Of a DNA stretch of 64,000 nucleotides, positions 1-64,000 are shown one piece after another. This DNA comes from Agromyces bracchium. GTDB lineage: Bacteria; Actinomycetota; Actinomycetes; Actinomycetales; Microbacteriaceae. A program made the translations under genes and the position numbers. The stretch is from assembly GCF_009709675.1 (NCBI RefSeq), contig NZ_WMLB01000033.1, positions 62,001 to 126,000 of the forward strand. Direction: 5' to 3'. The notes beneath the pieces were generated by a model. The model searched no databases. It saw only the letters and a program-made list of their open reading frames with translations, and was not told the origin of the DNA. Position 1 is the stretch's first letter. Every line of letters begins with the position of its first letter.

Positions 1-1862
1 CTCAGCACGCCCGCGATCGCGCCCGCGCCCTCCTCACCGGCGAAGAACGCCTGCAGGATGCCCGCCGACTCGGACACCGCGCGCCCGAGCGTGTACGGGC
101 GTCCCGCGAGCAGGGTGAGCACCGTCGGCGTCCCCGTGTCGAGCACCGCGTCGACGAGCGCCTGCTGCGCGCCGGGCAGCGCGAGCGACTCGGCGTCGCA
201 GCCCTCGCCGCTCGTGCCGCGGCCGAAGAGCCCGGCCCGGTCGCCGAACGCGAGCACGACGACGTCGGCGGATGCCGCGAGCCCGACCGCCTCGGCGAAC
301 CCGTCGGTCTCGCCGCCGTCCACGCTCGTGCCGACCGCGTGCCGGATCTCGCTGCCCGGGAACTCGGCGCGCAGCGCCTCGACCAGCGTCGGGATGCGGA
401 TGCCGATCTCGACGCCCGGGTGCTGCGTCACGACGTGCGTCGGGAACGAGTAGCAGCCGAGCATCGCGTACGAGTCGTCGGCGTTGGGCCCGATCACCGC
501 GATCACGGGCGGGGCCGCGAGCGGCAGCGTTCCGTCGTTGCGGACGAGCACGACGGCCCGCTCCGCGAGCTCGCGCGCGAGCGCGCGGTTTGCCGGCGGG
601 TCGAGGTCGATGCGCCCGCGCAGCCGGTCGGCGTGCGCCGCGTCGGCCTCCGCGAGGTCGGCGTCGGCGAGTCCGAGCCGGCCGAGTGCGGGCGGAATGG
701 GCGACCAGTCGGCGTCGAGCAGGCCGAGTTCGGCCTTCTGCCGGAGCACGCGCCGCAACGCGGTGTCGACGAGGTCCATCGGCACGGCGCCCACCTCGAC
801 GGCAGCCCGGAGCGGCTCGCCGAACGCCTTGACGGTGGGCAGTTCGACGTCGATGCCGGCCTCGAGCGCCGCGGCCGCGGCATCCGCCCACGTGTCGGCC
901 ACGCCGTGCAGCAGCTTCAGGAACGCGACCGCGAAGTAGTCGGCGACGACCGTGCCGTCGAAGCCCCACGTCTCACGGAGCAGCTCCGTGAGCAGCCACC
1001 GGTCGGCCGCCGACGGCACGCCATCGAGGTCGGAATAGGAGTTCATGACGCTGCGGGCGCCGCCATCGCGGACGGCCATCTCGAACGGCGGCAGCAGCAC
1101 GTCGCCGAGCTCGCGCGGCCCGATCGAGACGGGCGCGAGGTTGCGCCCGGCCTTCGAGGCCGAGTAGCCGACGAAGTGCTTCAGCGTCGCGACGACGCCG
1201 GATGCCTCGAGCCCGCGCACGTACGCCGTGCCCACCGTCGCCACGAGGTACGGGTCCTCGCCGATGGTCTCCTCGACGCGACCCCAGCGCGCGTCGCGGA
1301 CGACGTCCAGCACGGGCGCGAGGCCCTGGTGCACGCCCACCGAGCGCAGGTCGGCGCCGATTCGGCGCGCCATCCGCTCGACCAGCGCTGGGTCGAACGA
1401 CGCGCCCCATGACAGCGGCACCGGGTACGCGGTGGCGCCCCAGGCGGCGAAGCCGGCGAGGCACTCCTCGTGCGCCACCGCGGGGATGCCGAGGCGGTTC
1501 GCCGCGATGATCCGCTGCTGCATGCGCGCGAGTGAGAGCGCGCCGACCGCGGCGTCGACCGGGGCCGTGCCGAACGGGCGGGTCACCTGGCCGAGGCCCG
1601 ACGGCAGCAGCGCGTCGAGGTCGACATCGTCGTTCAGGTCGTGCTGGTGCGGGGCGACATCGCCGCCGCCGTCATCGGCCGCGCCGACCCACACGCCGTA
1701 GAGCTGCGCGAGCTTCTCGTCGAGCGTCATCTCGGCGATGAGGGCCGCGACGCGCTCGTCGATGGGGCGCGAGGCGTCGCGCCACGCGGCATCCGTCGCC
1801 TGCAGCGCCCCCTCGGGCGCCGACACCCCGCCGCGCGGGGTCGTTCCGTCGAGCGCGGTCAT
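1..1862 (-). CDS. Glycoside hydrolase family 3 beta-glycosidase (3' end beyond window)
   Basis: A GH3 enzyme expected to hydrolyse beta-glucosides or beta-xylosides in the cytoplasm, because no signal peptide is visible. About 620 residues are present and the C-terminus runs off the window. GH3 landmarks are the RWGRVEETIGEDPYL segment near residues 191-205, the KHFVGY motif near 227-232, and GFDGTVVADY near 299-308, whose Asp (about 307) is the expected nucleophile. A second GH3 alpha/beta domain begins near residue 440. The ATG overlaps the TGA of the upstream permease (ATGA), so it is the last visible gene of a sugar ABC operon and probably cleaves the imported oligosaccharide. The split between beta-glucosidase and beta-xylosidase cannot be decided from motifs. 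Confidence 0.9.
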   Translation of the reverse strand, partial: MTALDGTTPRGGVSAPEGALQATDAAWRDASRPIDERVAALIAEMTLDEKLAQLYGVWVGAADDGGGDVAPHQHDLNDDVDLDALLPSGLGQVTRPFGTAPVDAAVGALSLARMQQRIIAANRLGIPAVAHEECLAGFAAWGATAYPVPLSWGASFDPALVERMARRIGADLRSVGVHQGLAPVLDVVRDARWGRVEETIGEDPYLVATVGTAYVRGLEASGVVATLKHFVGYSASKAGRNLAPVSIGPRELGDVLLPPFEMAVRDGGARSVMNSYSDLDGVPSAADRWLLTELLRETWGFDGTVVADYFAVAFLKLLHGVADTWADAAAAALEAGIDVELPTVKAFGEPLRAAVEVGAVPMDLVDTALRRVLRQKAELGLLDADWSPIPPALGRLGLADADLAEADAAHADRLRGRIDLDPPANRALARELAERAVVLVRNDGTLPLAAPPVIAVIGPNADDSYAMLGCYSFPTHVVTQHPGVEIGIRIPTLVEALRAEFPGSEIRHAVGTSVDGGETDGFAEAVGLAASADVVVLAFGDRAGLFGRGTSGEGCDAESLALPGAQQALVDAVLDTGTPTVLTLLAGRPYTLGRAVSESAGILQAFFAGEEGAGAIAGVL

Positions 1863-2761
1863 CCCTTCACCGCCCCCTGCAGGCCGCCGACGATGCGTCG
1901 TTCGGCGACGAGGAAGAACGCCAGCGCCGGGATCATCGCGAGCGACGTGTACGCGAGCACCGCTGCGGTGTCCTGCGAGTACTGCGTCGAGAACTGGGTG
2001 ACGCCGAGCGGCAGCGGCCAGAGCTCCTGCGGCAGCGTGCCCGTCGAGATGACGAGCAGCGGGAGCAGGTAGCCGTTCCAGCTGCCGACGAACGCCAGCA
2101 CGCCGACCGTGACGAGCCCCGGCATCGAAAGCGGCAGCAGGATCCGCCAGAAGAACCCGATGCGGCTCGTGCCGTCGATCGAGGCCGCCTCCTCGAGTTC
2201 GTCGGGGATGGCGCGGAGGAACGGGACCAGGATGATGATCGTCGTCGGCAGCGCGAACGCGATCGACGGGATGATCACGCCGAGGTACGAACCGTGCAGC
2301 CCGAGGGTGCGCAGCAGCAGCGTGAGCGGCAGCGCCGCGACCGTGAGCGGGAACATGAGCCCCGCGGTGAAGAGCGTGTAGAGGCCCTGGCGCCCGCGGA
2401 AGTCGTAGCGCGCGATCACGAACGCGGCCATGATGCCGACGATCACGACGCCCGCGGTGGTGCCGACGGCGAGGATGACGCTCGCGAGCACGTTGCCCCA
2501 GAACCGCTCGGAGCCGAGCACGTTCGCCCAGTTCGCGAGCGTCCACGGGTCGGGCAGGCCCGCCGGGTCGGCGTTCAGGTCGGCCGTCGTGCGGAACCCG
2601 CCGAGGAACACGTAGAGCACCGGGCCGATCGCGACCGCGGCGACCACGAGGGCGACGAGGTACACGAAGGGCTGGCCCCAGTCGATGCCGCGGCCGGCGG
2701 TGCGGCGCGGCGGCAGGTCGTCCGCGGGTCGCCCCGTGGTGATGGAGGTGGTCGCGGTCAT
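1859..2761 (-). CDS. Carbohydrate ABC transporter permease, MalG type
   Basis: Inner-membrane permease of a CUT1-family sugar importer, 300 residues, the usual length. It has about six hydrophobic segments and the cytoplasmic EAA loop that contacts the ATPase (EEAASIDGTSRIGFFWRILLP in the middle third). The N-terminal 25 residues are hydrophilic. It starts one base after the stop of the partner permease and its own stop overlaps the ATG of the GH3 gene, so all are co-transcribed. No ATPase gene lies in the operon; as is common in actinobacteria, a shared MsiK-type ATPase elsewhere probably energises it (inference). Confidence 0.93.
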   Translation of the reverse strand: MTATTSITTGRPADDLPPRRTAGRGIDWGQPFVYLVALVVAAVAIGPVLYVFLGGFRTTADLNADPAGLPDPWTLANWANVLGSERFWGNVLASVILAVGTTAGVVIVGIMAAFVIARYDFRGRQGLYTLFTAGLMFPLTVAALPLTLLLRTLGLHGSYLGVIIPSIAFALPTTIIILVPFLRAIPDELEEAASIDGTSRIGFFWRILLPLSMPGLVTVGVLAFVGSWNGYLLPLLVISTGTLPQELWPLPLGVTQFSTQYSQDTAAVLAYTSLAMIPALAFFLVAERRIVGGLQGAVKG

Positions 2762-2762
2762 G

Positions 2763-3761
2763 TCAGCGCACTCCTCGGGTGACGGCGCCGGCGAGGTCGC
2801 GGCGGAGGGCCAGGCGCTGGTAGATCAGCGCCACGGCGAGGGAGATGAAGAAGAGGATGACGGCGATGGCGCTGCCGTAGCCCGGCTGGCCGGCGAACTG
2901 GCCCTGTTGCACCATGTAGGTCGCCATGGTCTCGGTGGCCATGCCGCGCACGGTCGGCGCGACGGTGACCCAGACCATGTCGAACAGCTGGAGCGCGCCG
3001 ATCATCGACAGGAACGCCCAGATCCGGATCGTCGGGCCGAGCAGGGGGATCGTGATGTGCCGCTGGATCTGCCACCAGCTCGCACCGTCGATCGCGGCGG
3101 CCTCGGCGAGTTCCTCGGGCACGCCCTGCAGGCCCGCGAGCATGAGGATGATCGCGAAGCCGAGGTACTTCCACGTGAGGATCCAGAAGAGGGTCCAGAG
3201 CGCGATGCTCGGGTCGGCGAGCCAGTTCTGCTGGAGGAAGCCGAGCCCGAGCGACTCGAGCATGGCGTTCACGCCGCCCTCGGGCTGGAGGAGCAGCTTC
3301 CACGCGAGGCCGGCGATGACCTCGGCGAGCACGTAGGGGACGAAGATCAGGAGGCGCAGCGCCGTGCGGCCGCGGAGTGGGCGGTTCAGCAGCAGCGCGA
3401 TGCCGATCGCGAGCGGGCCCTGGATGAGCAGGGACGCGAACAGGATGAGGAAGTTGTTGCCGATCGCGCGGACGAACTCGGGCGAGTCGAACGCGCGCTG
3501 GTAGTTGGCGAGTCCGACGAACCGGTCTGGCTCGGCGAGCTGCTCCCACCGGAACGCCGGGGGCAGGTTGTAGAGGCTGTAGACCGCGGCGAGGATCACC
3601 GGCAGGATCACGAAGCCGAGGAACAGGATCAGGGCGGGGCCCACGAGCAGGACGATCTCGATGCGCTGGCGCGCCGCGCTCGACCGCGGTCGCCGTCGTC
3701 CCGGGGTGGGGGCCGGGCCCGCGGCGGTCGCGGGCCCGGCCGGCTGGAGCGTTGCGGTCAT
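2763..3761 (-). CDS. Carbohydrate ABC transporter permease, MalF type
   Basis: First permease of the CUT1 sugar importer, 332 residues, with a Pro/Ala/Arg-rich cytoplasmic N-terminus of about 35 residues, then six or so membrane spans. The EAA-loop signature ELAEAAAIDGASWWQIQRH is clear in the C-terminal half. The ATG (ending at 3759) shares one base with the TGA of the solute-binding protein (TGATG), typical translational coupling. It forms the heterodimeric channel with the MalG-type permease downstream. Confidence 0.93.
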   Translation of the reverse strand: MTATLQPAGPATAAGPAPTPGRRRPRSSAARQRIEIVLLVGPALILFLGFVILPVILAAVYSLYNLPPAFRWEQLAEPDRFVGLANYQRAFDSPEFVRAIGNNFLILFASLLIQGPLAIGIALLLNRPLRGRTALRLLIFVPYVLAEVIAGLAWKLLLQPEGGVNAMLESLGLGFLQQNWLADPSIALWTLFWILTWKYLGFAIILMLAGLQGVPEELAEAAAIDGASWWQIQRHITIPLLGPTIRIWAFLSMIGALQLFDMVWVTVAPTVRGMATETMATYMVQQGQFAGQPGYGSAIAVILFFISLAVALIYQRLALRRDLAGAVTRGVR

Positions 3762-5059
3762 CAGAGCGTCGCCGCAGCGTCCTGCATCTTCGTGACGATC
3801 TCGTCGGGCGTGCCGGAGCCGCCGAAGAGGTTGACGATGCCGTCGTTCATCGCGTTGCCGACGGTCGTGCCGAAGGCCGTGTCGAGCCAGAGCTGCACGA
3901 ACGACGAGGCCGCGAGGCCCTCGGCGACGAGCGTCAGGTTCGGGTCCTCGAGCGAGCTCGTCGCGGCCGGCACCGTGGGGATGCCCGCGCCGCTCGCGGC
4001 GAACTTCGCCTGCACGTCCTCGCTCATGATGTACTCGAGCAGCTCGGCGCACTCCGGGGGAGCCTCGGCCGAGCAGGCGAAGCCGTCGCCGCCGCCGAGC
4101 GCCGCCGTCGGGTCGCCCGCCGCACCCTCGATGCCGGGGAAGGGGAACCAGCCGAGGAACTCGGGCACCTGCTGGTCGGGCGTGAGCCCGCCGATGACGC
4201 CGGCGTTCCAGTGGCCCATGAGCTCCATGGCCGCCTGTCCGTTCGCGACGAGGCCGGCCGAGCTGCCCGCGCCCTGCTGGGCGGGAGTGCCGAGGAAGCC
4301 CTCCTGGAACGGGTCGATGCCGAGGAACTCCTCGAGCTGCTCGCCCGCCTCGACCCAGCAGTCGTCGCTGAAGTCGAACTCGGTCTCGGCGGCCTGCAGG
4401 CTCTCGGGGGAGCAGGAGTGCAGCGCGAACTGGTACCACCAGTGCGCCGCGGGCCACTTGTCGCCCGCGCCGACGGCGATGGGCGTGATGCCCGCGTCGC
4501 GGAGTGCGCCGACGTCGTCGATCAGCTCGTCGAGCGTCGTCGGCGGCGAGTCGATGCCGGCCTCCTCGAAGAGGTCGGTGTTGTACCAGAAGCCCTCGAT
4601 GCCGAACGTGAAGGGGATGCCGTAGGTGGCGCCCTCGACCTGCCACGGGTTCACGGTCGCGCCGACGCTGTCGATCGTGTCGGGGATCACGTCGTCGAGC
4701 GGCATGAGGTAGCCGTTCTCGACCTGATCGCGGAGTTCGCCGCCCGGCCAGACCTGGAAGAGGTCGGGCGGGTCGCCGGCCGCGAGGGCGTTGGGGATGA
4801 GCGTGCGCTGCAGGTCCTCGTTCTGGTAGCCGGTCTGCTCGACGGTGACGCCGGGGTGCGCCTCCTCGAACTCCGTGGCGACCTCCTCCCAGACCTCGGG
4901 GAGCGGGCCGGTCGTGCCGTTGTGCCACCAGGTGAGGGTGACCTCGCCGTCGCCGCCCTCGTCTCCTCCGCCACCGGCGCAGCCGGTGAGCGAGGCGACG
5001 GCGAGCCCGGTCGCCGCGGCGAAGGTGACGAGCCGCGTGGTGCTGCGTCTGTTCATCAT
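3761..5059 (-). CDS. Sugar ABC transporter solute-binding lipoprotein
   Basis: Extracellular substrate-binding protein of the CUT1 importer, 432 residues. The N-terminus is a lipoprotein signal: twin basic start, hydrophobic stretch and a lipobox ending LTGC near residue 27, then a Gly/Asp/Glu linker. The mature part begins VTLTWWHNGTTGP, characteristic of SBP family 1. Two consecutive ATG codons are possible (5059 or 5056); AGAGG lies a few bases upstream of the first. It leads the operon to two permeases and a GH3 enzyme, so the ligand is probably a beta-linked oligosaccharide. Confidence 0.93.
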   Translation of the reverse strand: MMNRRSTTRLVTFAAATGLAVASLTGCAGGGGDEGGDGEVTLTWWHNGTTGPLPEVWEEVATEFEEAHPGVTVEQTGYQNEDLQRTLIPNALAAGDPPDLFQVWPGGELRDQVENGYLMPLDDVIPDTIDSVGATVNPWQVEGATYGIPFTFGIEGFWYNTDLFEEAGIDSPPTTLDELIDDVGALRDAGITPIAVGAGDKWPAAHWWYQFALHSCSPESLQAAETEFDFSDDCWVEAGEQLEEFLGIDPFQEGFLGTPAQQGAGSSAGLVANGQAAMELMGHWNAGVIGGLTPDQQVPEFLGWFPFPGIEGAAGDPTAALGGGDGFACSAEAPPECAELLEYIMSEDVQAKFAASGAGIPTVPAATSSLEDPNLTLVAEGLAASSFVQLWLDTAFGTTVGNAMNDGIVNLFGGSGTPDEIVTKMQDAAATL

Positions 5060-5067
5060 CGAACCTC

Positions 5068-5094
5068 TCGAAAATTTCGACAACAACGTCGAAA
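5068..5094. promoter_or_regulatory. Clustered TTTCGA inverted repeats, probable ROK repressor operators
   Basis: TCGAAAATTTCGA (5068-5080) is a perfect odd-length palindrome. It overlaps TTTCGAC-N6-GTCGAAA (5075-5094), a perfect inverted repeat with 7-bp arms. Both lie between the minus-strand promoter and the solute-binding-protein start, about 10-37 bases downstream of the predicted transcription start, a repressor position. The neighbouring divergent ROK regulator is the obvious binder (inference). Confidence 0.7.
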
Positions 5095-5111
5095 GTGATC
5101 TGGACGTCATG

Positions 5112-5140
5112 AGGATACGCCGGGAGCGATATGCGGTCAA
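5112..5140 (-). promoter_or_regulatory. Promoter of the sugar ABC operon
   Basis: On the minus strand, TTGACC (5140-5135) and TATCCT (5117-5112) are separated by exactly 17 bases, a good sigma-70-type match. The predicted start near 5105 puts the TTTCGA operator cluster in the 5' leader. Confidence 0.65.
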
Positions 5141-5200
5141 GCGCAACATATTCGGTGCGGCGGGGCGCGTTTCCGCTGCGGCGAACCTAGAGTGGTGCGC

Positions 5201-6391
5201 GTGACCGACCGCAACGGCAGCACCGGGAGTTTCGACGGGGTGCATCGACGCAACCTCGCGAGGATCCTCGGGCTCGCGCACCTCGAGGGCCCGCTGTCCC
5301 GCGCGCGCATCACCGCGCTCACGGGGCTCAACCGCTCGACCGTCGCCTCGCTCGCCGGCGAGCTCGTCGAGCTCGGGCTCGTCGAGGAACGCGCCCCCGA
5401 TCCGACCAACCGCGTCGGCCGCCCGTCGCCCGTCGTCGCCGCCCACCCGGGCGTCGTCGCCGTCGCGGTGAACCCCGAGGTCGACGCCGTCACGCTCGCC
5501 GCCGTGGGCCTCGGCGGCCGCATCGACGCGCGCGAGCGCATCGAGGTCGACGAGCTGGTGACGCCCGAGCGCACCGCGCTGCTCGTGGCCGACGCGATCC
5601 GTCGCTGGCGCGAGGGTGACCTCGCCCACGCGCGGTTCGCCGGCGTCGGGCTCGCCGTGCCGGGGCTCGTGCGCGCCTCCGACGGCCTGGTGCGGTTCGC
5701 GCCGCACCTCGAATGGCACGACGAGCCCGTGCGCGAGTTCGTCGAGGAGGCGACGGGCCTGCCGACGACGGTCGGCAACGACGCGAGCCTTGGCGCGCTC
5801 GCCGAGCACCTGTTCGGCGCGGGCCGCGGCGTCGACGACCTCGTCTACCTGAACGGCGGCGCGAGCGGCATCGGTGGCGGCCTCGTCGTGCACGGTCGCG
5901 CGGTCGGCGGCCACAGCGGCTACGCGGGCGAGTTCGGGCAGAACCGGCCGGGCATCGCCGCCCCGGGCGACCGCCGCGCCGATGGCGGCGTGCTCGAGGA
6001 CGAGGTCGGTCGCGCCAGGCTGCTCGACGCCGTCGGGCTGCGGTCGGCCGACGAGCCGACGCTGGCGGGAGCCATCCGCTCGGCCGTCGACGCCGGCGAC
6101 CCGGCGATCGTCGCGGAACTCGACCGCCAGCGCCGGATCCTCGCGACCGCGCTCGCGAATGCCGTGAACGTCCTGAACCCGTCGCTCGTGATCCTCGGCG
6201 GCTTCCTCGCGACGCTCGCCGAGCAGGATCCCGACGCGCTGCGCGCCGCGGTGGCCGCCCAGGCGATGCCCGCCGCGATGGAGGACGTCGACGTCGTCGT
6301 CGCCGCACTGGGCGAGGACCGACTCATGATCGGCGCCGCCGAACTCGCGTTCGCGAGGCTCCTGGCCGACCCGATCTCGGTCGCCCGCTGA
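5201..6391 (+). CDS. ROK-family transcriptional repressor
   Basis: Predicted sugar-responsive repressor of the divergent ABC/GH3 operon, 396 residues. The N-terminal winged helix-turn-helix is visible near residues 15-63 (SRARITALTGLNRSTVASLAGELVELGLVEE, MarR-like). A ROK sugar-kinase-like fold follows with GVGLAVPGLV, the NDASLGALAEHLFGAGRG segment and a Gly-rich GGASGIGGGLV sugar-binding loop. The usual ROK zinc motif (CxCGxxGCxE) is replaced by GEFGQNRPG, so it appears to lack the structural zinc. GTG at 5192 and 5195 are possible earlier starts. I chose GTG 5201 because TAGAGT lies 7 bases upstream, giving a leaderless mRNA as seen for other genes here. Confidence 0.88.
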   Translation: MTDRNGSTGSFDGVHRRNLARILGLAHLEGPLSRARITALTGLNRSTVASLAGELVELGLVEERAPDPTNRVGRPSPVVAAHPGVVAVAVNPEVDAVTLAAVGLGGRIDARERIEVDELVTPERTALLVADAIRRWREGDLAHARFAGVGLAVPGLVRASDGLVRFAPHLEWHDEPVREFVEEATGLPTTVGNDASLGALAEHLFGAGRGVDDLVYLNGGASGIGGGLVVHGRAVGGHSGYAGEFGQNRPGIAAPGDRRADGGVLEDEVGRARLLDAVGLRSADEPTLAGAIRSAVDAGDPAIVAELDRQRRILATALANAVNVLNPSLVILGGFLATLAEQDPDALRAAVAAQAMPAAMEDVDVVVAALGEDRLMIGAAELAFARLLADPISVAR

Positions 6392-6474
6392 CCCTCGCCG
6401 GGGCCTGCGGGCCAAATCCGAATCCTGCTCGGCTTGCGTCGACCGGGGGTCGGCGCGGTATGATCGAACCTCAG

Positions 6475-6488
6475 TCGAATCGATTCGA
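6475..6488. promoter_or_regulatory. 14-bp palindrome upstream of the MFS gene
   Basis: TCGAATCGATTCGA is a perfect palindrome with a central CG, the architecture of LacI-type operators. It lies in the 228-base gap between the ROK gene and the MFS gene. No LacI gene is in the window, so the binder is unknown. Confidence 0.45.
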
Positions 6489-6515
6489 GGCCATGACGGC
6501 CGAGATCGCTCCCGG

Positions 6516-6535
6516 CGGCGCCCCACGGGGCGCCG
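6516..6535 (+). terminator. GC-rich hairpin, possible terminator of the ROK gene or leader element
   Basis: CGGCGCCCC and GGGGCGCCG are perfect complements separated by AC, followed by TTCCTGTTC. The stem is strong but the T tract is poor, and it sits 125 bases after the ROK stop, so it could equally be part of the MFS leader. Confidence 0.4.
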
Positions 6536-6619
6536 TTCCTGTTCGCCCGGCGCCCGACGGCGTGCGCCAGCGCAGCCGCCTCCGCACGACCGCACTCCAG
6601 CACGCCTCGGGAACCGCCT

Positions 6620-7891
6620 ATGTCAACCGCCTCCATCCCCATCGTCCGACCGGACGACTACTCCGCTCCCCGCCACCCCGGCGACCTGCTCAGCCGCCGC
6701 CAGCGGCTGGTCTACGTCCTGGTGCTCGGAGCGCTCACCGCGCTCGGCCCGTTCACGGTCGACCTCTACCTGCCGGCGTTCCCGGCGCTCGAGTCCGAGT
6801 TCGGCGTGGGCCCTGCCGCGGTGCAGATCACGCTGACCGGCACCATGATCGGCTTCGGCCTCGGCCAGCTCATCGTCGGCCCGTGGAGCGACAAGGTCGG
6901 CCGCCGCCTGCCGCTCATCCTCGCGACCGCGCTGCACATCGCCGCGTCGATCGCGGCCGCGCTCGCACCCGACATCGCCTGGCTCGCCTTCTTCCGCCTC
7001 ATGCAGGGCTTCGGCGCCGCCGCCGGCGGCGTGGTCGCGATGGCGATGGTGCGCGACCTGTTCGGCGGCAAGCCGCTCGTGCGCATGCTCTCGCGCCTCG
7101 CGCTCGTCAACGGCCTCGCGCCCGTGCTCGCGCCCGTCATCGGCTCGCAGCTGCTCGCCTTCATGGACTGGCGCGGCGTGTTCTGGGTGCTCGCAGGCTA
7201 CGGCGTCCTCGTCGTGCTCTCGGTCGCGTTCCTGATCGTCGAGACCCTGCCCGAGTCGCGCCGCCACGTCGCCGGCCACTCGTCGATGCGCGAGCGGTAC
7301 CGCGCGCTGTTCCGCGATCGCATCTACCTCGGCGCCGCGATCATCGGCGGCATGACCTTCACGGGGCTGTTCGCGTACCTGACGACCTCGTCGTTCCTGT
7401 TCCAGCAGGTCTACGCGTTCAGCGCGCAGGAGTACGGCCTGCTCTTCGCGGTCAACTCCGTCGGCGTGATCATCGGCGTGCAGACCTCGTCGCGTCTGAT
7501 CCGCGGGCCCATCCCACCGCAGTACGTGCTCGCGGGAGCCACGATCGTCCACGCCGCGATGGCGATCGCGATCATCGTGCTCGACTCGTCGGGTGCCGGG
7601 TTCTGGGGCACCGCGATTCCGCTGTGGATCTACATCACCGCGTGCGGGTTCAGCTTCCCCGCCGTGCAGGTGCTCGCGCTCGCGCACCACGGCGCCGAGG
7701 CCGGCACCGCCGCGTCGCTCCTCGGCGCGCTGAACTTCGGCCTCGCGGGCGTGATCTCGCCGCTCATCGGCCTGTTCGGCGTCGACAGCGCCGTGCCGAT
7801 GGCCGCGTTCATGCTCGGCGCAGCGGTGGTCGCGATCGCCTCGGTGTGGCTGCTGGTGCGCCCGAAGACGGTGCCCGCGCTCACCGACTGA
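6620..7891 (+). CDS. MFS transporter, Bcr/CflA drug-resistance type
   Basis: Proton-coupled major-facilitator exporter of 423 residues with about twelve membrane spans. Subfamily marks are ALGPFTVDLYLPAFPAL in the first span, GQLIVGPWSDKVGRRLPL (loop 2-3 motif A) and the RLMQGFGAAAGGVVAMAMVRD stretch, typical of Bcr/CflA multidrug exporters. No convincing Shine-Dalgarno sequence precedes the ATG. Upstream lie a 14-bp palindrome and a GC hairpin; downstream is a terminator-like hairpin, so it is probably monocistronic. The substrate cannot be inferred. Confidence 0.9.
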   Translation: MSTASIPIVRPDDYSAPRHPGDLLSRRQRLVYVLVLGALTALGPFTVDLYLPAFPALESEFGVGPAAVQITLTGTMIGFGLGQLIVGPWSDKVGRRLPLILATALHIAASIAAALAPDIAWLAFFRLMQGFGAAAGGVVAMAMVRDLFGGKPLVRMLSRLALVNGLAPVLAPVIGSQLLAFMDWRGVFWVLAGYGVLVVLSVAFLIVETLPESRRHVAGHSSMRERYRALFRDRIYLGAAIIGGMTFTGLFAYLTTSSFLFQQVYAFSAQEYGLLFAVNSVGVIIGVQTSSRLIRGPIPPQYVLAGATIVHAAMAIAIIVLDSSGAGFWGTAIPLWIYITACGFSFPAVQVLALAHHGAEAGTAASLLGALNFGLAGVISPLIGLFGVDSAVPMAAFMLGAAVVAIASVWLLVRPKTVPALTD

Positions 7892-7901
7892 GATGCGAGG
7901 G

Positions 7902-7939
7902 GCGGATGCCGCGTGCCGCATGCCGGCCGCGGCATCCGC
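7902..7939 (+). terminator. Hairpin after the MFS gene
   Basis: GCGGATGCCGCG (7902-7913) and CGCGGCATCCGC (7928-7939) form a perfect 12-bp inverted repeat with a 14-base loop, 10 bases after the stop. There is no T tract, so termination is inferred from position. Both arms contain the GGATGCC word that is frequent across the window. Confidence 0.55.
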
Positions 7940-8033
7940 TCGTCTCACGGCCACGGGTGCGGTTCGACGCGGGCTTCGGGCCACGCGGCGGCGGTGCACA
8001 GGAGGCCTGCGCCGTCGCGACTAGCGTGTCGAC

Positions 8034-8837
8034 ATGAGCGAACCCGACCGTACCGACGCCGCCCGCGACTCGACGGTCGAGGGTCGCGGTCCGGTGAGCG
8101 CCCCGGATGTCAGCCCGGACCCCGGTGCCAGGGAGCAGCGGACCGAGCACGTCGGGCGCTTCGTGCCGTTCGCCGCGGGGATCGCCTCGCTGGTCATCGC
8201 CGTGGTGCTCGGCATCGTGATCCTGCTCCGAGCCGAGACGGTCTTCGAGATCGACGAGGAGTGGGCCGAGGACATCTTCACGCTGCGCGGGCCGATCGGC
8301 GACCTCTTCGCCTTCGGCATGAACGCGCTCGGCGGAGGGATCATCGGCGTCTTCGTCGTGCCCATCACGATCGCTGTGATCCTGCTCCTCGTCAGACGGC
8401 CCTGGGCGGCGCTGTACTTCGTCACGGCATCGGCGGCCAGCGCCCTCGTGGTGCAGGTGCTGAAGAACCTCTTCGGGCGCGCCCGCCCCGAGGACATCAT
8501 CGTGCTCTCCGACTTCGGCTCGTTCCCCTCGGGGCACGTCGCGAACGCCGCGACCATCGCGGTGACGATCGGGATCATCGTGCCGCGCGGCTGGGTGTGG
8601 TTCTGGGGCGTCGTCTACACCGTGCTCATGGCGATCAGCCGCACCTACCTCGGCGCCCACTGGATCACCGACACGATCGGCGGCGCCCTCGTCGGCGCGG
8701 GGTCCGCACTCCTCGTCTGGACGGTGTTCGCCCAGCGGATGGAGCGGGAGCGCCTCGCCCGCGCGGCGATCATCGCCGAGCACAACCGCGCGTTCGCGCA
8801 GTCGCACGTCACCCCGCCCGCGCGCCCGCGCGCGTAG
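8034..8837 (+). CDS. PAP2-family membrane phosphatase
   Basis: Lipid-phosphatase-type integral membrane protein, 267 residues, with a hydrophilic N-terminus of about 45 residues and about six spans. All three catalytic motifs are present: KNLFGRARP (KxxxxxxRP), SFPSGH (PSGH) and SRTYLGAHWITD (SRxxxxxHxxxD). Likely substrates are undecaprenyl pyrophosphate or phosphatidate-type lipids; motifs alone do not decide. TAGCGT 6 bases before the ATG and no Shine-Dalgarno sequence suggest a leaderless transcript. Confidence 0.92.
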   Translation: MSEPDRTDAARDSTVEGRGPVSAPDVSPDPGAREQRTEHVGRFVPFAAGIASLVIAVVLGIVILLRAETVFEIDEEWAEDIFTLRGPIGDLFAFGMNALGGGIIGVFVVPITIAVILLLVRRPWAALYFVTASAASALVVQVLKNLFGRARPEDIIVLSDFGSFPSGHVANAATIAVTIGIIVPRGWVWFWGVVYTVLMAISRTYLGAHWITDTIGGALVGAGSALLVWTVFAQRMERERLARAAIIAEHNRAFAQSHVTPPARPRA

Positions 8838-9161
8838 ACGCCGCCCCCGGCGGGCTGCCGGCGGGCTGCCGGCGTCGCCGCGAGGCCGTCACGGTGCGGA
8901 TCCGTCTCGCGTCGGGCGGGCAATCCCGTTCGTGCACGGAGCGGGTGGAAAGGTATTCCGCGTCCACCTTTCCACCTGGGTTCGGAACGAGACCGACGGG
9001 CGCGGAGCCGATGCGCGCGATCGATGGACTTCGCGCGCGTCGCGCTGGGCCCGCGGAACGGTCGAACGACGCGCACGGGCGTCGCGCAGCTGACGGCGGG
9101 GTACTCCGGACATCCGACGAGCCGAGCGACTCAATCACGCGGCGTCGCGATTCAGCGGCGC
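8838..9161. other. 324-base intergenic region between convergent PAP2 and xdhC
   Basis: No gene was found. The region holds one perfect inverted repeat (8944-8976) and short open frames of Arg-rich, shadow-like composition. A 20-base stretch on the minus strand near 8978-8997 resembles the conserved GGTCCCATTCCGAACCCGGA box of 5S rRNA, but no flanking 5S sequence is present. Confidence 0.6.
8944..8976. repeat. 11-bp perfect inverted repeat
   Basis: GGTGGAAAGGT (8944-8954) and ACCTTTCCACC (8966-8976) with an 11-base spacer, between the 3' ends of convergent genes. It is compatible with a bidirectional terminator, but no T tract follows on either strand. Confidence 0.5.
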
Positions 9162-10001
9162 TCAGGTGCGCTGAGGGCCTGCGTGGGCGGCCTGCTCGAC
9201 GCGCTGCAGCAGCTCGGCGGCGACGCTCACGGCGATCGCCGCGGGCTCCTTCGAGCGGATGCCGTCGATGCCGATCGGGGTCTCGATGCGGTGGAGCGCC
9301 GCCTCGTCGTGGCCCGCCGAGGCCAGCTGGGTGCGGAAGCGCGCCCACTTCGAGCGCGATCCGATGAGGCCGATCGACGCGAGGCCGGGGGTGCGTAGGG
9401 CGGTGTCGCAGATCGCGAGGTCCTCGGCGTGGTCGTGCGTCATGACGAGCACGTGCGCTCCCGACGGCAGCTCGGCGAGTGCCGCCTCGGGGACGCGCAG
9501 GTGGTGGACCCGGATCGTGGCGACGGCGTCCGCGAACGGCCCCGAGGCGCCGGGTTCGCCGACGCGATCCGACGAGAGCATGGCCTCGCGCGAGTCGACG
9601 AGGTCGAGCTCGATCGGATGCCGCGCGAGGATCCGCGCGAGCTCGAGCCCGACGTGCCCGAGGCCGAAGATCGCGACCGCCGGCACGACCGGCAGGGGTT
9701 CCAGCAGCATCGTGACCTCTCCTCCGCAGCACTGCACGCCGTAGTCGGCCGCGGCCCGGTCGCTCAGCGTGAGTGTCAGCAGTTCGGGCTCCGCGGCGCC
9801 CGCACCGAGCATCTCGTGCGCCCGCGCGAGCGCGGTCTGCTCGAGGTTGCCGCCGCCGACGGTCCCGACGACCTCGGACGGGGCGACGACCATCTTCGCC
9901 CCGCCGTTGCGCGGCGCGTGGCCGCGCACCATCGCGAGCGTCACGAGCACGGCCGGCGTGCGCGCGGCCCGCAGGCGCTGCACGGCCTCGACCCAGTCCA
10001 T
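9162..10001 (-). CDS. xdhC: Xanthine dehydrogenase accessory protein XdhC
   Basis: Accessory factor that binds and helps sulfurate or insert the molybdenum cofactor into xanthine dehydrogenase; cytoplasmic, 279 residues. The N-terminal XdhC/CoxI domain carries GHAPRNGGAKMVV and the conserved YGVQCCGGEVTMLLEPL. The C-terminal Rossmann half begins VAIFGLGHVGLELA and ends with IGLIGSRSKWARF and ETPIGIDGIRSKEP, all typical. ATG 10001 is preferred; GTG 10007 is an alternative. It lies 13 bases after xdhB and closes the xdhA-xdhB-xdhC operon. Confidence 0.93.
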   Translation of the reverse strand: MDWVEAVQRLRAARTPAVLVTLAMVRGHAPRNGGAKMVVAPSEVVGTVGGGNLEQTALARAHEMLGAGAAEPELLTLTLSDRAAADYGVQCCGGEVTMLLEPLPVVPAVAIFGLGHVGLELARILARHPIELDLVDSREAMLSSDRVGEPGASGPFADAVATIRVHHLRVPEAALAELPSGAHVLVMTHDHAEDLAICDTALRTPGLASIGLIGSRSKWARFRTQLASAGHDEAALHRIETPIGIDGIRSKEPAAIAVSVAAELLQRVEQAAHAGPQRT

Positions 10002-10014
10002 CGGCACCCGTCCG

Positions 10015-12494
<2,480 letters not shown>

Positions 12495-12498
<4 letters not shown>

Positions 12499-14003
12499 GC
12501 GGGCACCCCCTCGCGCGCCGAGCGTCGATGCAGGCGGAGGAGCGAGCGCTCGAGCATGGCCGAGCGGTAGGCGGCGCTCGCGCGATGGTCGTCCATCGGC
12601 GTGCCCTCGCCGCCGAGCACGGATGCCGCCTCCCGGACGGTCTCGTCGGTCCACTCGCGCCCGACGAGCGCGGCTTCGGTCGCACGCGCCCTGATCGGCG
12701 TCGCCGCGACGCCGCCGAGCCCGATGCGAGCGGATGCCACGGTGCCGCGCTCCTCGTCGAGGTCGATCGCGAAGGCGACCGCGACGCTCGAGATGTCGTC
12801 GTAGCGGCGCTTGGCGACCTTGTGGAACGCGGTCAGGTTCGCGGTCGGCCGCGGGATCCGGATCGTGCGGATCAGCTCGCCCGGGCGGCGGACCGTCTCG
12901 CGGTACCCCGTGAAGTAGTCGGCGAGGTCGACCTCGCGCTCGCCGTCGGGAGAGGCGAGCACGAGCCGTGCCTCGAGGGCGAGCAGCGCCGGCGGCGCGT
13001 CGCCGATGGGGGAGGCGGTGCCGAGGTTGCCGCCGAGCGTGGCCCGGTTGCGGATGAGCGGCGACGCGAACTGCGGGAAGAGCGCCGCGAGCAGCGGCAC
13101 GCGCCCGGCGAGCCGCCGCTCGACCTCGGTGAGCGTGAGCGCGGCGCCGAGGTCGATGCCGGCGTCGTCCTCGTCGAAGCCCCGGAGTTCGTCGAGCCGG
13201 TCGATCGCGATCGCGAGGGGCGCGCGGCGACCGCGCAGGTTGGCCTCGACGCCCCAGTCGGTGCACCCCGCGATCGCGATCGCGTCGGGTTCGACGTGCA
13301 GCAGCGCGAGCGCCTCGTCGAGGGTCTCGGGCCGCACGAAGCGGCCGCCGTCGCCGGCGAGGCGGGTCGCCCGGGCGGCGGGCGCGGGCCGCGTGCGTCG
13401 CTCGGCGAGCGCGTCGCCCACCGCCGGCGTCGTGTCGATCCCGAGCGCGGCGTCGCGGATCGGCCGGTACCCCGTGCACCGGCAGAGGTTGCCGCTCAGC
13501 GCGTGCAGGTCGAAGGGTTCGGTCGTGTGCGCGTCGGAGGCGCCGGCGGCGGCGCCGTTGCCGCCGTCGGCGCTGGTGCGAACGGAGGCCGCGGCATCCG
13601 CCCCGTCGCTCGTTCCCCTGGACGCTCGTGCCCGGTAGAACTCGGCCGCCATGCTGCACGCGAAGCCGGGCGTGCAGTAGCCGCACTGCGAGCCGCCGGC
13701 CTCCGCGAGCGCGGCCTGCACCGGGTGCATGTGTTCGGGGGTGCCGAGGCCCTCGGCGGTCACGACCTCCTGGCCGTCGAGCGCCGCGGCGGGCATCAGG
13801 CACGCGTTCACCGCCGTCCACTCTGTGCCGCCGTCGCTGTCGGGCGTGGCGAGCAGCACGGCGCAGGCGCCGCACTCGCCCTCGGCGCAGCCCTCCTTGG
13901 CGCCGGTCAGCCCGAGCGACCTGAGCCAGTCGAGCGCGGTGGTGTGGGCCGCGATGCCCGAGGCGTCCCGCGGCCGGCCGTTGACGGTGACGACGATGTC
14001 CAT
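12495..14003 (-). CDS. xdhA: Xanthine dehydrogenase small subunit (2Fe-2S and FAD domains)
   Basis: Electron-transfer subunit, 502 residues, combining the ferredoxin-like and FAD domains as in XdhA. The first 2Fe-2S cluster uses EGCAEGECGAC (Cys 39, 44, 47); the second uses QCGYC (108, 111) and LCRC (175, 177). The spacing between the two halves of the second cluster is about 64 residues, some 30 more than usual, owing to a low-complexity Ala/Ser/Gly/Asp insert around residues 128-162. The FAD domain follows (IAGCTDWGVEANLRGR). The start is supported by GAGGGAG upstream. Divergent from aceB across 160 bases, so purine oxidation and later steps are probably co-regulated. Confidence 0.94.
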
Positions 14004-14163
14004 GCCTTGGCTCCCTCTGACCGGAGTCTACGCCGCGCGCAGGCCCGGGTTCCGGTTCCGCTCATGCGCGCGCGCCGGTTCCGACCCGCGCGCTTCTGCG
14101 CGAAGATGAGGGCGAGGCCTGGAGCAACCACCCCGCAAGGGAGCGGAAGGGAGCGAGAGCCGC

Positions 14164-15759
<1,596 letters not shown>

Positions 15760-15762
15760 ACC

Positions 15763-17019
15763 GTGCGGACCGCACTGCCTCCCACGCTGTCGGCGTCGAT
15801 CGACGACCGGCTCGCCGGGACGGATCGACTGCTCGCGACGGCCTATCCCGGCGACGACGGGTCGCGCCAGCCGGTGCACACGGTCTACGTCCCCGGCGAC
15901 ACCGTCACCCACGACCTGCCGGCCGTGTGGGGCGTGGCGGCGCTCGCCGCGGCGAACTCGGCCGGGGGCGTGGAGGCGCTCGCGATCGCCGTCGGCATCC
16001 CGTTCGACCTCGCCGCGACGATCGCGCCCCTCGTGGAACGCAAGCTCGAACGCGAACCCGTCGAGGACCTCCGCATCGACTTCGAGGACGGCTACGGCGA
16101 TCGCGGCGACGACGCCGAGGACGCCGACGTCGTGCGCGCGGCCGGGCAGGTCGCGGCCGCGCTCGAAGCGGGCACCGCGCCGCCCTACCTCGGCATCCGG
16201 TTCAAGTCGTTCGAGGCGGCGACGCGGGGCCGAGGCATCCGCACGCTCGACCTGTTCGTCACCGCCCTCGTCGAGCACGGCGACCTGCCCGACGGGCTCG
16301 CCCTGACGATGCCGAAGGTCTCGACGCTCGCGCAGGTCGAGGCGATGGCCGAGGTCGCGGCCGAGCTCGAACGCGTGCACGGCCTGCCCGACGGCCGGCT
16401 GCGGTTCGAGGTGCAGGTCGAGACCCCGCAGGTCGTGCTCGGCGCCGACGGCGTCGCGCCGGTCGCCCGCATCGCGCACGCGGCGTCGGGGCGCGTGAGC
16501 GGGCTGCACTTCGGCACCTACGACTACACCGCGGCCCTCGGCATCGCCGCGCCGCACCAGTCGCTCGCGCACCCGTCCGCCGACCACGCCAAGGCGGTCA
16601 TGCAGCTCGCCGTCGCCGGCACCGGCATCCGGCTCTCCGACGGGTCCTCGAACGTGCTGCCGATCGGCGACCGGGCCGACGAGGCGTGGCGGCTGCACGC
16701 GCGGCTCGTGCGGCGCTCGCTCGAGCACGGCTTCCCGCAGGGCTGGGACCTGCATCCGGCGCAGCTGCCCACCCGGTTCCTCGCGACCTATGCCTACTAC
16801 CGCGACGGCTGGGCCGAGGCGTCCGCACGGCTCCGGCACGTGCACGACCGCACGGCGGGCGCGGTGCTCGATGAGCCCGCGACGGTGCGCGCGCTCGCCG
16901 GCTTCGTCCTCCGGGGCGTGCGGTGCGGCGCGATCACCGTCGAGGAGGTGGCGACCGGCACCGGGCTCGACGCGTCGGCACTCGCCGCACTGGCGAACCC
17001 GAGGCGCATGACGAGCTGA
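15763..17019 (+). CDS. DUF6986-type HpcH/HpaI aldolase-like protein
   Basis: A 418-residue protein with the phosphoenolpyruvate-binding TIM-barrel look of citrate-lyase-beta/HpcH aldolases: DLRIDFEDGYGDRGDDAEDAD near residues 102-122, GIRFKSFE, LTMPKV, FEVQVETPQ (probable metal Glu) and GLHFGTYDYTAALGI. Starts at GTG three bases after aceB and is followed by allE, so it belongs to the urate operon. I recognise the family by resemblance to DUF6986 proteins, whose reaction is not established; a role in C2/C3 acid metabolism from allantoin is inference. Confidence 0.75.
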   Translation: MRTALPPTLSASIDDRLAGTDRLLATAYPGDDGSRQPVHTVYVPGDTVTHDLPAVWGVAALAAANSAGGVEALAIAVGIPFDLAATIAPLVERKLEREPVEDLRIDFEDGYGDRGDDAEDADVVRAAGQVAAALEAGTAPPYLGIRFKSFEAATRGRGIRTLDLFVTALVEHGDLPDGLALTMPKVSTLAQVEAMAEVAAELERVHGLPDGRLRFEVQVETPQVVLGADGVAPVARIAHAASGRVSGLHFGTYDYTAALGIAAPHQSLAHPSADHAKAVMQLAVAGTGIRLSDGSSNVLPIGDRADEAWRLHARLVRRSLEHGFPQGWDLHPAQLPTRFLATYAYYRDGWAEASARLRHVHDRTAGAVLDEPATVRALAGFVLRGVRCGAITVEEVATGTGLDASALAALANPRRMTS

Positions 17020-17076
17020 GGGGTGCCGCCGCCCATCGCATATGCCGCGGCCGGCATCCACGGACGAGGAGGTCCC

Positions 17077-17904
17077 ATGAGCTACTACACCCCGCCGGGC
17101 GGACTGCCCGCGCAGACCGACCTGCTCACCGACCGCGCGATCGTGACCGAGGCGTACACGGTGATCCCGAAGGGGGTGCTGCGCGACATCGTCACGAGCA
17201 ATCTGCCGGGCTTCACGGGCACGCGGTCGTGGATCATCGCGCGGCCGATCGCGGGATTCGCGACCACGTTCGCGCAGCTCATCGTCGAGATCGCGCCGGG
17301 CGGGGGAGCCGAACGGCCCGAGGCGGAGGCCGGGGTCGAGGGCGTCCTCTTCGTGACCTCCGGTTCGCTGGCCCTCGACCTCGCCGGGGCACGGCACGCG
17401 CTCGGCCCCGGCGGCTACGCGTACCTCGCGGCCGGCGAGACCTGGTCGATCGCGAACGACGGCGACGCGCCCACCTCGTTCCACTGGATCCGCAAGGCGT
17501 ACGAGCCCGTCGACGGCATCCCGGCGCCCGCGTCCTTCGTCACGAGCGACGCCGACGTCGCACCGCGGCCGATGCCCGACACCGACGGTGCGTGGGCGAC
17601 CACGCGGTTCGTGGACCCCGACGACCTCGCGCACGACATGCACGTCAACATCGTCACGTTCCAGCCGGGCGGCTCGATCCCGTTCGCCGAGACGCACGTC
17701 ATGGAGCACGGGCTCTTCGTGCTCGAGGGCAAGGGCGTCTATCGCCTCAACGGCGACTGGGTCGAGGTCGAGGCGGGCGACTTCATGTGGCTCCGCGCGT
17801 TCTGCCCGCAGGCGTGCGTCGCGGGTGGGCCGGGACCGTTCCGGTACCTGCTGTACAAGGACGTCAACCGGCAGGTGCGGCTGACCGGGCCGGCGGGCGG
17901 GTGA
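17077..17904 (+). CDS. allE: (S)-ureidoglycine aminohydrolase
   Basis: Bicupin manganese enzyme releasing ammonia from (S)-ureidoglycine to give (S)-ureidoglycolate, 275 residues. Family marks are the MSYYTPPGGLP start, GVLFVTSGSLAL in cupin 1 and the metal-ligand set HVMEHGLFVLEGKGVYRLN in cupin 2, ending with AFCPQACVAGGPGPFRYLLYKDVNR. The ATG at 17077 follows a very strong GAGGAGG. The next gene's GTG overlaps its TGA. Confidence 0.93.
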   Translation: MSYYTPPGGLPAQTDLLTDRAIVTEAYTVIPKGVLRDIVTSNLPGFTGTRSWIIARPIAGFATTFAQLIVEIAPGGGAERPEAEAGVEGVLFVTSGSLALDLAGARHALGPGGYAYLAAGETWSIANDGDAPTSFHWIRKAYEPVDGIPAPASFVTSDADVAPRPMPDTDGAWATTRFVDPDDLAHDMHVNIVTFQPGGSIPFAETHVMEHGLFVLEGKGVYRLNGDWVEVEAGDFMWLRAFCPQACVAGGPGPFRYLLYKDVNRQVRLTGPAGG

Positions 17905-19355
17905 GCATGGGCGAGCGGATGCCGCCGGGCGACGCCTCCTCGATCGGGGGCGCAGAGGCATCCGTCGTGTTCGACCTCGTCTTCGCGGGCGACCGGGTGC
18001 TCGTCGACGGCGCGTTCGCGCCCGCCCAGGTCGCCGTGCTCGACGGGCGCATCGCGCGGATCGCCGAGCCGGGCGTCGCGCTCAGGGCGGCGCACCGCGT
18101 GCGCCTCGCCGACGACGAGGTGCTCATCCCCGGACTCGTCGACACGCACGTGCACGTCAACGAGCCGGGCCGCACCGACTGGGAGGGGTTCGCGAGCGCC
18201 ACGCGCGCTGCGGCGGCGGGCGGGGTCACGACGATCGTCGACATGCCGCTCAACAGCATCCCGCCGACGACCTCGGTCGCGGCGCTCGCCGTGAAGCGGG
18301 CGAGGGCGACCGGGCACGTGTTCGTCGACGTCGGATTCTGGGGCGGGATCGTGCCGGGAAACCTGGGCGACCTGCTCCCGCTCGGCGACGAGGGGGTGTT
18401 CGGGTTCAAGTGCTTCCTCATCGACTCGGGCGTCGCGGAGTTCCCGCCCGTCACGCCCGACGAGATGGAGCGGGCGATGACCGCCCTGTCGCGCGGCGCG
18501 GACCCCGCGGGCAGCGAGGCCGGGGCCGACCTCGACCAGCTCGTCATCGTGCACGCCGAGGACGCCGCGGCCATCGACGCTGCGCCGCACCCGCACAGCC
18601 GCGCGTACGCCGACTTCCTCGCCTCCCGGCCCGACGCGGCCGAGGGCGCGGCGATCGCGGCCGTGATCGCCGCCGCCCGCCGCACGGGCGCGCGCGCCCA
18701 CATCCTGCACCTCAGCTCGTCGGCCTCACTCGAGGCGGTCGCCCGCGCGCGGGCGGACGGCGTCCGGCTCACGGTGGAGACCTGCCCGCACTACCTCGCG
18801 CTCACCGCCGAGGAGGTGCCCGACGGCGCCACGGCGTTCAAGTGCTGCCCGCCGATCCGCGGCGCGGTGAACCGCGACGCGCTCTGGCGCGCACTCGAGG
18901 AAGGGGTGATCGACACGATCGTCTCCGACCACTCGCCGGCGCCCCCCGCGGTCAAGTTCGCGGGCGACGGCGACTTCGCCGTCGCGTGGGGCGGGATCGC
19001 GTCCCTCCAGCTCGGCCTGGCCGTCGTCTGGACCGAGGCGCGCCGCCGCGGCATCCGTCTCGAACGGGTCGTGGAGTGGATGTCGGCGGCGCCCGCGCGC
19101 CTCGTCGGCCTCGACGGCGCCGGCAAGGGTGCGATCGCCCCCGGCGCCGACGCCGACCTCGCGGTCCTCGCGCCCGACGACGCGTTCACGGTGGATGCCG
19201 CGGCGCTGCACCATCGGCACCCGATCACGCCATACGCCGGGCGCGAACTCGTCGGGGTGGTACGGGCGACCTACCTCGCCGGGCGCGAGGTCGACGGAAC
19301 GGTGGCCCGAGGGCGCCTGCTCCGCCGGACACGACCGGATGGAGGGCCGCGATGA
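17901..19355 (+). CDS. allB: Allantoinase
   Basis: Amidohydrolase-superfamily enzyme opening allantoin to allantoate, about 484 residues. Binuclear-metal ligands are visible: DTHVHVNEPGRTDWEG (His 83, His 85), the carboxylated Lys in GFKCFLIDSG (about 170), HAEDAAA, HILHLSSS and the Asp in SDHSPAP. The substrate loop LVDTHVHVNEPG separates it from dihydropyrimidinases. Start is uncertain: GTG 17901 overlaps the allE stop (GTGA); ATG 17907 and ATG 17919 are in frame. The stop overlaps uraD (ATGA). Confidence 0.92.
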   Translation: MSMGERMPPGDASSIGGAEASVVFDLVFAGDRVLVDGAFAPAQVAVLDGRIARIAEPGVALRAAHRVRLADDEVLIPGLVDTHVHVNEPGRTDWEGFASATRAAAAGGVTTIVDMPLNSIPPTTSVAALAVKRARATGHVFVDVGFWGGIVPGNLGDLLPLGDEGVFGFKCFLIDSGVAEFPPVTPDEMERAMTALSRGADPAGSEAGADLDQLVIVHAEDAAAIDAAPHPHSRAYADFLASRPDAAEGAAIAAVIAAARRTGARAHILHLSSSASLEAVARARADGVRLTVETCPHYLALTAEEVPDGATAFKCCPPIRGAVNRDALWRALEEGVIDTIVSDHSPAPPAVKFAGDGDFAVAWGGIASLQLGLAVVWTEARRRGIRLERVVEWMSAAPARLVGLDGAGKGAIAPGADADLAVLAPDDAFTVDAAALHHRHPITPYAGRELVGVVRATYLAGREVDGTVARGRLLRRTRPDGGPR

Positions 19356-19846
19356 CGCTCGAGAGATTCAACGAGGCAGAACGCGATGACGCGATCGGGT
19401 TCCTCCGGCCCTGCCTCGACGTCGACCGCTGGTGCGCCGAACTCGCAGACGGCCGCCCCTACGACTCCGTCGACGACCTGCTCGCACGTGCCGAGGTCGC
19501 GGCGAGCCCGTTCACTCCCGCCGAGGTCGAGGGCGCGCTCGCCCACCACCCGCGGATCGGTGAGCGGCCGTCGGGCGCGGGTGCCGAGGCGCGGATGTCG
19601 CGCGCCGAGCAGGCGGGCGTCGACCCCGCCGACGCCGCGGTCGCCGCCGCGCTCGCCGAGGGCAATCGCGCCTACGAGCAGAAGTTCGGGCGGGTCTTCC
19701 TGATCCGCGCCGCCGGGCGTTCGTCGCGCGAGATCCTCGACGCGCTGACCGTTCGCCTCGCGCACACGCCCGACGAGGAGCAGCCGGTCGTCGCCGAGCA
19801 GCTCCGCCAGATCGCCGTCCTCCGACTGAAGGGACTCCTCCGATGA
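19352..19846 (+). CDS. uraD: OHCU decarboxylase
   Basis: 2-oxo-4-hydroxy-4-carboxy-5-ureidoimidazoline decarboxylase, forming (S)-allantoin; cytoplasmic, 164 residues. Signature parts are the FNEAERD start, the catalytic-His segment LAHHPRIGERPSG, SRAEQAGVDPAD and YEQKFGRVFLIRAAGRSS. ATGA overlap with allantoinase upstream and with uraH downstream. Confidence 0.93.
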   Translation: MTLERFNEAERDDAIGFLRPCLDVDRWCAELADGRPYDSVDDLLARAEVAASPFTPAEVEGALAHHPRIGERPSGAGAEARMSRAEQAGVDPADAAVAAALAEGNRAYEQKFGRVFLIRAAGRSSREILDALTVRLAHTPDEEQPVVAEQLRQIAVLRLKGLLR

Positions 19847-20217
19847 GCAGCCATGACGCCCCGCCCTCGCGGTCGCGCATCACGACCCACGTGCTCGACG
19901 CCACGACGGGCCGCCCCGCCGAGGGCGTCGCCGTCGCGCTCGCGGCGCGCGACGGCGGCGACGACGGTGACGGATGGCGCGAGCTCGACACCGCGGTGAC
20001 GGATGCCGACGGCCGGGTCTCCCGCATCGGCCCGGATGACCTGCCCGCGGGCGACTACCGCCTGCGATTCGACACCGCGGCGTGGTTCGCGGCACGTGGC
20101 ACGCCGACCTTCTACCCCGAGGTCGTGCTGACCTTCCACGTCGCCGACGACGGCCGTCACGTGCACGCGCCGCTGCTGCTCAGCCCGTTCGCCTACTCCA
20201 CCTATCGAGGGAGCTGA
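19843..20217 (+). CDS. uraH: 5-hydroxyisourate hydrolase
   Basis: Transthyretin-like hydrolase converting 5-hydroxyisourate to OHCU, 124 residues. It shows ITTHVLDATTGRPAEG near the start, GDYRLRFDTAAWF and FYPEVVLTF, and ends with the diagnostic YRGS tetrapeptide. It works between uricase and UraD, whose genes flank it; ATGA overlap with uraD. Confidence 0.95.
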   Translation: MSSHDAPPSRSRITTHVLDATTGRPAEGVAVALAARDGGDDGDGWRELDTAVTDADGRVSRIGPDDLPAGDYRLRFDTAAWFAARGTPTFYPEVVLTFHVADDGRHVHAPLLLSPFAYSTYRGS

Positions 20218-20219
20218 CC

Positions 20220-21119
20220 ATGTCCGAACCCGCCATCGTCCTCGGGCCCAACCAGTACGGCAAGGCCGAGGTGCGCGTCGTCAAGGTCACTCGGGACAGC
20301 GCACGGCACGAGATCGACGACCTGAACGTGACCTCGCAGTTGCGCGGCGACTTCGCGGCGGCCCACCTCGTGGGCGACAACGCGCACGTCGTGCCGACCG
20401 ACACCCAGAAGAACACGATCTTCGCGTTCGCGCGCGACGGGATCGGCACGCCCGAGGCGTTCCTGCTGCGACTGGCCGACCACTTCGTCTCGTCGTTCGA
20501 ATGGGTCACCGGCGGCCGGTGGGCGGCCGAGCGCTTCGCCTGGCAGCGCATCGAGGTCGACGGTGCCCCGCACGACCACGCGTTCGTGCGGTCGGGTCAC
20601 GAGGTGCGCACCGCCGTCGTCGTCGCGGACGGCGCCGATCGGCACGTCATCGCCGGGCTGCGCGACCTCACGGTCATGAAGTCCACCGGCTCGGGCTTCG
20701 AGGCCTACCCGCACGACCGGTACACGACCCTCGCCGAGACCCACGACCGCATCCTCGCGACGGATGTCTCGGCCCGCTGGCGCTACGCACGCGCCGACGT
20801 GGACTTCGATGCGCGGTTCGCGAGCGTTCGGGCAATGGTTCTGGAGGCGTTCGCCGAGGGGTACTCGCCGGGGCTGCAGGCCACGCTCTTCGCGATGGGG
20901 CGGCGCGTGCTCGAGGCGCACGACGACATCGCGGAGATCCGCTTCTCGATGCCGAACAACCACCACTTCGTGGTCGACCTCTCGCCCTTCGGGCTCGACA
21001 ACCCGAACGAGGTGTTCCACGCCGCCGACCGGCCCTACGGGCTCATCGAGGCGGCGGTCGTCCGCGAGGGCGTCGCGAGCCCCGCGGCCGCGTGGGAGGG
21101 CATCGCGGGGTTCTGCTGA
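20220..21119 (+). CDS. Urate oxidase (uricase)
   Basis: Cofactor-free oxidase converting urate to 5-hydroxyisourate, 299 residues. Catalytic and binding parts are visible: QYGKAEVR (Lys), VPTDTQKNTIFAFAR (Thr), the double Phe/His-rich NNHHFVVDLSPFGL near the C-terminus, and LRDLTVMKSTGSGFEAY. A GAGGGAG lies just before the ATG. It is the last gene of the urate operon, and the only upstream step not encoded on this side (xanthine oxidation) is in the divergent xdh operon. Confidence 0.95.
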   Translation: MSEPAIVLGPNQYGKAEVRVVKVTRDSARHEIDDLNVTSQLRGDFAAAHLVGDNAHVVPTDTQKNTIFAFARDGIGTPEAFLLRLADHFVSSFEWVTGGRWAAERFAWQRIEVDGAPHDHAFVRSGHEVRTAVVVADGADRHVIAGLRDLTVMKSTGSGFEAYPHDRYTTLAETHDRILATDVSARWRYARADVDFDARFASVRAMVLEAFAEGYSPGLQATLFAMGRRVLEAHDDIAEIRFSMPNNHHFVVDLSPFGLDNPNEVFHAADRPYGLIEAAVVREGVASPAAAWEGIAGFC

Positions 21120-21141
21120 GCCCGTCGGTAGACTCCCCGCA

Positions 21142-21163
21142 CAATTATCCAACTGGACAATTG
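21142..21163. promoter_or_regulatory. Inverted repeat upstream of the saccharopine-dehydrogenase-like gene
   Basis: CAATTATCC-AACT-GGACAATTG has 9-bp arms with one mismatch. It lies 26 bases before the start codon and about 14 bases upstream of a TACCGT box (21177-21182). This AT-rich palindrome in a GC-rich gap looks like a GntR/TetR-type operator; the binder is unknown. Confidence 0.55.
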
Positions 21164-21189
21164 GGATGATCCCGGCTACCGTACCCAGC

Positions 21190-22467
21190 ATGCGAATCCT
21201 CCTCATCGGTGCGGGGGGCGTCGGCGATGCCATCGCCAAGATCGCCGCCCGCCGCGACTTCTACGAGCTCATCGTCGTGAGTGACTACGACGAGTCCCGC
21301 GCCCGCCGCACGGTCGACTGGATCGCCGCGAAGCACGGCGAGGCCGTGGCGGCCCGGTTCGCCACGGCGCAGGTCGATGCGAGCGACCCGGAGGTCGTGG
21401 CATCCGTCGCCCGCGCCCACAGGGCCACCCACGTCATGAACGCCGTCGAGCCGAAGTTCGTGCCGTCGATCTTCTCGGGGGCGCTCGCCGCGGGCGCCGA
21501 CTACCTCGACATGGCGATGAGCCTGTCGGAGCCGCACCCGACCGAGCCGTACGCCGAGACCGGCGTGAAGCTCGGCGACGACCAGTTCGCACAGGCCGGC
21601 GACTGGGAGCAGGCCGGCCGGCTCGCGCTCGTCGGCATGGGCGTCGAGCCCGGGCTCTCCGACGTGTTCGCGCGCTATGCCGCCGACCACCTCTTCAGCG
21701 AGATCGACGAGCTCGGCACGCGCGACGGCGCGAACCTCGTCGTCCGCGACGAGGAGGGCAACGAGATCTTCGCGCCCTCGTTCTCGATCTGGACCACGAT
21801 CGAGGAGTGCCTGAACCCGCCCGTCGTGTGGGAGCAGGAGCGCGGCTGGTTCACGACCCCGCCGTTCAGCGAGCCCGAGGTGTTCGAGTTCCCCGAGGGC
21901 ATCGGCCCGGTCGAGTGCGTGAACGTCGAGCACGAGGAGGTGCTCCTCATGCCGCGCTGGGTCGACGCGAAGCGCGTCACGTTCAAGTACGGCCTGGGCG
22001 ACGAGTTCATCAACGTGCTGAAGACGCTGCACCTGCTCGGGCTCGACTCGACGACGCCCGTGCGCGTGCGGAGCGCGAACGGCCCCGTCGAGGTCGCCCC
22101 GCGCGACGTGGTCGCCGCGGCCCTGCCCGACCCCGCCACGATCGGGCCCCGCATGACCGGCAAGACCTGCGCCGGCCTGTGGGTCACGGGCACCGGCACG
22201 GATGGCGCGCCCCGCGAGGTGTACCTCTACCACGTGAGCGACAACGAGTGGACGATGCGCGAGTACGAGGCGCAGTGCGTCGTCTGGCAGACCGCGCTGA
22301 ACCCGGTCGTCGCGCTCGAGCTGCTCGCGACCGGCATCTGGTCGGGCCGCGGCGTGCTCGGCCCGGAGGCGTTCGACGCGCAGCCCTTCCTCGAGCTCAT
22401 GGCCCGCGCCGAGGCCGACGGCGGCTACGGCCAGCCCTGGGGCATGGAGGACCGCCTGGCCCGCTGA
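21190..22467 (+). CDS. Saccharopine-dehydrogenase-like oxidoreductase
   Basis: NAD(P)-dependent oxidoreductase of the saccharopine dehydrogenase/carboxynorspermidine synthase group, 425 residues. The N-terminal Rossmann motif is MRILLIGAGGVGDAIAKIA; VMNAVEPKFVPSIFSGALAAGADYLDMAM and GMGVEPGLSDVFARYAAD are family marks. The gene is preceded by an inverted repeat and by TACCGT 7 bases before the ATG, consistent with a leaderless message. The substrate is open: lysine, polyamine or another amino-acid imine. It lies just downstream of the urate operon but has its own promoter. Confidence 0.8.
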   Translation: MRILLIGAGGVGDAIAKIAARRDFYELIVVSDYDESRARRTVDWIAAKHGEAVAARFATAQVDASDPEVVASVARAHRATHVMNAVEPKFVPSIFSGALAAGADYLDMAMSLSEPHPTEPYAETGVKLGDDQFAQAGDWEQAGRLALVGMGVEPGLSDVFARYAADHLFSEIDELGTRDGANLVVRDEEGNEIFAPSFSIWTTIEECLNPPVVWEQERGWFTTPPFSEPEVFEFPEGIGPVECVNVEHEEVLLMPRWVDAKRVTFKYGLGDEFINVLKTLHLLGLDSTTPVRVRSANGPVEVAPRDVVAAALPDPATIGPRMTGKTCAGLWVTGTGTDGAPREVYLYHVSDNEWTMREYEAQCVVWQTALNPVVALELLATGIWSGRGVLGPEAFDAQPFLELMARAEADGGYGQPWGMEDRLAR

Positions 22468-22508
22468 TCCGCGCCCGCCCGACGCCGGCACCCGGTAGGG
22501 TCCCGACC

Positions 22509-23345
22509 ATGACGGATGCCGCGACCCTCGCCCGCGCGCACGAACTCGCCGACGAGGAGGACCGTCGCGCCGGCGTCGTCACCCGCGAAGCGCTGCCCGA
22601 CGAGCTCGCGGGCGTCCTCGCGCGCTTCGACGCGACGTGGGGCGTCGGTCGCTCGGTCGACCTGGCGTCGCTGAAGGCGATCGCGCACGCCGGCAACACG
22701 GTGCTCGTCGCTCTTCCCGCTCCGGGCCGTGCGGATGCCGCGGGCGAACTCGCCGACCCGGCCCACCCGCCGCTCGGCGCGGCGCTCGGCTTCCTCGGGT
22801 GGGAGGGCGGGCTGCACGTGCACTCCCACATGAACGCCGTCGACCCCGCCGCACGCGGCCGCGGCATCGGCGTCGCGCTGAAGCTCCGCCAGCGGGCGAT
22901 CTGCCTCGACCACGGTGTCGACGAGATCCGGTGGACGTACGATCCGCTCATCCGCCGCAACGCGCGCATGAACCTCGTCCGCCTGGGCGCCGAGGTCGCG
23001 GCGTACCGCCCCGACTTCTACGGCGAGCTGCGCGACGCCATCTCGGGCGGCGACCGCAGCGACCGGTTCGAGGTGCGCTGGCGGCTGTCCTCGCAACGGG
23101 TGGCCCGGGCCCTCGAGCGGATGCCGCAGCCGGCCTGGCACGCCGAGGGCGGCCTGCCGCTCGTGGCCGACTTCGAGGCTGTCCGGGCGGCCGATCGCGA
23201 GACGGCGGCAGCCCTGCGAGACGCCTCACGCGACGCCTTCGCCGCGCTCGCCGACGGACGGCTGCGGCCCGAACTCGATGCCGCCGGCGACTACGTGTTC
23301 ACCGCCGACGACCCCGACCGGCAGCCGGGCAGCGGCGCGCGCTGA
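22509..23345 (+). CDS. COG3375-like GNAT acyltransferase
   Basis: 278-residue acyl-CoA-dependent N-acyltransferase. The CoA-binding motif is in DPAARGRGIGVALKLRQR, followed by the distinctive WTYDPLIRRNARMNLVRLGAEV. This resembles the COG3375 GNAT group that is genetically linked to N-acylamino-acid racemases. The racemase-like gene at 25117 is two genes away, so it may acylate (for example succinylate) D-amino acids. TAGGGT 7 bases before the ATG suggests leaderless initiation. Confidence 0.72.
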   Translation: MTDAATLARAHELADEEDRRAGVVTREALPDELAGVLARFDATWGVGRSVDLASLKAIAHAGNTVLVALPAPGRADAAGELADPAHPPLGAALGFLGWEGGLHVHSHMNAVDPAARGRGIGVALKLRQRAICLDHGVDEIRWTYDPLIRRNARMNLVRLGAEVAAYRPDFYGELRDAISGGDRSDRFEVRWRLSSQRVARALERMPQPAWHAEGGLPLVADFEAVRAADRETAAALRDASRDAFAALADGRLRPELDAAGDYVFTADDPDRQPGSGAR

Positions 23346-23427
23346 TCCCGTTCCATCCGGGGCAGCCGCGCGGCGAACGCGGATCCGGTCTGCGTGTGAC
23401 GATCACGCCCGGGAGTACCATGCAGGC

Positions 23428-25050
23428 ATGCCTGAGGGGCGCCACGGGCTGGACGATGCCCGACGGGCGTACGCGAACCGGGATTGGCAGGCCGCGATCT
23501 CCGGGTTCGAGCACGAGCACGCCATCCGACACTTGGGGCCCGACGATCTCGCCAGCTGGAGCCGAAGCGCCTGGTGGCTCGCCCGGATGACGGAGAGCAT
23601 GGCGCGCGCCGAGGAGGCGTTCGTCGGGTTCCGCGACGCCGGCCGCGTGGACGATGCGACGGCGACCGCCCTGCGCGTCGCGCTGCTGCGTCAGATCACG
23701 GGGGACCTGACGGTCGGTGCGGCGTGGATGCGCCGGGCGCAGACGTTGCTGGACGGCCGTCCCGAGGGCGTCCTGCACGCCTACCTCATCACCCTCGAGC
23801 TGACGTTCGCGATGCTGGAGGGATCGGACGAGTGGTCCGCGGACGGCATCGAGCGGCTGCGGGACCTCGCGCGACGGCTGCCCGATCCCGCGGTCGTGAC
23901 GCTGAACCTCGCCGTCTCGGGCGTCTTCGACGTGCGCGCCGGACAGACCGCACGAGGCTTCGCGCAACTCGACGAGGCGATGCTCCGGGTGCTCGCCGAG
24001 GAGGTCGAGCCGGAGTGGGGCGGCGAGGTGTTCTGCAACACGATCGACCTCTGCCACGAGCTCGCGGACTACCGCCGCATGACCGACTGGACGCGCGCGA
24101 CCGAGCAGTGGTGCCACGACCTCGGCAGCGATGCGATCTACGCGGGCGTCTGCAGGGTCCACCGGCTCGAGTTGCGATCCGCCGCCGGGGACTGGGAGGA
24201 CGTCGAAGACGCGCTGGCCGACGTGTGCGAACGGCTCGCGCACGTGAATCCGTGGGTCGCCGGCGAAGGCTGGTACCAGCTGGGAGAGCTCCGGCGCCTG
24301 CGAGGGGACGCCGCCGGGGCACGTCAGGCGTACCGGATCGCGGGCGAGTTCGGCGTCGATCCGATGCCCGGCGCGGCGTACCTCGAATTGCAGGCGGGCG
24401 ATCGCGCGCGCGCCTGGCACCTCGTGACGACCGCCCTCGATGCGAGGGATCGACTGGGTCGATCACGGCTGCTGCGCGCCGCGGTCGAGGTCGCGCTGGC
24501 CAACGGCCGCATGGCCGAAGCCGCGGCGTTGCGCGACGAACTGCACGAGGTCGCGCGCGAGTACGCGAGTCCCGGGTTCCGCGCGTGGGCCGATCACGCG
24601 GACGGCATGCTCGCGCTCGCGGACGGCGACGCCACGGCATCCGTCGCCGCACTGCAGGCCGCCGACGCCTACTTCCGTCGGCTCGGTCTGCGCTGCGAGC
24701 ACGCGCGGGTCCTCGCCTGGCTCGCCGCGGCCTACGAGCGAGGCGGGGACGTCGGACAGGCCGAGCACCTCAGGGCCGAGGCCGCCGGTCTGTTCGAGCG
24801 CCTCGGTGCCCGTGCTGACCTCGAGGTCCCGCGATGGACCGACCGCGACGACGGACCGCTCACTCCCCGCGAGCGCGAGGTGCTCGAACGCGTCGCTCGC
24901 GGTGCGAGCACCCGCGACATCGCCCAGCAGCTCTTCATCAGCGCGAAGACGGTCGACCGTCACCTGGCGAACATCTACCGCAAACTGGGCGTTCGCTCGC
25001 GAACGGCCGCGGCGGCCTGGTGGCGGGAGGAGCGGGCGGCGGTGCGATGA
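23428..25050 (+). CDS. LuxR-type regulator with TPR-like N-terminus
   Basis: 540-residue regulator. The C-terminal LuxR helix-turn-helix is clear near residues 475-535 (LTPREREVLERVARGASTRD, then IAQQLFISAKTVDRHLANIY). The upstream 470 residues are helical and repeat-like (tetratricopeptide-style, with paired Trp/Tyr/Ala positions). No Walker A motif is visible, so it is not a full LAL/MalT ATPase. It sits between the GNAT and racemase-like genes and may control them. TACCAT 6 bases before the ATG and no Shine-Dalgarno sequence suggest leaderless expression. Confidence 0.83.
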   Translation: MPEGRHGLDDARRAYANRDWQAAISGFEHEHAIRHLGPDDLASWSRSAWWLARMTESMARAEEAFVGFRDAGRVDDATATALRVALLRQITGDLTVGAAWMRRAQTLLDGRPEGVLHAYLITLELTFAMLEGSDEWSADGIERLRDLARRLPDPAVVTLNLAVSGVFDVRAGQTARGFAQLDEAMLRVLAEEVEPEWGGEVFCNTIDLCHELADYRRMTDWTRATEQWCHDLGSDAIYAGVCRVHRLELRSAAGDWEDVEDALADVCERLAHVNPWVAGEGWYQLGELRRLRGDAAGARQAYRIAGEFGVDPMPGAAYLELQAGDRARAWHLVTTALDARDRLGRSRLLRAAVEVALANGRMAEAAALRDELHEVAREYASPGFRAWADHADGMLALADGDATASVAALQAADAYFRRLGLRCEHARVLAWLAAAYERGGDVGQAEHLRAEAAGLFERLGARADLEVPRWTDRDDGPLTPREREVLERVARGASTRDIAQQLFISAKTVDRHLANIYRKLGVRSRTAAAAWWREERAAVR

Positions 25051-25116
25051 TCCGGCCGCCTCCGATCCCCCGGAGTGCGCCACACTTGACTCGACCGCCC
25101 ATCGAACGGAGGCCCG

Positions 25117-26406
25117 ATGACGACGACCACTCCCACGATCGAGGCGATCGAGCTGCACCGGCTCGAGGTGCCGCTCGTCCGACCCTTCGAGACCTCGTTC
25201 GGCCGCGAGACGGCTCGCGAGGTGCTGCTCGTGCACGTCCGCACCGACCGGGGCGACGGCTGGGGCGAGTGCGTGGCCGGCCGCGACCCGTTCTACTCGG
25301 GCGAGTACGTCGACGGCGCGGCATCCGTCATCGAGCGCTACCTCGCGCCCGCGCTGCTGCGCGCGCCGGCGCCGCTCGTCGTCGACGACGGGCACGTGAG
25401 CGGTGTGCTCATCGAGGATCCCGCGCACGCGACCGGCATCTGGGTCGACGACCGCGAGCAGCGGGTCGGCGGCACGGCCGCGGCGGGCACGAGCGGAGGT
25501 GCGGCCGCGTCGATCGCGAGCGTGCCGCTCGCGGCATCCGTCGCCCCGAACCTGGCGTTCGTCGCCGGCCACCGCATGGCGAAGGGTGCGCTCGAGGCGG
25601 CCGTGCTCGATGCCGAGCTTCGCGCGCAGGGGCGTTCGATGGGTGAGTGCTTCGGCGCGGTGCGCGACTGGGTCGACTGCGGGGTGTCGGTCGGCATCGC
25701 GCCGACCCTCGAGGAACTCCTCGACGAGGTGACCGGCTACGTCGAGGAGGGGTATCGGCGGATCAAGCTGAAGATCAAGCCCGGGTGGGACCTCGTGCCG
25801 GTCGCCGCGGTGCGCGAGCTCATCGGCCGCGAGGCCATGCTGCAGGTCGACGCGAACACGGCGTACACGTCCGACGACATCCCGCTGCTCGCGAGCCTCG
25901 ACCCGTTCGACCTGCTCCTCATCGAGCAGCCCTTCGCCGAGGAGGACCTCGCGACACACGTGGCCCTCGCGCAGGCCGCCGAGACCCCCGTGTGCCTCGA
26001 CGAGTCGATCCTCGACGTCACGACCGCGGTCGACGCGATCGAGCGCGGCGCGACGAGCATCGTGAACATCAAGCCCGGCCGCATGGGCGGGTTCCTCGAG
26101 GCGCTGCGCGTGCACGACGCGTGCCGGGCCCGCGAAGTGCCCGTGTGGTGCGGCGGCATGCTCGAGACGGGCGTCGGCCGCGCGGCGAACGTCGCGATCG
26201 CCGCGCTGCCGGGCTTCGTGCTACCGGGCGACACGTCGGCCTCGGGCCGGTACTTCGCGGACGACCTCACCGAGCCGTTCGTGCTCGGCACGGGCGAGCA
26301 CCGCGGTCAGATCAGGGTGCCGGATGCCGCGGGCACGGGGGTCACCGTGCGCGAGGAGCTCGTGCGCGACTGGGCGTCCCGGCCGGCGGTGACGATCGGC
26401 GCGTGA
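25117..26406 (+). CDS. Enolase-superfamily N-acylamino-acid racemase / o-succinylbenzoate synthase
   Basis: 429-residue muconate-lactonizing-subgroup enzyme. The catalytic KxK is in YRRIKLKIKPGWD, metal ligands in LQVDANTAY (Asp), LLIEQPF (Glu) and VCLDESI (Asp), and the second catalytic Lys in VNIKPGRMGG. The family is about 370 residues; the excess is a low-complexity insert around residues 90-150 between the capping domain and the barrel. Sequence cannot separate MenC from N-succinylamino-acid racemase. The COG3375-type GNAT nearby and the absence of other menaquinone genes favour racemase. GGAGG precedes the ATG. Confidence 0.83.
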   Translation: MTTTTPTIEAIELHRLEVPLVRPFETSFGRETAREVLLVHVRTDRGDGWGECVAGRDPFYSGEYVDGAASVIERYLAPALLRAPAPLVVDDGHVSGVLIEDPAHATGIWVDDREQRVGGTAAAGTSGGAAASIASVPLAASVAPNLAFVAGHRMAKGALEAAVLDAELRAQGRSMGECFGAVRDWVDCGVSVGIAPTLEELLDEVTGYVEEGYRRIKLKIKPGWDLVPVAAVRELIGREAMLQVDANTAYTSDDIPLLASLDPFDLLLIEQPFAEEDLATHVALAQAAETPVCLDESILDVTTAVDAIERGATSIVNIKPGRMGGFLEALRVHDACRAREVPVWCGGMLETGVGRAANVAIAALPGFVLPGDTSASGRYFADDLTEPFVLGTGEHRGQIRVPDAAGTGVTVREELVRDWASRPAVTIGA

Positions 26407-26424
26407 CGCCGTCGCGCGTCACGC
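26401..26424. terminator. Bidirectional hairpin between convergent genes
   Basis: GCGTGACGC (26401-26409) and GCGTCACGC (26416-26424) pair perfectly with a 6-base loop and overlap the stop codons of both convergent genes. There is no T tract; the role is inferred from position. Confidence 0.5.
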
Positions 26425-27027
26425 CTTCTGGACCGTGGCCGCCTGCGGCTGCCGCTTCGGCGCGAGCACCGGCAGCGCGAGCCCGCCGAGCGCGGAGCCG
26501 AGCCCGCCCCAGACCAGGTCGCCGATCGTGTCGCGGTAGTCGACGTAGATGTCGTCGTCGATGAAGTTCTTGCCGAACCACTCGAAGACCTCCCAGATCA
26601 CCGCGAGCCCGAAGCCGAAGGCCGTCGTGACGAGCACGGCGGCGAGCACGGGTCGGGGCAGCCGCTGCGGATCGGCGATGAGGCGCAGGCGCACGAACAG
26701 GAGCACTGCGATGACGGCGGCGAGCCCGTTCATGAGGAAGTGCATCGGGATGTCCCACCAGCGGACGCTCACGTAGAGGTCGGTCACGCTGCTCCAGACG
26801 GAGACGAGCGCGATGACGCCGAACGAGATGTCGAGCGCGGGGCGCACGTGCAGGACGCGGGGAAGGACCATCGCCGCGGACACGAACGTGAGGCTGACGA
26901 GCCCGAGCGGACCCCACCCGATGCCGGCGATCGGGATGCAGATCAGCGCGATGAGGCGCAGCACGTCGGCGGCGATCTCGCCGGGGCCCTCGGCGCGCCG
27001 CGTGAGTCCGCTCCAGATGCTCCGCAT
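26419..27027 (-). CDS. DUF2238-like integral membrane protein
   Basis: 202-residue membrane protein with about six spans. It contains WWDIPMHFLMNG, AVIWEVFEWFGKNF and YVDYRDTIGDLVWGGLGSALG, a pattern of acidic and aromatic residues within helices resembling the YjdF/DUF2238 family. Function is unknown. The ATG shares one base with the stop of the nuclease gene upstream (TGATG), so the two are co-translated. Confidence 0.65.
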   Translation of the reverse strand: MRSIWSGLTRRAEGPGEIAADVLRLIALICIPIAGIGWGPLGLVSLTFVSAAMVLPRVLHVRPALDISFGVIALVSVWSSVTDLYVSVRWWDIPMHFLMNGLAAVIAVLLFVRLRLIADPQRLPRPVLAAVLVTTAFGFGLAVIWEVFEWFGKNFIDDDIYVDYRDTIGDLVWGGLGSALGGLALPVLAPKRQPQAATVQKA

Positions 27028-27908
27028 CACCCTGCCTCCTTCGTCCGGACCGTGGCCGCCGCGTCGATCGATCGGTGCCGCAGCACCGCCTGCACCGGTT
27101 CGTGGTCGGATGCCGCGCGCCCCTCGAACCTCGTCGCGTTGATGCCGGCGTGCGTGACCTCGGCGGCCCCGCCGACGAGGATCAGGTCGATGCGGCGTCC
27201 GCCGCGCCTGCGCGGACCGTAGTTCGAGAACGTGCCCCACTCGGGCGTCAGCCGTTCCGCGGTGGCATCCCAGACGTCGCGGAGCACGCCGTCGCCCGTG
27301 AGACGACGATGCACGGCCGATCGCTCGTCGGCGTTGAAGTCGCCGGTGACGACGATGGCCGCATCGGGCTCGTCGAGCTGCGCGGCGTGCGCGAGGCCGG
27401 CGATCATCAGCGCCGACTGCAGCCGGGAACGGCGCGAGAGGTGATCGAGGTGCGTGTTGAGCACGCGGAGCCGGCCGCCCGTCTCACGGTCGGTGAACTC
27501 GGCGGAGACGACGAGTCGGCGCGTCAGGTTGCCCCACGAACGCGAGCCGTGCTCGTCGGGCGTCGCGGAGAGTGCGAGCTGTCGCCAGTTCGTGAGCTCG
27601 AGTCGTTCGGCGTCGTAGTAGACCGGGCACGCCTCGCCGTGACCGCCGGGATCGCGCCCGGTCCCCACCCAGCGGTGGGTCCCGCCGAGCGCGTGGCCGA
27701 CGACCTCGACCTGCTCGTCGAGCGCCTCCTGGACGCCGAGCACGGTCGGCCGCTCGGCGGCGAGGAGTCGCCGCACGAGGGGCTTCCGCGTCGCCCAGCG
27801 GTCGGGGCTGCCCGGACGGTTGCGCGGCATCCGTCGCCGGACGTTGAAGGACATCACGTGCAGGTCGGGTGCCTCGACCGGGCCGATGAGCGGCTCGTCC
27901 GTCATCAT
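27027..27908 (-). CDS. Endonuclease/exonuclease/phosphatase family protein
   Basis: 293-residue DNase I-like hydrolase, probably acting on phosphodiesters or phospholipid/inositol phosphates; cytoplasmic, no signal peptide. All core motifs are present in order: HVMSFNVR, VLGVQEAL (metal Glu), LNTHLDH, VTGDFNAD, RIDLILV and ASDHEPVQAVL (catalytic Asp-His). TACGCT 6 bases upstream of the first of two ATG codons, with no Shine-Dalgarno sequence, suggests a leaderless start. Confidence 0.88.
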   Translation of the reverse strand: MMTDEPLIGPVEAPDLHVMSFNVRRRMPRNRPGSPDRWATRKPLVRRLLAAERPTVLGVQEALDEQVEVVGHALGGTHRWVGTGRDPGGHGEACPVYYDAERLELTNWRQLALSATPDEHGSRSWGNLTRRLVVSAEFTDRETGGRLRVLNTHLDHLSRRSRLQSALMIAGLAHAAQLDEPDAAIVVTGDFNADERSAVHRRLTGDGVLRDVWDATAERLTPEWGTFSNYGPRRRGGRRIDLILVGGAAEVTHAGINATRFEGRAASDHEPVQAVLRHRSIDAAATVRTKEAG

Positions 27909-27948
27909 GCGCCCAGCGTACGCCCGGCCGCGGCGCGAGCCGGGCCCT

Positions 27949-28224
27949 TCAGCCCAGCAACTCGCGCCGCGCCTCGGGGTAGCCGAGCACGTTCGGCTCG
28001 GTCGCGGCGGCGGAACGCGAGAGCAGGTCGGTCGGGCACCATCCGGTGATCGCGCCGATCGCGAGGAACGTCGCGCAGATCCCGGCCGGGATCGCGCACC
28101 AGAGGTTGTCGAGGTTGGATGCCGCGAACGCGGCGAGGAACACCGCGATCACGCCGCGGAGCACGCGTTCGCCGCGGCCCACCGCGCACGAGCGCGCGGC
28201 GAGCGAGCGGGCGAGGCGGTTCAC
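27949..28224 (-). CDS. DUF2892 (YgaP-like) membrane protein
   Basis: 91-residue protein with two membrane helices and the family motif GWCPTDLL after the second. DUF2892 proteins often accompany or are fused to rhodaneses. The GTG start overlaps the TGA of the thioredoxin gene (GTGA), and a rhodanese gene diverges just upstream, supporting a sulfane-sulfur/persulfide stress role. Confidence 0.8.
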   Translation of the reverse strand: MNRLARSLAARSCAVGRGERVLRGVIAVFLAAFAASNLDNLWCAIPAGICATFLAIGAITGWCPTDLLSRSAAATEPNVLGYPEARRELLG

Positions 28225-28598
28225 GCCTGTGCGGCAGCGGCCTGCTGCTCGGCGAGCTGGCGACGCACGTCGTCCATGTCGAGCGCCTTGGTGCCCTCGA
28301 TGACCTGCTCGAGCTGCGCGGCGTTCAGTGCGCCCGGCTGGGCGAAGACGATGATGCCCTGGCGGAACACGACGAGCGTCGGGATGGAGGTGATGCGGAA
28401 GCCGGCCGCGAGGGCCTGCTCGGCCTCGGTGTCGACCTTTCCGAAGACGACGTCGGCGTGCTGCTCGGAGGCGCGCTCGAAGATCGGGCCGAACATGCGG
28501 CACGGGCCGCACCATTCCGCCCAGAAGTCGAGGAGCACGATGTCGTTGTCCGTGATGGTGGACTCGATGGTGTCGTGGGTGATGTTCACGGAAGCCAT
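28221..28598 (-). CDS. Thioredoxin
   Basis: 125-residue cytosolic thioredoxin with the canonical active site FWAEWCGPCRMFGP and the cis-proline segment ITSIPTLVVFRQG. An Ala/Gln-rich tail extends the usual length by about 18 residues. The minus-strand TAGAAT box lies 6 bases before the ATG, suggesting a leaderless message. Its promoter region contains the CsoR/CstR-type operator shared with the divergent rhodanese gene. Confidence 0.94.
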   Translation of the reverse strand: MASVNITHDTIESTITDNDIVLLDFWAEWCGPCRMFGPIFERASEQHADVVFGKVDTEAEQALAAGFRITSIPTLVVFRQGIIVFAQPGALNAAQLEQVIEGTKALDMDDVRRQLAEQQAAAAQA

Positions 28599-28616
28599 GC
28601 GTCGATTCTACCAGAA

Positions 28617-28633
28617 GATACCCCTGGGGTATC
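28617..28633. promoter_or_regulatory. CsoR/CstR-type operator between thioredoxin and rhodanese genes
   Basis: GATACCCCTGGGGTATC is a perfect 17-bp palindrome of the ATACCC-GGGTAT class bound by CsoR/RcnR/CstR repressors. It lies within 7 bases of the -10 boxes of both divergent genes (TAGAAT at 28610-28605 minus; TATCAT at 28630-28635 plus, overlapping it). The sulfur-handling gene products point to the persulfide sensor CstR. No csoR/cstR gene is in the window. Confidence 0.75.
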
Positions 28634-28642
28634 ATTCATCGC

Positions 28643-29068
28643 ATGCAGACCACGATCCACCGCTCCTCGGGCGCTCCGGTGCCCCGTTCCGCCCGTCCCG
28701 TCCGTCGCGTCCGCGGCATCCGAGCCGCCCTCGTCGCCGCCGCCGGTGCGACCGCACTCGCCCTCACCGGCTGCGCGTCGACCGAGCCCATCGAGCTCGG
28801 CGCCGACGCCGTCGTCGTCGACGTGCGGACGCCCGCCGAGTACGCCGCCGGCCACCTCGAGGGAGCGGTCAACGTCGACCTCACCTCGGGCGAGCTCGCC
28901 GCCGAGATCCCCGCACTCGACGCGGAGGGCGACTACGTCGTCTACTGCAAGTCGGGCAACCGCTCCGCCCAGGCCACCGCGCTGATGGAGGGCGCCGGCC
29001 TCGACGTGACCGACGCCGGGTCGATGCAGCAGGCGGCGGATGCCACGGGGCTGTCGATCGTGCAGTAG
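28643..29068 (+). CDS. Rhodanese-domain lipoprotein
   Basis: 141-residue rhodanese with an N-terminal lipoprotein signal (basic region, hydrophobic stretch, lipobox LTGC near residue 49). The domain has VVVDVRTPAEYAAGHLEGAVNVD and the active-site loop VVYCKSGNRSAQA with its catalytic Cys. Membrane-anchored outside the cytoplasm, it could handle thiosulfate or polysulfide at the surface. Leaderless start is likely: TATCAT 7 bases before the ATG. Confidence 0.9.
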   Translation: MQTTIHRSSGAPVPRSARPVRRVRGIRAALVAAAGATALALTGCASTEPIELGADAVVVDVRTPAEYAAGHLEGAVNVDLTSGELAAEIPALDAEGDYVVYCKSGNRSAQATALMEGAGLDVTDAGSMQQAADATGLSIVQ

Positions 29069-29113
29069 CGCTGCTCGCCGCCTCCGGCTCGCGGCCTTGC
29101 GCGCCGTCCATGC

Positions 29114-29159
29114 TTGACATTTTTCATGCACACGGATGGAATGTTCACTGCAACTGAAC
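29114..29159 (+). promoter_or_regulatory. Promoter and 17-bp palindromic operator of the bicupin operon
   Basis: TTGACA (29114-29119), a 17-base spacer and TGGAAT (29137-29142) form a clear promoter. Immediately after it, GTTCACTGCAACTGAAC (29143-29159) has the GTTCA-N7-TGAAC form found in other promoters of the 29-51 kb island. A further half-site GTTCA follows near 29167. Confidence 0.72.
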
Positions 29160-29186
29160 GTCGATGTTCATGTCGTGGAGGCATCC

Positions 29187-30083
29187 GTGAATGCTCGCTA
29201 TGTGGTCCGTCGATCAGCCTCTGCCGTCTACGACGAGCCGGGTGGCCTGGCGCCGGGGTCGATCGGACTGACGCGGTGGCGCGCGGTGGGGTTCGAGGAC
29301 GGGGCTTCGCACACGGACTTCGGCGTCACGCGACTGGCGTCAGGAGGACGGGTGCCGGCGCACGTGCACTCGTTCGAGGAGTCCTTCCACATCCTCGACG
29401 GCGAAGTGGTGCTGACGACGGCTGAGACGACCGTGCACCTCGTCGCGGGCGACTACGGCGTGATTCCGGTGGGCATGCCGCATGCGTGGCAGTCGATCGG
29501 CGAGGCCGGGGCGGAGTGGGCGGACATCTTCGCGCCGCCGCCCCGGCAACGGTACGGATCGGACACGTATCGGGTCGCGGGGATCGTGCCGGGCGATCCG
29601 ATTCGCGTCGACCCGCGCGACCCGCGCACCCGCGCCTTCGGCGCGATCTCGACCGACCAGATGGACCCGCGGCGTCAGTCGCAGGAACTGCTCGCCCAGT
29701 CGGCGAGCATGCGCACCGCACTGCTCGTCTACAGCGGCATCTCGCTCAAGATGATGGTGGACTCCGACCTCGGCTCGGTGCTCTCGACGATGTTCATGGT
29801 GCAGTACGAGCCCGACGGCAAGGCAGGACCTCACGATCACCCGCTCGAGGAGGCCTACCTGATCCTCGATGGCGAGGTCGACGCGACGTTCGACGGGGAG
29901 ACGTTCCGCCTCGGGCCGCGCGACGTCGCCTGGGCCGGGGTCGGCTGCGTCCACTCGTTCCAGGCCACGGGTGCTCCGGTGCGCTGGCTCGAGACGCAGT
30001 CCCCGCAGATGCCGGCGCGGCACGCGTACCGCTTCCGGCGGGACTGGGACTACCTGACCGAGCGGCTGGAGGAGCGGGCATGA
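29187..30083 (+). CDS. Bicupin protein
   Basis: 298-residue protein with two cupin barrels. Cupin 1 has HVHSFEESFHILDGE and a PVGMPHAW ligand; cupin 2 has GPHDHPLEEAYLILDGEV and VGCVHSFQATG, so both metal sites look intact. The overall plan resembles ureidoglycine aminohydrolase-like or oxalate-decarboxylase-like bicupins, but the sequence differs from the allE product at 17077. GTG 29187 is chosen because GGAGG lies 6 bases upstream; an earlier ATG at 29136 would fall within the promoter. First gene of an island operon; its stop overlaps the next ATG. Confidence 0.82.
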   Translation: MNARYVVRRSASAVYDEPGGLAPGSIGLTRWRAVGFEDGASHTDFGVTRLASGGRVPAHVHSFEESFHILDGEVVLTTAETTVHLVAGDYGVIPVGMPHAWQSIGEAGAEWADIFAPPPRQRYGSDTYRVAGIVPGDPIRVDPRDPRTRAFGAISTDQMDPRRQSQELLAQSASMRTALLVYSGISLKMMVDSDLGSVLSTMFMVQYEPDGKAGPHDHPLEEAYLILDGEVDATFDGETFRLGPRDVAWAGVGCVHSFQATGAPVRWLETQSPQMPARHAYRFRRDWDYLTERLEERA

Positions 30084-30787
30084 GCGAGCGCACGACCGTC
30101 GTCGTCGGCGGGACCTCGGGGATCGGGCTCGAGATCGCGAAGGCGGTCGTCGCCCGGGGCGACCGCGTCGTCCTCACCGGCCGGGATCAGGCGCGCGCGA
30201 ACGAGGTCGCCGCGTCGATCGGCGATCGGGCGACCGGGGTGGCGGTCGACATCTCGGAGCCCGAGACGATCGCCGAGCGCCTCGCACCCATCGGCCCCGT
30301 GCACGGCCTCGTGCTCGCCGCGATCGAACGCCACGCCAACACCGTTCGCGAGTACGACGTCGCTCGCGCGACCCGGCTCGTCACCCTCAAGCTCGTCGGC
30401 TACACCCAGGTGGTCCACACGCTGCTCGGTCGCATGGAAGAGTCGGTCGACACCGGCATCGTGCTGTTCGGCGGACGCGCGAAGGACGCACCGTATCCGG
30501 GGTCGACCACGGTGTCGACCATCAACGGCGGCGTCGAGGGCCTCGTGCGCAGTCTCGCGCTCGAGCTCGCGCCGATGCGTGTCAACGGCCTGCACCCCGG
30601 GATCGTGGGCGACAGCCCGTTCTGGGCCGGCAAGCCCGAGGGCGTACTCGACGGGTACCGCTCCCGCACTCCCGGCGGCGAGCTGGCGACGATGGCCGAC
30701 ATCGTGGGCGCCACGGTGTTCCTGCTCGAGAACCGGGGCGTCTCGGGCACCAACCTGTGCGTCGACCGCGGGTGGCGCATCACCTGA
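30080..30787 (+). CDS. SDR-fold protein lacking the catalytic Tyr and Lys
   Basis: 235-residue short-chain dehydrogenase fold with a good cofactor motif (VVVGGTSGIGLEIAKAVVARG). The usual YxxxK is absent: in GSTTVSTINGGVEGLVRSL the expected Tyr and Lys positions are Val145 and Asn149, and the catalytic Ser region reads VLFGGRA. Downstream structure is normal (ALELAPMRVNGLHPGIV, then GTNLCVDRGW). It is either a non-oxidoreductase SDR (for example a lyase or isomerase) or a binding protein. ATGA overlap with the bicupin gene indicates joint function. Confidence 0.85.
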   Translation: MSERTTVVVGGTSGIGLEIAKAVVARGDRVVLTGRDQARANEVAASIGDRATGVAVDISEPETIAERLAPIGPVHGLVLAAIERHANTVREYDVARATRLVTLKLVGYTQVVHTLLGRMEESVDTGIVLFGGRAKDAPYPGSTTVSTINGGVEGLVRSLALELAPMRVNGLHPGIVGDSPFWAGKPEGVLDGYRSRTPGGELATMADIVGATVFLLENRGVSGTNLCVDRGWRIT

Positions 30788-30827
30788 GGCCTGGCGCTCC
30801 GTCCGGATCACTCAACGAGGAGGAACC

Positions 30828-32270
30828 ATGACCGACGCACCCGCACGACCCCGACCCGACGAGTTCGCCTCCGGTCGGCCCGTCGTCTTCCGGAACGCGA
30901 CGGTGATCACCGTCGACTCCCAGGGCGTGCTCGAGAACGCCGACGTGCTCATCAGCGGCGACACGATCGCCGGCGTGGGGCCGAAGCTCGAGGTGCCCGG
31001 CGACACGCTCGAGATCGATGCCTCCGGCGGCATCGTCATGCCCGGCATGATCGACACGCACCGCCACATGTGGCAGACGGGGCTGCGCGGCTACGGCGGC
31101 GATTGGGCGCTGAGCCAGTACTTCGTCTTCTACTACCTGACCTGGGGTGAGGTCTTCCGGCCGGAGGACATCTACGCGGGCAACTTGCTCAGCGCGCTCG
31201 AGTCGATCGACCAGGGCGTCACGACGACGCTCGACTGGTCGCATGCACTGCGCACGCCGGAGTACGGCGAGGCGGCGCTGCAGGCGTTCCGCGAGATACC
31301 CGGGCGCTTCGTGCTGGCGTACGGCAACTACCTCGGCGCACCGTGGGAGTGGGCGAACAGCCCGGAGTTCCGGACGTTCGTGACCGACAACTTCAACGCG
31401 CCCGACGACATGCTGGGCCTCCAGATGGCCTTCGACGTCCCGGCCAGCGAGGAGTTCCCGGAGGCGGCCGCGTTCCGGGCCGCTCGCGACCTCGACCTGC
31501 GGGTGACGACCCATGCCGGCGTCTGGGGCGTCACCACGGACCAGAGCATCGCGCACATGTACGACGGCGGATGGATGACCGACAAGGTCACCTACGTGCA
31601 CGGCTCATCGCTCAGTCCCGAGAGCTACCAGAAGATCGCCGCCACCGGCGGCACCGTCTCGGTCGCGACCGAGAGCGAGCAGAGCGCCGGACAGGGCTAC
31701 CCGTCGACCTGGGAGATCCGCAAGTACGGCATCCCGGCGTCGCTGTCGATGGACACGAGCGTGTGGTGGAGCGCCGACTTCTTCTCGGCGATGCGCGCGA
31801 CGCTCAGCGCGTTCCGCTCACGTGATCACCTCGAGCTGCAGTCCCGCGGTGAGACGGTCAACGTCAACCGGCTTCGCGCCGAGGACGTCGTGTGGCAGGC
31901 GACGATGGGCGGTGCCACGACGCTCGGAATGACCGACACGATCGGCTCGCTGACCGTCGGGAAGAAGGCAGACCTTGTGCTCATCAGGAACGACGAGTCG
32001 CCCGCGATGACGCCGATCCTGAACCCCTACGCCCACGTGGTGTACCAGGCGGGCACCGCCGACGTGCACACCGTCGTCGTGAACGGCAGGGTCGTGAAGT
32101 ACGACGGCGAACGCATCGGCCTACCGCTGGCGCCTGTACGTGACAAGGTCGCCGCATCCGTGAACCACGTGCGCAGCACGATGGGCAAGCAGGCGTGGGA
32201 CGAGTGGATGCACCCGCAGATCCCGGACGATGAGCCGATCGCGAACCCCTATCAGTACAAGGAGGACTAG
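30828..32270 (+). CDS. Amidohydrolase-superfamily deaminase/hydrolase (TrzN/AtzB-like)
   Basis: 480-residue metal-dependent hydrolase of the subtype III group (chlorohydrolase, MTA/SAH deaminase, guanine deaminase relatives). Metal ligands: GMIDTHRHMWQTGLRG (HxH), VTTHAGVWG (His), YVHGSSLS (His) and LSMDTSVWWSADFF (Asp); no carboxylated Lys, as expected for the subtype. C-terminal LTVGKKADLVLIRND and VVVNGRVVKYDG are family-typical. GAGGAGG precedes the ATG. Third gene of the bicupin-SDR operon; its substrate is likely a cyclic amide, amidine or aminated ring (inference). Confidence 0.85.
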   Translation: MTDAPARPRPDEFASGRPVVFRNATVITVDSQGVLENADVLISGDTIAGVGPKLEVPGDTLEIDASGGIVMPGMIDTHRHMWQTGLRGYGGDWALSQYFVFYYLTWGEVFRPEDIYAGNLLSALESIDQGVTTTLDWSHALRTPEYGEAALQAFREIPGRFVLAYGNYLGAPWEWANSPEFRTFVTDNFNAPDDMLGLQMAFDVPASEEFPEAAAFRAARDLDLRVTTHAGVWGVTTDQSIAHMYDGGWMTDKVTYVHGSSLSPESYQKIAATGGTVSVATESEQSAGQGYPSTWEIRKYGIPASLSMDTSVWWSADFFSAMRATLSAFRSRDHLELQSRGETVNVNRLRAEDVVWQATMGGATTLGMTDTIGSLTVGKKADLVLIRNDESPAMTPILNPYAHVVYQAGTADVHTVVVNGRVVKYDGERIGLPLAPVRDKVAASVNHVRSTMGKQAWDEWMHPQIPDDEPIANPYQYKED

Positions 32271-32328
32271 CTGCGCGCGCTTCGGGCCCCGGGCGCGCGG
32301 GAGCGTGCGCCCGGGACCCGAACCGTGG

Positions 32329-32778
32329 TCACGGCTTCGGGTACTGCCAGATCTCGAGCTGGATGCCGTCCGGGTCGCGGAGATACGCCCACTGCGAGCC
32401 CGCCAGATCGCCGTCGGTGAGGGTGACCGGGGGGCCGTTGAACACGGCGCCCTTGTCGATGAGGTCGTCGTACGCGCTCTGCATGTCATCGACCACGAAG
32501 CAGATGTGGGATGACCCGACGTCGCCGTTCGCGCGGTCCCAGTCCTTGCCCTCGGGGTGGTGGTACTCGAGGAACTCGATGTTGACGTTGCCGACCCTGA
32601 TCATCGAGAAGGACAGGTCGGCTCCGTCGACCTGGACGCCGCGCTCGAGGTCGGGGCCGGAGCCGTGATTCACCGGGCCCGGCTCGAACCCGAACATCCG
32701 CGAGTACCACTCGAACGACCGCTTCATGTCCCGGACGGTGATGCCCACGTGGTGGACGCCGTCGACGGTGAAAGTCAT
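32329..32778 (-). CDS. VOC-family (glyoxalase-like) protein
   Basis: 149-residue vicinal-oxygen-chelate protein with two beta-alpha-beta-beta-beta units. Metal-ligand positions look present: VHHVGITVRDM, IEFLEYHHPEG, SSHICFVVDD and IQLEIWQYP. VOC proteins may be dioxygenases, epimerases or lyases. GGAG precedes the ATG. The gene is divergent from the SDR at 33079 across a 300-base region that contains two island operators. Confidence 0.85.
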   Translation of the reverse strand: MTFTVDGVHHVGITVRDMKRSFEWYSRMFGFEPGPVNHGSGPDLERGVQVDGADLSFSMIRVGNVNIEFLEYHHPEGKDWDRANGDVGSSHICFVVDDMQSAYDDLIDKGAVFNGPPVTLTDGDLAGSQWAYLRDPDGIQLEIWQYPKP

Positions 32779-33078
32779 CTCCACTCCTTCGTGCCGTGCT
32801 GGACCGTGCATGACTGCACGCGCCAACTGAACGATTGCACTCAGACTCAACACCACAATGCGACGCTGCGCAAGCGTCGAGACGCTCGCCGGTCGATTCC
32901 ACGCGTGGCGAAGATCCGCGAATTTCCGGCGATTCAACGCCATGTTGAGCGACTGCGACCTTCGGGGCGCATCGGTCCCCCTGTTCACTTGATTTGACCC
33001 TTGGCAGGGTCTAAGTTCAGTTATAGTGAACACAAGGTGTCCAAGCCGACGCCGCCACGGAAGCAAAGGAGCATCCAC
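32779..33078. promoter_or_regulatory. 300-base divergent control region with two GTTCA-N7-TGAAC operators
   Basis: No gene was found in this AT-richer gap. GTTCAGTTATAGTGAAC (33015-33031) is a perfect-arm site overlapping a TATAGT -10 box (33022-33027) with TTGGCA upstream. GTTCACTTGATTTGACC (32983-32999) is a second site with one arm mismatch, 32 bases upstream, about three helical turns. A TGAAC half-site lies at 32828-32832 near the VOC gene. The two spaced sites suggest cooperative or looped binding. Confidence 0.7.
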
Positions 33079-33858
33079 ATGACCCGACGTCTCGACGGCC
33101 GGACGATCGTCGTCACCGGTGGCGCATCGGGGATCGGTGCGGCGCTCGCTTCCGGGTTCGCCGCCGAGGGGGCGAACGTCGTGATCGCCGACCTCAACCT
33201 CGAGGCCGCGGAGGCTCTCACCTCCGAGATCGTCGAGTCCGGTGGCAGCGCGGTCGCCTCTCGGGTCGACGTCACCGACCGTGAATCGGTACGGGCCGGC
33301 ATCGCCCACGCCGTCGAGCGCTACGGTCGCCTCGACGCCTACTTCAACAACGCCGGGATGAACTCGCCGATGAAGTTCCTCGATATCACCGAGTCGAACT
33401 TCGAGCTCGTCATGCGCGTCAACGCGCTCGGCGTGCTCGTCGGGATCCAGGAGGCCGCGAAGCAGTTCATCGCGCAGGGCGGCGGGGGCAAGGTCGTGAA
33501 CACCGCCTCGATCGCGGGACGTCAGGGCTTCTCGAGCTTCGCACCGTACAGCGCGGCCAAGGCCGCCGTCATCTCCCTCACGCAGGCGGGCGCGCGCGCA
33601 CTCGCCGAGCACGGCATCACGGTCAACGGCTTCGCCCCGGGCGTCGTCGCGACGCCGCTCTGGACGAAGCTCGACAGGGAACTCGAGGAGATCGGCGAGG
33701 GCCAGAACGGCTTCGACTCGATGTCCAGCGGCATCCTGCTCGGCCGACCGGCAGACCCCTCCGACATCGTGCCGACCGGTGTCTTCCTCGCGGCGGCCGA
33801 TTCGGACTACATCACGGGGCAGATCATCCCCATCGAAGGCGGCATGATCCTCGTCTAG
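33079..33858 (+). CDS. Short-chain dehydrogenase (butanediol dehydrogenase-like)
   Basis: 259-residue classical SDR with complete motifs: VVTGGASGIGAALA (cofactor), YFNNAGMN, the catalytic Ser in VNTASIAG and YSAAK. DLN after the second strand favours NAD over NADP. Overall look is of meso-2,3-butanediol/sorbitol-type dehydrogenases. AAAGGAG precedes the ATG. It leads a run of five genes (SDR, M24 protein, three zinc-type dehydrogenases) to the terminator at 38510. Confidence 0.87.
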   Translation: MTRRLDGRTIVVTGGASGIGAALASGFAAEGANVVIADLNLEAAEALTSEIVESGGSAVASRVDVTDRESVRAGIAHAVERYGRLDAYFNNAGMNSPMKFLDITESNFELVMRVNALGVLVGIQEAAKQFIAQGGGGKVVNTASIAGRQGFSSFAPYSAAKAAVISLTQAGARALAEHGITVNGFAPGVVATPLWTKLDRELEEIGEGQNGFDSMSSGILLGRPADPSDIVPTGVFLAAADSDYITGQIIPIEGGMILV

Positions 33859-33893
33859 CGAGGTTCGGCCCGACACCGAGAGAGCGGTTCACC

Positions 33894-35276
33894 ATGAAGA
33901 GCACGGGTACGACCGGAACGAACGCGGTCGACTGGGAAGCGCGCGTCGACTTCGATCGACTCCGCGACGATCGGCTGGCTCGGCTGAAGGCCGAACTGGA
34001 CCGCTCCGACCTCGGGGCGTTGCTCGCCTTCGATTTCTCGAACATCCGCTACATGACGGCCACCCATATCGGGACGTGGGCGATGGACAAGCTGATCCGC
34101 TTCAGCCTCCTGACGCGCAACAGCGACCCGATCTCGTGGGACTTCGGCTCGGCGGCCAAGCATCACAAGCTCTACAACCCCTGGCTGGACGTGACGAGCG
34201 CCGAGATGGACGCCGACCCCGACGCGCCGCACGAAGGTGCGAAGCGCCCCCGGCTCGAGAGCGGGGCGCGGGCGGGCATCTCGACGCTGCGCGGCGCGTT
34301 CCCGCCGGACGCCGAGATCGCCGAGGGCGTCGCGAGGAAGATCAAGCGCGAACTCGAGAAGTTCGGCGTCGCGAACCAGCCGCTCGGAGTCGACGTCATC
34401 GAGCTGCCCATCCTCTTCGCCCTCCAGCGCGAGGGCATCAGGGTCGTGGACGGTCAGCAGGCCTTCATGGAGGCGCGACGCATCAAGACCGGCGACGAGA
34501 TCCGGCTCCTGACCCAGGCAGCGTCCATGGTGGATGCGGCCTACGAGGACCTCTATCGATTCCTCCGCCCCGGCGTGCGGGAGAACGAGGCGGTCGGGCT
34601 CGTCGCGAAGAGCCTGTACGACCTCGGATCCGAGTACGTCGAGGGCGTGAACGCGATCTCAGGCGAACGCTGCTCGCCGCACCCGCACGTGTTCTCCGAC
34701 CGGCTCATCCGGCCCGGAGACCCGGCCTTCTTCGACATCCTGCACAGTTTCAACGGCTACCGAACCTGCTACTACCGTACGTTCGCCGTCGGGTCCGCGA
34801 GCTCCGCGCAGAAGGACGCGTACACCAGGGCGCGCGAGTACATGGACCGCGCGATCGCGCTCGTCCGACCGGGTGCGACGACGGCCGACATCGTCTCGGT
34901 ATGGCCCAAGGCGGAGGAGTTCGGTTTCCCCGATGAGGAGGCTGCGTTCGCGCTGCAGTACGGCCACGGCGTGGGGCTGTCGATCTGGGAGAAGCCGATC
35001 TTCTCGAGGCTCGTCTCGTTCGACCACCCCGAGGTGATCGAGGAGGGCATGGTCTTCGCACTCGAGACGTACTGGCCGTCGGCCGACGGCTGGGGCGCCG
35101 CCCGCATCGAGGAGGAGGTCGTCGTCACGGCCGACGGGTGCGAGGTGATCACGAAGTTCCCCGCCGAAGAGCTGCTCGTGGCCGGCCAGCGGTACTACGC
35201 GGTGGGCGGCCCGCTGAACCTCACGCGCGACTCCCAGTCGCACCTCAACACCGAGTGGGGACGATCGGGCGAGTGA
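33894..35276 (+). CDS. M24 (creatinase/Xaa-Pro peptidase) family protein with altered metal site
   Basis: 460-residue pita-bread-fold protein. The N-terminal domain (GALLAFDFSNIRYMTATHIGTW) resembles creatinase, Xaa-Pro peptidase and DddP-type proteins. Of the five M24 ligands, Asp281 (FFDILHS), His358 (GHGVGLS), a Glu in MVFALETYW and a Glu in RIEEEVVV are present. The second Asp is replaced: the normal YxxDxTRT reads YRTCYYRT with Cys292. It may use an altered metal site like DddP or none like creatinase. In the island it more likely cleaves a C-N, C-S or amide bond of a small molecule than a peptide (inference). Confidence 0.8.
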   Translation: MKSTGTTGTNAVDWEARVDFDRLRDDRLARLKAELDRSDLGALLAFDFSNIRYMTATHIGTWAMDKLIRFSLLTRNSDPISWDFGSAAKHHKLYNPWLDVTSAEMDADPDAPHEGAKRPRLESGARAGISTLRGAFPPDAEIAEGVARKIKRELEKFGVANQPLGVDVIELPILFALQREGIRVVDGQQAFMEARRIKTGDEIRLLTQAASMVDAAYEDLYRFLRPGVRENEAVGLVAKSLYDLGSEYVEGVNAISGERCSPHPHVFSDRLIRPGDPAFFDILHSFNGYRTCYYRTFAVGSASSAQKDAYTRAREYMDRAIALVRPGATTADIVSVWPKAEEFGFPDEEAAFALQYGHGVGLSIWEKPIFSRLVSFDHPEVIEEGMVFALETYWPSADGWGAARIEEEVVVTADGCEVITKFPAEELLVAGQRYYAVGGPLNLTRDSQSHLNTEWGRSGE

Positions 35277-35287
35277 AGGAGACGGTC

Positions 35288-36370
35288 ATGACCACACCCG
35301 TGGGCAACATGGAGGCCGTCGTCTACCACGGTCGAGGCGACGTGCGTGTCGAGCGACGTCCGATTCCGATCGCGGCCGAGGGTCAAGCCCTCGTCAAGGT
35401 GCTGCGCAGCGGTATCTGCGGCACGGATGCCACCGAGTGGAAGTCCGGTCCCATCATCTTCCCGATCGATCGGGTGCATCCGAACAGCGGCCACACCGGT
35501 CCGCTGATCATCGGTCACGAGTTCGTCGGCGAGATCGTCGATCTCCCCGACGGGCCGGTCGACGGCCTGCAGGTCGGGGACCCGGTGGCATCCGGTGCGG
35601 GCGTCTCGTGCGGCGAATGCGATCGTTGCGTGGAGGGGCGGACGAACCTCTGCGCGCGATACGCGACGCATGGCCTGAACGCCGACGGGGGCCTGGCGGA
35701 GTACGTCGCGGTCGAGACGTCGACGCTCGTGCGGATTCCCGACGGATGTTCGCTGGACGACGCCGGAGTCGCCCAGCCGCTCGCCGTCGGGCTGCATGCC
35801 GCGCGCCGCGCCGGCGCCCGCGACGGTGACCACGTGATCCTGTTCGGCGCCGGCGCGATCGGCACCTTCATCCTCGCCGGGCTGGTCTCCCTGGTGGACG
35901 CGGACATCACGGTCGTGGACTTCGCCGGCGAGCGCCTCGAGCGCGCCCAGCGCCTCGGAGCCACCCGCACCGTCCCGGTCGACGCCGACCTGCTCCCCAC
36001 GCTGCGGGAGATCGTCGGCAGTGCCGGTGCCGACATCGTGATCGAGGCGACCGGCGCACCCGGACAGCTCTCGAACGCGCTCGACCTCGTGCGCCAGGGC
36101 GGGACGATCCTCGGTGTCGGATTGCCGTCGGCGCATCAGGACCTCGACGTGCACCGGCTGGTGATGAACGAGGTGACGATCACCACGACCGTCGCGCACG
36201 TCTGCGACGAGGACCTGGGGCCGGCACTCGAGATCCTCGCGACCACCGACCTCGGCGACGAACTCGTCGAGGCGGTCTACCCGCTCGCCGAGGTGCCGCA
36301 CCAGCTCGCGCGTCTCGCGAACGGCGAGATCCGCGGCAAGGTCCTGTTCGATCCGACTCGATCCTCCTGA
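35288..36370 (+). CDS. Zinc-type alcohol dehydrogenase 1
   Basis: 360-residue medium-chain dehydrogenase with catalytic-zinc ligands in GICGTDATEW and GHEFVGE and the structural-zinc cluster in SCGECDRCVEGRTNLC. The Rossmann motif is LFGAGAIGTFILAG; D in VVDF after strand 2 favours NAD. AAGGAG precedes the ATG. Shares an operon with two related dehydrogenases, suggesting successive oxidation of diol or sugar-like intermediates. Confidence 0.9.
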   Translation: MTTPVGNMEAVVYHGRGDVRVERRPIPIAAEGQALVKVLRSGICGTDATEWKSGPIIFPIDRVHPNSGHTGPLIIGHEFVGEIVDLPDGPVDGLQVGDPVASGAGVSCGECDRCVEGRTNLCARYATHGLNADGGLAEYVAVETSTLVRIPDGCSLDDAGVAQPLAVGLHAARRAGARDGDHVILFGAGAIGTFILAGLVSLVDADITVVDFAGERLERAQRLGATRTVPVDADLLPTLREIVGSAGADIVIEATGAPGQLSNALDLVRQGGTILGVGLPSAHQDLDVHRLVMNEVTITTTVAHVCDEDLGPALEILATTDLGDELVEAVYPLAEVPHQLARLANGEIRGKVLFDPTRSS

Positions 36371-36430
36371 ACGCCGTGGCCGCTGCGCCGACGCGGCGGT
36401 CGCCCCGAACCCAGAAAGGCAGCCAGTGCC

Positions 36431-37489
36431 ATGAGAGCAGCCGTCTTCCACGACGCGAAGGACATCCGAGTCGAGGACGTCGCCGAACCGACGACCGTCG
36501 GCCCGCACGAGGTGCGCCTGAAGCCGTACTGGTGCGGCATCTGCGGAACCGACCTGCACGAGTACGCGGTCGGGCCGATCGTCATACCCACCACACCCCA
36601 TCCGCTCAACGGCTCGACCGCGCCGCAGATCCTCGGGCACGAGTTCTCGGGGGAGGTCCTCGAGGTCGGTGCCGAGGTGACGTCGGTGCGCGTGGGCGAC
36701 CGGGTCTCGGTCATGCCCCTGCTGTTCTGCGGCGCATGCTACTTCTGCCGGCGCGGGCTCAACCACCTCTGCACGTCGATGGCCTGCGTCGGCCTCAGCG
36801 ACGCGTGGGGCGGCATCGCCGAGCAGTGCGTCGTCCCGGAGTCGAAGGTGGCCAAGATCCCGGACTCGATGAGCGACATCCAGGGCGCGCTCGTCGAGCC
36901 GACCGCGGTCGCCGCCTACGGCGTCGATCGAGCGGGCGTGCGTCCGGGCGACACCGTGCTCGTCACGGGCCTCGGGCCGATCGGCGCGCTCGCGTCCCTG
37001 TACGCGGCGTCGCTCGGCGCGACGGTCTACATGTCCGAGGTGAACCCGAAGCGGCAGGAGCTCGCGCGCTCGCTCGACGTGGGCGAACTGCTCGACCCTC
37101 GGTCGACGGATGTCGCGGCGGAGCTCAAGGACCGCACCGGCGGCATCGGCGTCGATGCGGTCATCGAGTGCTCGGGCAACGAGATCGCGCTGCAGACGGC
37201 GCTCGCCTCGGTGCGAGCCTCCGGCAACGTCTCGCAGACCGGCCTGCACACCAAGCCCGCGGCGATCGACCCGATGGTGCTGTCCGAGCGCGACATCACG
37301 CTCCGCGGCACCTGGTGCTACCCGGTCACGGACTGGCCGCGCATCATCGATCTCATCGGCCGCGGGCGCGTGGACGTGGAGAAGGTCGTGAGCGCCCGCA
37401 TCGACATGGCCGACATCGTCGAGCAGGGCTTCGAGACGCTGCTCTCGCCGACCGGCGACCAGGTCAAGGTCCTCGTACGGGCCGAGTGA
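36431..37489 (+). CDS. (R,R)-butanediol dehydrogenase-like zinc dehydrogenase
   Basis: 352-residue zinc medium-chain dehydrogenase. CGICGTDLHEY, the long HPLNGSTAPQILGHEFSGEV loop and CGACYFCRRGLNHLC match the butanediol/diacetyl-reductase subgroup (Bdh/YdjL-like). Rossmann motif GLGPIGALASLYA. Expected to oxidise vicinal diols to ketols or the reverse. Sits between two other dehydrogenase genes in one operon. Confidence 0.85.
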   Translation: MRAAVFHDAKDIRVEDVAEPTTVGPHEVRLKPYWCGICGTDLHEYAVGPIVIPTTPHPLNGSTAPQILGHEFSGEVLEVGAEVTSVRVGDRVSVMPLLFCGACYFCRRGLNHLCTSMACVGLSDAWGGIAEQCVVPESKVAKIPDSMSDIQGALVEPTAVAAYGVDRAGVRPGDTVLVTGLGPIGALASLYAASLGATVYMSEVNPKRQELARSLDVGELLDPRSTDVAAELKDRTGGIGVDAVIECSGNEIALQTALASVRASGNVSQTGLHTKPAAIDPMVLSERDITLRGTWCYPVTDWPRIIDLIGRGRVDVEKVVSARIDMADIVEQGFETLLSPTGDQVKVLVRAE

Positions 37490-37509
37490 ACGAAGGAGAT
37501 CCGAGCAAC

Positions 37510-38484
37510 ATGAAGGCACTGCAGTACATCGCCGTCGGGACACCGTCGGTCGAGGAGCTTCCCGTCCCGGAGATCGCGGAGGACGAGGTGCTCGTCGCGG
37601 CCAGGTCCGTCGGCGTCTGTCACTCCGACATCGAACTGCTCGAGGGGCGGTACATCATCCCGTTCGAGTACCCGATCATCCCGGGACACGAATGGTCGGG
37701 CGAGGTCATGGCGGTCGGCTCGAAGGTGACGGGCCTCGCGAAGGGCGACCGCGTCGTGGGGGAGTGCGTCATCGGGGACGACCACTTCGGGTTCTCGATC
37801 AGCGGGGCCGCCGCGGAGTTCTTCGTGGCGAAGGAGAGCTGGCTGCACAAGCTCCCGGACGGTGTCTCCTGGACCAACGGCGCCCTGGTCGAGCCGTTCA
37901 GCGTCGCCTACTACGCGCTCATGCGCGTCGGCAACGTGAATGCCAGCGACACGCTCGTCGTGCTCGGCGCCGGACCGATCGGCCTGTGCGTCACGGCGGC
38001 GGCCGCCGCGCTCGGCGCGAAGACGATCGTCGCGGAGCCGAGCGCATCCCGGCGCGACCAGGCGGTGGCGCTCGGCGCCCAGCGCGCCGTCGACCCGGCC
38101 GAGCTCGATGAGGTCCTCGCGAGCGAGACCGGCGGTCGGGGCGCCGACGTCGTGATCGAGGCGAGCGGCCGGCCGGAGGTCATGGCCCGCGCGCTCGAGA
38201 TCGCCGCGTTCAAGGGCCGGATCGGGTACATCGGCATCGACGTGGGACGAGAGGCGCCGGCGAAACTCGGCCTCATCCAGTCGAAGGAACTCACCATCAC
38301 GGGCTCTATCGGGTCGCCCGGCGTGTGGCCCGAGACCCTGCGATTCATGGCAGAGGCGGGCATCGACCTGTCAGCGCTCGTCACCCGGCGCTTCGGCGTC
38401 GACGAGGCGACCGCCGCGCTCGAGGCCGCGCAGCGGCCGGCCGAGAACATCAAGGCGCACATCGAGTTCACGGCGACCGCCTGA
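37510..38484 (+). CDS. Medium-chain dehydrogenase lacking the structural-zinc lobe
   Basis: 324-residue alcohol-dehydrogenase-like protein. Catalytic-zinc residues are present (GVCHSDIELLEG, PGHEWSGEV), but the CxxCxxC structural-zinc lobe of its two upstream paralogues is missing, replaced by ECVIGDDHFGFSISGAAAEF. Rossmann motif VLGAGPIGLCVTAAA. The last gene before a strong terminator. The shortened lobe suggests a different oligomeric state or substrate from its neighbours. Confidence 0.85.
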   Translation: MKALQYIAVGTPSVEELPVPEIAEDEVLVAARSVGVCHSDIELLEGRYIIPFEYPIIPGHEWSGEVMAVGSKVTGLAKGDRVVGECVIGDDHFGFSISGAAAEFFVAKESWLHKLPDGVSWTNGALVEPFSVAYYALMRVGNVNASDTLVVLGAGPIGLCVTAAAAALGAKTIVAEPSASRRDQAVALGAQRAVDPAELDEVLASETGGRGADVVIEASGRPEVMARALEIAAFKGRIGYIGIDVGREAPAKLGLIQSKELTITGSIGSPGVWPETLRFMAEAGIDLSALVTRRFGVDEATAALEAAQRPAENIKAHIEFTATA

Positions 38485-38509
38485 CCTGCTTCGTCCTCCG
38501 AGACCGAAA

Positions 38510-38535
38510 GGGGCGGTGCCGATCGGCACCGCCCC
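38510..38535. terminator. Strong bidirectional terminator hairpin
   Basis: GGGGCGGTGCC (38510-38520) and GGCACCGCCCC (38525-38535) pair perfectly around GATC, between convergent operons. GAAA precedes it on the plus strand, giving a short T run after the stem on the minus strand. Confidence 0.75.
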
Positions 38536-38553
38536 GTCCGCTTCCGCCGCCGA

Positions 38554-39633
38554 TCAGGGGATCAGCTTGGCCGCGCGGTAGCGCTCCACCTTGTCGAAGA
38601 AGCTCTTCGGCGTCGAACGGAAGCCGAGGAACCCCGCCTCGCGGCTCTTCGTCATGTCGGTGATGCACTCAACCTCGCGGCCCAGGTCGCTGTCGCTGTG
38701 CCACCAGGAGGCGAGCTTCGCGACGTCGGGCTCGACGAGGCCCTCGCGCTCGGCGATGCGTCGCCAGGCCCCGGGCGCGACATCCGTCATCGAGTCGACG
38801 AGCGTGCGCGGTGTCTCTTCCGGACCCTCCCACTCGACGCCGAAGTAGTCGGCGACCTGCGGCCACAGCCAGCGCCAGCGGAACTGGTCGCCGTTGGCGA
38901 TGTTGAACGCCTCGTTCTCGCCCTCGGGGTGCGTGGCAGCCCAGACCAGCTGCTCGCCGAGGAGGTCGGCGTCCGTCACGTCGGTCACGAAGTTCCACTG
39001 AGCGACGGAGCCCGGGAACACGAACGGCCGGCCGAGCTCCTTGCAGATGGTCGCGTAGGCCGAGAGCGTGAGCACCATGTTCATCGCGTTGTCGACGGCG
39101 AAGCCGAACACCGTGTGCGACCGGTGCACGCTCCACGTGAAGCCCATGCGCTCGGCCGCCGCGAACAGCTCGTCCTCCTGCGCGTAGTAGAAGTTCGGGC
39201 TGGGCAGCCGCGGTTCGGACTCGTGGAACGGCGTCTCGGCCTTCACTCCGGTCGCGTAGTCCTCGAAGGGGCCGAGGTAGTGCTTGAGTCCCGTGAGCAG
39301 GGCCACGTGACGAACACCGCCGTCCGGCTCGAGCGCGGCGAACAGGTTCCGCAGCGTCCGCGAGTTCACCTCGATGTTCTCGGCCTCCGTATCCTTGCGG
39401 ATCCATGCCGTGATGATGACGATCTCGGGACGCAGTCCGGCGAGGGCGGTACGCGTCGCCTCGGCGTCGAGCAGGTCCACCTGAACGGACGTGACGCCGT
39501 CCCGCAGGCGCCCGGCGCGCCGGGCCAGGCCGTGCACCTCCCATCCCGCATCGACGAGTTGTTGCGTGACGGTCTGGCCCGCGATGCCGGTCGCTCCGAC
39601 GACGAGCGCGCGGCGCGGCTGCTCCGTGTTCAT
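38554..39633 (-). CDS. PRISE-type enone reductase (SDR75U, progesterone 5-beta-reductase-like)
   Basis: 359-residue NAD(P)-dependent protein. The N-terminus VVGATGIAGQTVTQQL is the extended-SDR Rossmann motif. The PRISE-specific residues are visible: TGLKHYLGPFE (catalytic Lys) and NFYYAQEDELF (catalytic Tyr), then VHRSHTVFGFAVDNAMN. PRISE enzymes reduce alpha,beta-unsaturated carbonyls (progesterone, iridoid precursors, small enones), so the pathway probably contains an enone. AGAGG lies upstream and a variant island operator is in the promoter. Confidence 0.82.
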   Translation of the reverse strand: MNTEQPRRALVVGATGIAGQTVTQQLVDAGWEVHGLARRAGRLRDGVTSVQVDLLDAEATRTALAGLRPEIVIITAWIRKDTEAENIEVNSRTLRNLFAALEPDGGVRHVALLTGLKHYLGPFEDYATGVKAETPFHESEPRLPSPNFYYAQEDELFAAAERMGFTWSVHRSHTVFGFAVDNAMNMVLTLSAYATICKELGRPFVFPGSVAQWNFVTDVTDADLLGEQLVWAATHPEGENEAFNIANGDQFRWRWLWPQVADYFGVEWEGPEETPRTLVDSMTDVAPGAWRRIAEREGLVEPDVAKLASWWHSDSDLGREVECITDMTKSREAGFLGFRSTPKSFFDKVERYRAAKLIP

Positions 39634-39974
39634 GCATGGACCTCTTTCGAACGTCGTTGTTCAGTTGAGGTAAACAGTAGCGCAAACCTGCCCGGTCGAG
39701 CCATGCCGGTGGCCGCGGTGTCGGCTCGACGGCGGACGCAGAGAGGATTCCGGCCCGGAATCTCAGGGAAGTCGGCGCATGTGACGCTCCCGCTGAGCGT
39801 GCGGGATGCTCGTCGGAACGGGACCGTCGAGGCGATCGACTTCGCGCGAAGGGCGGGAATCCGGGCGAATCGTTACCTACAACGCTTGTGAACACGACCG
39901 GAGATCCATAAAGTGTCACTCAACACTTCGTTCGGTCCGGCCGGACAGGTGGTGAGACTTTCGAAGGGGAGAGC
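39634..39974. promoter_or_regulatory. 341-base divergent control region (PRISE / ABC importer)
   Basis: No gene was found. GTTCAGTTGAGGTAAAC (39659-39675) is an island-type operator with one arm mismatch, 26 bases before the PRISE start and next to a minus-strand TACTGT box. On the other side, TTGTGA (39886-39891), a 16-base spacer and CATAAA (39908-39913) form a plausible promoter for the importer. A TGAAC half-site (39889-39893) overlaps its -35, and AAGTGT-N6-ACACTT (39911-39928) is a perfect inverted repeat at its -10. Confidence 0.6.
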
Positions 39975-40991
39975 ATGACCGACGACTCGACGCCTCAGCG
40001 TCTCACGAGCGCCCGTCTCGGCGTGTCGAAGGGTCTGCTGACGATGGCCGTCTCGACGGTCGTCCTCGTGATCCTCGGGTTCGCCCTCGCCCCGAGCAGC
40101 GTGTCGCAGGGAGCGGTCCTCGGCATGCTGCCGTTCGCATCGGTCCTCGCGATCGTCGGCCTCGGCCAGATGCTCGTCGTGCAGCAGGGCGGGATCGACC
40201 TGTCGGTCCCCGGCGCCGTTTCGTTGGCGGTCGTGCTGTCCACGCACATCCCGAACCAGGACGACTCGATGCTCGTGCCGGCGATCCTCGCCGTGTACGC
40301 ATGGGCCATCGGAGCCGGTCTGCTCAACGGCTTCATGGTCGGTCGACTCGGTCTGAACCCGATCATCGCCACGCTCGGCACCAACGCGCTGCTCTTCGGT
40401 GCCGTGCTGGGCATCTCCGGCGGCATCCCGCGCACGACCACCAGGCTCCTGAGCTCGATCGCGGGCGGTCGTACCGCAGGCATCCCCAACGCCCTGCTGA
40501 TCGCACTCGTCGTGCTGGTGCTCGTGACGATCCTCGTCAAGCGGACCGTCGCCGGACGTCGATTCGAGGCCGTGGGCGCGAGCCCGGCGGCGGCGCGTGC
40601 GACCGGGCTGCGCTATCGCACTCACCGCGGCGCTGCGTACGTCTGGGCCCAACTGCTCTTCGCGACGGCCGGCATCATGCTCGCGGGCATCACCAATCAA
40701 CCGACGGCGTTCCAGGGCAACACCTACCTGTTGACCTCGGTCGCGGTGGTCGTCCTCGGAGGCACGTCCCTCCTCGGCGGTCGCGGCTACCCCGTTGCCA
40801 CGTTCGTGGCCGCGCTGTTCCTGAGCCAGCTGGACCAGTTCGTCCTCGCCCTCGGCGTCCCGTTCGCCGTCCGCACGCTCGTGCAGGCTGCGGCCCTCGC
40901 CATCGGCGTGGCGATCTACACCGTCGACTGGGCCGCGCTGCGGAGACGGCTCGCCGCGAGGCCGGATGCCTCGGCGCCGGCCGCACCCTGA
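39975..40991 (+). CDS. ABC importer permease, RbsC type
   Basis: 338-residue inner-membrane permease of the ribose/autoinducer class with about eight to ten spans. Family marks are QQGGIDLSVPG near residue 73 and VVLGGTSLLGGRG near residue 260. GGGGAGAG precedes the ATG. Since the ATPase gene downstream carries its own fused permease, the transporter is probably a heterodimer of this protein and that fused domain. Confidence 0.93.
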   Translation: MTDDSTPQRLTSARLGVSKGLLTMAVSTVVLVILGFALAPSSVSQGAVLGMLPFASVLAIVGLGQMLVVQQGGIDLSVPGAVSLAVVLSTHIPNQDDSMLVPAILAVYAWAIGAGLLNGFMVGRLGLNPIIATLGTNALLFGAVLGISGGIPRTTTRLLSSIAGGRTAGIPNALLIALVVLVLVTILVKRTVAGRRFEAVGASPAAARATGLRYRTHRGAAYVWAQLLFATAGIMLAGITNQPTAFQGNTYLLTSVAVVVLGGTSLLGGRGYPVATFVAALFLSQLDQFVLALGVPFAVRTLVQAAALAIGVAIYTVDWAALRRRLAARPDASAPAAP

Positions 40992-41066
40992 GACCCCCGC
41001 TCCATCGGAGCGAGGTGCACCAAGAGAAACGTGCGACATGGCGGTCGCGCGGATATGGAGGACAAG

Positions 41067-42167
41067 ATGATTCACCGCAGAATCGCCACGGCGATCGCCG
41101 TCGCGGGCGTCTCGGCACTGGCTCTCGTGGGCTGTTCCTCGGGCGGGGCCGATGAGGCCGCCGAGGGTGGCGGCACCTCGGTCGAAGGCGCGCCCGCGTG
41201 GTGCGGTCCCGAGGAAGCCGTGGTCGGCCTGCTCGACGGCTTCGGCGGCAACAGCTGGCGGCTCGTGACCACTGCGGCCGGCCAGGCCGAGGTCGAGAAG
41301 TGCCCGAGCGTCGTCGAGTACCTGTACGCGGACGGCCAGGGGGACACCCAGAAGTCCATCTCCGACATCCAGGGCATGGTCGCCTCGGGGGCCGACGCGA
41401 TCGTCGTCTTCCCGGATGCCGGCGAGGCGATGCTCCCCGCACTGCGCAGCGCGTACGAGGCCGGCGTCGTGACGGTGCCGTACCGGGTCGACCCCGGCGG
41501 AGAGGACGGTGTCGACTACGACATCTGGGTCGGCGCCGACTTCGTCGCCGATGGCGTCGCCTGGGGCGAATGGATCGAGCAGAACTTCCCCGATGGCGCG
41601 AAGATCCTCTTCCTCAGCGGCCCCGCCGGCAACAGCCAGGGCCTGGACGAGCGCGAGGGCTTCGAGTCGGTGCTCACGGACCCGAAGTACGAGTTCATCG
41701 GCGAGCAGCCCTACGAGGTCACCAACTGGGACCCGGCGCTGACGCAGCAGGTGCTCACTGCTGCGATCGCCAAGTACGACCAGATCGACGTCATCGTCTC
41801 CGACTTCGGCCCGTCGCTCGTCGGCGCGCTTCCGGAGTTCGAGAAGAGCGGGCGCTCGATTCCCGCACTGGCCACGTCGGACGGCAACGTCCTCGCCTGC
41901 TTCTGGCAGGAGAAGTCGCCGGACAACCCCGACTTCCTGCTCACCACGGTCGCCACCGGCAACGACAACGTGCGGCTGGCCGTGCAGCACGCCGTGGCGC
42001 GTGCCACGGGCGGAGAGATCCCGTCGGAGACGATCTTCGAGGCGCCGCAGTTCGAGGACTCGGTCGACGGTGACCCGAGCGAGGTCGAGTGCCGCGACGA
42101 CCTTCCCGGTGACATCTACCTGTCCGCCGAGATGAGCGCCGACGAGCAGGCCGCGCTGCTCGAGTAG
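41067..42167 (+). CDS. ABC importer substrate-binding lipoprotein, ribose-type
   Basis: 366-residue periplasmic-binding-protein type 1 lipoprotein. Signal and lipobox (LALVGC near residue 22) are followed by a Gly/Glu/Ala linker. The mature protein begins VVGLLDGFGGNSWRL and has SGADAIVVFPDAG and LFLSGPAGNSQGLDEREGF, typical of the fold. Two extra Cys pairs (AWCGPEE with EKCPS, and ECRDD) are unusual. ATG 41067 follows GGAGG. Ligand unknown; probably the island's substrate. Confidence 0.9.
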   Translation: MIHRRIATAIAVAGVSALALVGCSSGGADEAAEGGGTSVEGAPAWCGPEEAVVGLLDGFGGNSWRLVTTAAGQAEVEKCPSVVEYLYADGQGDTQKSISDIQGMVASGADAIVVFPDAGEAMLPALRSAYEAGVVTVPYRVDPGGEDGVDYDIWVGADFVADGVAWGEWIEQNFPDGAKILFLSGPAGNSQGLDEREGFESVLTDPKYEFIGEQPYEVTNWDPALTQQVLTAAIAKYDQIDVIVSDFGPSLVGALPEFEKSGRSIPALATSDGNVLACFWQEKSPDNPDFLLTTVATGNDNVRLAVQHAVARATGGEIPSETIFEAPQFEDSVDGDPSEVECRDDLPGDIYLSAEMSADEQAALLE

Positions 42168-42182
42168 CGCCTTCCGCCCCGA

Positions 42183-42217
42183 CCTCCCGGTCCGCTGCCG
42201 AGCAGCGGGCCGGGAGG
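42183..42217 (+). terminator. Long intercistronic hairpin after the binding-protein gene
   Basis: CCTCCCGGTCCGCTGC (42183-42198) pairs with GCAGCGGGCCGGGAGG (42202-42217) over 16 positions (one T-G wobble) with a 3-base loop, 15 bases after the stop. No T tract follows. A partial terminator or 3' stabiliser keeping binding-protein mRNA in excess over the ATPase is the likely role. Confidence 0.65.
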
Positions 42218-42251
42218 CCCCGAAGCCCACTGACCGTTCATGAGCCCCGGA

Positions 42252-42265
42252 GTGAGGATCCTCAC
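42252..42265 (+). promoter_or_regulatory. Palindrome masking the ribosome site of the fused ABC gene
   Basis: GTGAGGATCCTCAC is a perfect 14-bp palindrome ending at the base before the GTG start. It contains the only GAGG-like ribosome site, so an mRNA hairpin could limit initiation. It could instead be a protein-binding site. Confidence 0.45.
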
Positions 42266-44803
42266 GTGAACATCCAAACCGCCGAAGCGCCGACCACCGT
42301 CGCCACGCTCGTCATGTCCGACATCTCGAAGAGCTTCGGAGGCGTCGCCGCGCTCACCGATGTCTCGCTGGAGGTGCTTCCGGGGGAGGTCCACGCGCTG
42401 CTCGGAGAGAACGGCGCCGGCAAGTCGACGCTCATGAACGTCGCGACCGGCACGATCCGGCCGGATGCCGGCACCATGGTGTTCCGCGGCGAACTCATCG
42501 ACAACATCGATCCCCGGGACGCCGGGCGGCTCGGCATCGCGTTCGTCCACCAGCACCCCGCGGTCCTGCCGGACATGACGGTGTTCGAGAACCTCCTCGT
42601 CGCGCTCCCCGCGTCGGTCTTCGCCGAGGGGCCGTCGCGGGAGGAGTTCGCGCGATCCCTCCTCGATCGCGTGAACCTCCGAGTGCACCTCTCCGATCGG
42701 GTCGAGACGCTCACGGTCGCGCAGAAGCACCTGCTCGAGATCGCGAAGGCGATCGCGGTGAAGCCGGCGCTCCTCGTGCTCGACGAGCCCACCGCGCCGC
42801 TCGGCGAGGAGTCCGTGAGGATGCTGTTCCGCCTGGTGCGCGAGTTCGTTGCAGGGGGAACGTCGGTCGTCTACATCACCCACCGCCTCGCGGAGGTTCG
42901 CGAACTCGCCGACCGAGTGACGGTGCTGCGCGACGGGCGGCTGCGCGCCACCGCCGTCGTCGAGGAGATCTCCGACCGGGAGCTGCTCTCGCTCATCGTC
43001 GGCCGTCAGCTGGACTCGACCTTCCCACCCAAGTACGACGGGCCCGAGGGCGAGGAACCGAACTTCGTGCTCGATCGCCTCAGCGGCCCGGGGTTCAAGG
43101 ATGTCTCGGTCGCAGCGCGGCGAGGCGAGATCATCGGCGTCGCGGGCGTGGTCGGGAACGGCCAGAGCGACCTGTTGCGCTCCCTCGCCGGGCTTTCGCA
43201 GTTCGACGGCGCGGTCACGATCAACGGCACCGGGGTCAGCAGCAAGCGGCTGCTCAGCGAGGCCGCCTACCTCCCCGCCGATCGTCTCAGCGAGGGCCTC
43301 ATGATGCGGCTCACCGTTCGCGAGAACGCCGCCGTCTCGGCGCTCACGCGCTTCCGTACGCGCCTGCTGCTCAGCCGCAAGCGCGAGCTCGGCATGGTCG
43401 GCGACACCCTCGGCTCGCTGTCCGTGAAGGCCGCGTCCCTCGACGCACCGGTCTCATCCCTCTCCGGTGGGAACCAGCAGAAGGTCATGGTTGCGAGGGC
43501 CCTCCTCTCCGAGCCCGAGCTGGTGCTCGCCGACGAACCGACGCAGGGCGTCGACGTCGGCGCTCGCGCCGAGATCTACCAGATCCTGCGCGAGGTGTCC
43601 GCATCCGGCATCCCGGTCATCGTCGCCTCGTCGGACGCCAAGGAACTCGAGGGCCTCTGCGACACGGTCATCGTGATGTCGCGCGGCCACGTCGTCGACG
43701 TGCTCCGCGGGGACGAACTCACCGAGGAGCGGATGATCCACGCCGCCGTCAGCTCGACCACGCAGACCGTCGGCGTGGAGGACGTGGCCGAAGCGGAGTT
43801 GGACGAGCGCGCCGCCGCGCGTCGGGCGAAGGTTCGGCGCTTCGTGCAGGGCGACTACGCGCCGTCCGTCCTGCTCGTCGCGGTGATGGTGCTGCTCGGG
43901 GCCTTCATCTTCGCCCAGAACGACCGATACCTCGGGGCGTTCAACATCTCGGCGATGCTGCTGCTGGTCTCCGCACTCGGGTTCATCGCGATGGGACAGA
44001 CCATCGCCCTGCTCACCGGTGGCATCGACCTCTCGGTCGGTCCGCTCGTCGGATTCCTCGTGGTGATCGGCTCGTTCTTCATCCTCAACGAGTCATCCGG
44101 TGCGTCGATCCTGCTGGGTCTCGCGGCCATGCTCGGGACCTCGATCGTCGTGGGCCTGGTCAACGGCACCCTGATCCGATACGTCAGGTTCACCGCGATC
44201 GCCGCGACCCTCACGGTCTACATCGCGCTCCAGGGCATGAGCTTCATCCTCCGCCCGACTGCCGAGGGCTTCATCAACTCCGAGGTCTCACGCGCGATCA
44301 CCACCAAGCTCGGTCCGATCCCCATCGCCTTCGTGGTGCTCGTGCTGCTGGTTCTCGGACTCGAGTACGCGCTCCGGAAGACTCCGTGGGGCTGGCGCTT
44401 GCGCGCCGCCGGCTCCGATGAGGAATCGGCCCGCCGGGTCGGCGTCGAGATCAACCCCACGATCGTCATGGCCTACGTGGCGACCTCCGTGCTCACCTTC
44501 CTGGGCGCGATCATGCTCATGACTCAGATCGGCGTCGGCGATCCGGCGCAGGGCGTGGCGTACACCCTCTCGAGCATCACGGCGGTCGTCCTGGGTGGAA
44601 CGAGCCTGCTCGGGGGGCGTGGCACGTTCGTCGGCACCCTGTTCGGGTCGATGCTGCTCGTCCAGGTGCTCAATGCGACCGTGTTCCTGAGGCTCGACCA
44701 GATGTGGCAGTACATCCTGCAGGGCGTGCTCATCCTCGCGGCGGCGATCCTCTACGCGGTCGCCCGCTCGAGCCGGCGCCGCCGGGTCGCGCGGAAGGCC
44801 TGA
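42266..44803 (+). CDS. Fused ABC importer protein: RbsA-type double ATPase plus RbsC-type permease
   Basis: 845-residue single protein. Residues 1-500 are a RbsA-type double nucleotide-binding protein: first Walker A GENGAGKST (48-56), first Walker B LLVLDEPTAPL, a degenerate second Walker A (GVVGNGQSDLL, no Lys), signature LSGGNQQKV and Walker B LVLADEPTQGVD. After a charged linker (about 500-530) comes a full permease of about nine spans with LLTGGIDLSVGPL and VVLGGTSLLGGRG. These are normally separate proteins. No frameshift or stop is present at the junction. GTG start with the ribosome site inside a palindrome. Confidence 0.92.
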   Translation: MNIQTAEAPTTVATLVMSDISKSFGGVAALTDVSLEVLPGEVHALLGENGAGKSTLMNVATGTIRPDAGTMVFRGELIDNIDPRDAGRLGIAFVHQHPAVLPDMTVFENLLVALPASVFAEGPSREEFARSLLDRVNLRVHLSDRVETLTVAQKHLLEIAKAIAVKPALLVLDEPTAPLGEESVRMLFRLVREFVAGGTSVVYITHRLAEVRELADRVTVLRDGRLRATAVVEEISDRELLSLIVGRQLDSTFPPKYDGPEGEEPNFVLDRLSGPGFKDVSVAARRGEIIGVAGVVGNGQSDLLRSLAGLSQFDGAVTINGTGVSSKRLLSEAAYLPADRLSEGLMMRLTVRENAAVSALTRFRTRLLLSRKRELGMVGDTLGSLSVKAASLDAPVSSLSGGNQQKVMVARALLSEPELVLADEPTQGVDVGARAEIYQILREVSASGIPVIVASSDAKELEGLCDTVIVMSRGHVVDVLRGDELTEERMIHAAVSSTTQTVGVEDVAEAELDERAAARRAKVRRFVQGDYAPSVLLVAVMVLLGAFIFAQNDRYLGAFNISAMLLLVSALGFIAMGQTIALLTGGIDLSVGPLVGFLVVIGSFFILNESSGASILLGLAAMLGTSIVVGLVNGTLIRYVRFTAIAATLTVYIALQGMSFILRPTAEGFINSEVSRAITTKLGPIPIAFVVLVLLVLGLEYALRKTPWGWRLRAAGSDEESARRVGVEINPTIVMAYVATSVLTFLGAIMLMTQIGVGDPAQGVAYTLSSITAVVLGGTSLLGGRGTFVGTLFGSMLLVQVLNATVFLRLDQMWQYILQGVLILAAAILYAVARSSRRRRVARKA

Positions 44804-44807
44804 TCGG

Positions 44808-45842
44808 GTGGCGGGCGCACCGCGGATCGCCGTCCTCGGCGCTGGGGCGAACGGGGCGGGGATCGGTGCGGACCTCACGCGCGCCGGACACGACGTGACG
44901 TTCGTCGAGCAGTGGCCGGAACACGTCGAGGCGATGCGAGACCGCGGCATCCGCGTCGAGATGCCGGGCCTCACCGAGGTGACCAGGGTGCGTGCCCATC
45001 ACTTCTGCGAGGTGGCCGAGCTCCGCGAGCCCTTCGACCTCGTGTTCGTGGCGGTGAAGGCCTACGACACGCGGTGGGCGTGCGAGCTGATCCGACCGGT
45101 GCTGGCGGAGGACGGGCTCGTGGTCGGAGTGCAGAACGGCATGACCGTCGACGACATGGCCGACGTCGTCGGTCCCGAGCGGACGATCGGTGCGGTGATC
45201 GAGATCGCCGCCAACCTGTTCCGGCCCGGGGTGGTGGAACGGCAGAACCGCCGCGAGGAGACCTGGTTCGCGGTCGGTGGGATCCACCCGCTCGCGACTC
45301 GCCGCGTCGAGGAGGTCGCCGACGTGCTCCGAGCGGCCGGGCACGTCGAGGTATCGGCTGACATCCGCTCGTCGAAGTGGATGAAGCTCGTCGTCAACGC
45401 CGCCGAACTCGTCCCCTCGGCGATCCTCGACCTGCCGCTCGATGAGGCGGTGCGAGAGCCGGGAATGCGCGAGTTCATGGTGCGGACCGGGCGAGAGGCG
45501 GTTCGGACGGCGCTGGACGACGGCGCCAGCCTCATTCCGATCATCGGCATGACCGAGACGCACCTCGGCGATGCCGACCGATTCGCAGACCGGCTCCTCG
45601 AGATCGTGCTCGATGTCTACACGCTGCCGAGCACGCTCACGACCGTCCTCCAGGACTGGCGCAAGGGTCGGCGTGCGGAGATCGAGGAACTGAACGGCTT
45701 CGTCAGCCGCGCGGCCGAACGGTCGGGCGGCGTCGCCCCGTGCAACGCGCGGGTGGCCGAGTTGGCCCGCGAGATCGAAGCGGGTCGGCGCACGGCCGGT
45801 CGAGGCAACCTGGCCGAACTGATCGCCGCGGTGCCCGCATGA
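44808..45842 (+). CDS. Ketopantoate-reductase-family dehydrogenase, paralogue 1
   Basis: 344-residue NAD(P)-dependent 2-hydroxyacid/ketopantoate-reductase-like protein. Rossmann motif IAVLGAGANGAGIGADL; catalytic features VGVQNGMT (Asn), SSKWMKLVVNAAE (Lys and Asn) and TVLQDWRKGRRAEIEELNG (Glu) all match KPR. Starts at GTG four bases after the ABC gene. Three tandem paralogues make true pantoate synthesis unlikely; they probably reduce or oxidise branched 2-oxo/2-hydroxy acids from the island substrate (inference). Confidence 0.85.
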   Translation: MAGAPRIAVLGAGANGAGIGADLTRAGHDVTFVEQWPEHVEAMRDRGIRVEMPGLTEVTRVRAHHFCEVAELREPFDLVFVAVKAYDTRWACELIRPVLAEDGLVVGVQNGMTVDDMADVVGPERTIGAVIEIAANLFRPGVVERQNRREETWFAVGGIHPLATRRVEEVADVLRAAGHVEVSADIRSSKWMKLVVNAAELVPSAILDLPLDEAVREPGMREFMVRTGREAVRTALDDGASLIPIIGMTETHLGDADRFADRLLEIVLDVYTLPSTLTTVLQDWRKGRRAEIEELNGFVSRAAERSGGVAPCNARVAELAREIEAGRRTAGRGNLAELIAAVPA

Positions 45843-46966
45843 GCGGCGCGACGGCGGATGCCCCGTCGCTCACCGGGCATCGGATCGCCGTGCTCGGTGC
45901 CGGGGCCAACGGGTCCGGCATCGGCGCGGACCTCGCACGGGCGGGGCTCGACGTGACCTTCGTCGACCAGTGGCCGGCGAACGTCGAGACGATCCGGCAG
46001 CGGGGCGTCCGCGTCGAGTCGCCGACCGGTGCCGAGGTGACCGAAGTGCCGGTCCTGCACCTGTGCGAGGCCGCCGAGCTCCGGACGCGCTTCGACGTCG
46101 TCCTCCTGCTGGTCAAGGCATACGACACCCGCTGGGCGTGCGAGCTCATCAAGCCCTATGTCGCGGGCGACGGCGTCGTGGTGGGCGTCCAGAACGGCAT
46201 GACCACGGGCGACATCGTCGAGATCATGGGTTCGCATCGCGCGCTCGGAGCGGTCATCGAGGTGACTGCCGCCATGGAGGAGCCCGGAATCGTCATGCGG
46301 CATTCGGGCCACGACCGATCCTGGTTCGCCGTGGGTGCGCCGGATCGGGCGAGCGAGCACCACGTCCCCACGGCCGCGGCGATCCTGCGGCATGCCGGCG
46401 TCGTCGAGATCACCGACGACATCGCCTCGGCGAAGTGGATGAAGCTCGTGCTCAACGCCGCCGAGTTGGTGCCGTCGGCCATCCTCGACCTGTCGATCGC
46501 CGACTGCGCACGCTTCGAGGGCATGCGCGAGATCATGCTCGAGGCGGGGAACGAGGCGATCCGCGCGGCGCAACTCCTCGGACTCCGGATCCGTCCCATC
46601 TTCGGCATGACCGGGCAGGCCGCCTCGGCGCCGGAGACGTTCGTCGAGACTGTGCTCGACGAACTGCTCGCCGAGTACGTGCTTCCGCACTCCCGCTCCA
46701 CCGTGCTGCAGGACTGGTCGAAGGGACGCCGGGCCGAGGTGCGCGAGATCAACGGCGCGGTCGTCGACGCGCTCACCCGATTCGGCGAGCCGGCACCGGT
46801 GAACCGCGCCGTGGTCGAGCTCGCCCTCGAGATCGAAGCCGGACGCCTGACACCCGGAACACACCTTCAGGCCGTGCTCGCCGCTCGCATCGCCGATCTG
46901 CGCCGTCCGACGGCATCCGCTCGACCTGCCGTCGCCGACGACCCGTATCCATTGAGGAGGACCTGA
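45839..46966 (+). CDS. Ketopantoate-reductase-family dehydrogenase, paralogue 2
   Basis: 375 residues; the same architecture as the preceding gene: IAVLGAGANGSGIGADL, KAYDTRWACEL, VGVQNGMT, SAKWMKLVLNAAE and TVLQDWSKGRRAEVREING. It has an N-terminal extension of about 12 residues and a C-terminal tail of about 25 rich in Pro, Ala and Arg. ATGA overlap with paralogue 1. Divergence of the substrate-facing middle section from its neighbours suggests a separate substrate or stereoisomer. Confidence 0.85.
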   Translation: MSGATADAPSLTGHRIAVLGAGANGSGIGADLARAGLDVTFVDQWPANVETIRQRGVRVESPTGAEVTEVPVLHLCEAAELRTRFDVVLLLVKAYDTRWACELIKPYVAGDGVVVGVQNGMTTGDIVEIMGSHRALGAVIEVTAAMEEPGIVMRHSGHDRSWFAVGAPDRASEHHVPTAAAILRHAGVVEITDDIASAKWMKLVLNAAELVPSAILDLSIADCARFEGMREIMLEAGNEAIRAAQLLGLRIRPIFGMTGQAASAPETFVETVLDELLAEYVLPHSRSTVLQDWSKGRRAEVREINGAVVDALTRFGEPAPVNRAVVELALEIEAGRLTPGTHLQAVLAARIADLRRPTASARPAVADDPYPLRRT

Positions 46967-46968
46967 TC

Positions 46969-48033
46969 ATGGACCTGAACGCGCTCCGCATCGCCGTCGT
47001 CGGCACCGGTGCGAACGGCGCGTCGATCGGCGCCGACCTGATCCGTGCCGGACTCGACGTGACCTTCATCGAGCAGTGGCCCGCGCACGTCGAGGCGATG
47101 CGGGCCGACGGGCTGACCGTGCACCTGCCGGACGAGACCCAAGTGACTCCGGTCGAGGCGTACCACCTCTGCCAGGTCGCCGAGCTGCGGACCACCTTCG
47201 ACCTGGTGTTCACCTCGGTCAAGACCTATGACACACGGTGGGCATGCGAACTCATGAAGCCGGTCATGCGCGACGACTCGGTCATGGTGGGCCTCCAGAA
47301 CGGCATGACGATCGATGCGGTCGGCGACATCCTCGGCGCCCACCGGTCGATCGGGGCGGTCCTCGGGATCGCGGCGAACATGTTCGAGCCCGGGGTGGTC
47401 GTGCGCCAGGTCCCGCCGTCCGGCACGTGGTTCACGGTCGGCACGATGGACGGTCGCCGCACCGAACGCCTCGAGCAGGTCGCCGCGGCGCTCGCCCACG
47501 CGGGCGTCACCGAGGTCAGCGACGACATCCGCTCGTCGAAGTGGATGAAGCTCATCGCCAACATCCCCGAGATGCTCCCGTCGGCGATCCTCGGCGTGCC
47601 GCTGCTCGCCGCCGTCGCGCTCGAGGGCGTGCGCTCCGTGATGGACGCGGCCTCCCGAGAGGCCTACGCGCTGGCCACGGACCTCGGAATCCGCATGCTG
47701 CCCGTTCTCGGCAAGACGGTCGAGCAGGTCCCGGACTCCGACCAGTACGCGCTGGACCTTCTCGACGTCGTGCTCGAGCGCTTCTCGCTGCCCGACACGC
47801 GCGTGGCCGTGCTGCAGGACTGGGACAAGGGCCGTCGAGCCGAGCTCGACGCGTTCAGCGGCTACATCGTCGCGAAGCGGGCCGCGATCGGCGGCCGGGC
47901 GCCGGTGAACGAGGCGATCCTGGGCCTCGCGGAACGGATCGAGGCCGGGGAGCTCTCCCCGTCGCCCGACAACGCGGCGAGCCTCGTGGCGTCGGCGGCG
48001 TCTGCCGCTGCGGACGCGATTCAGCGTTCGTAG
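46969..48033 (+). CDS. Ketopantoate-reductase-family dehydrogenase, paralogue 3
   Basis: 354 residues. Rossmann motif IAVVGTGANGASIGADL, KTYDTRWACEL, VGLQNGMT and VAVLQDWDKGRRAELDAFSG are conserved. The catalytic segment reads SSKWMKLIANIPEML: Lys and Asn are kept but the AAE shared by the other two is changed to IPE, so it is the most divergent copy. GAGGAGG precedes the ATG, two bases after paralogue 2. Its last 13 bases overlap the convergent Dabb gene. Confidence 0.85.
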   Translation: MDLNALRIAVVGTGANGASIGADLIRAGLDVTFIEQWPAHVEAMRADGLTVHLPDETQVTPVEAYHLCQVAELRTTFDLVFTSVKTYDTRWACELMKPVMRDDSVMVGLQNGMTIDAVGDILGAHRSIGAVLGIAANMFEPGVVVRQVPPSGTWFTVGTMDGRRTERLEQVAAALAHAGVTEVSDDIRSSKWMKLIANIPEMLPSAILGVPLLAAVALEGVRSVMDAASREAYALATDLGIRMLPVLGKTVEQVPDSDQYALDLLDVVLERFSLPDTRVAVLQDWDKGRRAELDAFSGYIVAKRAAIGGRAPVNEAILGLAERIEAGELSPSPDNAASLVASAASAAADAIQRS

Positions 48034-48320
48034 TCGACAACCGCGCGTTCGGCCACGATCGCATCAATGGTCGCGACCGCCCGTCGGTGCGCCGGGTGGT
48101 CCTGATAGCGGGCGAGATCGTCCCACGAGTCGTGCTCGGTCTCGAGCACCGCGTGCCAGTGCCGATCGATCGTCCCGGGGTCGGCCGAGACGCGGAGGCT
48201 CAGCACGCCGGGCACGGATGTCGCGAGCGGTTCCAGCGCGTCGCGCAGGGTCTCGAATGGGCGGGGCACGGCTCCGGGGACGGGATCGGTCAGCTTGAAC
48301 AGCACGACGTGGCGGATCAT
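48021..48320 (-). CDS. Dabb-domain protein
   Basis: 99-residue stress-responsive A/B-barrel protein (ferredoxin-like dimeric fold). Family marks are the MIRHVVLFKL start, the central HWHAVLETEHDSWDDLARYQDHPAH and a short C-terminal helix. Dabb proteins include small cyclases, decarboxylases and isomerases in catabolic clusters. Its ATG overlaps the stop of the dehydrogenase upstream (ATGA); its 3' end overlaps the convergent paralogue-3 gene. Confidence 0.88.
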   Translation of the reverse strand: MIRHVVLFKLTDPVPGAVPRPFETLRDALEPLATSVPGVLSLRVSADPGTIDRHWHAVLETEHDSWDDLARYQDHPAHRRAVATIDAIVAERAVVDYER

Positions 48321-49231
48321 GCGATGCCCATCTCGTCTCCGAGGGAGCCCCGGGTTCGTCGAGCCCTCGTGACTTCTGCGACCGCCGACCAGTCGAGTTC
48401 GCGCAGTGCGGGGTCGGCGAGTGCCGCCTCGAACACGTCCCGCAGGACCGGCGCGACCGGGAGGGTCACTCCGAGCGAATCGGCGGCACCCTCGGCCAGG
48501 GAGAGATCCTTCAGCCCGAGTGACATCGCGAAGCCCACGGGCTCGTAGCGGCGGCCGGCGATGAGCGGGCCGTAACCTCGATGGGCCGAGCCGCTGAACG
48601 CGGTGTGGGTCAGGATGTCCACGAACTCCTGGGGATCGATCCGCGCCGACTCGACGAGCACCACCGACTCCGCGATCGACTGCAGGGCATTGATGATCGA
48701 GTAGTTCACCGCGATCTTCACGATGCTCGCCATCTTCGGATCGGCGCCGAGGTTCCAGACGCGCTGGCCGAGACGTTCGAGCGTGGGCATGCCGGCGTCG
48801 ATCGCGGCGGCGTCGCCGGATACGACGACGAGGAGCGCGCCCGTGGATGCGACGGTCGACCTGCCGAGCACAGGGGCCTGCACGTAGCCGATTCCGCGGC
48901 GTGCGTGTCGCTCCGCGAGCTCGCTCGCGGCGGTGGGGCTGATGGTCGCATGGTTCACATGGACCCGCCCGGGCGGGATCCCAGCGAGAAGCCGATCGTC
49001 GAACAGCGAGAGGACGGCCTCGTCATCGGTGAGCATCGAATGGACGACACGGGCTCGCGAGAAGACCTCGTCGGGAGACGCCGCGGTGCCGATGGCGAAC
49101 CGTTCGGCAAGTTCCTCCGCGCGGCCGGGGCTTCGGTTCCAAGCGACGACATCGACGCCCTCGTCGACGAGCCGCTCCACCATTCCGCGACCCATCGCGC
49201 CCAGGCCGAGGAAGCCCACTTCCAGATCCAC
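48317..49231 (-). CDS. 3-hydroxyisobutyrate-dehydrogenase-family protein
   Basis: 304-residue beta-hydroxyacid dehydrogenase. Rossmann start VGFLGLGAMGRGMVERL, VNHATISPTAASELAERHARRG (substrate loop), QAPVLGRSTVASTGALLVVVSG, and the catalytic Lys in MASIVKIAVNYSIIN. GLKDLSLAEGAADSLG follows as expected. ATG 49261 gives a 10-residue longer form; GTG 49231 is preferred because GAGGAGG lies 6 bases upstream and the start then aligns with the family. Co-translated with the Dabb gene. Confidence 0.87.
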   Translation of the reverse strand: MDLEVGFLGLGAMGRGMVERLVDEGVDVVAWNRSPGRAEELAERFAIGTAASPDEVFSRARVVHSMLTDDEAVLSLFDDRLLAGIPPGRVHVNHATISPTAASELAERHARRGIGYVQAPVLGRSTVASTGALLVVVSGDAAAIDAGMPTLERLGQRVWNLGADPKMASIVKIAVNYSIINALQSIAESVVLVESARIDPQEFVDILTHTAFSGSAHRGYGPLIAGRRYEPVGFAMSLGLKDLSLAEGAADSLGVTLPVAPVLRDVFEAALADPALRELDWSAVAEVTRARRTRGSLGDEMGIA

Positions 49232-49274
49232 GTCGACCTCCTCGCAGCGGTTTCTCCGCATCACCGTCCAATTT

Positions 49275-49305
49275 GTACAGTAACGTTGAACAGGGTCCGA
49301 TGCAA
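49275..49305 (-). promoter_or_regulatory. Promoter and operator of the hydroxyacid dehydrogenase operon
   Basis: On the minus strand TTGCAT (49305-49300), a 17-base spacer and TACTGT (49282-49277) make a clear promoter. The island-type palindrome GTACAGTAACGTTGAAC (49275-49291, one arm mismatch) covers the -10 box and half of the spacer, a classical repression geometry. Confidence 0.72.
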
Positions 49306-49361
49306 ACGCCGGAATCCGAGCAATTGCGGTGACGTCGGCTATCATTGCCGCACGGAAACAT

Positions 49362-49378
49362 GTTCAGCAGTGCTGAAA
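49362..49378. promoter_or_regulatory. Island-type operator upstream of the XRE-cupin gene
   Basis: GTTCAGCAGTGCTGAAA fits GTTCA-N7-TGAAC with one mismatch; its inner 15 bases TTCAGCAGTGCTGAA are a perfect odd palindrome. It lies 36 bases before the XRE-cupin start and 17 bases downstream of a TATCAT box (49340-49345), consistent with autoregulation. Confidence 0.68.
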
Positions 49379-49414
49379 GATCACTGCGAACCACGGGGCA
49401 GGAGAATACGGCTG

Positions 49415-50167
49415 ATGCAATTGGATGTCGGGTCGGAACTCCGCCGCGTGCGGGAGTCGCGGAAGCTCAGTCTCCGCAATGTCGCAGGCGCCGTGGGCGT
49501 TTCCGCGAGCCTGCTGTCGCAGGTCGAGACGGGGAAGACCCAGCCGTCGGTGAGTACCCTCTACGCGCTCGTGAACTACCTCGGCATCTCGCTCGATGGG
49601 CTGATGGGCACGAGTCGTGCCGGGGCGCCGTCACTCGGCGTCGCGAACCCCGCCGTCGAGTCGACGCCGTCGGGCACCAGGTCGAGCGATGCGGTGGTCC
49701 AGCGTCGCGAGGACAACCCGGTGATCGAGATGGAGAACGGCGTCACCTGGGAGCGACTCGCCGTCGGCGCGAGTTCCGTGGCGGACCCGCTCATCGTGAC
49801 CTACGAGCCGTCCGCGTCCAGTTCCATGGAGGGCAAGATGATGCGTCATGCGGGGCTGGAGTACGGCGTCCTGCTCGAGGGCGCGTTGACCTTGCGCATC
49901 GACTTCGACACCTATGAGCTCGCACCGGGCGACTCGTTCTGCTTCGACTCGGGTCGCCCGCATCTCTACGTGAACCAGTCCGATCAGCCGGCGCGAGGCA
50001 TCTGGTTCGTGATCGGCCGACGTGACATGTCGTACCAGTCGCTCGCGGACCTGGGCCACGAGCAGCCGGGTGATCCGCGCCCGATCGCCTCGGCCGTCGA
50101 TGTCCTCCATGCGATGAAGTCGATGCGCTCCGCCCCGAGCGCCGGCGCCGACGGTCCCGGGGCCTGA
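49415..50167 (+). CDS. XRE-family regulator with C-terminal cupin
   Basis: 250-residue regulator. The N-terminal helix-turn-helix is typical (residues 5-60: LRRVRESRKLSLRNVAGAVG, then VSASLLSQVETGKTQPSVSTLY). A linker of about 60 residues leads to a cupin ligand-binding domain (EYGVLLEGALTLRIDFDTYEL and GDSFCFDSGRPHLYVN). XRE-cupin proteins usually sense a pathway metabolite. Its own promoter carries the 17-bp palindrome that recurs upstream of three other island units, so it is the best candidate for that regulon's regulator (inference). AGGAGA precedes the ATG. Confidence 0.9.
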   Translation: MQLDVGSELRRVRESRKLSLRNVAGAVGVSASLLSQVETGKTQPSVSTLYALVNYLGISLDGLMGTSRAGAPSLGVANPAVESTPSGTRSSDAVVQRREDNPVIEMENGVTWERLAVGASSVADPLIVTYEPSASSSMEGKMMRHAGLEYGVLLEGALTLRIDFDTYELAPGDSFCFDSGRPHLYVNQSDQPARGIWFVIGRRDMSYQSLADLGHEQPGDPRPIASAVDVLHAMKSMRSAPSAGADGPGA

Positions 50168-50182
50168 CGCGGACCGCGCTCC

Positions 50183-50863
50183 TCATCCGGAGGTCGTGAA
50201 GACCTCCGGATGCCGCGAAAGCAGCCTCCGCGTACGCCGGATGTGACCTTCGATCGTGCGCGCGGCGCCTTCGACATCCCCTTCGCGGAGTGCGACGACC
50301 ATCAGGTGATGCTCGTCGTGCATGATCCGTCTGGTGTCCGCGTCGGCCAGTACGGTGTACGCGCGGCGGTAGGGCTGGGTAAGGTTCCAGAGCCGTTCGA
50401 CCAGGTCGCCGAGCATGAGCGTCTCGGCGCGAGAGTAGCTGAGCATGTGGAACTCGCGATCGACGCGCACGAACTCGCCGACGTCGTCGGTCGAGGACAT
50501 CGCCGCCGCGAGCTCCTCGAGGCGGTCGAGGTCGGCCTCCGACAGGTGGGGCGCAGAGTGCGCGAGCAGGAGCGGCTCCAACCGCTCGCGCGTCTGGTAG
50601 ACCTCTTCGCACTCGGCGAGGGTGAGCCGGGAGACCCAGGCCCCGGCGTTCGGCACGAGTGTCACCAGACCCTCCGCCTCGAGCGATTTCAGGGCCTCGC
50701 GCACCGGAACTCGGCTCGCGCCGAAGCGCTCGGCGATCTCCTCCTGGCGCAGGCGCGAACCCGGGGCGAGGTCGCCGTGCGCGATCGCGTCGCGGATGCC
50801 GCTGGCGACGCGCATCGCGGCATTGCCGTCGCGCGACGCCGGCGCTTGCAGGTCCGACGTCAT
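50183..50863 (-). CDS. GntR-family regulator, FCD type
   Basis: 226-residue FadR-subfamily regulator. The winged HTH is near residues 17-75 (GDLAPGSRLRQEEIAERFGA, SRVPVREALKSLEAEGLV). The all-helical FCD effector domain has the metal-site pattern VDREFHMLSYS (Asp, His), HDEHHLMVVALREGDVEGA (His) and EGHIRRTRR (His). Effectors of FCD proteins are mostly carboxylic acids. ATGA overlap with the VOC gene upstream. The likely target is the palindrome in the E1/E2 promoter 600 bases away. Confidence 0.92.
   Translation of the reverse strand: MTSDLQAPASRDGNAAMRVASGIRDAIAHGDLAPGSRLRQEEIAERFGASRVPVREALKSLEAEGLVTLVPNAGAWVSRLTLAECEEVYQTRERLEPLLLAHSAPHLSEADLDRLEELAAAMSSTDDVGEFVRVDREFHMLSYSRAETLMLGDLVERLWNLTQPYRRAYTVLADADTRRIMHDEHHLMVVALREGDVEGAARTIEGHIRRTRRLLSRHPEVFTTSG
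50184..50212. terminator. Hairpin between XRE-cupin and GntR genes
   Basis: CATCCGGAGGTC (50184-50195) and GACCTCCGGATG (50201-50212) form a perfect 12-bp stem with a GTGAA loop. It lies 16 bases after the XRE stop and within the last ten codons of the convergent GntR gene, so it can act on the plus-strand transcript. Confidence 0.65.
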
Positions 50864-51384
50864 GCGAGTGGATCCCGAGGGTCCCAGAGCTTGACGGTGG
50901 ACCCCGCCTCATAGGCCTTGCCCTGCGGGAAGCTCACGAGCTCCAACTGCATCCCCCAAGGGGCGAGGAAGTAGACCCAGCGCTGCCCCTCGCTCGCGTT
51001 CCGACTCGCGGTCGGATCTCCGAGGATGCGCACGCCGTGCTCGCGAAGGTGGGTGATCGCCGCGTCGAGATCGTCGACGTAGAACGCGAGGTGGTGACCG
51101 CCGATGTCGCTGTTGCGCGGCTGCGAGGCTTGACCGTCCGCCGGCTCCCACTGGAAGACCTCGAAGTTCGGCCCGTGTCCGCAGCGGAAGAATCGCAGCT
51201 CGCGCATCACGGATCGCGGGTGGACGTTGAGGTGCTCGGCCATCCATTCGTCTTCCCGCTGGAACGGACCGAGCGTGTAGACGTACTCGCAACCGATGAC
51301 GTCCACGAAGAAGCGGTGCGCCTCGTCGAGGTCCGGGACCGTGAACCCGATGTGCTCAGTTCCCCTCAAGCCCGGCAAACCCAT
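50860..51384 (-). CDS. VOC-family dioxygenase-like protein
   Basis: 174-residue vicinal-oxygen-chelate protein. Metal-ligand candidates: GTEHIGFTVPDL (His), FEVFQWEP (Glu), GGHHLAFYVDD (His) and MQLELVSFPQG (Glu). Longer than the VOC protein at 32329 and not closely similar. Its stop overlaps the GntR start. Leftward transcription begins in the same gap that carries the E1/E2 promoter, so VOC-GntR and E1-E2 are divergent. Confidence 0.85.
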   Translation of the reverse strand: MGLPGLRGTEHIGFTVPDLDEAHRFFVDVIGCEYVYTLGPFQREDEWMAEHLNVHPRSVMRELRFFRCGHGPNFEVFQWEPADGQASQPRNSDIGGHHLAFYVDDLDAAITHLREHGVRILGDPTASRNASEGQRWVYFLAPWGMQLELVSFPQGKAYEAGSTVKLWDPRDPLA

Positions 51385-51466
51385 GATCCACCCTTCCGTC
51401 GACGGCGACTGGATGCAATTCTAGCCCCAGAGTGGACGTCGGCGGAACCATCGGCCATTCCTGGTC

Positions 51467-51495
51467 TTGGATTGGATCCAATCATGGAGTAGCAT
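51467..51495 (+). promoter_or_regulatory. E1/E2 promoter with GntR-type palindrome
   Basis: TTGGAT (51467-51472), a 17-base spacer and TAGCAT (51490-51495). ATTGGATCCAAT (51471-51482), a perfect 12-bp palindrome, overlaps the -35 end and spacer, the expected place for repression by the divergently placed FCD-GntR protein (inference). Confidence 0.7.
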
Positions 51496-51551
51496 GATCG
51501 CATCGCCCACGCACAGCCGCGTCGGGCGGCCGCCGACGGAGGACCGCAGCC

Positions 51552-53738
51552 ATGCCGAGACGACGACGCCTCGAAACCACCCCCGAGTGGGTCGAACTCA
51601 CGACGACCGCAGCGGACTGGAAGAGCGCCGACCCGGCACTCCTCGAGACGATGCTGGGTCAGCTCCACCTGATCCGCGCGTTCGAGGAGCGCGTGCTCGA
51701 GCTCGCCGCCGACGGCCTGGTCCATGGTCCGGCGCACTCGTCGATCGGGCAGGAGGGGGGCGCCGTCGGTTCGATCGTCGCGTTGCGGTCGACCGACGCC
51801 GTCAACGGTTCGCACCGAGGTCATCACCAGTTCCTCGCGAAGGCCATCACGCATGCCTCCGCTGGGCGGCTCGATCTCGGGCGGCTGGTCACCGACGACG
51901 TGCAGGCCGTGCTTCAGCGCACCCTCGCCGAGATCCTCGGACTCGCGCAGGGCTTCTGCCGCGGCCGAGGCGGTTCCATGCACCTGCAGTGGTTCGAGGC
52001 CGGCGCGCTCGGCACGAACGCGATCGTCGGCGGCGGCGCGCCGATGGCGACCGGAAACGCCTGGGCGCAGAAGCATGCGGGCACGACCGACCTCACGATC
52101 AACTACTTCGGCGACGGCGCCGCGCAGATCGGCTCGGTGCTCGAGTCGATGAACCTCGCTGCCGCGTGGAAGCTCCCCGTCTGCTTCTTCATCGAGAACA
52201 ACCTCTACGCGGTCTCGACGCGCATCGAGGAGGCCGTCGCCGACACCCGCCTCTCTGTTCGCGGCCAGGGTTTCGGCATCCCGTCGTGGCGGGTCGACGG
52301 CATGGACCCGCTGGCGGTGCACCTCGCGATGCAGGAGGCCGCCGAGGTCATGCGCTCGGGCGGCGGACCGGTCATCGTCGAGGCCGAGGTCTACCGGTAC
52401 TTCCACCAGAACGGCCCGTACCCGGGCAGCGCCTTCGGCTACCGCACGAAGGAGGAGGAGGCGGAGTGGCGCGAGCGCGACCCGCTCGAGCGCGTCGCGA
52501 CCGAGCTCATCCGCCTGGGCCGGCTGACCCGCGAGCAGGTCGACGCCGTGCGCGAGCAGGCGGTCGCCGCGATGGACGCCGCCACCCGCGAACTGCTCGA
52601 GGACGACCCCGAGACGAAGGGGCGCCGCCGCATCCGCCCCGAACTCTGGCCCGACCCCGAGTTCGTCGACATCGGCGTGCGCGGCGACGGGAGCGAGCTC
52701 GGCGAGCTGCGCACCCTCGAGCCGACCGACGACGACCGCGAGCGCGAGAGCCTGAAGTTCGTCGACGCGGTCGCTGGCGTCATGGAGCGCCGCATGGGGG
52801 AGGACGAGCGGATCATCGTGCTCGGCGAGGACGTGCATCGGCTGAAGGGCGGTACGAACGGCGCGACGAAGGGTCTGTCGACGGCCTACCCCGAGCGCGT
52901 GCTCGGCACTCCGATCAGCGAGAACGCGTTCGCCGGCCTCGGCGGCGGTCTCGCGCTCGACGGCCGTTTCCGGCCAGTGGTCGAGTTCATGTACCCGGAC
53001 TTCATGTGGGTGGCCGCCGATCAGGTGTTCAACCAGATCGGCAAGGCCCGGCACATGTTCGGCGGCGACAATCCGGTGCCGCTCGTGCTCCGCACCAAGG
53101 TCGCCATGGGCTCGGGCTACGGCTCGCAGCACCTGATGGATCCGGCGGGGATCTTCGCGACGAGTCCCGGATGGCGCATCGTCGCCCCATCGACGGCCGA
53201 GGACTACGTCGGCCTCATGAACGCCGCGCTCGCCCTGCAGGACCCCGTGCTCGTCATCGAGCACGTCGACCTCTACAACGAGAAGGACACGATCATCGCG
53301 GGCGACCTCGACTACGTGATCCCGCCCGGCACCGCCGCCATCCGTCGCGAGGGTGCCGAGGTCACCGTCATCAGCTACCTCTCGATGGTGCGGCACAGCC
53401 TCGAGGCGATCGAGCAGACCGGCGTCGACGCCGAGCTCATCGATCTTCGCTGGCTCGACCGGGCCTCGATCGACTGGGCCACCATCGAGTCGAGCGTGAA
53501 GAAGACGAATGCGGTGCTCATCGTCGAGCAGGGTGCGCAGGGCACGTCGTACGGCGGATGGCTCGCCGACGAGATCCAGCGCCGGCTCTTCGACTGGCTG
53601 GATCAGCCCGTGCAGCGGGTCACGGGCTCCGAGACGTCGCCGTCGATCTCGAAGGTGCTGGAACGCGCGGCGATCGCCCGGACCGAGGAGGTCGTCACGG
53701 CACTCGAGACCGTGCGCGCGAACGCGGGAGGTGCGTGA
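51552..53738 (+). CDS. Fused E1 alpha-beta of a 2-oxo-acid/acetoin dehydrogenase complex
   Basis: 728-residue thiamine-diphosphate enzyme in which alpha (about 1-370) and beta (about 400-728) subunits form one chain. The alpha half has GSHRGHHQFLAKAI, RGRGGSMHL and the ThDP motif NYFGDGAAQIGSVLESMNLA to IENN (187-216). The beta half has LGEDVHRLKGGTNGATKGL, TPISENAFAGLGGGLALDG and EFMYPDFMWVAADQ. Decarboxylates a 2-oxo acid, or cleaves acetoin, passing the acyl group to E2. With butanediol-type dehydrogenases in the island, acetoin is a candidate. TGATG overlap with the E2 gene. Confidence 0.88.
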   Translation: MPRRRRLETTPEWVELTTTAADWKSADPALLETMLGQLHLIRAFEERVLELAADGLVHGPAHSSIGQEGGAVGSIVALRSTDAVNGSHRGHHQFLAKAITHASAGRLDLGRLVTDDVQAVLQRTLAEILGLAQGFCRGRGGSMHLQWFEAGALGTNAIVGGGAPMATGNAWAQKHAGTTDLTINYFGDGAAQIGSVLESMNLAAAWKLPVCFFIENNLYAVSTRIEEAVADTRLSVRGQGFGIPSWRVDGMDPLAVHLAMQEAAEVMRSGGGPVIVEAEVYRYFHQNGPYPGSAFGYRTKEEEAEWRERDPLERVATELIRLGRLTREQVDAVREQAVAAMDAATRELLEDDPETKGRRRIRPELWPDPEFVDIGVRGDGSELGELRTLEPTDDDRERESLKFVDAVAGVMERRMGEDERIIVLGEDVHRLKGGTNGATKGLSTAYPERVLGTPISENAFAGLGGGLALDGRFRPVVEFMYPDFMWVAADQVFNQIGKARHMFGGDNPVPLVLRTKVAMGSGYGSQHLMDPAGIFATSPGWRIVAPSTAEDYVGLMNAALALQDPVLVIEHVDLYNEKDTIIAGDLDYVIPPGTAAIRREGAEVTVISYLSMVRHSLEAIEQTGVDAELIDLRWLDRASIDWATIESSVKKTNAVLIVEQGAQGTSYGGWLADEIQRRLFDWLDQPVQRVTGSETSPSISKVLERAAIARTEEVVTALETVRANAGGA

Positions 53739-55105
53739 TGGCCACGACCGTCCGCATGCCCGAGGTACTCGCGAACACGACCGAAGCCGCGATCCAGTCC
53801 TGGTCGGTGGCGGTGGGCGACGCGGTCGCCGTGGGGCAGCCGCTCGCCGAGATCGAGACCGACAAGGCGGTCGTCGAGTACGCGGCGGAGGTCTCCGGCA
53901 CCGTGCTCGAGCTGCTCGTCGCCGAGGGCGACCTCGTCGACGTGGGCGCGCCGATCGCCGTGGTCGGGGAGCCCGGTGAGACGGCGACGGATGCCGCGCC
54001 CCCGCCGGCCGCGCCGACGGTTGCCGCACCCGCCGATCCCGAGTCCGCATCGCCGGTCGCCGACGCCGAAGCCGCCTTCGATGAGGTGGCCCGGGGCGTG
54101 TCGCAGCACGACCTCGCCGAGCCCGAAGCGGGCACGAACGCGGGCGGGGCCGCGGGTGGGAACTCGGCCTCCGGCCGACGGTTCATGAGTCCCCTGGTCC
54201 GACGGCTCGCCCGTGAGCACGGCATCGACCTCTCCGGGGTTTCCGGGTCGGGGCCGGAGGGGCGAATCGTCCGCAGGGACGTCGAACCCCTGATCGATGC
54301 GAAGGCCTCCGGCGCGACGGCATCCGCCCCGGCCACGACGCCGTCGACCGCGCCCGCGTCGCCGGCACCGGCCGCGGCGCCCGCGGCGACGGCATCGGCC
54401 CCCGCGCCCTCGGCGCCCGCGGCTGCCGACGCCGAGCTCATCCCGCACACGCGCATGCGGCGCACGATCGCGCGTCGTCTCGTCGAGTCGAAGACCCAGG
54501 TGCCGCACTTCTACCTCACGGCCGAGTGCCGGGTGGACCGGCTGCTCGAGTTGCGCCGCGAGCTCAACTCGTCCGGCACCCTGAAGATCTCGGTCAACGA
54601 CCTGGTGGTCAAGGCCGTCGCCGGCGCGTTCGCCGACGTGCCCGAGGCGAACCGCACGTGGACGGATGAGGGCGTGCTGCAGCATCGCACGGTCGACGTG
54701 GCGATCGCCGTCGCGATCGACGACGGACTCGTGACGCCCGTCATCCGCGGCGTCGAGGCGCTCAGCGTCTCGGAACTCGGCCGCCGCATCGCCGACCTGG
54801 CCGGGCGCGCTCGCAGCGGAGGGCTCCGCCAGCACGAGATCGAGGGCGGCAGCTTCTCGGTGTCGAACCTCGGCATGTACGGCACGCGCGAGTTCAGTGC
54901 CATCATCAATCCGCCGCACGCGGGAATCCTCGCGGTCGGCGCGGCCCGGGAGGCACCGGTCGTCGTCGACGGCGCGCTCGCGGTCGGCACCGTCATGAAC
55001 GTGGCGCTCTCGGCCGACCACAGGGTCCTGGACGGCGCCGTGGCGGCCAGGTGGCTGTCGGCGTTCGTCGCGAGGATCGAGCACCCCGTGACGATCCTCG
55101 CCTGA
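53738..55105 (+). CDS. E2 dihydrolipoyl acyltransferase
   Basis: 455-residue E2. One N-terminal lipoyl domain (EIETDKAVVEY, lipoyl Lys43), an Ala/Pro linker, a peripheral-subunit-binding domain (FMSPLVRRLAREHGIDL, GSGPEGRIVRRDV, about 147-187), a second Ala/Pro/Ser linker, and the catalytic domain with SADHRVLDGAVAARW (His428). Transfers the acyl group from E1 to CoA. No E3 gene follows; lipoamide dehydrogenase must come from elsewhere. Confidence 0.94.
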   Translation: MATTVRMPEVLANTTEAAIQSWSVAVGDAVAVGQPLAEIETDKAVVEYAAEVSGTVLELLVAEGDLVDVGAPIAVVGEPGETATDAAPPPAAPTVAAPADPESASPVADAEAAFDEVARGVSQHDLAEPEAGTNAGGAAGGNSASGRRFMSPLVRRLAREHGIDLSGVSGSGPEGRIVRRDVEPLIDAKASGATASAPATTPSTAPASPAPAAAPAATASAPAPSAPAAADAELIPHTRMRRTIARRLVESKTQVPHFYLTAECRVDRLLELRRELNSSGTLKISVNDLVVKAVAGAFADVPEANRTWTDEGVLQHRTVDVAIAVAIDDGLVTPVIRGVEALSVSELGRRIADLAGRARSGGLRQHEIEGGSFSVSNLGMYGTREFSAIINPPHAGILAVGAAREAPVVVDGALAVGTVMNVALSADHRVLDGAVAARWLSAFVARIEHPVTILA

Positions 55106-55121
55106 TCGCGGAGGCGACGGG

Positions 55122-55973
55122 CTAGACGGCGAGCCCCGCTGCCGCCTCGCCGATGCGCTCGGCGGTCGCCGCGCGCTCGGGCCGCCCGTCGAGCTCGAAC
55201 CAGGTCGACGACAGCGCGCTCCACGCGACGAGCCAGTCGCGCAGGCGGCGGGCCTCGAATCCGGTCGCGTCGACGACGACCCCGAACTGCCGTGCGAGCC
55301 GTCCCGGCACGAGCGCGCGCTCGTGCGACGGGTTGCAGAGCAGGTTGCACACGTCGAACTCGGCGTCGCCGACGAGGCCCTTCGGGTCGATCGCGAGCCA
55401 GCCGCGCTCGCCGAAGTCGAGCACGTTGCCGTGGTGGAGGTCCCCGTGCAGCACGACGGGCTCGCGGCCGTCGTCGAACCGCCGCCGCGCGAGGTCGGCG
55501 CCCGCGCGGTGGAGCGGACCGAGTCCCTCGGCATGCGCGAACAACTGCCGGAACCAGTCCTCCAACGGCACGAGCGTCGGTGGATCGGGCAGGGCGAGCA
55601 CCCGATCGGTCTCGGCGTGCAGTCGCGCGGCGACGTCGCAGACGATGCGCGTCGCCGCGTCGTCCTCGCCCGCGCGGACCATCGAGACGAGGTCGCGCCG
55701 CCCCATGGCCCGCTCAATGAGCAGGGCCTGGTGGTCGCGGCGGAGGACGCGGACCGCACCGCGTCCGTCGAGCGCGGCGAGGAGGGCCGCGCCCCTGGCC
55801 TCCTCGGGCTCGTGCGCGATCTTCAGCATGGCGGCCGCGCCGTCCTCGGTGCGCACGGGGATCAGCCGGCTCGTCGTCGTGGTCGAGGGATCCCCGTCCG
55901 GCCGGAGCCGCCACCGCCGCAGCCAGGCGGCTTCGTCGGCTCGCCCGGGGTCCACCGGTCCGAGATCGCTCAC
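55122..55973 (-). CDS. APH(6)/hydroxyurea-kinase-family phosphotransferase
   Basis: 283-residue kinase fold of the aminoglycoside/hydroxyurea antibiotic resistance kinase type. Catalytic loop VVLHGDLHHGNVLDFG (Asp, Asn), metal-binding segment WLAIDPKGLVGDAEFD, and an N-lobe Lys in AAMLKIAHE. Relatives include streptomycin 6-kinases, but most chromosomal members have no proven resistance role. Starts at GTG; a GATACT box lies 6 bases upstream. Convergent with E2. Confidence 0.85.
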   Translation of the reverse strand: MSDLGPVDPGRADEAAWLRRWRLRPDGDPSTTTTSRLIPVRTEDGAAAMLKIAHEPEEARGAALLAALDGRGAVRVLRRDHQALLIERAMGRRDLVSMVRAGEDDAATRIVCDVAARLHAETDRVLALPDPPTLVPLEDWFRQLFAHAEGLGPLHRAGADLARRRFDDGREPVVLHGDLHHGNVLDFGERGWLAIDPKGLVGDAEFDVCNLLCNPSHERALVPGRLARQFGVVVDATGFEARRLRDWLVAWSALSSTWFELDGRPERAATAERIGEAAAGLAV

Positions 55974-56022
55974 CCGCCCAGTATCCCGGCGCGCGGGTCA
56001 CCACGACGTTAGGATCGGCCCC

Positions 56023-58089
56023 ATGTCGGACGACGCGGTGAAGCGGGCACAGGAGGCGGCGGAGGCCGCGGCGGCAGCGGCCGCGGCGCTGCAGGAGCAG
56101 GCCGCGGAGGCGATCCGCAAGGCCGAGGAGGCGGCAGCGCTCGCGAAGGCCGCGGCCGCGGCGGCGACGGATGCCACGTCGGCGACCCGTACGGCGGATG
56201 CCGCAACCGCTCCCGAATCGAAGGACACGACGGGTGCCGCGACCGCGCCGAGCACGACGGGTGCCGCAACCACTCCTGAATCGAAGGACACGACGGGTGC
56301 CGCGACCGCGGCGAGCACGAAAGATGCCCCAACCGTTCCTGAATCGAAGGACATCGCGGAGGCGTCCTTCGATTCAGGAACGAACGCGACAGAACCCCCC
56401 GTTCCGGCACCCGCGGCCGCCGATCCCACCGCACCCGCGGCATCCGCCCCGCCCGCAGCGGACGGCCCGCTCGACGCCGCCGAGGTCGACCGCATCCGCG
56501 CCGGCTACGCCTTCGAGGGTCCCGCGCTCGAGATGGGCGCGCTCGTCAACGGCGAGGCGATGCCCGACGTGCCCGTCCGCATCCCGCTCGCGATGACCAA
56601 CCGGCACGGCCTCGTCGCCGGCGCGACCGGAACGGGCAAGACCCGCACGCTCCAGGTGCTCGCCGAGCAGCTCGCGGCGGCCGGTGTCGCCGTGTTCGCG
56701 GCCGACATCAAGGGCGACCTCTCGGGCGTCGCGACGCCCGGCACGAGCAGCGAGAAGCTGCTGAAGCGCACCGACGGCATCGGGCAGGCGTGGGAGGCGG
56801 CGAGCTTCCCGACCGAGTTCTTCTCGCTCGGCGGCGTCGGCCGGGGCGTCCCGATCCGCGCGACGATCTCGGGCTTCGGCCCGCTACTGCTCAGCAAGGT
56901 GCTCGGCCTCAACGAGACGCAGGAGTCGAGCCTCGGCCTCGTCTTCCACTACGCGAACAAGAACGGATTGGCGCTCCTCGACCTCGACGACCTGCGCGCC
57001 GTGCTCGCGTACCTCGTGAGCGACGAGGGCAAGGGCGAGCTCGAGGGGCTCGGCGGCCTGTCGAAGGCGACGGTGGGCGTCATCCTGCGCGAGCTCATCG
57101 CGTTCGCCGACCAGGGCGCCGACGTCTTCTTCGGCGAGCCCGAGATCGACACGGCCGAGTTCCTCCGCACGGCGGCCGACGGGCGCGGGGTCATCAGCCT
57201 CCTCGAGGTGCCGGGCGTCGCCGACAAGCCCGCGCTGTACTCGACCTTCCTCATGTGGTTGCTCGCCGACCTGTACGGCGGCCTGCCGGAGGTGGGCGAC
57301 CTCGACCAGCCCAAGCTCGTGTTCTTCTTCGACGAGGCGCACCTGCTCTTCCGCGACGCGTCGAAGGAGTTCCTCGCGCAGGTGGTGCAGACCGTGCGGC
57401 TCATCCGCTCGAAGGGCGTCGGCGTCTTCTTCGTCACGCAGACCCCGAAGGACGTGCCGGGCGACGTGCTCGCACAGCTCGGCTCGCGCGTGCAGCACCA
57501 GCTGCGCGCGTTCACGCCCGATGACGCGAAGGCGCTCCGCGCGACCGTCTCGACGTACCCGAACTCGGGCTACGACCTCGAGGAGACCCTCACCGTGCTC
57601 GGCACGGGCGAGGCGATCGTGACCGTCATGAACGAGAAGGGCGCTCCGAGCCCGGTCGCCTGGACGCGGCTGCGCGCGCCGCAGGCCTCGATGTCGCCGA
57701 GTGCGGATGCCGCGATCGACGCCGCCGTCGCGGCATCCCCCCTCACCGCGAAGTACGGCACGGCGATCGACCGTGAATCCGCGCACGAGCTGCTGACCAA
57801 GCGGATGGCGGATGCCGCGGCCGCAGCGGACGCGGCCGAGGCCGCCGAGGCGAAGGTGAAGGCCGACGCCGAGTACGCGAAGATGCAGGCGAAGATCGAG
57901 GCCGACCAGGCGAAGGCCGAGAAGAAGGCGCAGGCCGAGTACGACCGGCTCATCAAGCAGACCTCCTCAAGCTCGCGCTCGCGGACCCCGCAGCGGTCGG
58001 CGCTCGAGGAAGTGCTCGGCTCGAAGACCACGCAGAAGGTGATCACGCAGGTGCTCACGGGTCTGTTCGGCATGGCGAAGCGGAAGTGA
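56023..58089 (+). CDS. HerA-like ATPase of the DUF853 family
   Basis: 688-residue cytoplasmic P-loop ATPase. Walker A GATGTGKTRT (200-207 core), Walker B KLVFFFDEAHLLF near 435, then RLIRSKGVGVFFVTQTPKDVPGDVLAQLGSRVQHQLRAFTPDD, all diagnostic of DUF853. The N-terminal 150 residues are unusual: an Ala/Glu/Lys coiled coil (1-48) and a Thr/Ala-rich stretch built from repeats of PESKD-TTGAATA. A charged coiled coil lies near 610-650. TAGGAT 7 bases before the ATG suggests a leaderless start. Function in DNA translocation or repair is inferred only from the family. Confidence 0.9.
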   Translation: MSDDAVKRAQEAAEAAAAAAAALQEQAAEAIRKAEEAAALAKAAAAAATDATSATRTADAATAPESKDTTGAATAPSTTGAATTPESKDTTGAATAASTKDAPTVPESKDIAEASFDSGTNATEPPVPAPAAADPTAPAASAPPAADGPLDAAEVDRIRAGYAFEGPALEMGALVNGEAMPDVPVRIPLAMTNRHGLVAGATGTGKTRTLQVLAEQLAAAGVAVFAADIKGDLSGVATPGTSSEKLLKRTDGIGQAWEAASFPTEFFSLGGVGRGVPIRATISGFGPLLLSKVLGLNETQESSLGLVFHYANKNGLALLDLDDLRAVLAYLVSDEGKGELEGLGGLSKATVGVILRELIAFADQGADVFFGEPEIDTAEFLRTAADGRGVISLLEVPGVADKPALYSTFLMWLLADLYGGLPEVGDLDQPKLVFFFDEAHLLFRDASKEFLAQVVQTVRLIRSKGVGVFFVTQTPKDVPGDVLAQLGSRVQHQLRAFTPDDAKALRATVSTYPNSGYDLEETLTVLGTGEAIVTVMNEKGAPSPVAWTRLRAPQASMSPSADAAIDAAVAASPLTAKYGTAIDRESAHELLTKRMADAAAAADAAEAAEAKVKADAEYAKMQAKIEADQAKAEKKAQAEYDRLIKQTSSSSRSRTPQRSALEEVLGSKTTQKVITQVLTGLFGMAKRK
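56211..56352 (+). repeat. In-frame tandem repeats in the DUF853 N-terminus
   Basis: Three copies of GAATCGAAGGACA begin at about 56215, 56278 and 56341, a 63-base period. The first two continue together through CGACGGGTGCCGCGACCGCG. The period keeps the frame and encodes PESKDTTGAATA-type units, so the repeat can expand without breaking the gene. Confidence 0.75.
56334..56382. repeat. 19-bp perfect inverted repeat inside the DUF853 gene
   Basis: CGTTCCTGAATCGAAGGAC (56334-56352) and GTCCTTCGATTCAGGAACG (56364-56382) are perfect complements with an 11-base spacer. The left arm is the third tandem unit, the right arm an inverted copy of it, encoding SFDSGTN in the same frame. It can form a stem stronger than typical terminators within the coding sequence. 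Confidence 0.85.
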
Positions 58090-58727
58090 ATCCGGCCGAG
58101 GAGGCCGTGAGTGAGCCGGTCATCCGCCCGTACCGCGCCGCGGACCGGGCCGCCGTCGCCGAGGTGTGCCTGCGCACGGCCGCCGCGGGCGGCGATGCCA
58201 CCGGCGTCTATTCCGACGACGCGCTCATGCCGGAGGTCTACGCGATGCCCTACGTCGACTTCGCGCCCGATCTCGCCTTCGTCGTCGAACTCGACGGTCG
58301 CGTCGCCGGGTACGTGCTCGGCATCGCCGACACCGCCGAGTTCATCGACTGGTACGCGCGCGAGTGGGCGCCGGGATTCCGGGCGAGGCACCCGCTCGCG
58401 GGCCCGCCCACCGCGCATCGCCCGGCGTACTCGGAGGCGCAGCTCATCGCGGACGGCGGCGACGCCGAGCGAATGCGGATCCCCGAGCTCGAGGACTACC
58501 CGGCGCACCTGCACATCGACCTGCTGCCCGAATTGCAGGGTCGAGGACTCGGTCGCCGTCTGATCGACCGGCTCCGCGCCGCGCTGGCCGAGCGCGGCGT
58601 TCCCGCGCTGCATCTCGGGATCGACGCGGCGAACGTCGGCGCTCGCGCGTTCTACGAACGGCTCGGCTTCCACGAACTGCCCTCGAGCCGACCGGACGTT
58701 CCGCGCTTCGGCATCGCGACGCACTGA
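58086..58727 (+). CDS. GNAT-family N-acetyltransferase
   Basis: 213-residue acyltransferase. CoA-binding motif LHIDLLPELQGRGLGRRLIDRLR and the C-terminal ALHLGIDAANVGARAFYERLGFHEL are typical; an insert around residues 85-120 (WAPGFRARHPLAGPPTAHRP) resembles bacterial histone-acetyltransferase-like/O-GlcNAcase-associated GNATs. GTGA overlap with DUF853 upstream indicates co-expression. Substrate unknown. Confidence 0.85.
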   Translation: MNPAEEAVSEPVIRPYRAADRAAVAEVCLRTAAAGGDATGVYSDDALMPEVYAMPYVDFAPDLAFVVELDGRVAGYVLGIADTAEFIDWYAREWAPGFRARHPLAGPPTAHRPAYSEAQLIADGGDAERMRIPELEDYPAHLHIDLLPELQGRGLGRRLIDRLRAALAERGVPALHLGIDAANVGARAFYERLGFHELPSSRPDVPRFGIATH

Positions 58728-58761
58728 GACCCGGGCCGGGCCGACCGCCGCCGCCGACGAG

Positions 58762-59379
58762 TCAGCTGCGAAGCCCGCGCCCCTCGAACCAGTAGAGCAG
58801 GTGCGGGTCCGACGCCCGGAGTTCGGTCAGCGTCACCGGCTCGGTGCGGACGGTCTCCTCGAGCTCGAGGATCTCGGCGATCGTGTCGAGCGAGTGATCG
58901 TCCCAGAACGTGCCCCGCATGCGGAAGAGGCACGTGCCGTCGGCATCGACGACGAACAGCTGCTGGACGGTCTCGAGCGTGTCGCCCCGGTACGTGTCGA
59001 TGCGGAGCACCTCGGCCATGTCGCGACGGGCGACGCTGTGGATGCGCCCCAGGAACCCGCGCTCGACGATGCCGTGCGGACTGACGACGACCTCGGTCCG
59101 CTGGTAGCTGATGTACGCGGCGACGCCGAGGGCGGCGAGCACGACGACGACCGCCGCCGTCAGCCCCACCGCGGCACTCCCGAACGGGGAGACGAGCCAG
59201 GCGACCGTGAGGATCACGGGCACCAAGAGGGCGACCAGCGGGAGCCCCACGGCCCGAGTCAAGGAGCGACGGGGTCTCAGGGTGAGTACCCTGAGACCCC
59301 CGCCCCCTGCCTGGCCGATGCGGGATTCCCCTGCGTCCCCGTATCCCGTTCTCATCGCTGCCACAGACATCGGAACCAT
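58762..59379 (-). CDS. PH-domain-like membrane protein (start uncertain)
   Basis: Up to 205 residues. Two adjacent hydrophobic helices (about 43-62 and 67-90) precede a soluble domain beginning ISYQRTEVVVSPHGIVERGFLGRIHSVARRDMAEV, the look of bacterial PH (YdbT/DUF2581-like) domains. The first 30 codons contain a perfect 13-bp inverted repeat and no membrane or domain feature, so the true start may be downstream of 59271. No Shine-Dalgarno sequence is seen before ATG 59379 or 59355. Confidence 0.6.
   Translation of the reverse strand: MVPMSVAAMRTGYGDAGESRIGQAGGGGLRVLTLRPRRSLTRAVGLPLVALLVPVILTVAWLVSPFGSAAVGLTAAVVVVLAALGVAAYISYQRTEVVVSPHGIVERGFLGRIHSVARRDMAEVLRIDTYRGDTLETVQQLFVVDADGTCLFRMRGTFWDDHSLDTIAEILELEETVRTEPVTLTELRASDPHLLYWFEGRGLRS
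59271..59300. repeat. 13-bp perfect inverted repeat near the PH-domain gene start
   Basis: GGGGTCTCAGGGT (59271-59283) and ACCCTGAGACCCC (59288-59300) with a GAGT loop. It lies either in the first codons or in the leader of the minus-strand gene, and could be a regulatory hairpin. Confidence 0.6.
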
Positions 59380-59461
59380 GATGTTCCGGCGACGGCGATG
59401 CCGCTATTCGGCATTAAGGGGGACTTGCGCCCGGCCGATCGGGCGTACTCGGATCTTCTCC

Positions 59462-60043
59462 TCAGGACACGGCGGGGAGCACCGCCGCGCAGAAGTCGTC
59501 GGTGCGGCCGGTCGAGCCCTTCACGACGCCGAGGAACTCGAGGAACTCGTCATCGGACGGGTCGGCGATGTCGTCGCCGTAGTCGATCAGCAACTCGTAC
59601 CGCACCTGGCCCGGGTTGCGCGCGATGGCCTTGCCCGACTCGTCGTAGACGTTCGCACTGCCGGTCCCGAGCACGAGGATGGTCATGGTGCCGTCGCCGT
59701 TGTCGGTGATCTTGAGATCCTTGTCGACCGTCTTGCCGGTCTCGGTGACGGTCCCGCCCGGACCCGTGTAGGTGCCGTGGAACTCGATGTTGGCCATCCA
59801 GTACGGTGCCGTCCCCGGCTTCCGCGAGTTGAACAGCACGTGGATCTCGCGCAGGAACTCGACCTCGACGGTGATGCCGGCATCGCAGAAGTTCTCGTCG
59901 GTGAACGACTCCTCCTCGACGAACCGGATATTCTCGAGCGGCTTCGCCATGGCGGGCGGGGCGGCGAGCAGCGACGCCGCGAACGCGGCGGCGGCGGTGG
60001 CGGCGATCACGCCGCGACGGTGGAGCGGGGTGGATGCGGACAC
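59462..60043 (-). CDS. Secreted protein of unknown function
   Basis: 193 residues. The N-terminus has HRRG followed by a 20-residue hydrophobic Ala-rich stretch and an AMA-K cleavage site near residue 33: an export signal, possibly Tat because of the twin Arg. The mature part is about 160 residues with FHGTYTGPGGTVTETGKTVDKD and GDGTMTILVLGTGSANVYD, suggesting a beta-sandwich. Two Cys (ENFCDAG and DDFCAAV) probably form a disulfide joining both ends. Starts at GTG after AGGAAGGGGA. I do not recognise the family. Confidence 0.75.
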   Translation of the reverse strand: MSASTPLHRRGVIAATAAAAFAASLLAAPPAMAKPLENIRFVEEESFTDENFCDAGITVEVEFLREIHVLFNSRKPGTAPYWMANIEFHGTYTGPGGTVTETGKTVDKDLKITDNGDGTMTILVLGTGSANVYDESGKAIARNPGQVRYELLIDYGDDIADPSDDEFLEFLGVVKGSTGRTDDFCAAVLPAVS

Positions 60044-60164
60044 GGATTCCCCTTCCTGTCGCGCGCGACGCTCGTGGCGTCGCCGCGCAGCGGCGTCCGG
60101 GCTGGCGGAATCATCCCGTATACGGGTGCGATGCGGCGACGCCCGTTCGGGGGCGGAAATGGCA

Positions 60165-60191
60165 GAACCCCCGGCGCGGGTCCGGGGGTTC
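60165..60191 (-). terminator. Terminator downstream of tRNA-Ser
   Basis: GAACCCCCGG (60165-60174) and CCGGGGGTTC (60182-60191) pair perfectly over 10 bases with a 7-base loop. On the minus strand it follows the tRNA gene and the truncated copy. Confidence 0.65.
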
Positions 60192-60195
60192 GGCG

Positions 60196-60231
60196 ATGTT
60201 CACTTGGCGGAGGATGGGGGATTCGAACCCC
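60196..60231 (-). repeat. Truncated duplicate of the tRNA-Ser 3' end (36-bp direct repeat)
   Basis: Bases 60196-60231 are identical to 60255-60290. The repeat covers the T-loop arm, acceptor 3' strand, CCA and 9 bases beyond of tRNA-Ser. The 23 bases between the copies are not tRNA-like. A duplicated tRNA 3' end is the hallmark of an integrase attachment site; no integrase or island is left between the copies. Confidence 0.75.
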
Positions 60232-60263
60232 GTTGTGGGTGCTGCGCGTCACCCATGTTCACT

Positions 60264-60351
60264 TGGCGGAGGATGGGGGATTCGAACCCCCGAGGGCTTT
60301 CACCCAACACGCTTTCCAAGCGTGCGCCATAGGCCACTAGGCGAATCCTCC
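60264..60351 (-). tRNA. tRNA-Ser (anticodon GGA)
   Basis: Minus-strand 88-base gene including an encoded CCA. Acceptor GGAGGAT pairs with ATCCTCC; the anticodon loop CTTGGAAAG gives GGA (60315-60317); a long variable arm and the T-loop GGTTCGAATCC are present. The SRP RNA gene lies immediately upstream. Confidence 0.95.
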
Positions 60352-60353
60352 TG

Positions 60354-60444
60354 GGACCCCTCACGCACCCGCCAGAGCCCGGTTACCCTTGCTGCGTTTC
60401 CGCCCTGGGGGAGTTGGCCTGGATGGCGCCACGTGAGGAGCCTC
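60354..60444 (-). ncRNA. ffs: Small signal recognition particle RNA (4.5S type)
   Basis: Minus strand, ends approximate. It contains the conserved SRP domain-IV core GGAAACGCAGCAAGG with the asymmetric loop, flanked by CCAGGCCAACTCCCCCAGGGC and TAACCGGGCTCTGG. The outer stem pairs CCTCACG with CGTGAGG. The RNA binds Ffh for cotranslational membrane targeting. It precedes tRNA-Ser by about two bases. Confidence 0.88.
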
Positions 60445-60451
60445 GGACAGT

Positions 60452-61414
60452 CTACCCGAGGGAACGGGCGCGTCGAACCGCGAGGTACGCGTCGAACGCC
60501 TCGCGGCTGGTCCGCTCGGGCGAGTAGCCGAGCACGCGCTTGAGGCGCGTGTTGTCGAGCACCGGCCGGTAGCGCAGGAATCCGACGCGCTCGGGACCGT
60601 GGACGGTGAGACGCAGTGCGTGACCGACGCGCAGCACCGCGGTGAGCAGTCGCGCGGACACGGTCACGGTGGGCTTGCCGAGGGCGTCCGCGATCTCGGT
60701 CACGGTCACTCGCCCGTCGCCCGCGACGTTGAACGCGCCCGTCACGTCGCCGGTCGCGCCGCGGACGATCGCGCCGACCACGTCGTCGACCCACACGAAC
60801 ACGAACGGGCTCTCCGAGCCCGCGATGCGCAGGATGCGCCTGGCCTCCCAGAGCGCCGTGATCTGGTTCGCGACGGTCGGCCCCAGGATCGTGCCGATGC
60901 GGAGCACGACCTGGCCGAGCTCGGGGTGCCGGGCCCGGTAGTCGGCGAGCAGCTCCTCGACGAGTCGCTTGTGCCGCGAGTAGCTGAACTCCTGGTTGCC
61001 GCGGATGGGGTCGTCCTCGGTCAGCCACTCGGGGTTGTCGGCGTGGTAGCCGTAGGCGGCGCCCGACGACGACACGACGATCCGGGTCACACCGCCCGCG
61101 ACGGCGGCCTCGAGCACGTTCCGCGTGCCCTCGACGTCGACGCGGTACTCGACCTCCTCGCTGAGGCCCCCAGGGTTCACGATGGCGGCGAGGTGCACGA
61201 TCGTGTCGATCGCGTGGCGTTCGATGACGGCGGCGAGGGCCGCGGCATCCGTCACGTCGCACCGCTCGACGATGACGCCTTCGGGCGCGGATGCCGCGGG
61301 CGGGCGCACGTCGCCCGAGACGACCAGCTCGACGTCCGGGTCCCAGGCGAGGGCGCGGACCGCGTTCGAGCCGAGGAACCCGCTGCCGCCGGTGACCAGG
61401 ATGCGCCGGCTCAC
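60452..61414 (-). CDS. NAD-dependent epimerase/dehydratase family protein
   Basis: 320-residue extended SDR. Rossmann motif RILVTGGSGFLGSNAVRAL, VSSSGAAYGY (catalytic Ser/Thr region) and FSYSRHKRLVEEL, where the expected YxxxK is YSRHK. FVFVWVDDVVGAIVRG and FNVAGDGRVTV are typical for nucleoside-sugar-epimerase-like proteins. GTG start overlaps the stop of the upstream transporter gene (GTGA). Substrate not predictable. Confidence 0.87.
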   Translation of the reverse strand: MSRRILVTGGSGFLGSNAVRALAWDPDVELVVSGDVRPPAASAPEGVIVERCDVTDAAALAAVIERHAIDTIVHLAAIVNPGGLSEEVEYRVDVEGTRNVLEAAVAGGVTRIVVSSSGAAYGYHADNPEWLTEDDPIRGNQEFSYSRHKRLVEELLADYRARHPELGQVVLRIGTILGPTVANQITALWEARRILRIAGSESPFVFVWVDDVVGAIVRGATGDVTGAFNVAGDGRVTVTEIADALGKPTVTVSARLLTAVLRVGHALRLTVHGPERVGFLRYRPVLDNTRLKRVLGYSPERTSREAFDAYLAVRRARSLG

Positions 61415-62406
61415 GACGCCGTCCCGGAGGCGGTCGCCGGGCCGGCCGCGGCATCGGGCGCGACGTCGCCGTCGGCCGACGAGTCCGTGTCGCGGCCGGC
61501 CGCGGCATCCGCTCGCCTGGTGCGCCGCGCCCAGACCGTCGCGAGCGCGAGCCCGGCGATGATGTCCCAGATGCCCCACCAGCCGGCGACGATCGCCATG
61601 CCGCCGATCCCGCCGAAGAACGAGAAGACGAGGCCGAGGCCGAGGCCGGCGTTGCGGATGCCGACCTCGAACGTGATCGCCTTGCGGTCGCGCACGCCGA
61701 GCCCGCCGATGCGGGCGCTGGCGTAGCCGAGGCCGAGCGCGATCGCGTCGTGCAGGAACACGGCGAGGAGGACCACGCCGATGTACGCCATGAAGATCGC
61801 CCAGTTGCCCACGAGCGCGGCGACGATGAAGCCGACGAGCGCGAGCAGGCTGATCCAGCGCGCGTACGGCTGCACGCGGGCCGCGAAGCGCGGCCAGAGC
61901 GCTCGGATGAGGAAGCCCGCGATGAAGGGCAACCCGATGATGAGGAAGATGTCGAGCAGCATCTGCCAGCCGTCAAGGCTGACGGCCCGCACGAGCTCCG
62001 ACGCCTTCGGGTGGATGCCGCCCCAGAACGCGATGCTGAGCGGCAGCACGAAGATGTAGATCACGTTCGCGACCGCGGTCATCGACACCGACAGCGCGAC
62101 GTTGCCGCGTGCGCGGTAGGTCAGCACCTGCGAGATGTTGCCCGGCGGGCAGGCGGCGACGAGCAGCATGCCGAGCGCGACGGAGGCCTGCACGTCGAGC
62201 AGGAGCGTGAGCCCGAACGTGACCGCGGGCAGCAGGATGACCTGCGCGAGGAGCGCGATGAGCATCGCCTTCGGCGCACGCGCGACCGCGCGGAAGTCGG
62301 CCGGCGAGGTGTCGAGCGCGATGCCGAACATGATGAAGCCGAGCACGACGTTCAGGGCGATCATCGAGCCGGGCGCGAAGTTGAGGACGACGTCGTCGAT
62401 GTTCAT
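61411..62406 (-). CDS. Bile acid:sodium symporter family protein
   Basis: 331-residue membrane protein with about ten helices. SBF-family motifs: ACPPGNISQVLTYRARGNVALSVSMTAV (the crossover helix) and FEVGIRNAGLGLGLVFSFF. The C-terminal 30 residues are a hydrophilic Ala/Asp tail. Substrates of bacterial members include organic anions and sulfonates; the bound monooxygenase gene (ATGA overlap) suggests import of its substrate (inference). Confidence 0.87.
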   Translation of the reverse strand: MNIDDVVLNFAPGSMIALNVVLGFIMFGIALDTSPADFRAVARAPKAMLIALLAQVILLPAVTFGLTLLLDVQASVALGMLLVAACPPGNISQVLTYRARGNVALSVSMTAVANVIYIFVLPLSIAFWGGIHPKASELVRAVSLDGWQMLLDIFLIIGLPFIAGFLIRALWPRFAARVQPYARWISLLALVGFIVAALVGNWAIFMAYIGVVLLAVFLHDAIALGLGYASARIGGLGVRDRKAITFEVGIRNAGLGLGLVFSFFGGIGGMAIVAGWWGIWDIIAGLALATVWARRTRRADAAAGRDTDSSADGDVAPDAAAGPATASGTAS

Positions 62407-63761
62407 GCGCGGGTGCCCGCCTTCGTCGTGTCGGTCGCGGGCGCGACGGGTGCTGCGGGCGCCGGCAGCGTCCGCAGCAGGCGCTTGACCGTGCGGCGGT
62501 AGGCGTCCTTGTTCACGTAGTACGACATGCGGTCGAGCCCGAGGTAGCGGTATCCGCCCGTGAGGTCGGGCCACGGCGTCGCGGCCGCATCGTGGAAGCG
62601 GGACGCGGCATCCGGCTGGTCGCGCACGGCCGCGAGGTAGGCGGCGATCAGCTCGGCCTGCTCGTAGCGGCCCTGCCAGCCGATGCCCGACGCCTCGATC
62701 ATGCCGAGCACGAAGAGGCCGTTGAAGCTCGGCGGGAAGACGTTGAGGTAGAGCTCGGGGGCCGCCGTCGTCCAGTTGAGGTGGGCGCGCTCGACGAACG
62801 GGTAGTCGAGCCTGTAGCCGGTCGCGAGCACGACGAGGTCGTAGTCGCCGGCACTGCCGTCGGCGAAGCGCACGGCCCCGCCCTCGAACCGGTCGATGTC
62901 GCCGACGACGCGCAGGTCGCCCTGGCCGAGGTGGTTCAGGATCAGCGTGTTCACGATCGGGTGCGACTCGTAGATGCGGTAGTCGGGCTTCGGGAAGCCG
63001 AACCGCACGGGGTCGCCCGTGAACGCCTTCAGCACGCGCGTGTCGACGAACTGCTTGAGCCGCGCGGGCAGCGGCCGCCCCTGGTTCAGGGTGTCGCTCG
63101 GCCGCCCGAACAGGTACCGCGGCACGAAGTAGTAGCCGCGGCGCACCGACAGGTCGACGGATGCCGCGTGGTGGACCGCGTCGACGGCGATGTCGCAGCC
63201 CGAGTTGCCCGCGCCGATGATGAGGACGCGCTTGCCCTCGAACACCTTGGGCGACTTGTACGCGCTCGTGTGCATGACCTCGCCCGCGAACTCGCCGCGG
63301 AAGCTCGGCACGTTCGGCTCGGCGAGGGTGCCGTTGGCGAGGATGACGGCCGGGTGCTCGGTCGTGGTGCTCGTGCCGTCCGCGTGGACGGCGGTGACGA
63401 GCCATCCGCTCGCCCCGGTCGCGTCGCCGTCGACCGGCTCGACGGCCGTGACCTTCGCGTCGAACCGGAAGTGCTCGCGCAGCCCGTAGGCGTCGGCGTA
63501 GTCGCGGAAGTAGCGGTGCAGCTCGCGGTGGCCGGGGTAGTCGGCGGTCGAGTCCATCGGGAACTCGGCGAACTCGGTCGTCGTGCGCGAGGAGATGAGG
63601 TGCGCGGACTCGTACATCGTCGAGCGCGGGTTGTCGATGTTCCAGAGGCCGCCCACGTCGGGGCCGGCCTCGAAGCCGATGAAGGGGATGCCGGCGCGGC
63701 TGAGCGCGCGGGCACCGGCGAGACCTGATGGGCCCGCTCCGATGAGGGCGATGGGGTTCAC
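62403..63761 (-). CDS. Flavin-containing monooxygenase
   Basis: 452-residue class B flavoprotein monooxygenase. FAD motif IALIGAGPSGLAGARAL at the N-terminus, NADPH motif VLIIGAGNSGCDIAVDA, and an FMO/BVMO-type fingerprint FRGEFAGEVMHTSAYK between them. LVVLATGYRLDYPF is the C-terminal GATGY motif. Likely oxygenates a carbonyl, amine or thioether. GTG 63761 is chosen because the Rossmann strand then begins at once and AGGA lies upstream; an ATG at 63920 would add 53 unrelated residues. Confidence 0.9.
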   Translation of the reverse strand: MNPIALIGAGPSGLAGARALSRAGIPFIGFEAGPDVGGLWNIDNPRSTMYESAHLISSRTTTEFAEFPMDSTADYPGHRELHRYFRDYADAYGLREHFRFDAKVTAVEPVDGDATGASGWLVTAVHADGTSTTTEHPAVILANGTLAEPNVPSFRGEFAGEVMHTSAYKSPKVFEGKRVLIIGAGNSGCDIAVDAVHHAASVDLSVRRGYYFVPRYLFGRPSDTLNQGRPLPARLKQFVDTRVLKAFTGDPVRFGFPKPDYRIYESHPIVNTLILNHLGQGDLRVVGDIDRFEGGAVRFADGSAGDYDLVVLATGYRLDYPFVERAHLNWTTAAPELYLNVFPPSFNGLFVLGMIEASGIGWQGRYEQAELIAAYLAAVRDQPDAASRFHDAAATPWPDLTGGYRYLGLDRMSYYVNKDAYRRTVKRLLRTLPAPAAPVAPATDTTKAGTRA

Positions 63762-63911
63762 GGGTGTTCCTGGTGCGTGGGCGGCGTCGTCGGGGCCGAC
63801 GCCGGGTCGGGTCCGAACAGCATAAGCGAACAGTGCTCGGGTTCCGGAACAGCGGCCGGCGCGGGGCCCGTGCACCTGCGCCCTCGAGAGCCGCCTCGAT
63901 AGGCTGGCCGG

Positions 63912-64000
63912 GTGGCGCACAGCATCTACATCTGCTCCGCCGAGGGGAACACCGGCAAGTCGACGGTGGCGCTCGGGACGCTCGATACCCTGAGCCGACG
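63912..64000 (+). CDS. pta: Phosphate acetyltransferase, N-terminal fragment (cut by window end)
   Basis: Only about 29 codons are present: VAHSIYICSAEGNTGKSTVALG, matching the start of the P-loop-like (DRTGG/CobB-like) N-terminal domain of long actinobacterial Pta, which interconverts acetyl-CoA and acetyl phosphate. TAGGCT lies 6 bases before the GTG, so the mRNA is probably leaderless. Confidence 0.75.
   Translation, partial: MAHSIYICSAEGNTGKSTVALGTLDTLSR

Follow-up and report, generated by a model that had tools for sequence, protein, structure and literature searches.

A conserved, modular catabolic island in Agromyces bracchium and a proposed route for opening hydroxyquinol without a dioxygenase

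The intradiol pathway for hydroxyquinol (1,2,4-trihydroxybenzene), which runs through a hydroxyquinol 1,2-dioxygenase and a maleylacetate reductase to 3-oxoadipate, ends in C2 and C4 products. Azoarcus anaerobius reportedly dismantles the same ring by an anaerobic hydroxyhydroquinone/hydroxybenzoquinone pathway with a pyruvate-dehydrogenase-like complex, and in the inositol pathway of Thermotoga the enzyme IolN is proposed to hydrolyse a cyclic 1,3-diketone. For the dihydrophloroglucinol cyclohydrolase of Clostridium scatologenes, a hydrolase of an amide-hydrolase-like family, passages of PMC10470551 describe retro-Claisen cleavage of such a cyclic diketone. In the sad cluster of sulfonamide degraders, SadB converts 4-aminophenol into 1,2,4-trihydroxybenzene, according to passages of PMC5693940 and PMC10873849; passages of PMC12285269 add that the sad-bearing strain Leucobacter HA-1 releases the trihydroxybenzene, which is then consumed by a dioxygenase-bearing partner.

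We analysed a 64,000-nucleotide stretch of Agromyces bracchium DNA (the window), in which gene calling placed 23 genes between 29136 and 55105. In the list below and throughout, counts out of 80 are for the closest 80 of at least 500 relatives of the M24 gene in the genome collection; several of these loci are incomplete, and 52 of the 80 exceed 20 kb.

29136..30083, + strand: bicupin, probably a separate feeder (PF07883 twice)
30080..30787, + strand: SDR lacking YxxxK (PF13561; match in 25/80 loci)
30828..32270, + strand: amidohydrolase of the PRK08204/TRZ-ATZ type (PF01979; NF006056 at 373.6 bits, below the cut-off of 391)
32329..32778, − strand: VOC1 (PF00903; 17/80)
33079..33858, + strand: SDR2, butanediol/polyol-dehydrogenase-like (YxxxK present; TIGR02415 at 243 bits, below the cut-off of 304)
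33894..35276, + strand: M24-fold protein, proposed ring (beta-diketone) hydrolase (PF00557)
35273..36370, + strand: ADH1, MDR family (PF08240/PF00107; nearest models Tdh, IolM and IdnD, all below cut-off)
36431..37489, + strand: ADH2, butanediol-dehydrogenase-like MDR (top PDB match 6ie0, (R,R)-butanediol dehydrogenase, 1.9e-72)
37510..38484, + strand: ADH3, short MDR (PF00107; nearest model IolM, below cut-off)
38554..39633, − strand: PRISE enone reductase (PF22917)
39975..40991, + strand: importer permease (PF02653)
41055..42167, + strand: substrate-binding lipoprotein (PF13407; lipobox-like LVGC near the start)
42266..44803, + strand: fused ATPase-permease of 845 aa (ABC_tran twice, BPD_transp_2)
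44808..45842, + strand: KPR1 (TIGR00745 at 164.4 bits)
45839..46966, + strand: KPR2 (TIGR00745 at 167.8 bits)
46969..48033, + strand: KPR3 (TIGR00745 at 136.1 bits)
48021..48320, − strand: Dabb protein (PF07876)
48317..49231, − strand: HIBADH-like dehydrogenase (PF03446/PF14833; 57/80)
49415..50167, + strand: XRE-cupin regulator (PF01381, PF07883; 44/80)
50183..50863, − strand: GntR/FCD regulator (PF00392, PF07729; 42/80)
50860..51384, − strand: VOC2, proposed metal-dependent enolising isomerase (glyoxalase-like model; 43/80)
51552..53738, + strand: fused E1 alpha/beta, thiamine diphosphate type (PF00676, PF02779, PF02780)
53738..55105, + strand: E2 lipoyl acyltransferase (PF00198, PF02817, PF00364; 29/80)

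A Pfam search of the window proteins recovered, with small corrections, every family that an earlier sequence-only reading had named when it described this block as a catabolic and transport island; gene calls, Pfam families and conservation in other genomes all confirm that the island is real, and the uptake, redox, enone-reductase and acyl-CoA-forming parts ascribed to it were borne out. The four dehydrogenases it listed are four in number, but are three zinc-type MDR enzymes and one intact SDR (SDR2). The SDR said to lack catalytic residues does lack the YxxxK motif, and XRE-cupin and GntR/FCD genes account for the dedicated regulators. The E1/E2 complex is present as a fused E1 and an E2, but the block holds no E3 gene. 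Peripla_BP_4, BPD_transp_2 and tandem ABC_tran domains make the importer one of the ribose type (CUT2), and among the NCBIfam matches listed no substrate-specific model exceeded its cut-off. The PRISE protein scored 59.9 bits against PF22917 (cut-off 27) and aligned over residues 9–359 with its top PDB match, the progesterone 5-beta-reductase 6el3, at 2.8e-79. Enone reductases of this type use a Lys and a Tyr in catalysis, and KHY at 117 and NFYY at 147 were placed by motif rather than by structure. Neither the catalytic-Cys nor the structural-Cys motif was found in ADH3. The three ApbA/PanE (KPR) paralogues are 48–56% identical to one another; KPR1 and KPR2 exceed the 141.35-bit cut-off of TIGR00745, a subfamily model that implies no substrate, and KPR3 falls slightly below it. 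The block is flanked on the left by housekeeping genes and purine-catabolism-like genes, the latter read from N-termini alone, and on the right by an APH(6)-like gene, HerA and tRNA-Ser. A mild dip in GC accompanies the block.

Conserved and modular, the block has its nearest relative within the genus: Agromyces sp. NDB4Y10 carries the segment from the bicupin to KPR1 in collinear order at 78–97% identity. It is neither a chance assembly nor unique to the source genome, although its distribution is patchy, the binding protein, M24 and fused E1 being found in none of six same-genus genomes of the class draw. Among 394 actinomycete genomes, M24 occurred in 48 and the fused E1 in 28, and both occurred together in 23, against 3.4 expected (Fisher P 2e-19). 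Every one of 42 M24 genomes searched whole (drawn from the 80 closest loci and mainly named isolates) encoded the fused E1, and all five Rhodobacterales plasmids carried SDR-M24-E1a-E1b with SSADH and E2. Counting against a strict tie, the fused E1 stood without M24 in five of the 28 E1 genomes and at all four plasmid loci L164–L167. The fused ABC gene, KPR and PRISE genes were found together in other genomes, so that a check proposed with the sequence-only reading was decided in favour of that reading, but three KPR paralogues did not serve as a conserved mark, KPR1, KPR2 and KPR3 being matched in 16, 12 and 4 of the 80 loci. As a contrast we took 40 of the 42 strong PRISE matches, omitting the source genome and G143; 36 of these 40 neighbourhoods lacked island genes except for generic SDR, ADH, ABC, KPR or GntR matches. 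That unrelated catabolic operons have simply gathered here, serving no shared pathway, is hardly credible, since content and order are kept in distant genera, M24 and E1 are associated and the core genes contradict it, even though gene order and KPR copy number do vary among loci, as does the bicupin-SDR-amidohydrolase trio, which is separable (bicupin in 8/80, amidohydrolase in 15/80).

No complete characterised pathway matched the block in our searches, in line with the earlier statement that no known pathway has this gene set, but the partners of the importer elsewhere point to hydroxyquinol. Eighteen plasmid records carried the binding protein at 1e-20, and we counted all eight with at least 60% identity, which include two strains of R. 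tumorigenes; three of the ten weaker records were examined (L199–L201), had other gene sets and were left out of the counts. In all eight (binding protein 64–66% identical) a hydroxyquinol 1,2-dioxygenase and a maleylacetate reductase adjoin the importer, and neither M24 nor E1 was present within 35–41 kb. The same eight hold ADH2 and ADH3 in every case, KPR in seven, PRISE in five and Dabb in four. The dioxygenase is of the hydroxyquinol type (PDB 8r2x at 1.9e-101 and 1tmx at 6e-72, against 1.9e-38 for catechol 1,2-dioxygenase) and the match of the reductase to the maleylacetate reductase structure 3hl0 is at 4e-123. In contrast, neither enzyme was found among the window proteins scanned, M24 and E1/E2 taking their position there. 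Seven further actinomycete genomes encode the binding protein (five at 62–66%, two at 36–40%); all seven have M24, and the flanks read in those genomes contain neither the dioxygenase nor the reductase. The three PF00775 matches of the source genome are pcaH, pcaG and a 37-bit protein with Dioxygenase_C only; none is an intradiol enzyme of the Dioxygenase_N type. Because in alphaproteobacteria the importer and several of the upper genes are joined to the dioxygenase and reductase, the block is placed upstream of and at hydroxyquinol, and replacement of those two enzymes by an M24/E1/E2 module is well supported by gene context. Against replacement, a catechol/hydroxyquinol-type dioxygenase exceeded the cut-off in 9 of the 42 M24 genomes, including Microbacterium BR1; locus L149 has a dioxygenase (46%) 9 kb from M24, and Rhodococcus opacus L154 has both a dioxygenase (47%) and a reductase (41%) in the same 37 kb as M24.

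The sad clusters offer a second route to the same node. SadB lies near M24 in 4/80 loci and also on plasmid L152, and plasmid L153 unites SadB (73%), M24, E1, E2, VOC2, HIBADH, RidA and ECH. The sad segments of L109, L110 and L152 are a single mobile piece, with ECH, RidA and lpdA 100% identical, and these three loci are therefore not independent. In the sad cluster, which resembles the window in this respect, sadB/sadC are followed by M24, HIBADH-like and SDR genes, together with RidA, but its upper part is SadABC, whereas that of the window is an importer with dehydrogenases. The release of the triol by HA-1, as passages of the source describe it, counts against the replacement as well. The importer swap and the presence of SadB beside M24 nevertheless make hydroxyquinol, or its keto tautomer, probably the node common to both module types.

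From the observed gene content, conservation and module exchange we infer each reaction, and the imported compound, of a two-part catabolic system, to which we give an even chance of being correct. In the upper part (33079–48033; importer, SDR2, ADH1–3, PRISE, VOC1 and the KPRs), the importer would take up a small compound with several hydroxyl groups, probably alicyclic, which the enzymes would convert into hydroxyquinol or, as the keto tautomer, cyclohexane-1,2,4-trione. Opening the ring without a dioxygenase would then fall to the lower part (M24, the HIBADH-like enzyme, VOC2 and E1/E2, completed by an E3 and an aldehyde dehydrogenase encoded elsewhere in the genome), which would substitute for the intradiol dioxygenase and reductase. 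M24 would hydrolyse the C3–C4 bond of the 1,3-diketone to give 4,5-dioxohexanoate, reduction of one of the ketones by a dehydrogenase would yield an acyloin, possibly isomerised by VOC2, and E1/E2 would split the acyloin in the manner of acetoin dehydrogenase into acetyl-CoA and succinate semialdehyde, the latter being oxidized to succinate by an aldehyde dehydrogenase. The C2 and C4 products would match those of the intradiol pathway. Counting against this scheme, 62/80 loci lack most of the upper genes locally, and a frequent variant of the M24 locus has two amidohydrolases, the feed of which the scheme leaves unexplained.

Metallopeptidases of the M24 family have five metal ligands, D-D-H-E-E. 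In the window protein, with the positions read from prolidase alignments, four are retained and the second Asp, equivalent to D108 of MetAP, is Cys292, as in 104/104 aligned M24 sequences, which counts in favour of the proposed scheme; the structure model is weak near the active site (mean pLDDT 62.5). DddP and creatinase share the fold and are likewise metabolic members of it, but DddP keeps the ligand Asp. The top NCBIfam match was the DddP model NF043017, and a role as DMSP lyase was dropped, the score being 106.3 bits against a cut-off of 600. The C. scatologenes enzyme, although similar in its proposed chemistry, belongs to the cyclase family and acts on the 1,3,5-triol series, at least in the passages of PMC10470551, whereas the window would pair M24 with the 1,2,4-triol. 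M24 might instead act earlier, on a cyclic 1,3-diketone from cyclitol oxidation, as proposed for IolN, with actinobacteria never forming hydroxyquinol. ADH1–3 are nearest to IolM-type, polyol or butanediol dehydrogenases, an EboE-family TIM-barrel protein occurs in 9/89 loci and the Rhodobacterales clusters, which combine M24 with a ribose-type importer and SDRs, lack an enzyme that would form hydroxyquinol, all of which would suit an earlier step. We nevertheless consider it unlikely, because SadB, whose product is reported, in the passages cited above, to be 1,2,4-trihydroxybenzene, also neighbours M24, and because hydroxyquinol dioxygenase terminates the same upper genes in 8/8 plasmid records.

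The assignment of E1/E2 to acyloin cleavage is open to challenge, since both proteins score nearest to pyruvate dehydrogenase models and structures, and a 2-oxo-acid substrate is thus the plain reading. Most of the E1-beta matches listed are named as pyruvate enzymes or left unspecified, acoB appearing in 2/60 at 35%; nor did the names of E1 homologues tell a preference for pyruvate from one for acyloins. If M24 cut the C2–C3 bond at the same node, the product would be the 2-oxo acid 2,5-dioxohexanoate, which E1/E2 could convert into 4-oxopentanoyl-CoA (levulinyl-CoA). The pyruvate dehydrogenase scores favour such a course, but it would leave unexplained the recurrent SSADH genes beside E1, and we regard it as quite unlikely. 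An SSADH of conserved type (at least 63%) was found in 12/80 loci, in favour of the succinate semialdehyde scheme, and aldehyde dehydrogenase genes were present in 13 of the 39 E1-bearing loci against 5 of the remaining 41. On the other side, neither an SSADH gene nor an E3 gene is present in the window, and the best-scoring aldehyde dehydrogenase of the source genome stayed at 475.7, below the SSADH cut-off of 730. The Azoarcus pathway, compared by description only, resembles the window in that a multi-enzyme complex like the 2-oxo-acid dehydrogenases is proposed for the same ring, but the window belongs to aerobic actinobacteria and has an M24 protein and a cyclitol-type upper part; our search of the open-licence PMC literature for the Azoarcus genes returned nothing.

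The role of VOC2 also bears on how the ring is opened. It adjoins E1 in many M24 loci, and its model (pLDDT 84.8) matches L-DOPA dioxygenase and chlorohydroquinone dioxygenase among many VOC folds, as might be expected if VOC2 were itself an oxygen-dependent ring-cleavage dioxygenase, with E1/E2 taking the 2-oxo-acid product and M24 hydrolysing a later intermediate. However, H11, E75, H98 and E148 are invariant across 22 sequences, a ligand set that we take to be the pattern of glyoxalase-type enzymes, the best structural matches are glyoxalase-like, and VOC2 relatives (38–53%) occur in four of the eight records that already have a hydroxyquinol dioxygenase. A dioxygenase role is decidedly improbable.

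Several other routes were considered and dropped. Breakdown of the pantothenate/valine type would suit the KPRs, HIBADH and a branched-chain-type E1, but not M24, the importer or PRISE. A phloroglucinol route was set aside because its cyclohydrolase, in the passages of PMC10470551, belongs to the cyclase family. The formulas balance for inositol (minus 3 H2O gives C6H6O3) and likewise for quercitol (minus 2 H2O and 2 H), and conversions of inositol to benzenetriol have chemical precedents according to passages of a review (PMC11467972), but direct passage from myo-inositol to hydroxyquinol was dropped because no clean stepwise route could be drawn. In the open-licence PMC literature, neither the M24/E1 gene set nor the pairing of cyclitol with hydroxyquinol led to a paper on this system, a scope that leaves absence unproven.

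More broadly, and tentatively, Actinobacteria, Rhodobacterales and perhaps haloarchaea may share a hitherto undescribed, oxygen-independent dismantling of hydroxyquinol in its trione form, by M24 Asp-to-Cys retro-Claisen hydrolysis and E1/E2, fed in the window by cyclitol aromatization; this wider proposition is doubtful, though possible. If it holds, an imported cyclitol would be dehydrated and aromatized, so that a carbohydrate-like compound would be degraded through an aromatic-ring intermediate. The two-part system, if confirmed, would be a new breakdown route in which a ring-shaped, sugar-like compound becomes a benzene-triol, or the ring-ketone form of it, that is opened without the usual oxygen-using enzyme; a central aromatic intermediate would thereby have a lower pathway free of the oxygen-dependent cleavage assumed in aerobes. 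For the first time a role would be assigned to a gene of the ‘Xaa-Pro peptidase family’ that is very common, and there would be a candidate for what opens the ring after SadB in sulfonamide degraders, a step so far undescribed, and cyclitol-like plant compounds would reach central metabolism via hydroxyquinol.

Gene calling and Pfam searches bore out the gene list on which the sequence-only reading had based its catabolic and transport island, giving 23 genes between 29136 and 55105. Also noted in the window were:

55122-55955, minus strand: APH(6)/hydroxyurea kinase family protein (PF04655, 246 bits), directly 3' of the E2 gene and read as lying outside the island
9162-21119: purine-catabolism-like gene run, the N-termini resembling, by eye, xanthine dehydrogenase, allantoin/urate and ureidoglycine genes

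An alignment scan with the M24 protein gave at least 500 relatives, the best 80 of which were used for locus comparison, a gene being counted as present where a match reached at least 40% identity. The closest relative, from Agromyces sp. NDB4Y10 (97% identity), lies in a locus that keeps the genes from the bicupin through KPR1 in the order of the window, at 78-97% identity, and the source organism is, judging by sequence, Agromyces-like. The binding protein, M24 and fused E1 were absent from all six same-genus genomes of the class draw, and the island is thus patchy. Among the best 80 loci, matches to the lower genes and regulators were found for HIBADH (57), XRE (44), VOC2 (43), GntR (42), E1 (40) and E2 (29); to the dehydrogenases for ADH1 (27), ADH2 and ADH3 (26 each), the SDR lacking YxxxK (25) and SDR2 (23); and to the importer for the permease (22), fused ABC (20) and binding protein (16). 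PRISE (18), VOC1 (17), KPR1 (16), amidohydrolase (15), KPR2 (12), bicupin (8), KPR3 (4) and Dabb (2) were also matched. The loci come in two flavours, one window-like, the other combining M24, HIBADH, XRE, GntR/VOC2 and E1/E2 with two amidohydrolases and an importer differing from that of the window. In second-flavour loci L075, L077, L078, L080, L083, L086, L087, L105 and L107, the amidohydrolases are two of PRK08204 type and the importer is related at 38-44%. In a contrast set, 36 of 40 neighbourhoods around other PRISE homologues showed nothing of the island apart from generic matches to SDR, ADH, ABC, KPR or GntR. Such homologues (L032-L071, ~50-65% identity) occur in about one-tenth of the order's genomes, and most have no island of this kind around them; they form a common bacterial enone-reductase family that, to our knowledge, has no known role.

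The core pair of the lower genes is M24 and the fused E1. Of 394 actinomycete genomes, 48 encode M24 and 28 encode fused E1; 23 have the two together, where 3.4 were expected (Fisher P 2e-19); with the own genome excluded, 22 were shared among 47 and 27 (P 1e-18). The two lie on one contig, at most 17 kb apart, in 19 of the 23, and fused E1 is encoded in all 42 whole genomes taken from M24 loci, the best copies being 67-94% identical. Some M24 loci carry instead a split E1 (32-38%), which falls outside the fused-E1 threshold and is uncounted; all five Rhodobacterales plasmids share the gene order SDR, M24, E1a, E1b, lipoyl protein, SSADH, E2. Counting against the proposed replacement of dioxygenase and reductase by M24 and E1/E2, plasmids L164-L167 carry fused E1, VOC2-like and SDR genes without M24, an arrangement that we read, from sequence, as a probable sister use of the fused E1/E2 complex. 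These Caballeronia, Pseudomonas, Phaeobacter and Citricoccus plasmids encode fused E1 (62-70%), E2, VOC and SDRs, and two of them a 'shikimate dehydrogenase' as well.

As a specific marker, the binding protein was matched in 18 plasmid records at 1e-20, and in eight of these the identity is at least 60%:

Loktanella; Rhizobium WL3; R. tumorigenes (twice); R. jaguaris; R. rhododendri; R. rhizoryzae; Sinorhizobium B11

All eight contain importer, ADH2, ADH3, Gfo/Idh/MocA and YciI genes, and in all eight an intradiol dioxygenase and a maleylacetate reductase adjoin the importer; KPR is present in seven, PRISE in five and a VOC2 relative in four. No match to M24, E1 or E2 was found at E 1e-3 in the 35-41 kb read from each of these records. 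Matches to PDB entries show the dioxygenase to be hydroxyquinol-type, with 1.9e-101 for 6-chlorohydroxyquinol dioxygenase (8r2x) and 6e-72 for hydroxyquinol dioxygenase (1tmx), compared with 1.9e-38 for catechol dioxygenase, and the reductase is closest to maleylacetate reductase 3hl0 (4e-123). In the class draw, the binding protein was found at 1e-40 in 8 of 394 genomes, own included, and M24 in all eight (P 3e-8). Around the binding protein of the seven others (five at 62-66%, two at 36-40%), no dioxygenase or reductase matched at 1e-3 within 40 kb in five and 20 kb in two. Both enzymes were likewise missing from all 18 M24 loci with at least three of six upper genes, loci that had been chosen for having M24. 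The same upper genes thus lead either to a hydroxyquinol dioxygenase or to M24.

A second route to hydroxyquinol meets the same module. M24 relatives 83-87% identical adjoin SadB on Paenarthrobacter plasmids L152 and L153, and SadB also lies within L108, L109, L110 and L133, four of the best 80 M24 loci. An identical mobile piece is common to L109, L110 and L152; divergence is greater in L108, L133 and L153, where SadB is at 69-83%. About 20 kb of L153 hold SadB, amidase, E1, E2, VOC2, RidA, ECH, HIBADH and M24, which looks like a putative N-acyl-aminophenol (paracetamol-like) pathway:

L153, 3062-22027, on a plasmid of Paenarthrobacter ureafaciens SD-1: full M24/E1/E2 module together with an amidase, a SadB-like monooxygenase (73%) and an importer of branched-chain type

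A review table lists RidA as induced in a sulfamethazine degrader (PMC11446756). According to PMC5693940, restated in PMC10873849, SadB and SadC of Microbacterium BR1 turn 4-aminophenol into 1,2,4-trihydroxybenzene, which is then mineralised. A Dioxygenase_N-type enzyme exceeded the cut-off in 9 of 42 M24 genomes, the remaining 33 having none; BR1 is among the nine, so its mineralisation may rely on that enzyme. A whole-genome search of M. lacus SDZm4 (L109) found none over the cut-off. Also bearing against replacement, L149 has a dioxygenase of this type at a distance of 9 kb from M24, and in R. opacus L154 dioxygenase and reductase share 37 kb with M24. Leucobacter HA-1 (sadABC) releases trihydroxybenzene, which another strain consumes (PMC12285269), and this too counts against replacement.

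Aligned with solved prolidases, M24 retains four metal ligands (the first Asp, the His and two Glu) and has Cys292 where the prolidases have their second Asp. All 104 aligned family members share this Cys, among them proteins of Rhodobacterales (54-56%) and one from a haloarchaeon (37%). At the position that we equate with His361 of aminopeptidase P, all 94 close relatives have Trp and all nine at 50-70% have His. A weak predicted model resembles prolidase, DddP and creatinase structures. By these sequence features M24 is no ordinary peptidase. The haloarchaeal relative (L161, 11971-14343, on a Natrialba plasmid), with the same Asp-to-Cys change, adjoins an LLM flavin enzyme.

Cyclohexane-1,2,4-trione, a compound with a 1,2- as well as a 1,3-diketone, has hydroxyquinol (C6H6O3) as its enol form; by computation, addition of water yields C6H8O4, which matches 4,5-dioxohexanoic acid in formula. 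We infer a whole mechanism in which a hydrolase would open the 1,3-diketone at C3-C4 to give this acid, one ketone would be reduced to give an acetoin analogue, and the thiamine-diphosphate E1/E2 complex would cleave that to acetyl-CoA and succinate semialdehyde. VOC2 might serve as an enolising isomerase, a role that its four invariant H/E ligands would suit. Against this mechanism, SSADH and E3 genes are missing from the window, and no aldehyde dehydrogenase of the own genome reached the SSADH cut-off. SSADH recurs at 63% or more in 12 of the 80 loci, one of them scoring above the NADP-SSADH cut-off (734.7 bits, cut-off 730), and an aldehyde dehydrogenase is found in 13 of 39 E1 loci compared with 5 of 41 other M24 loci. 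PMC10470551 offers a precedent in dihydrophloroglucinol cyclohydrolase, an amide-hydrolase-like enzyme whose retro-Claisen ring opening is its likeness to the M24 proposal.

The component families are known, as is the hydroxyquinol node as an intermediate; none of the open-licence PMC papers that our searches retrieved describes this gene combination. The anaerobic hydroxybenzoquinone pathway, which uses a pyruvate-dehydrogenase-like complex, is probably the nearest concept. An EboE-family TIM-barrel protein (L146, 16801-18009; NF035939, 389 bits over 250) within M24 islands is surprising for a 'metabolite traffic' gene; the family was found in 9 of 89 loci. Distant importer versions at loci L199, L200 and L201 (binding protein 36-41%, fused ABC 40-47%) are accompanied by genes of ene-reductase, cyclase-family, F420 and mycofactocin type, and the fused importer family may be specialised for alicyclic compounds. 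The ribose-type importer, the IolM/butanediol-dehydrogenase-like enzymes, the IolG-like rhizobial Gfo/Idh enzyme (105 of 355 bits) and the EboE-family protein point to a cyclitol as the probable imported substrate.
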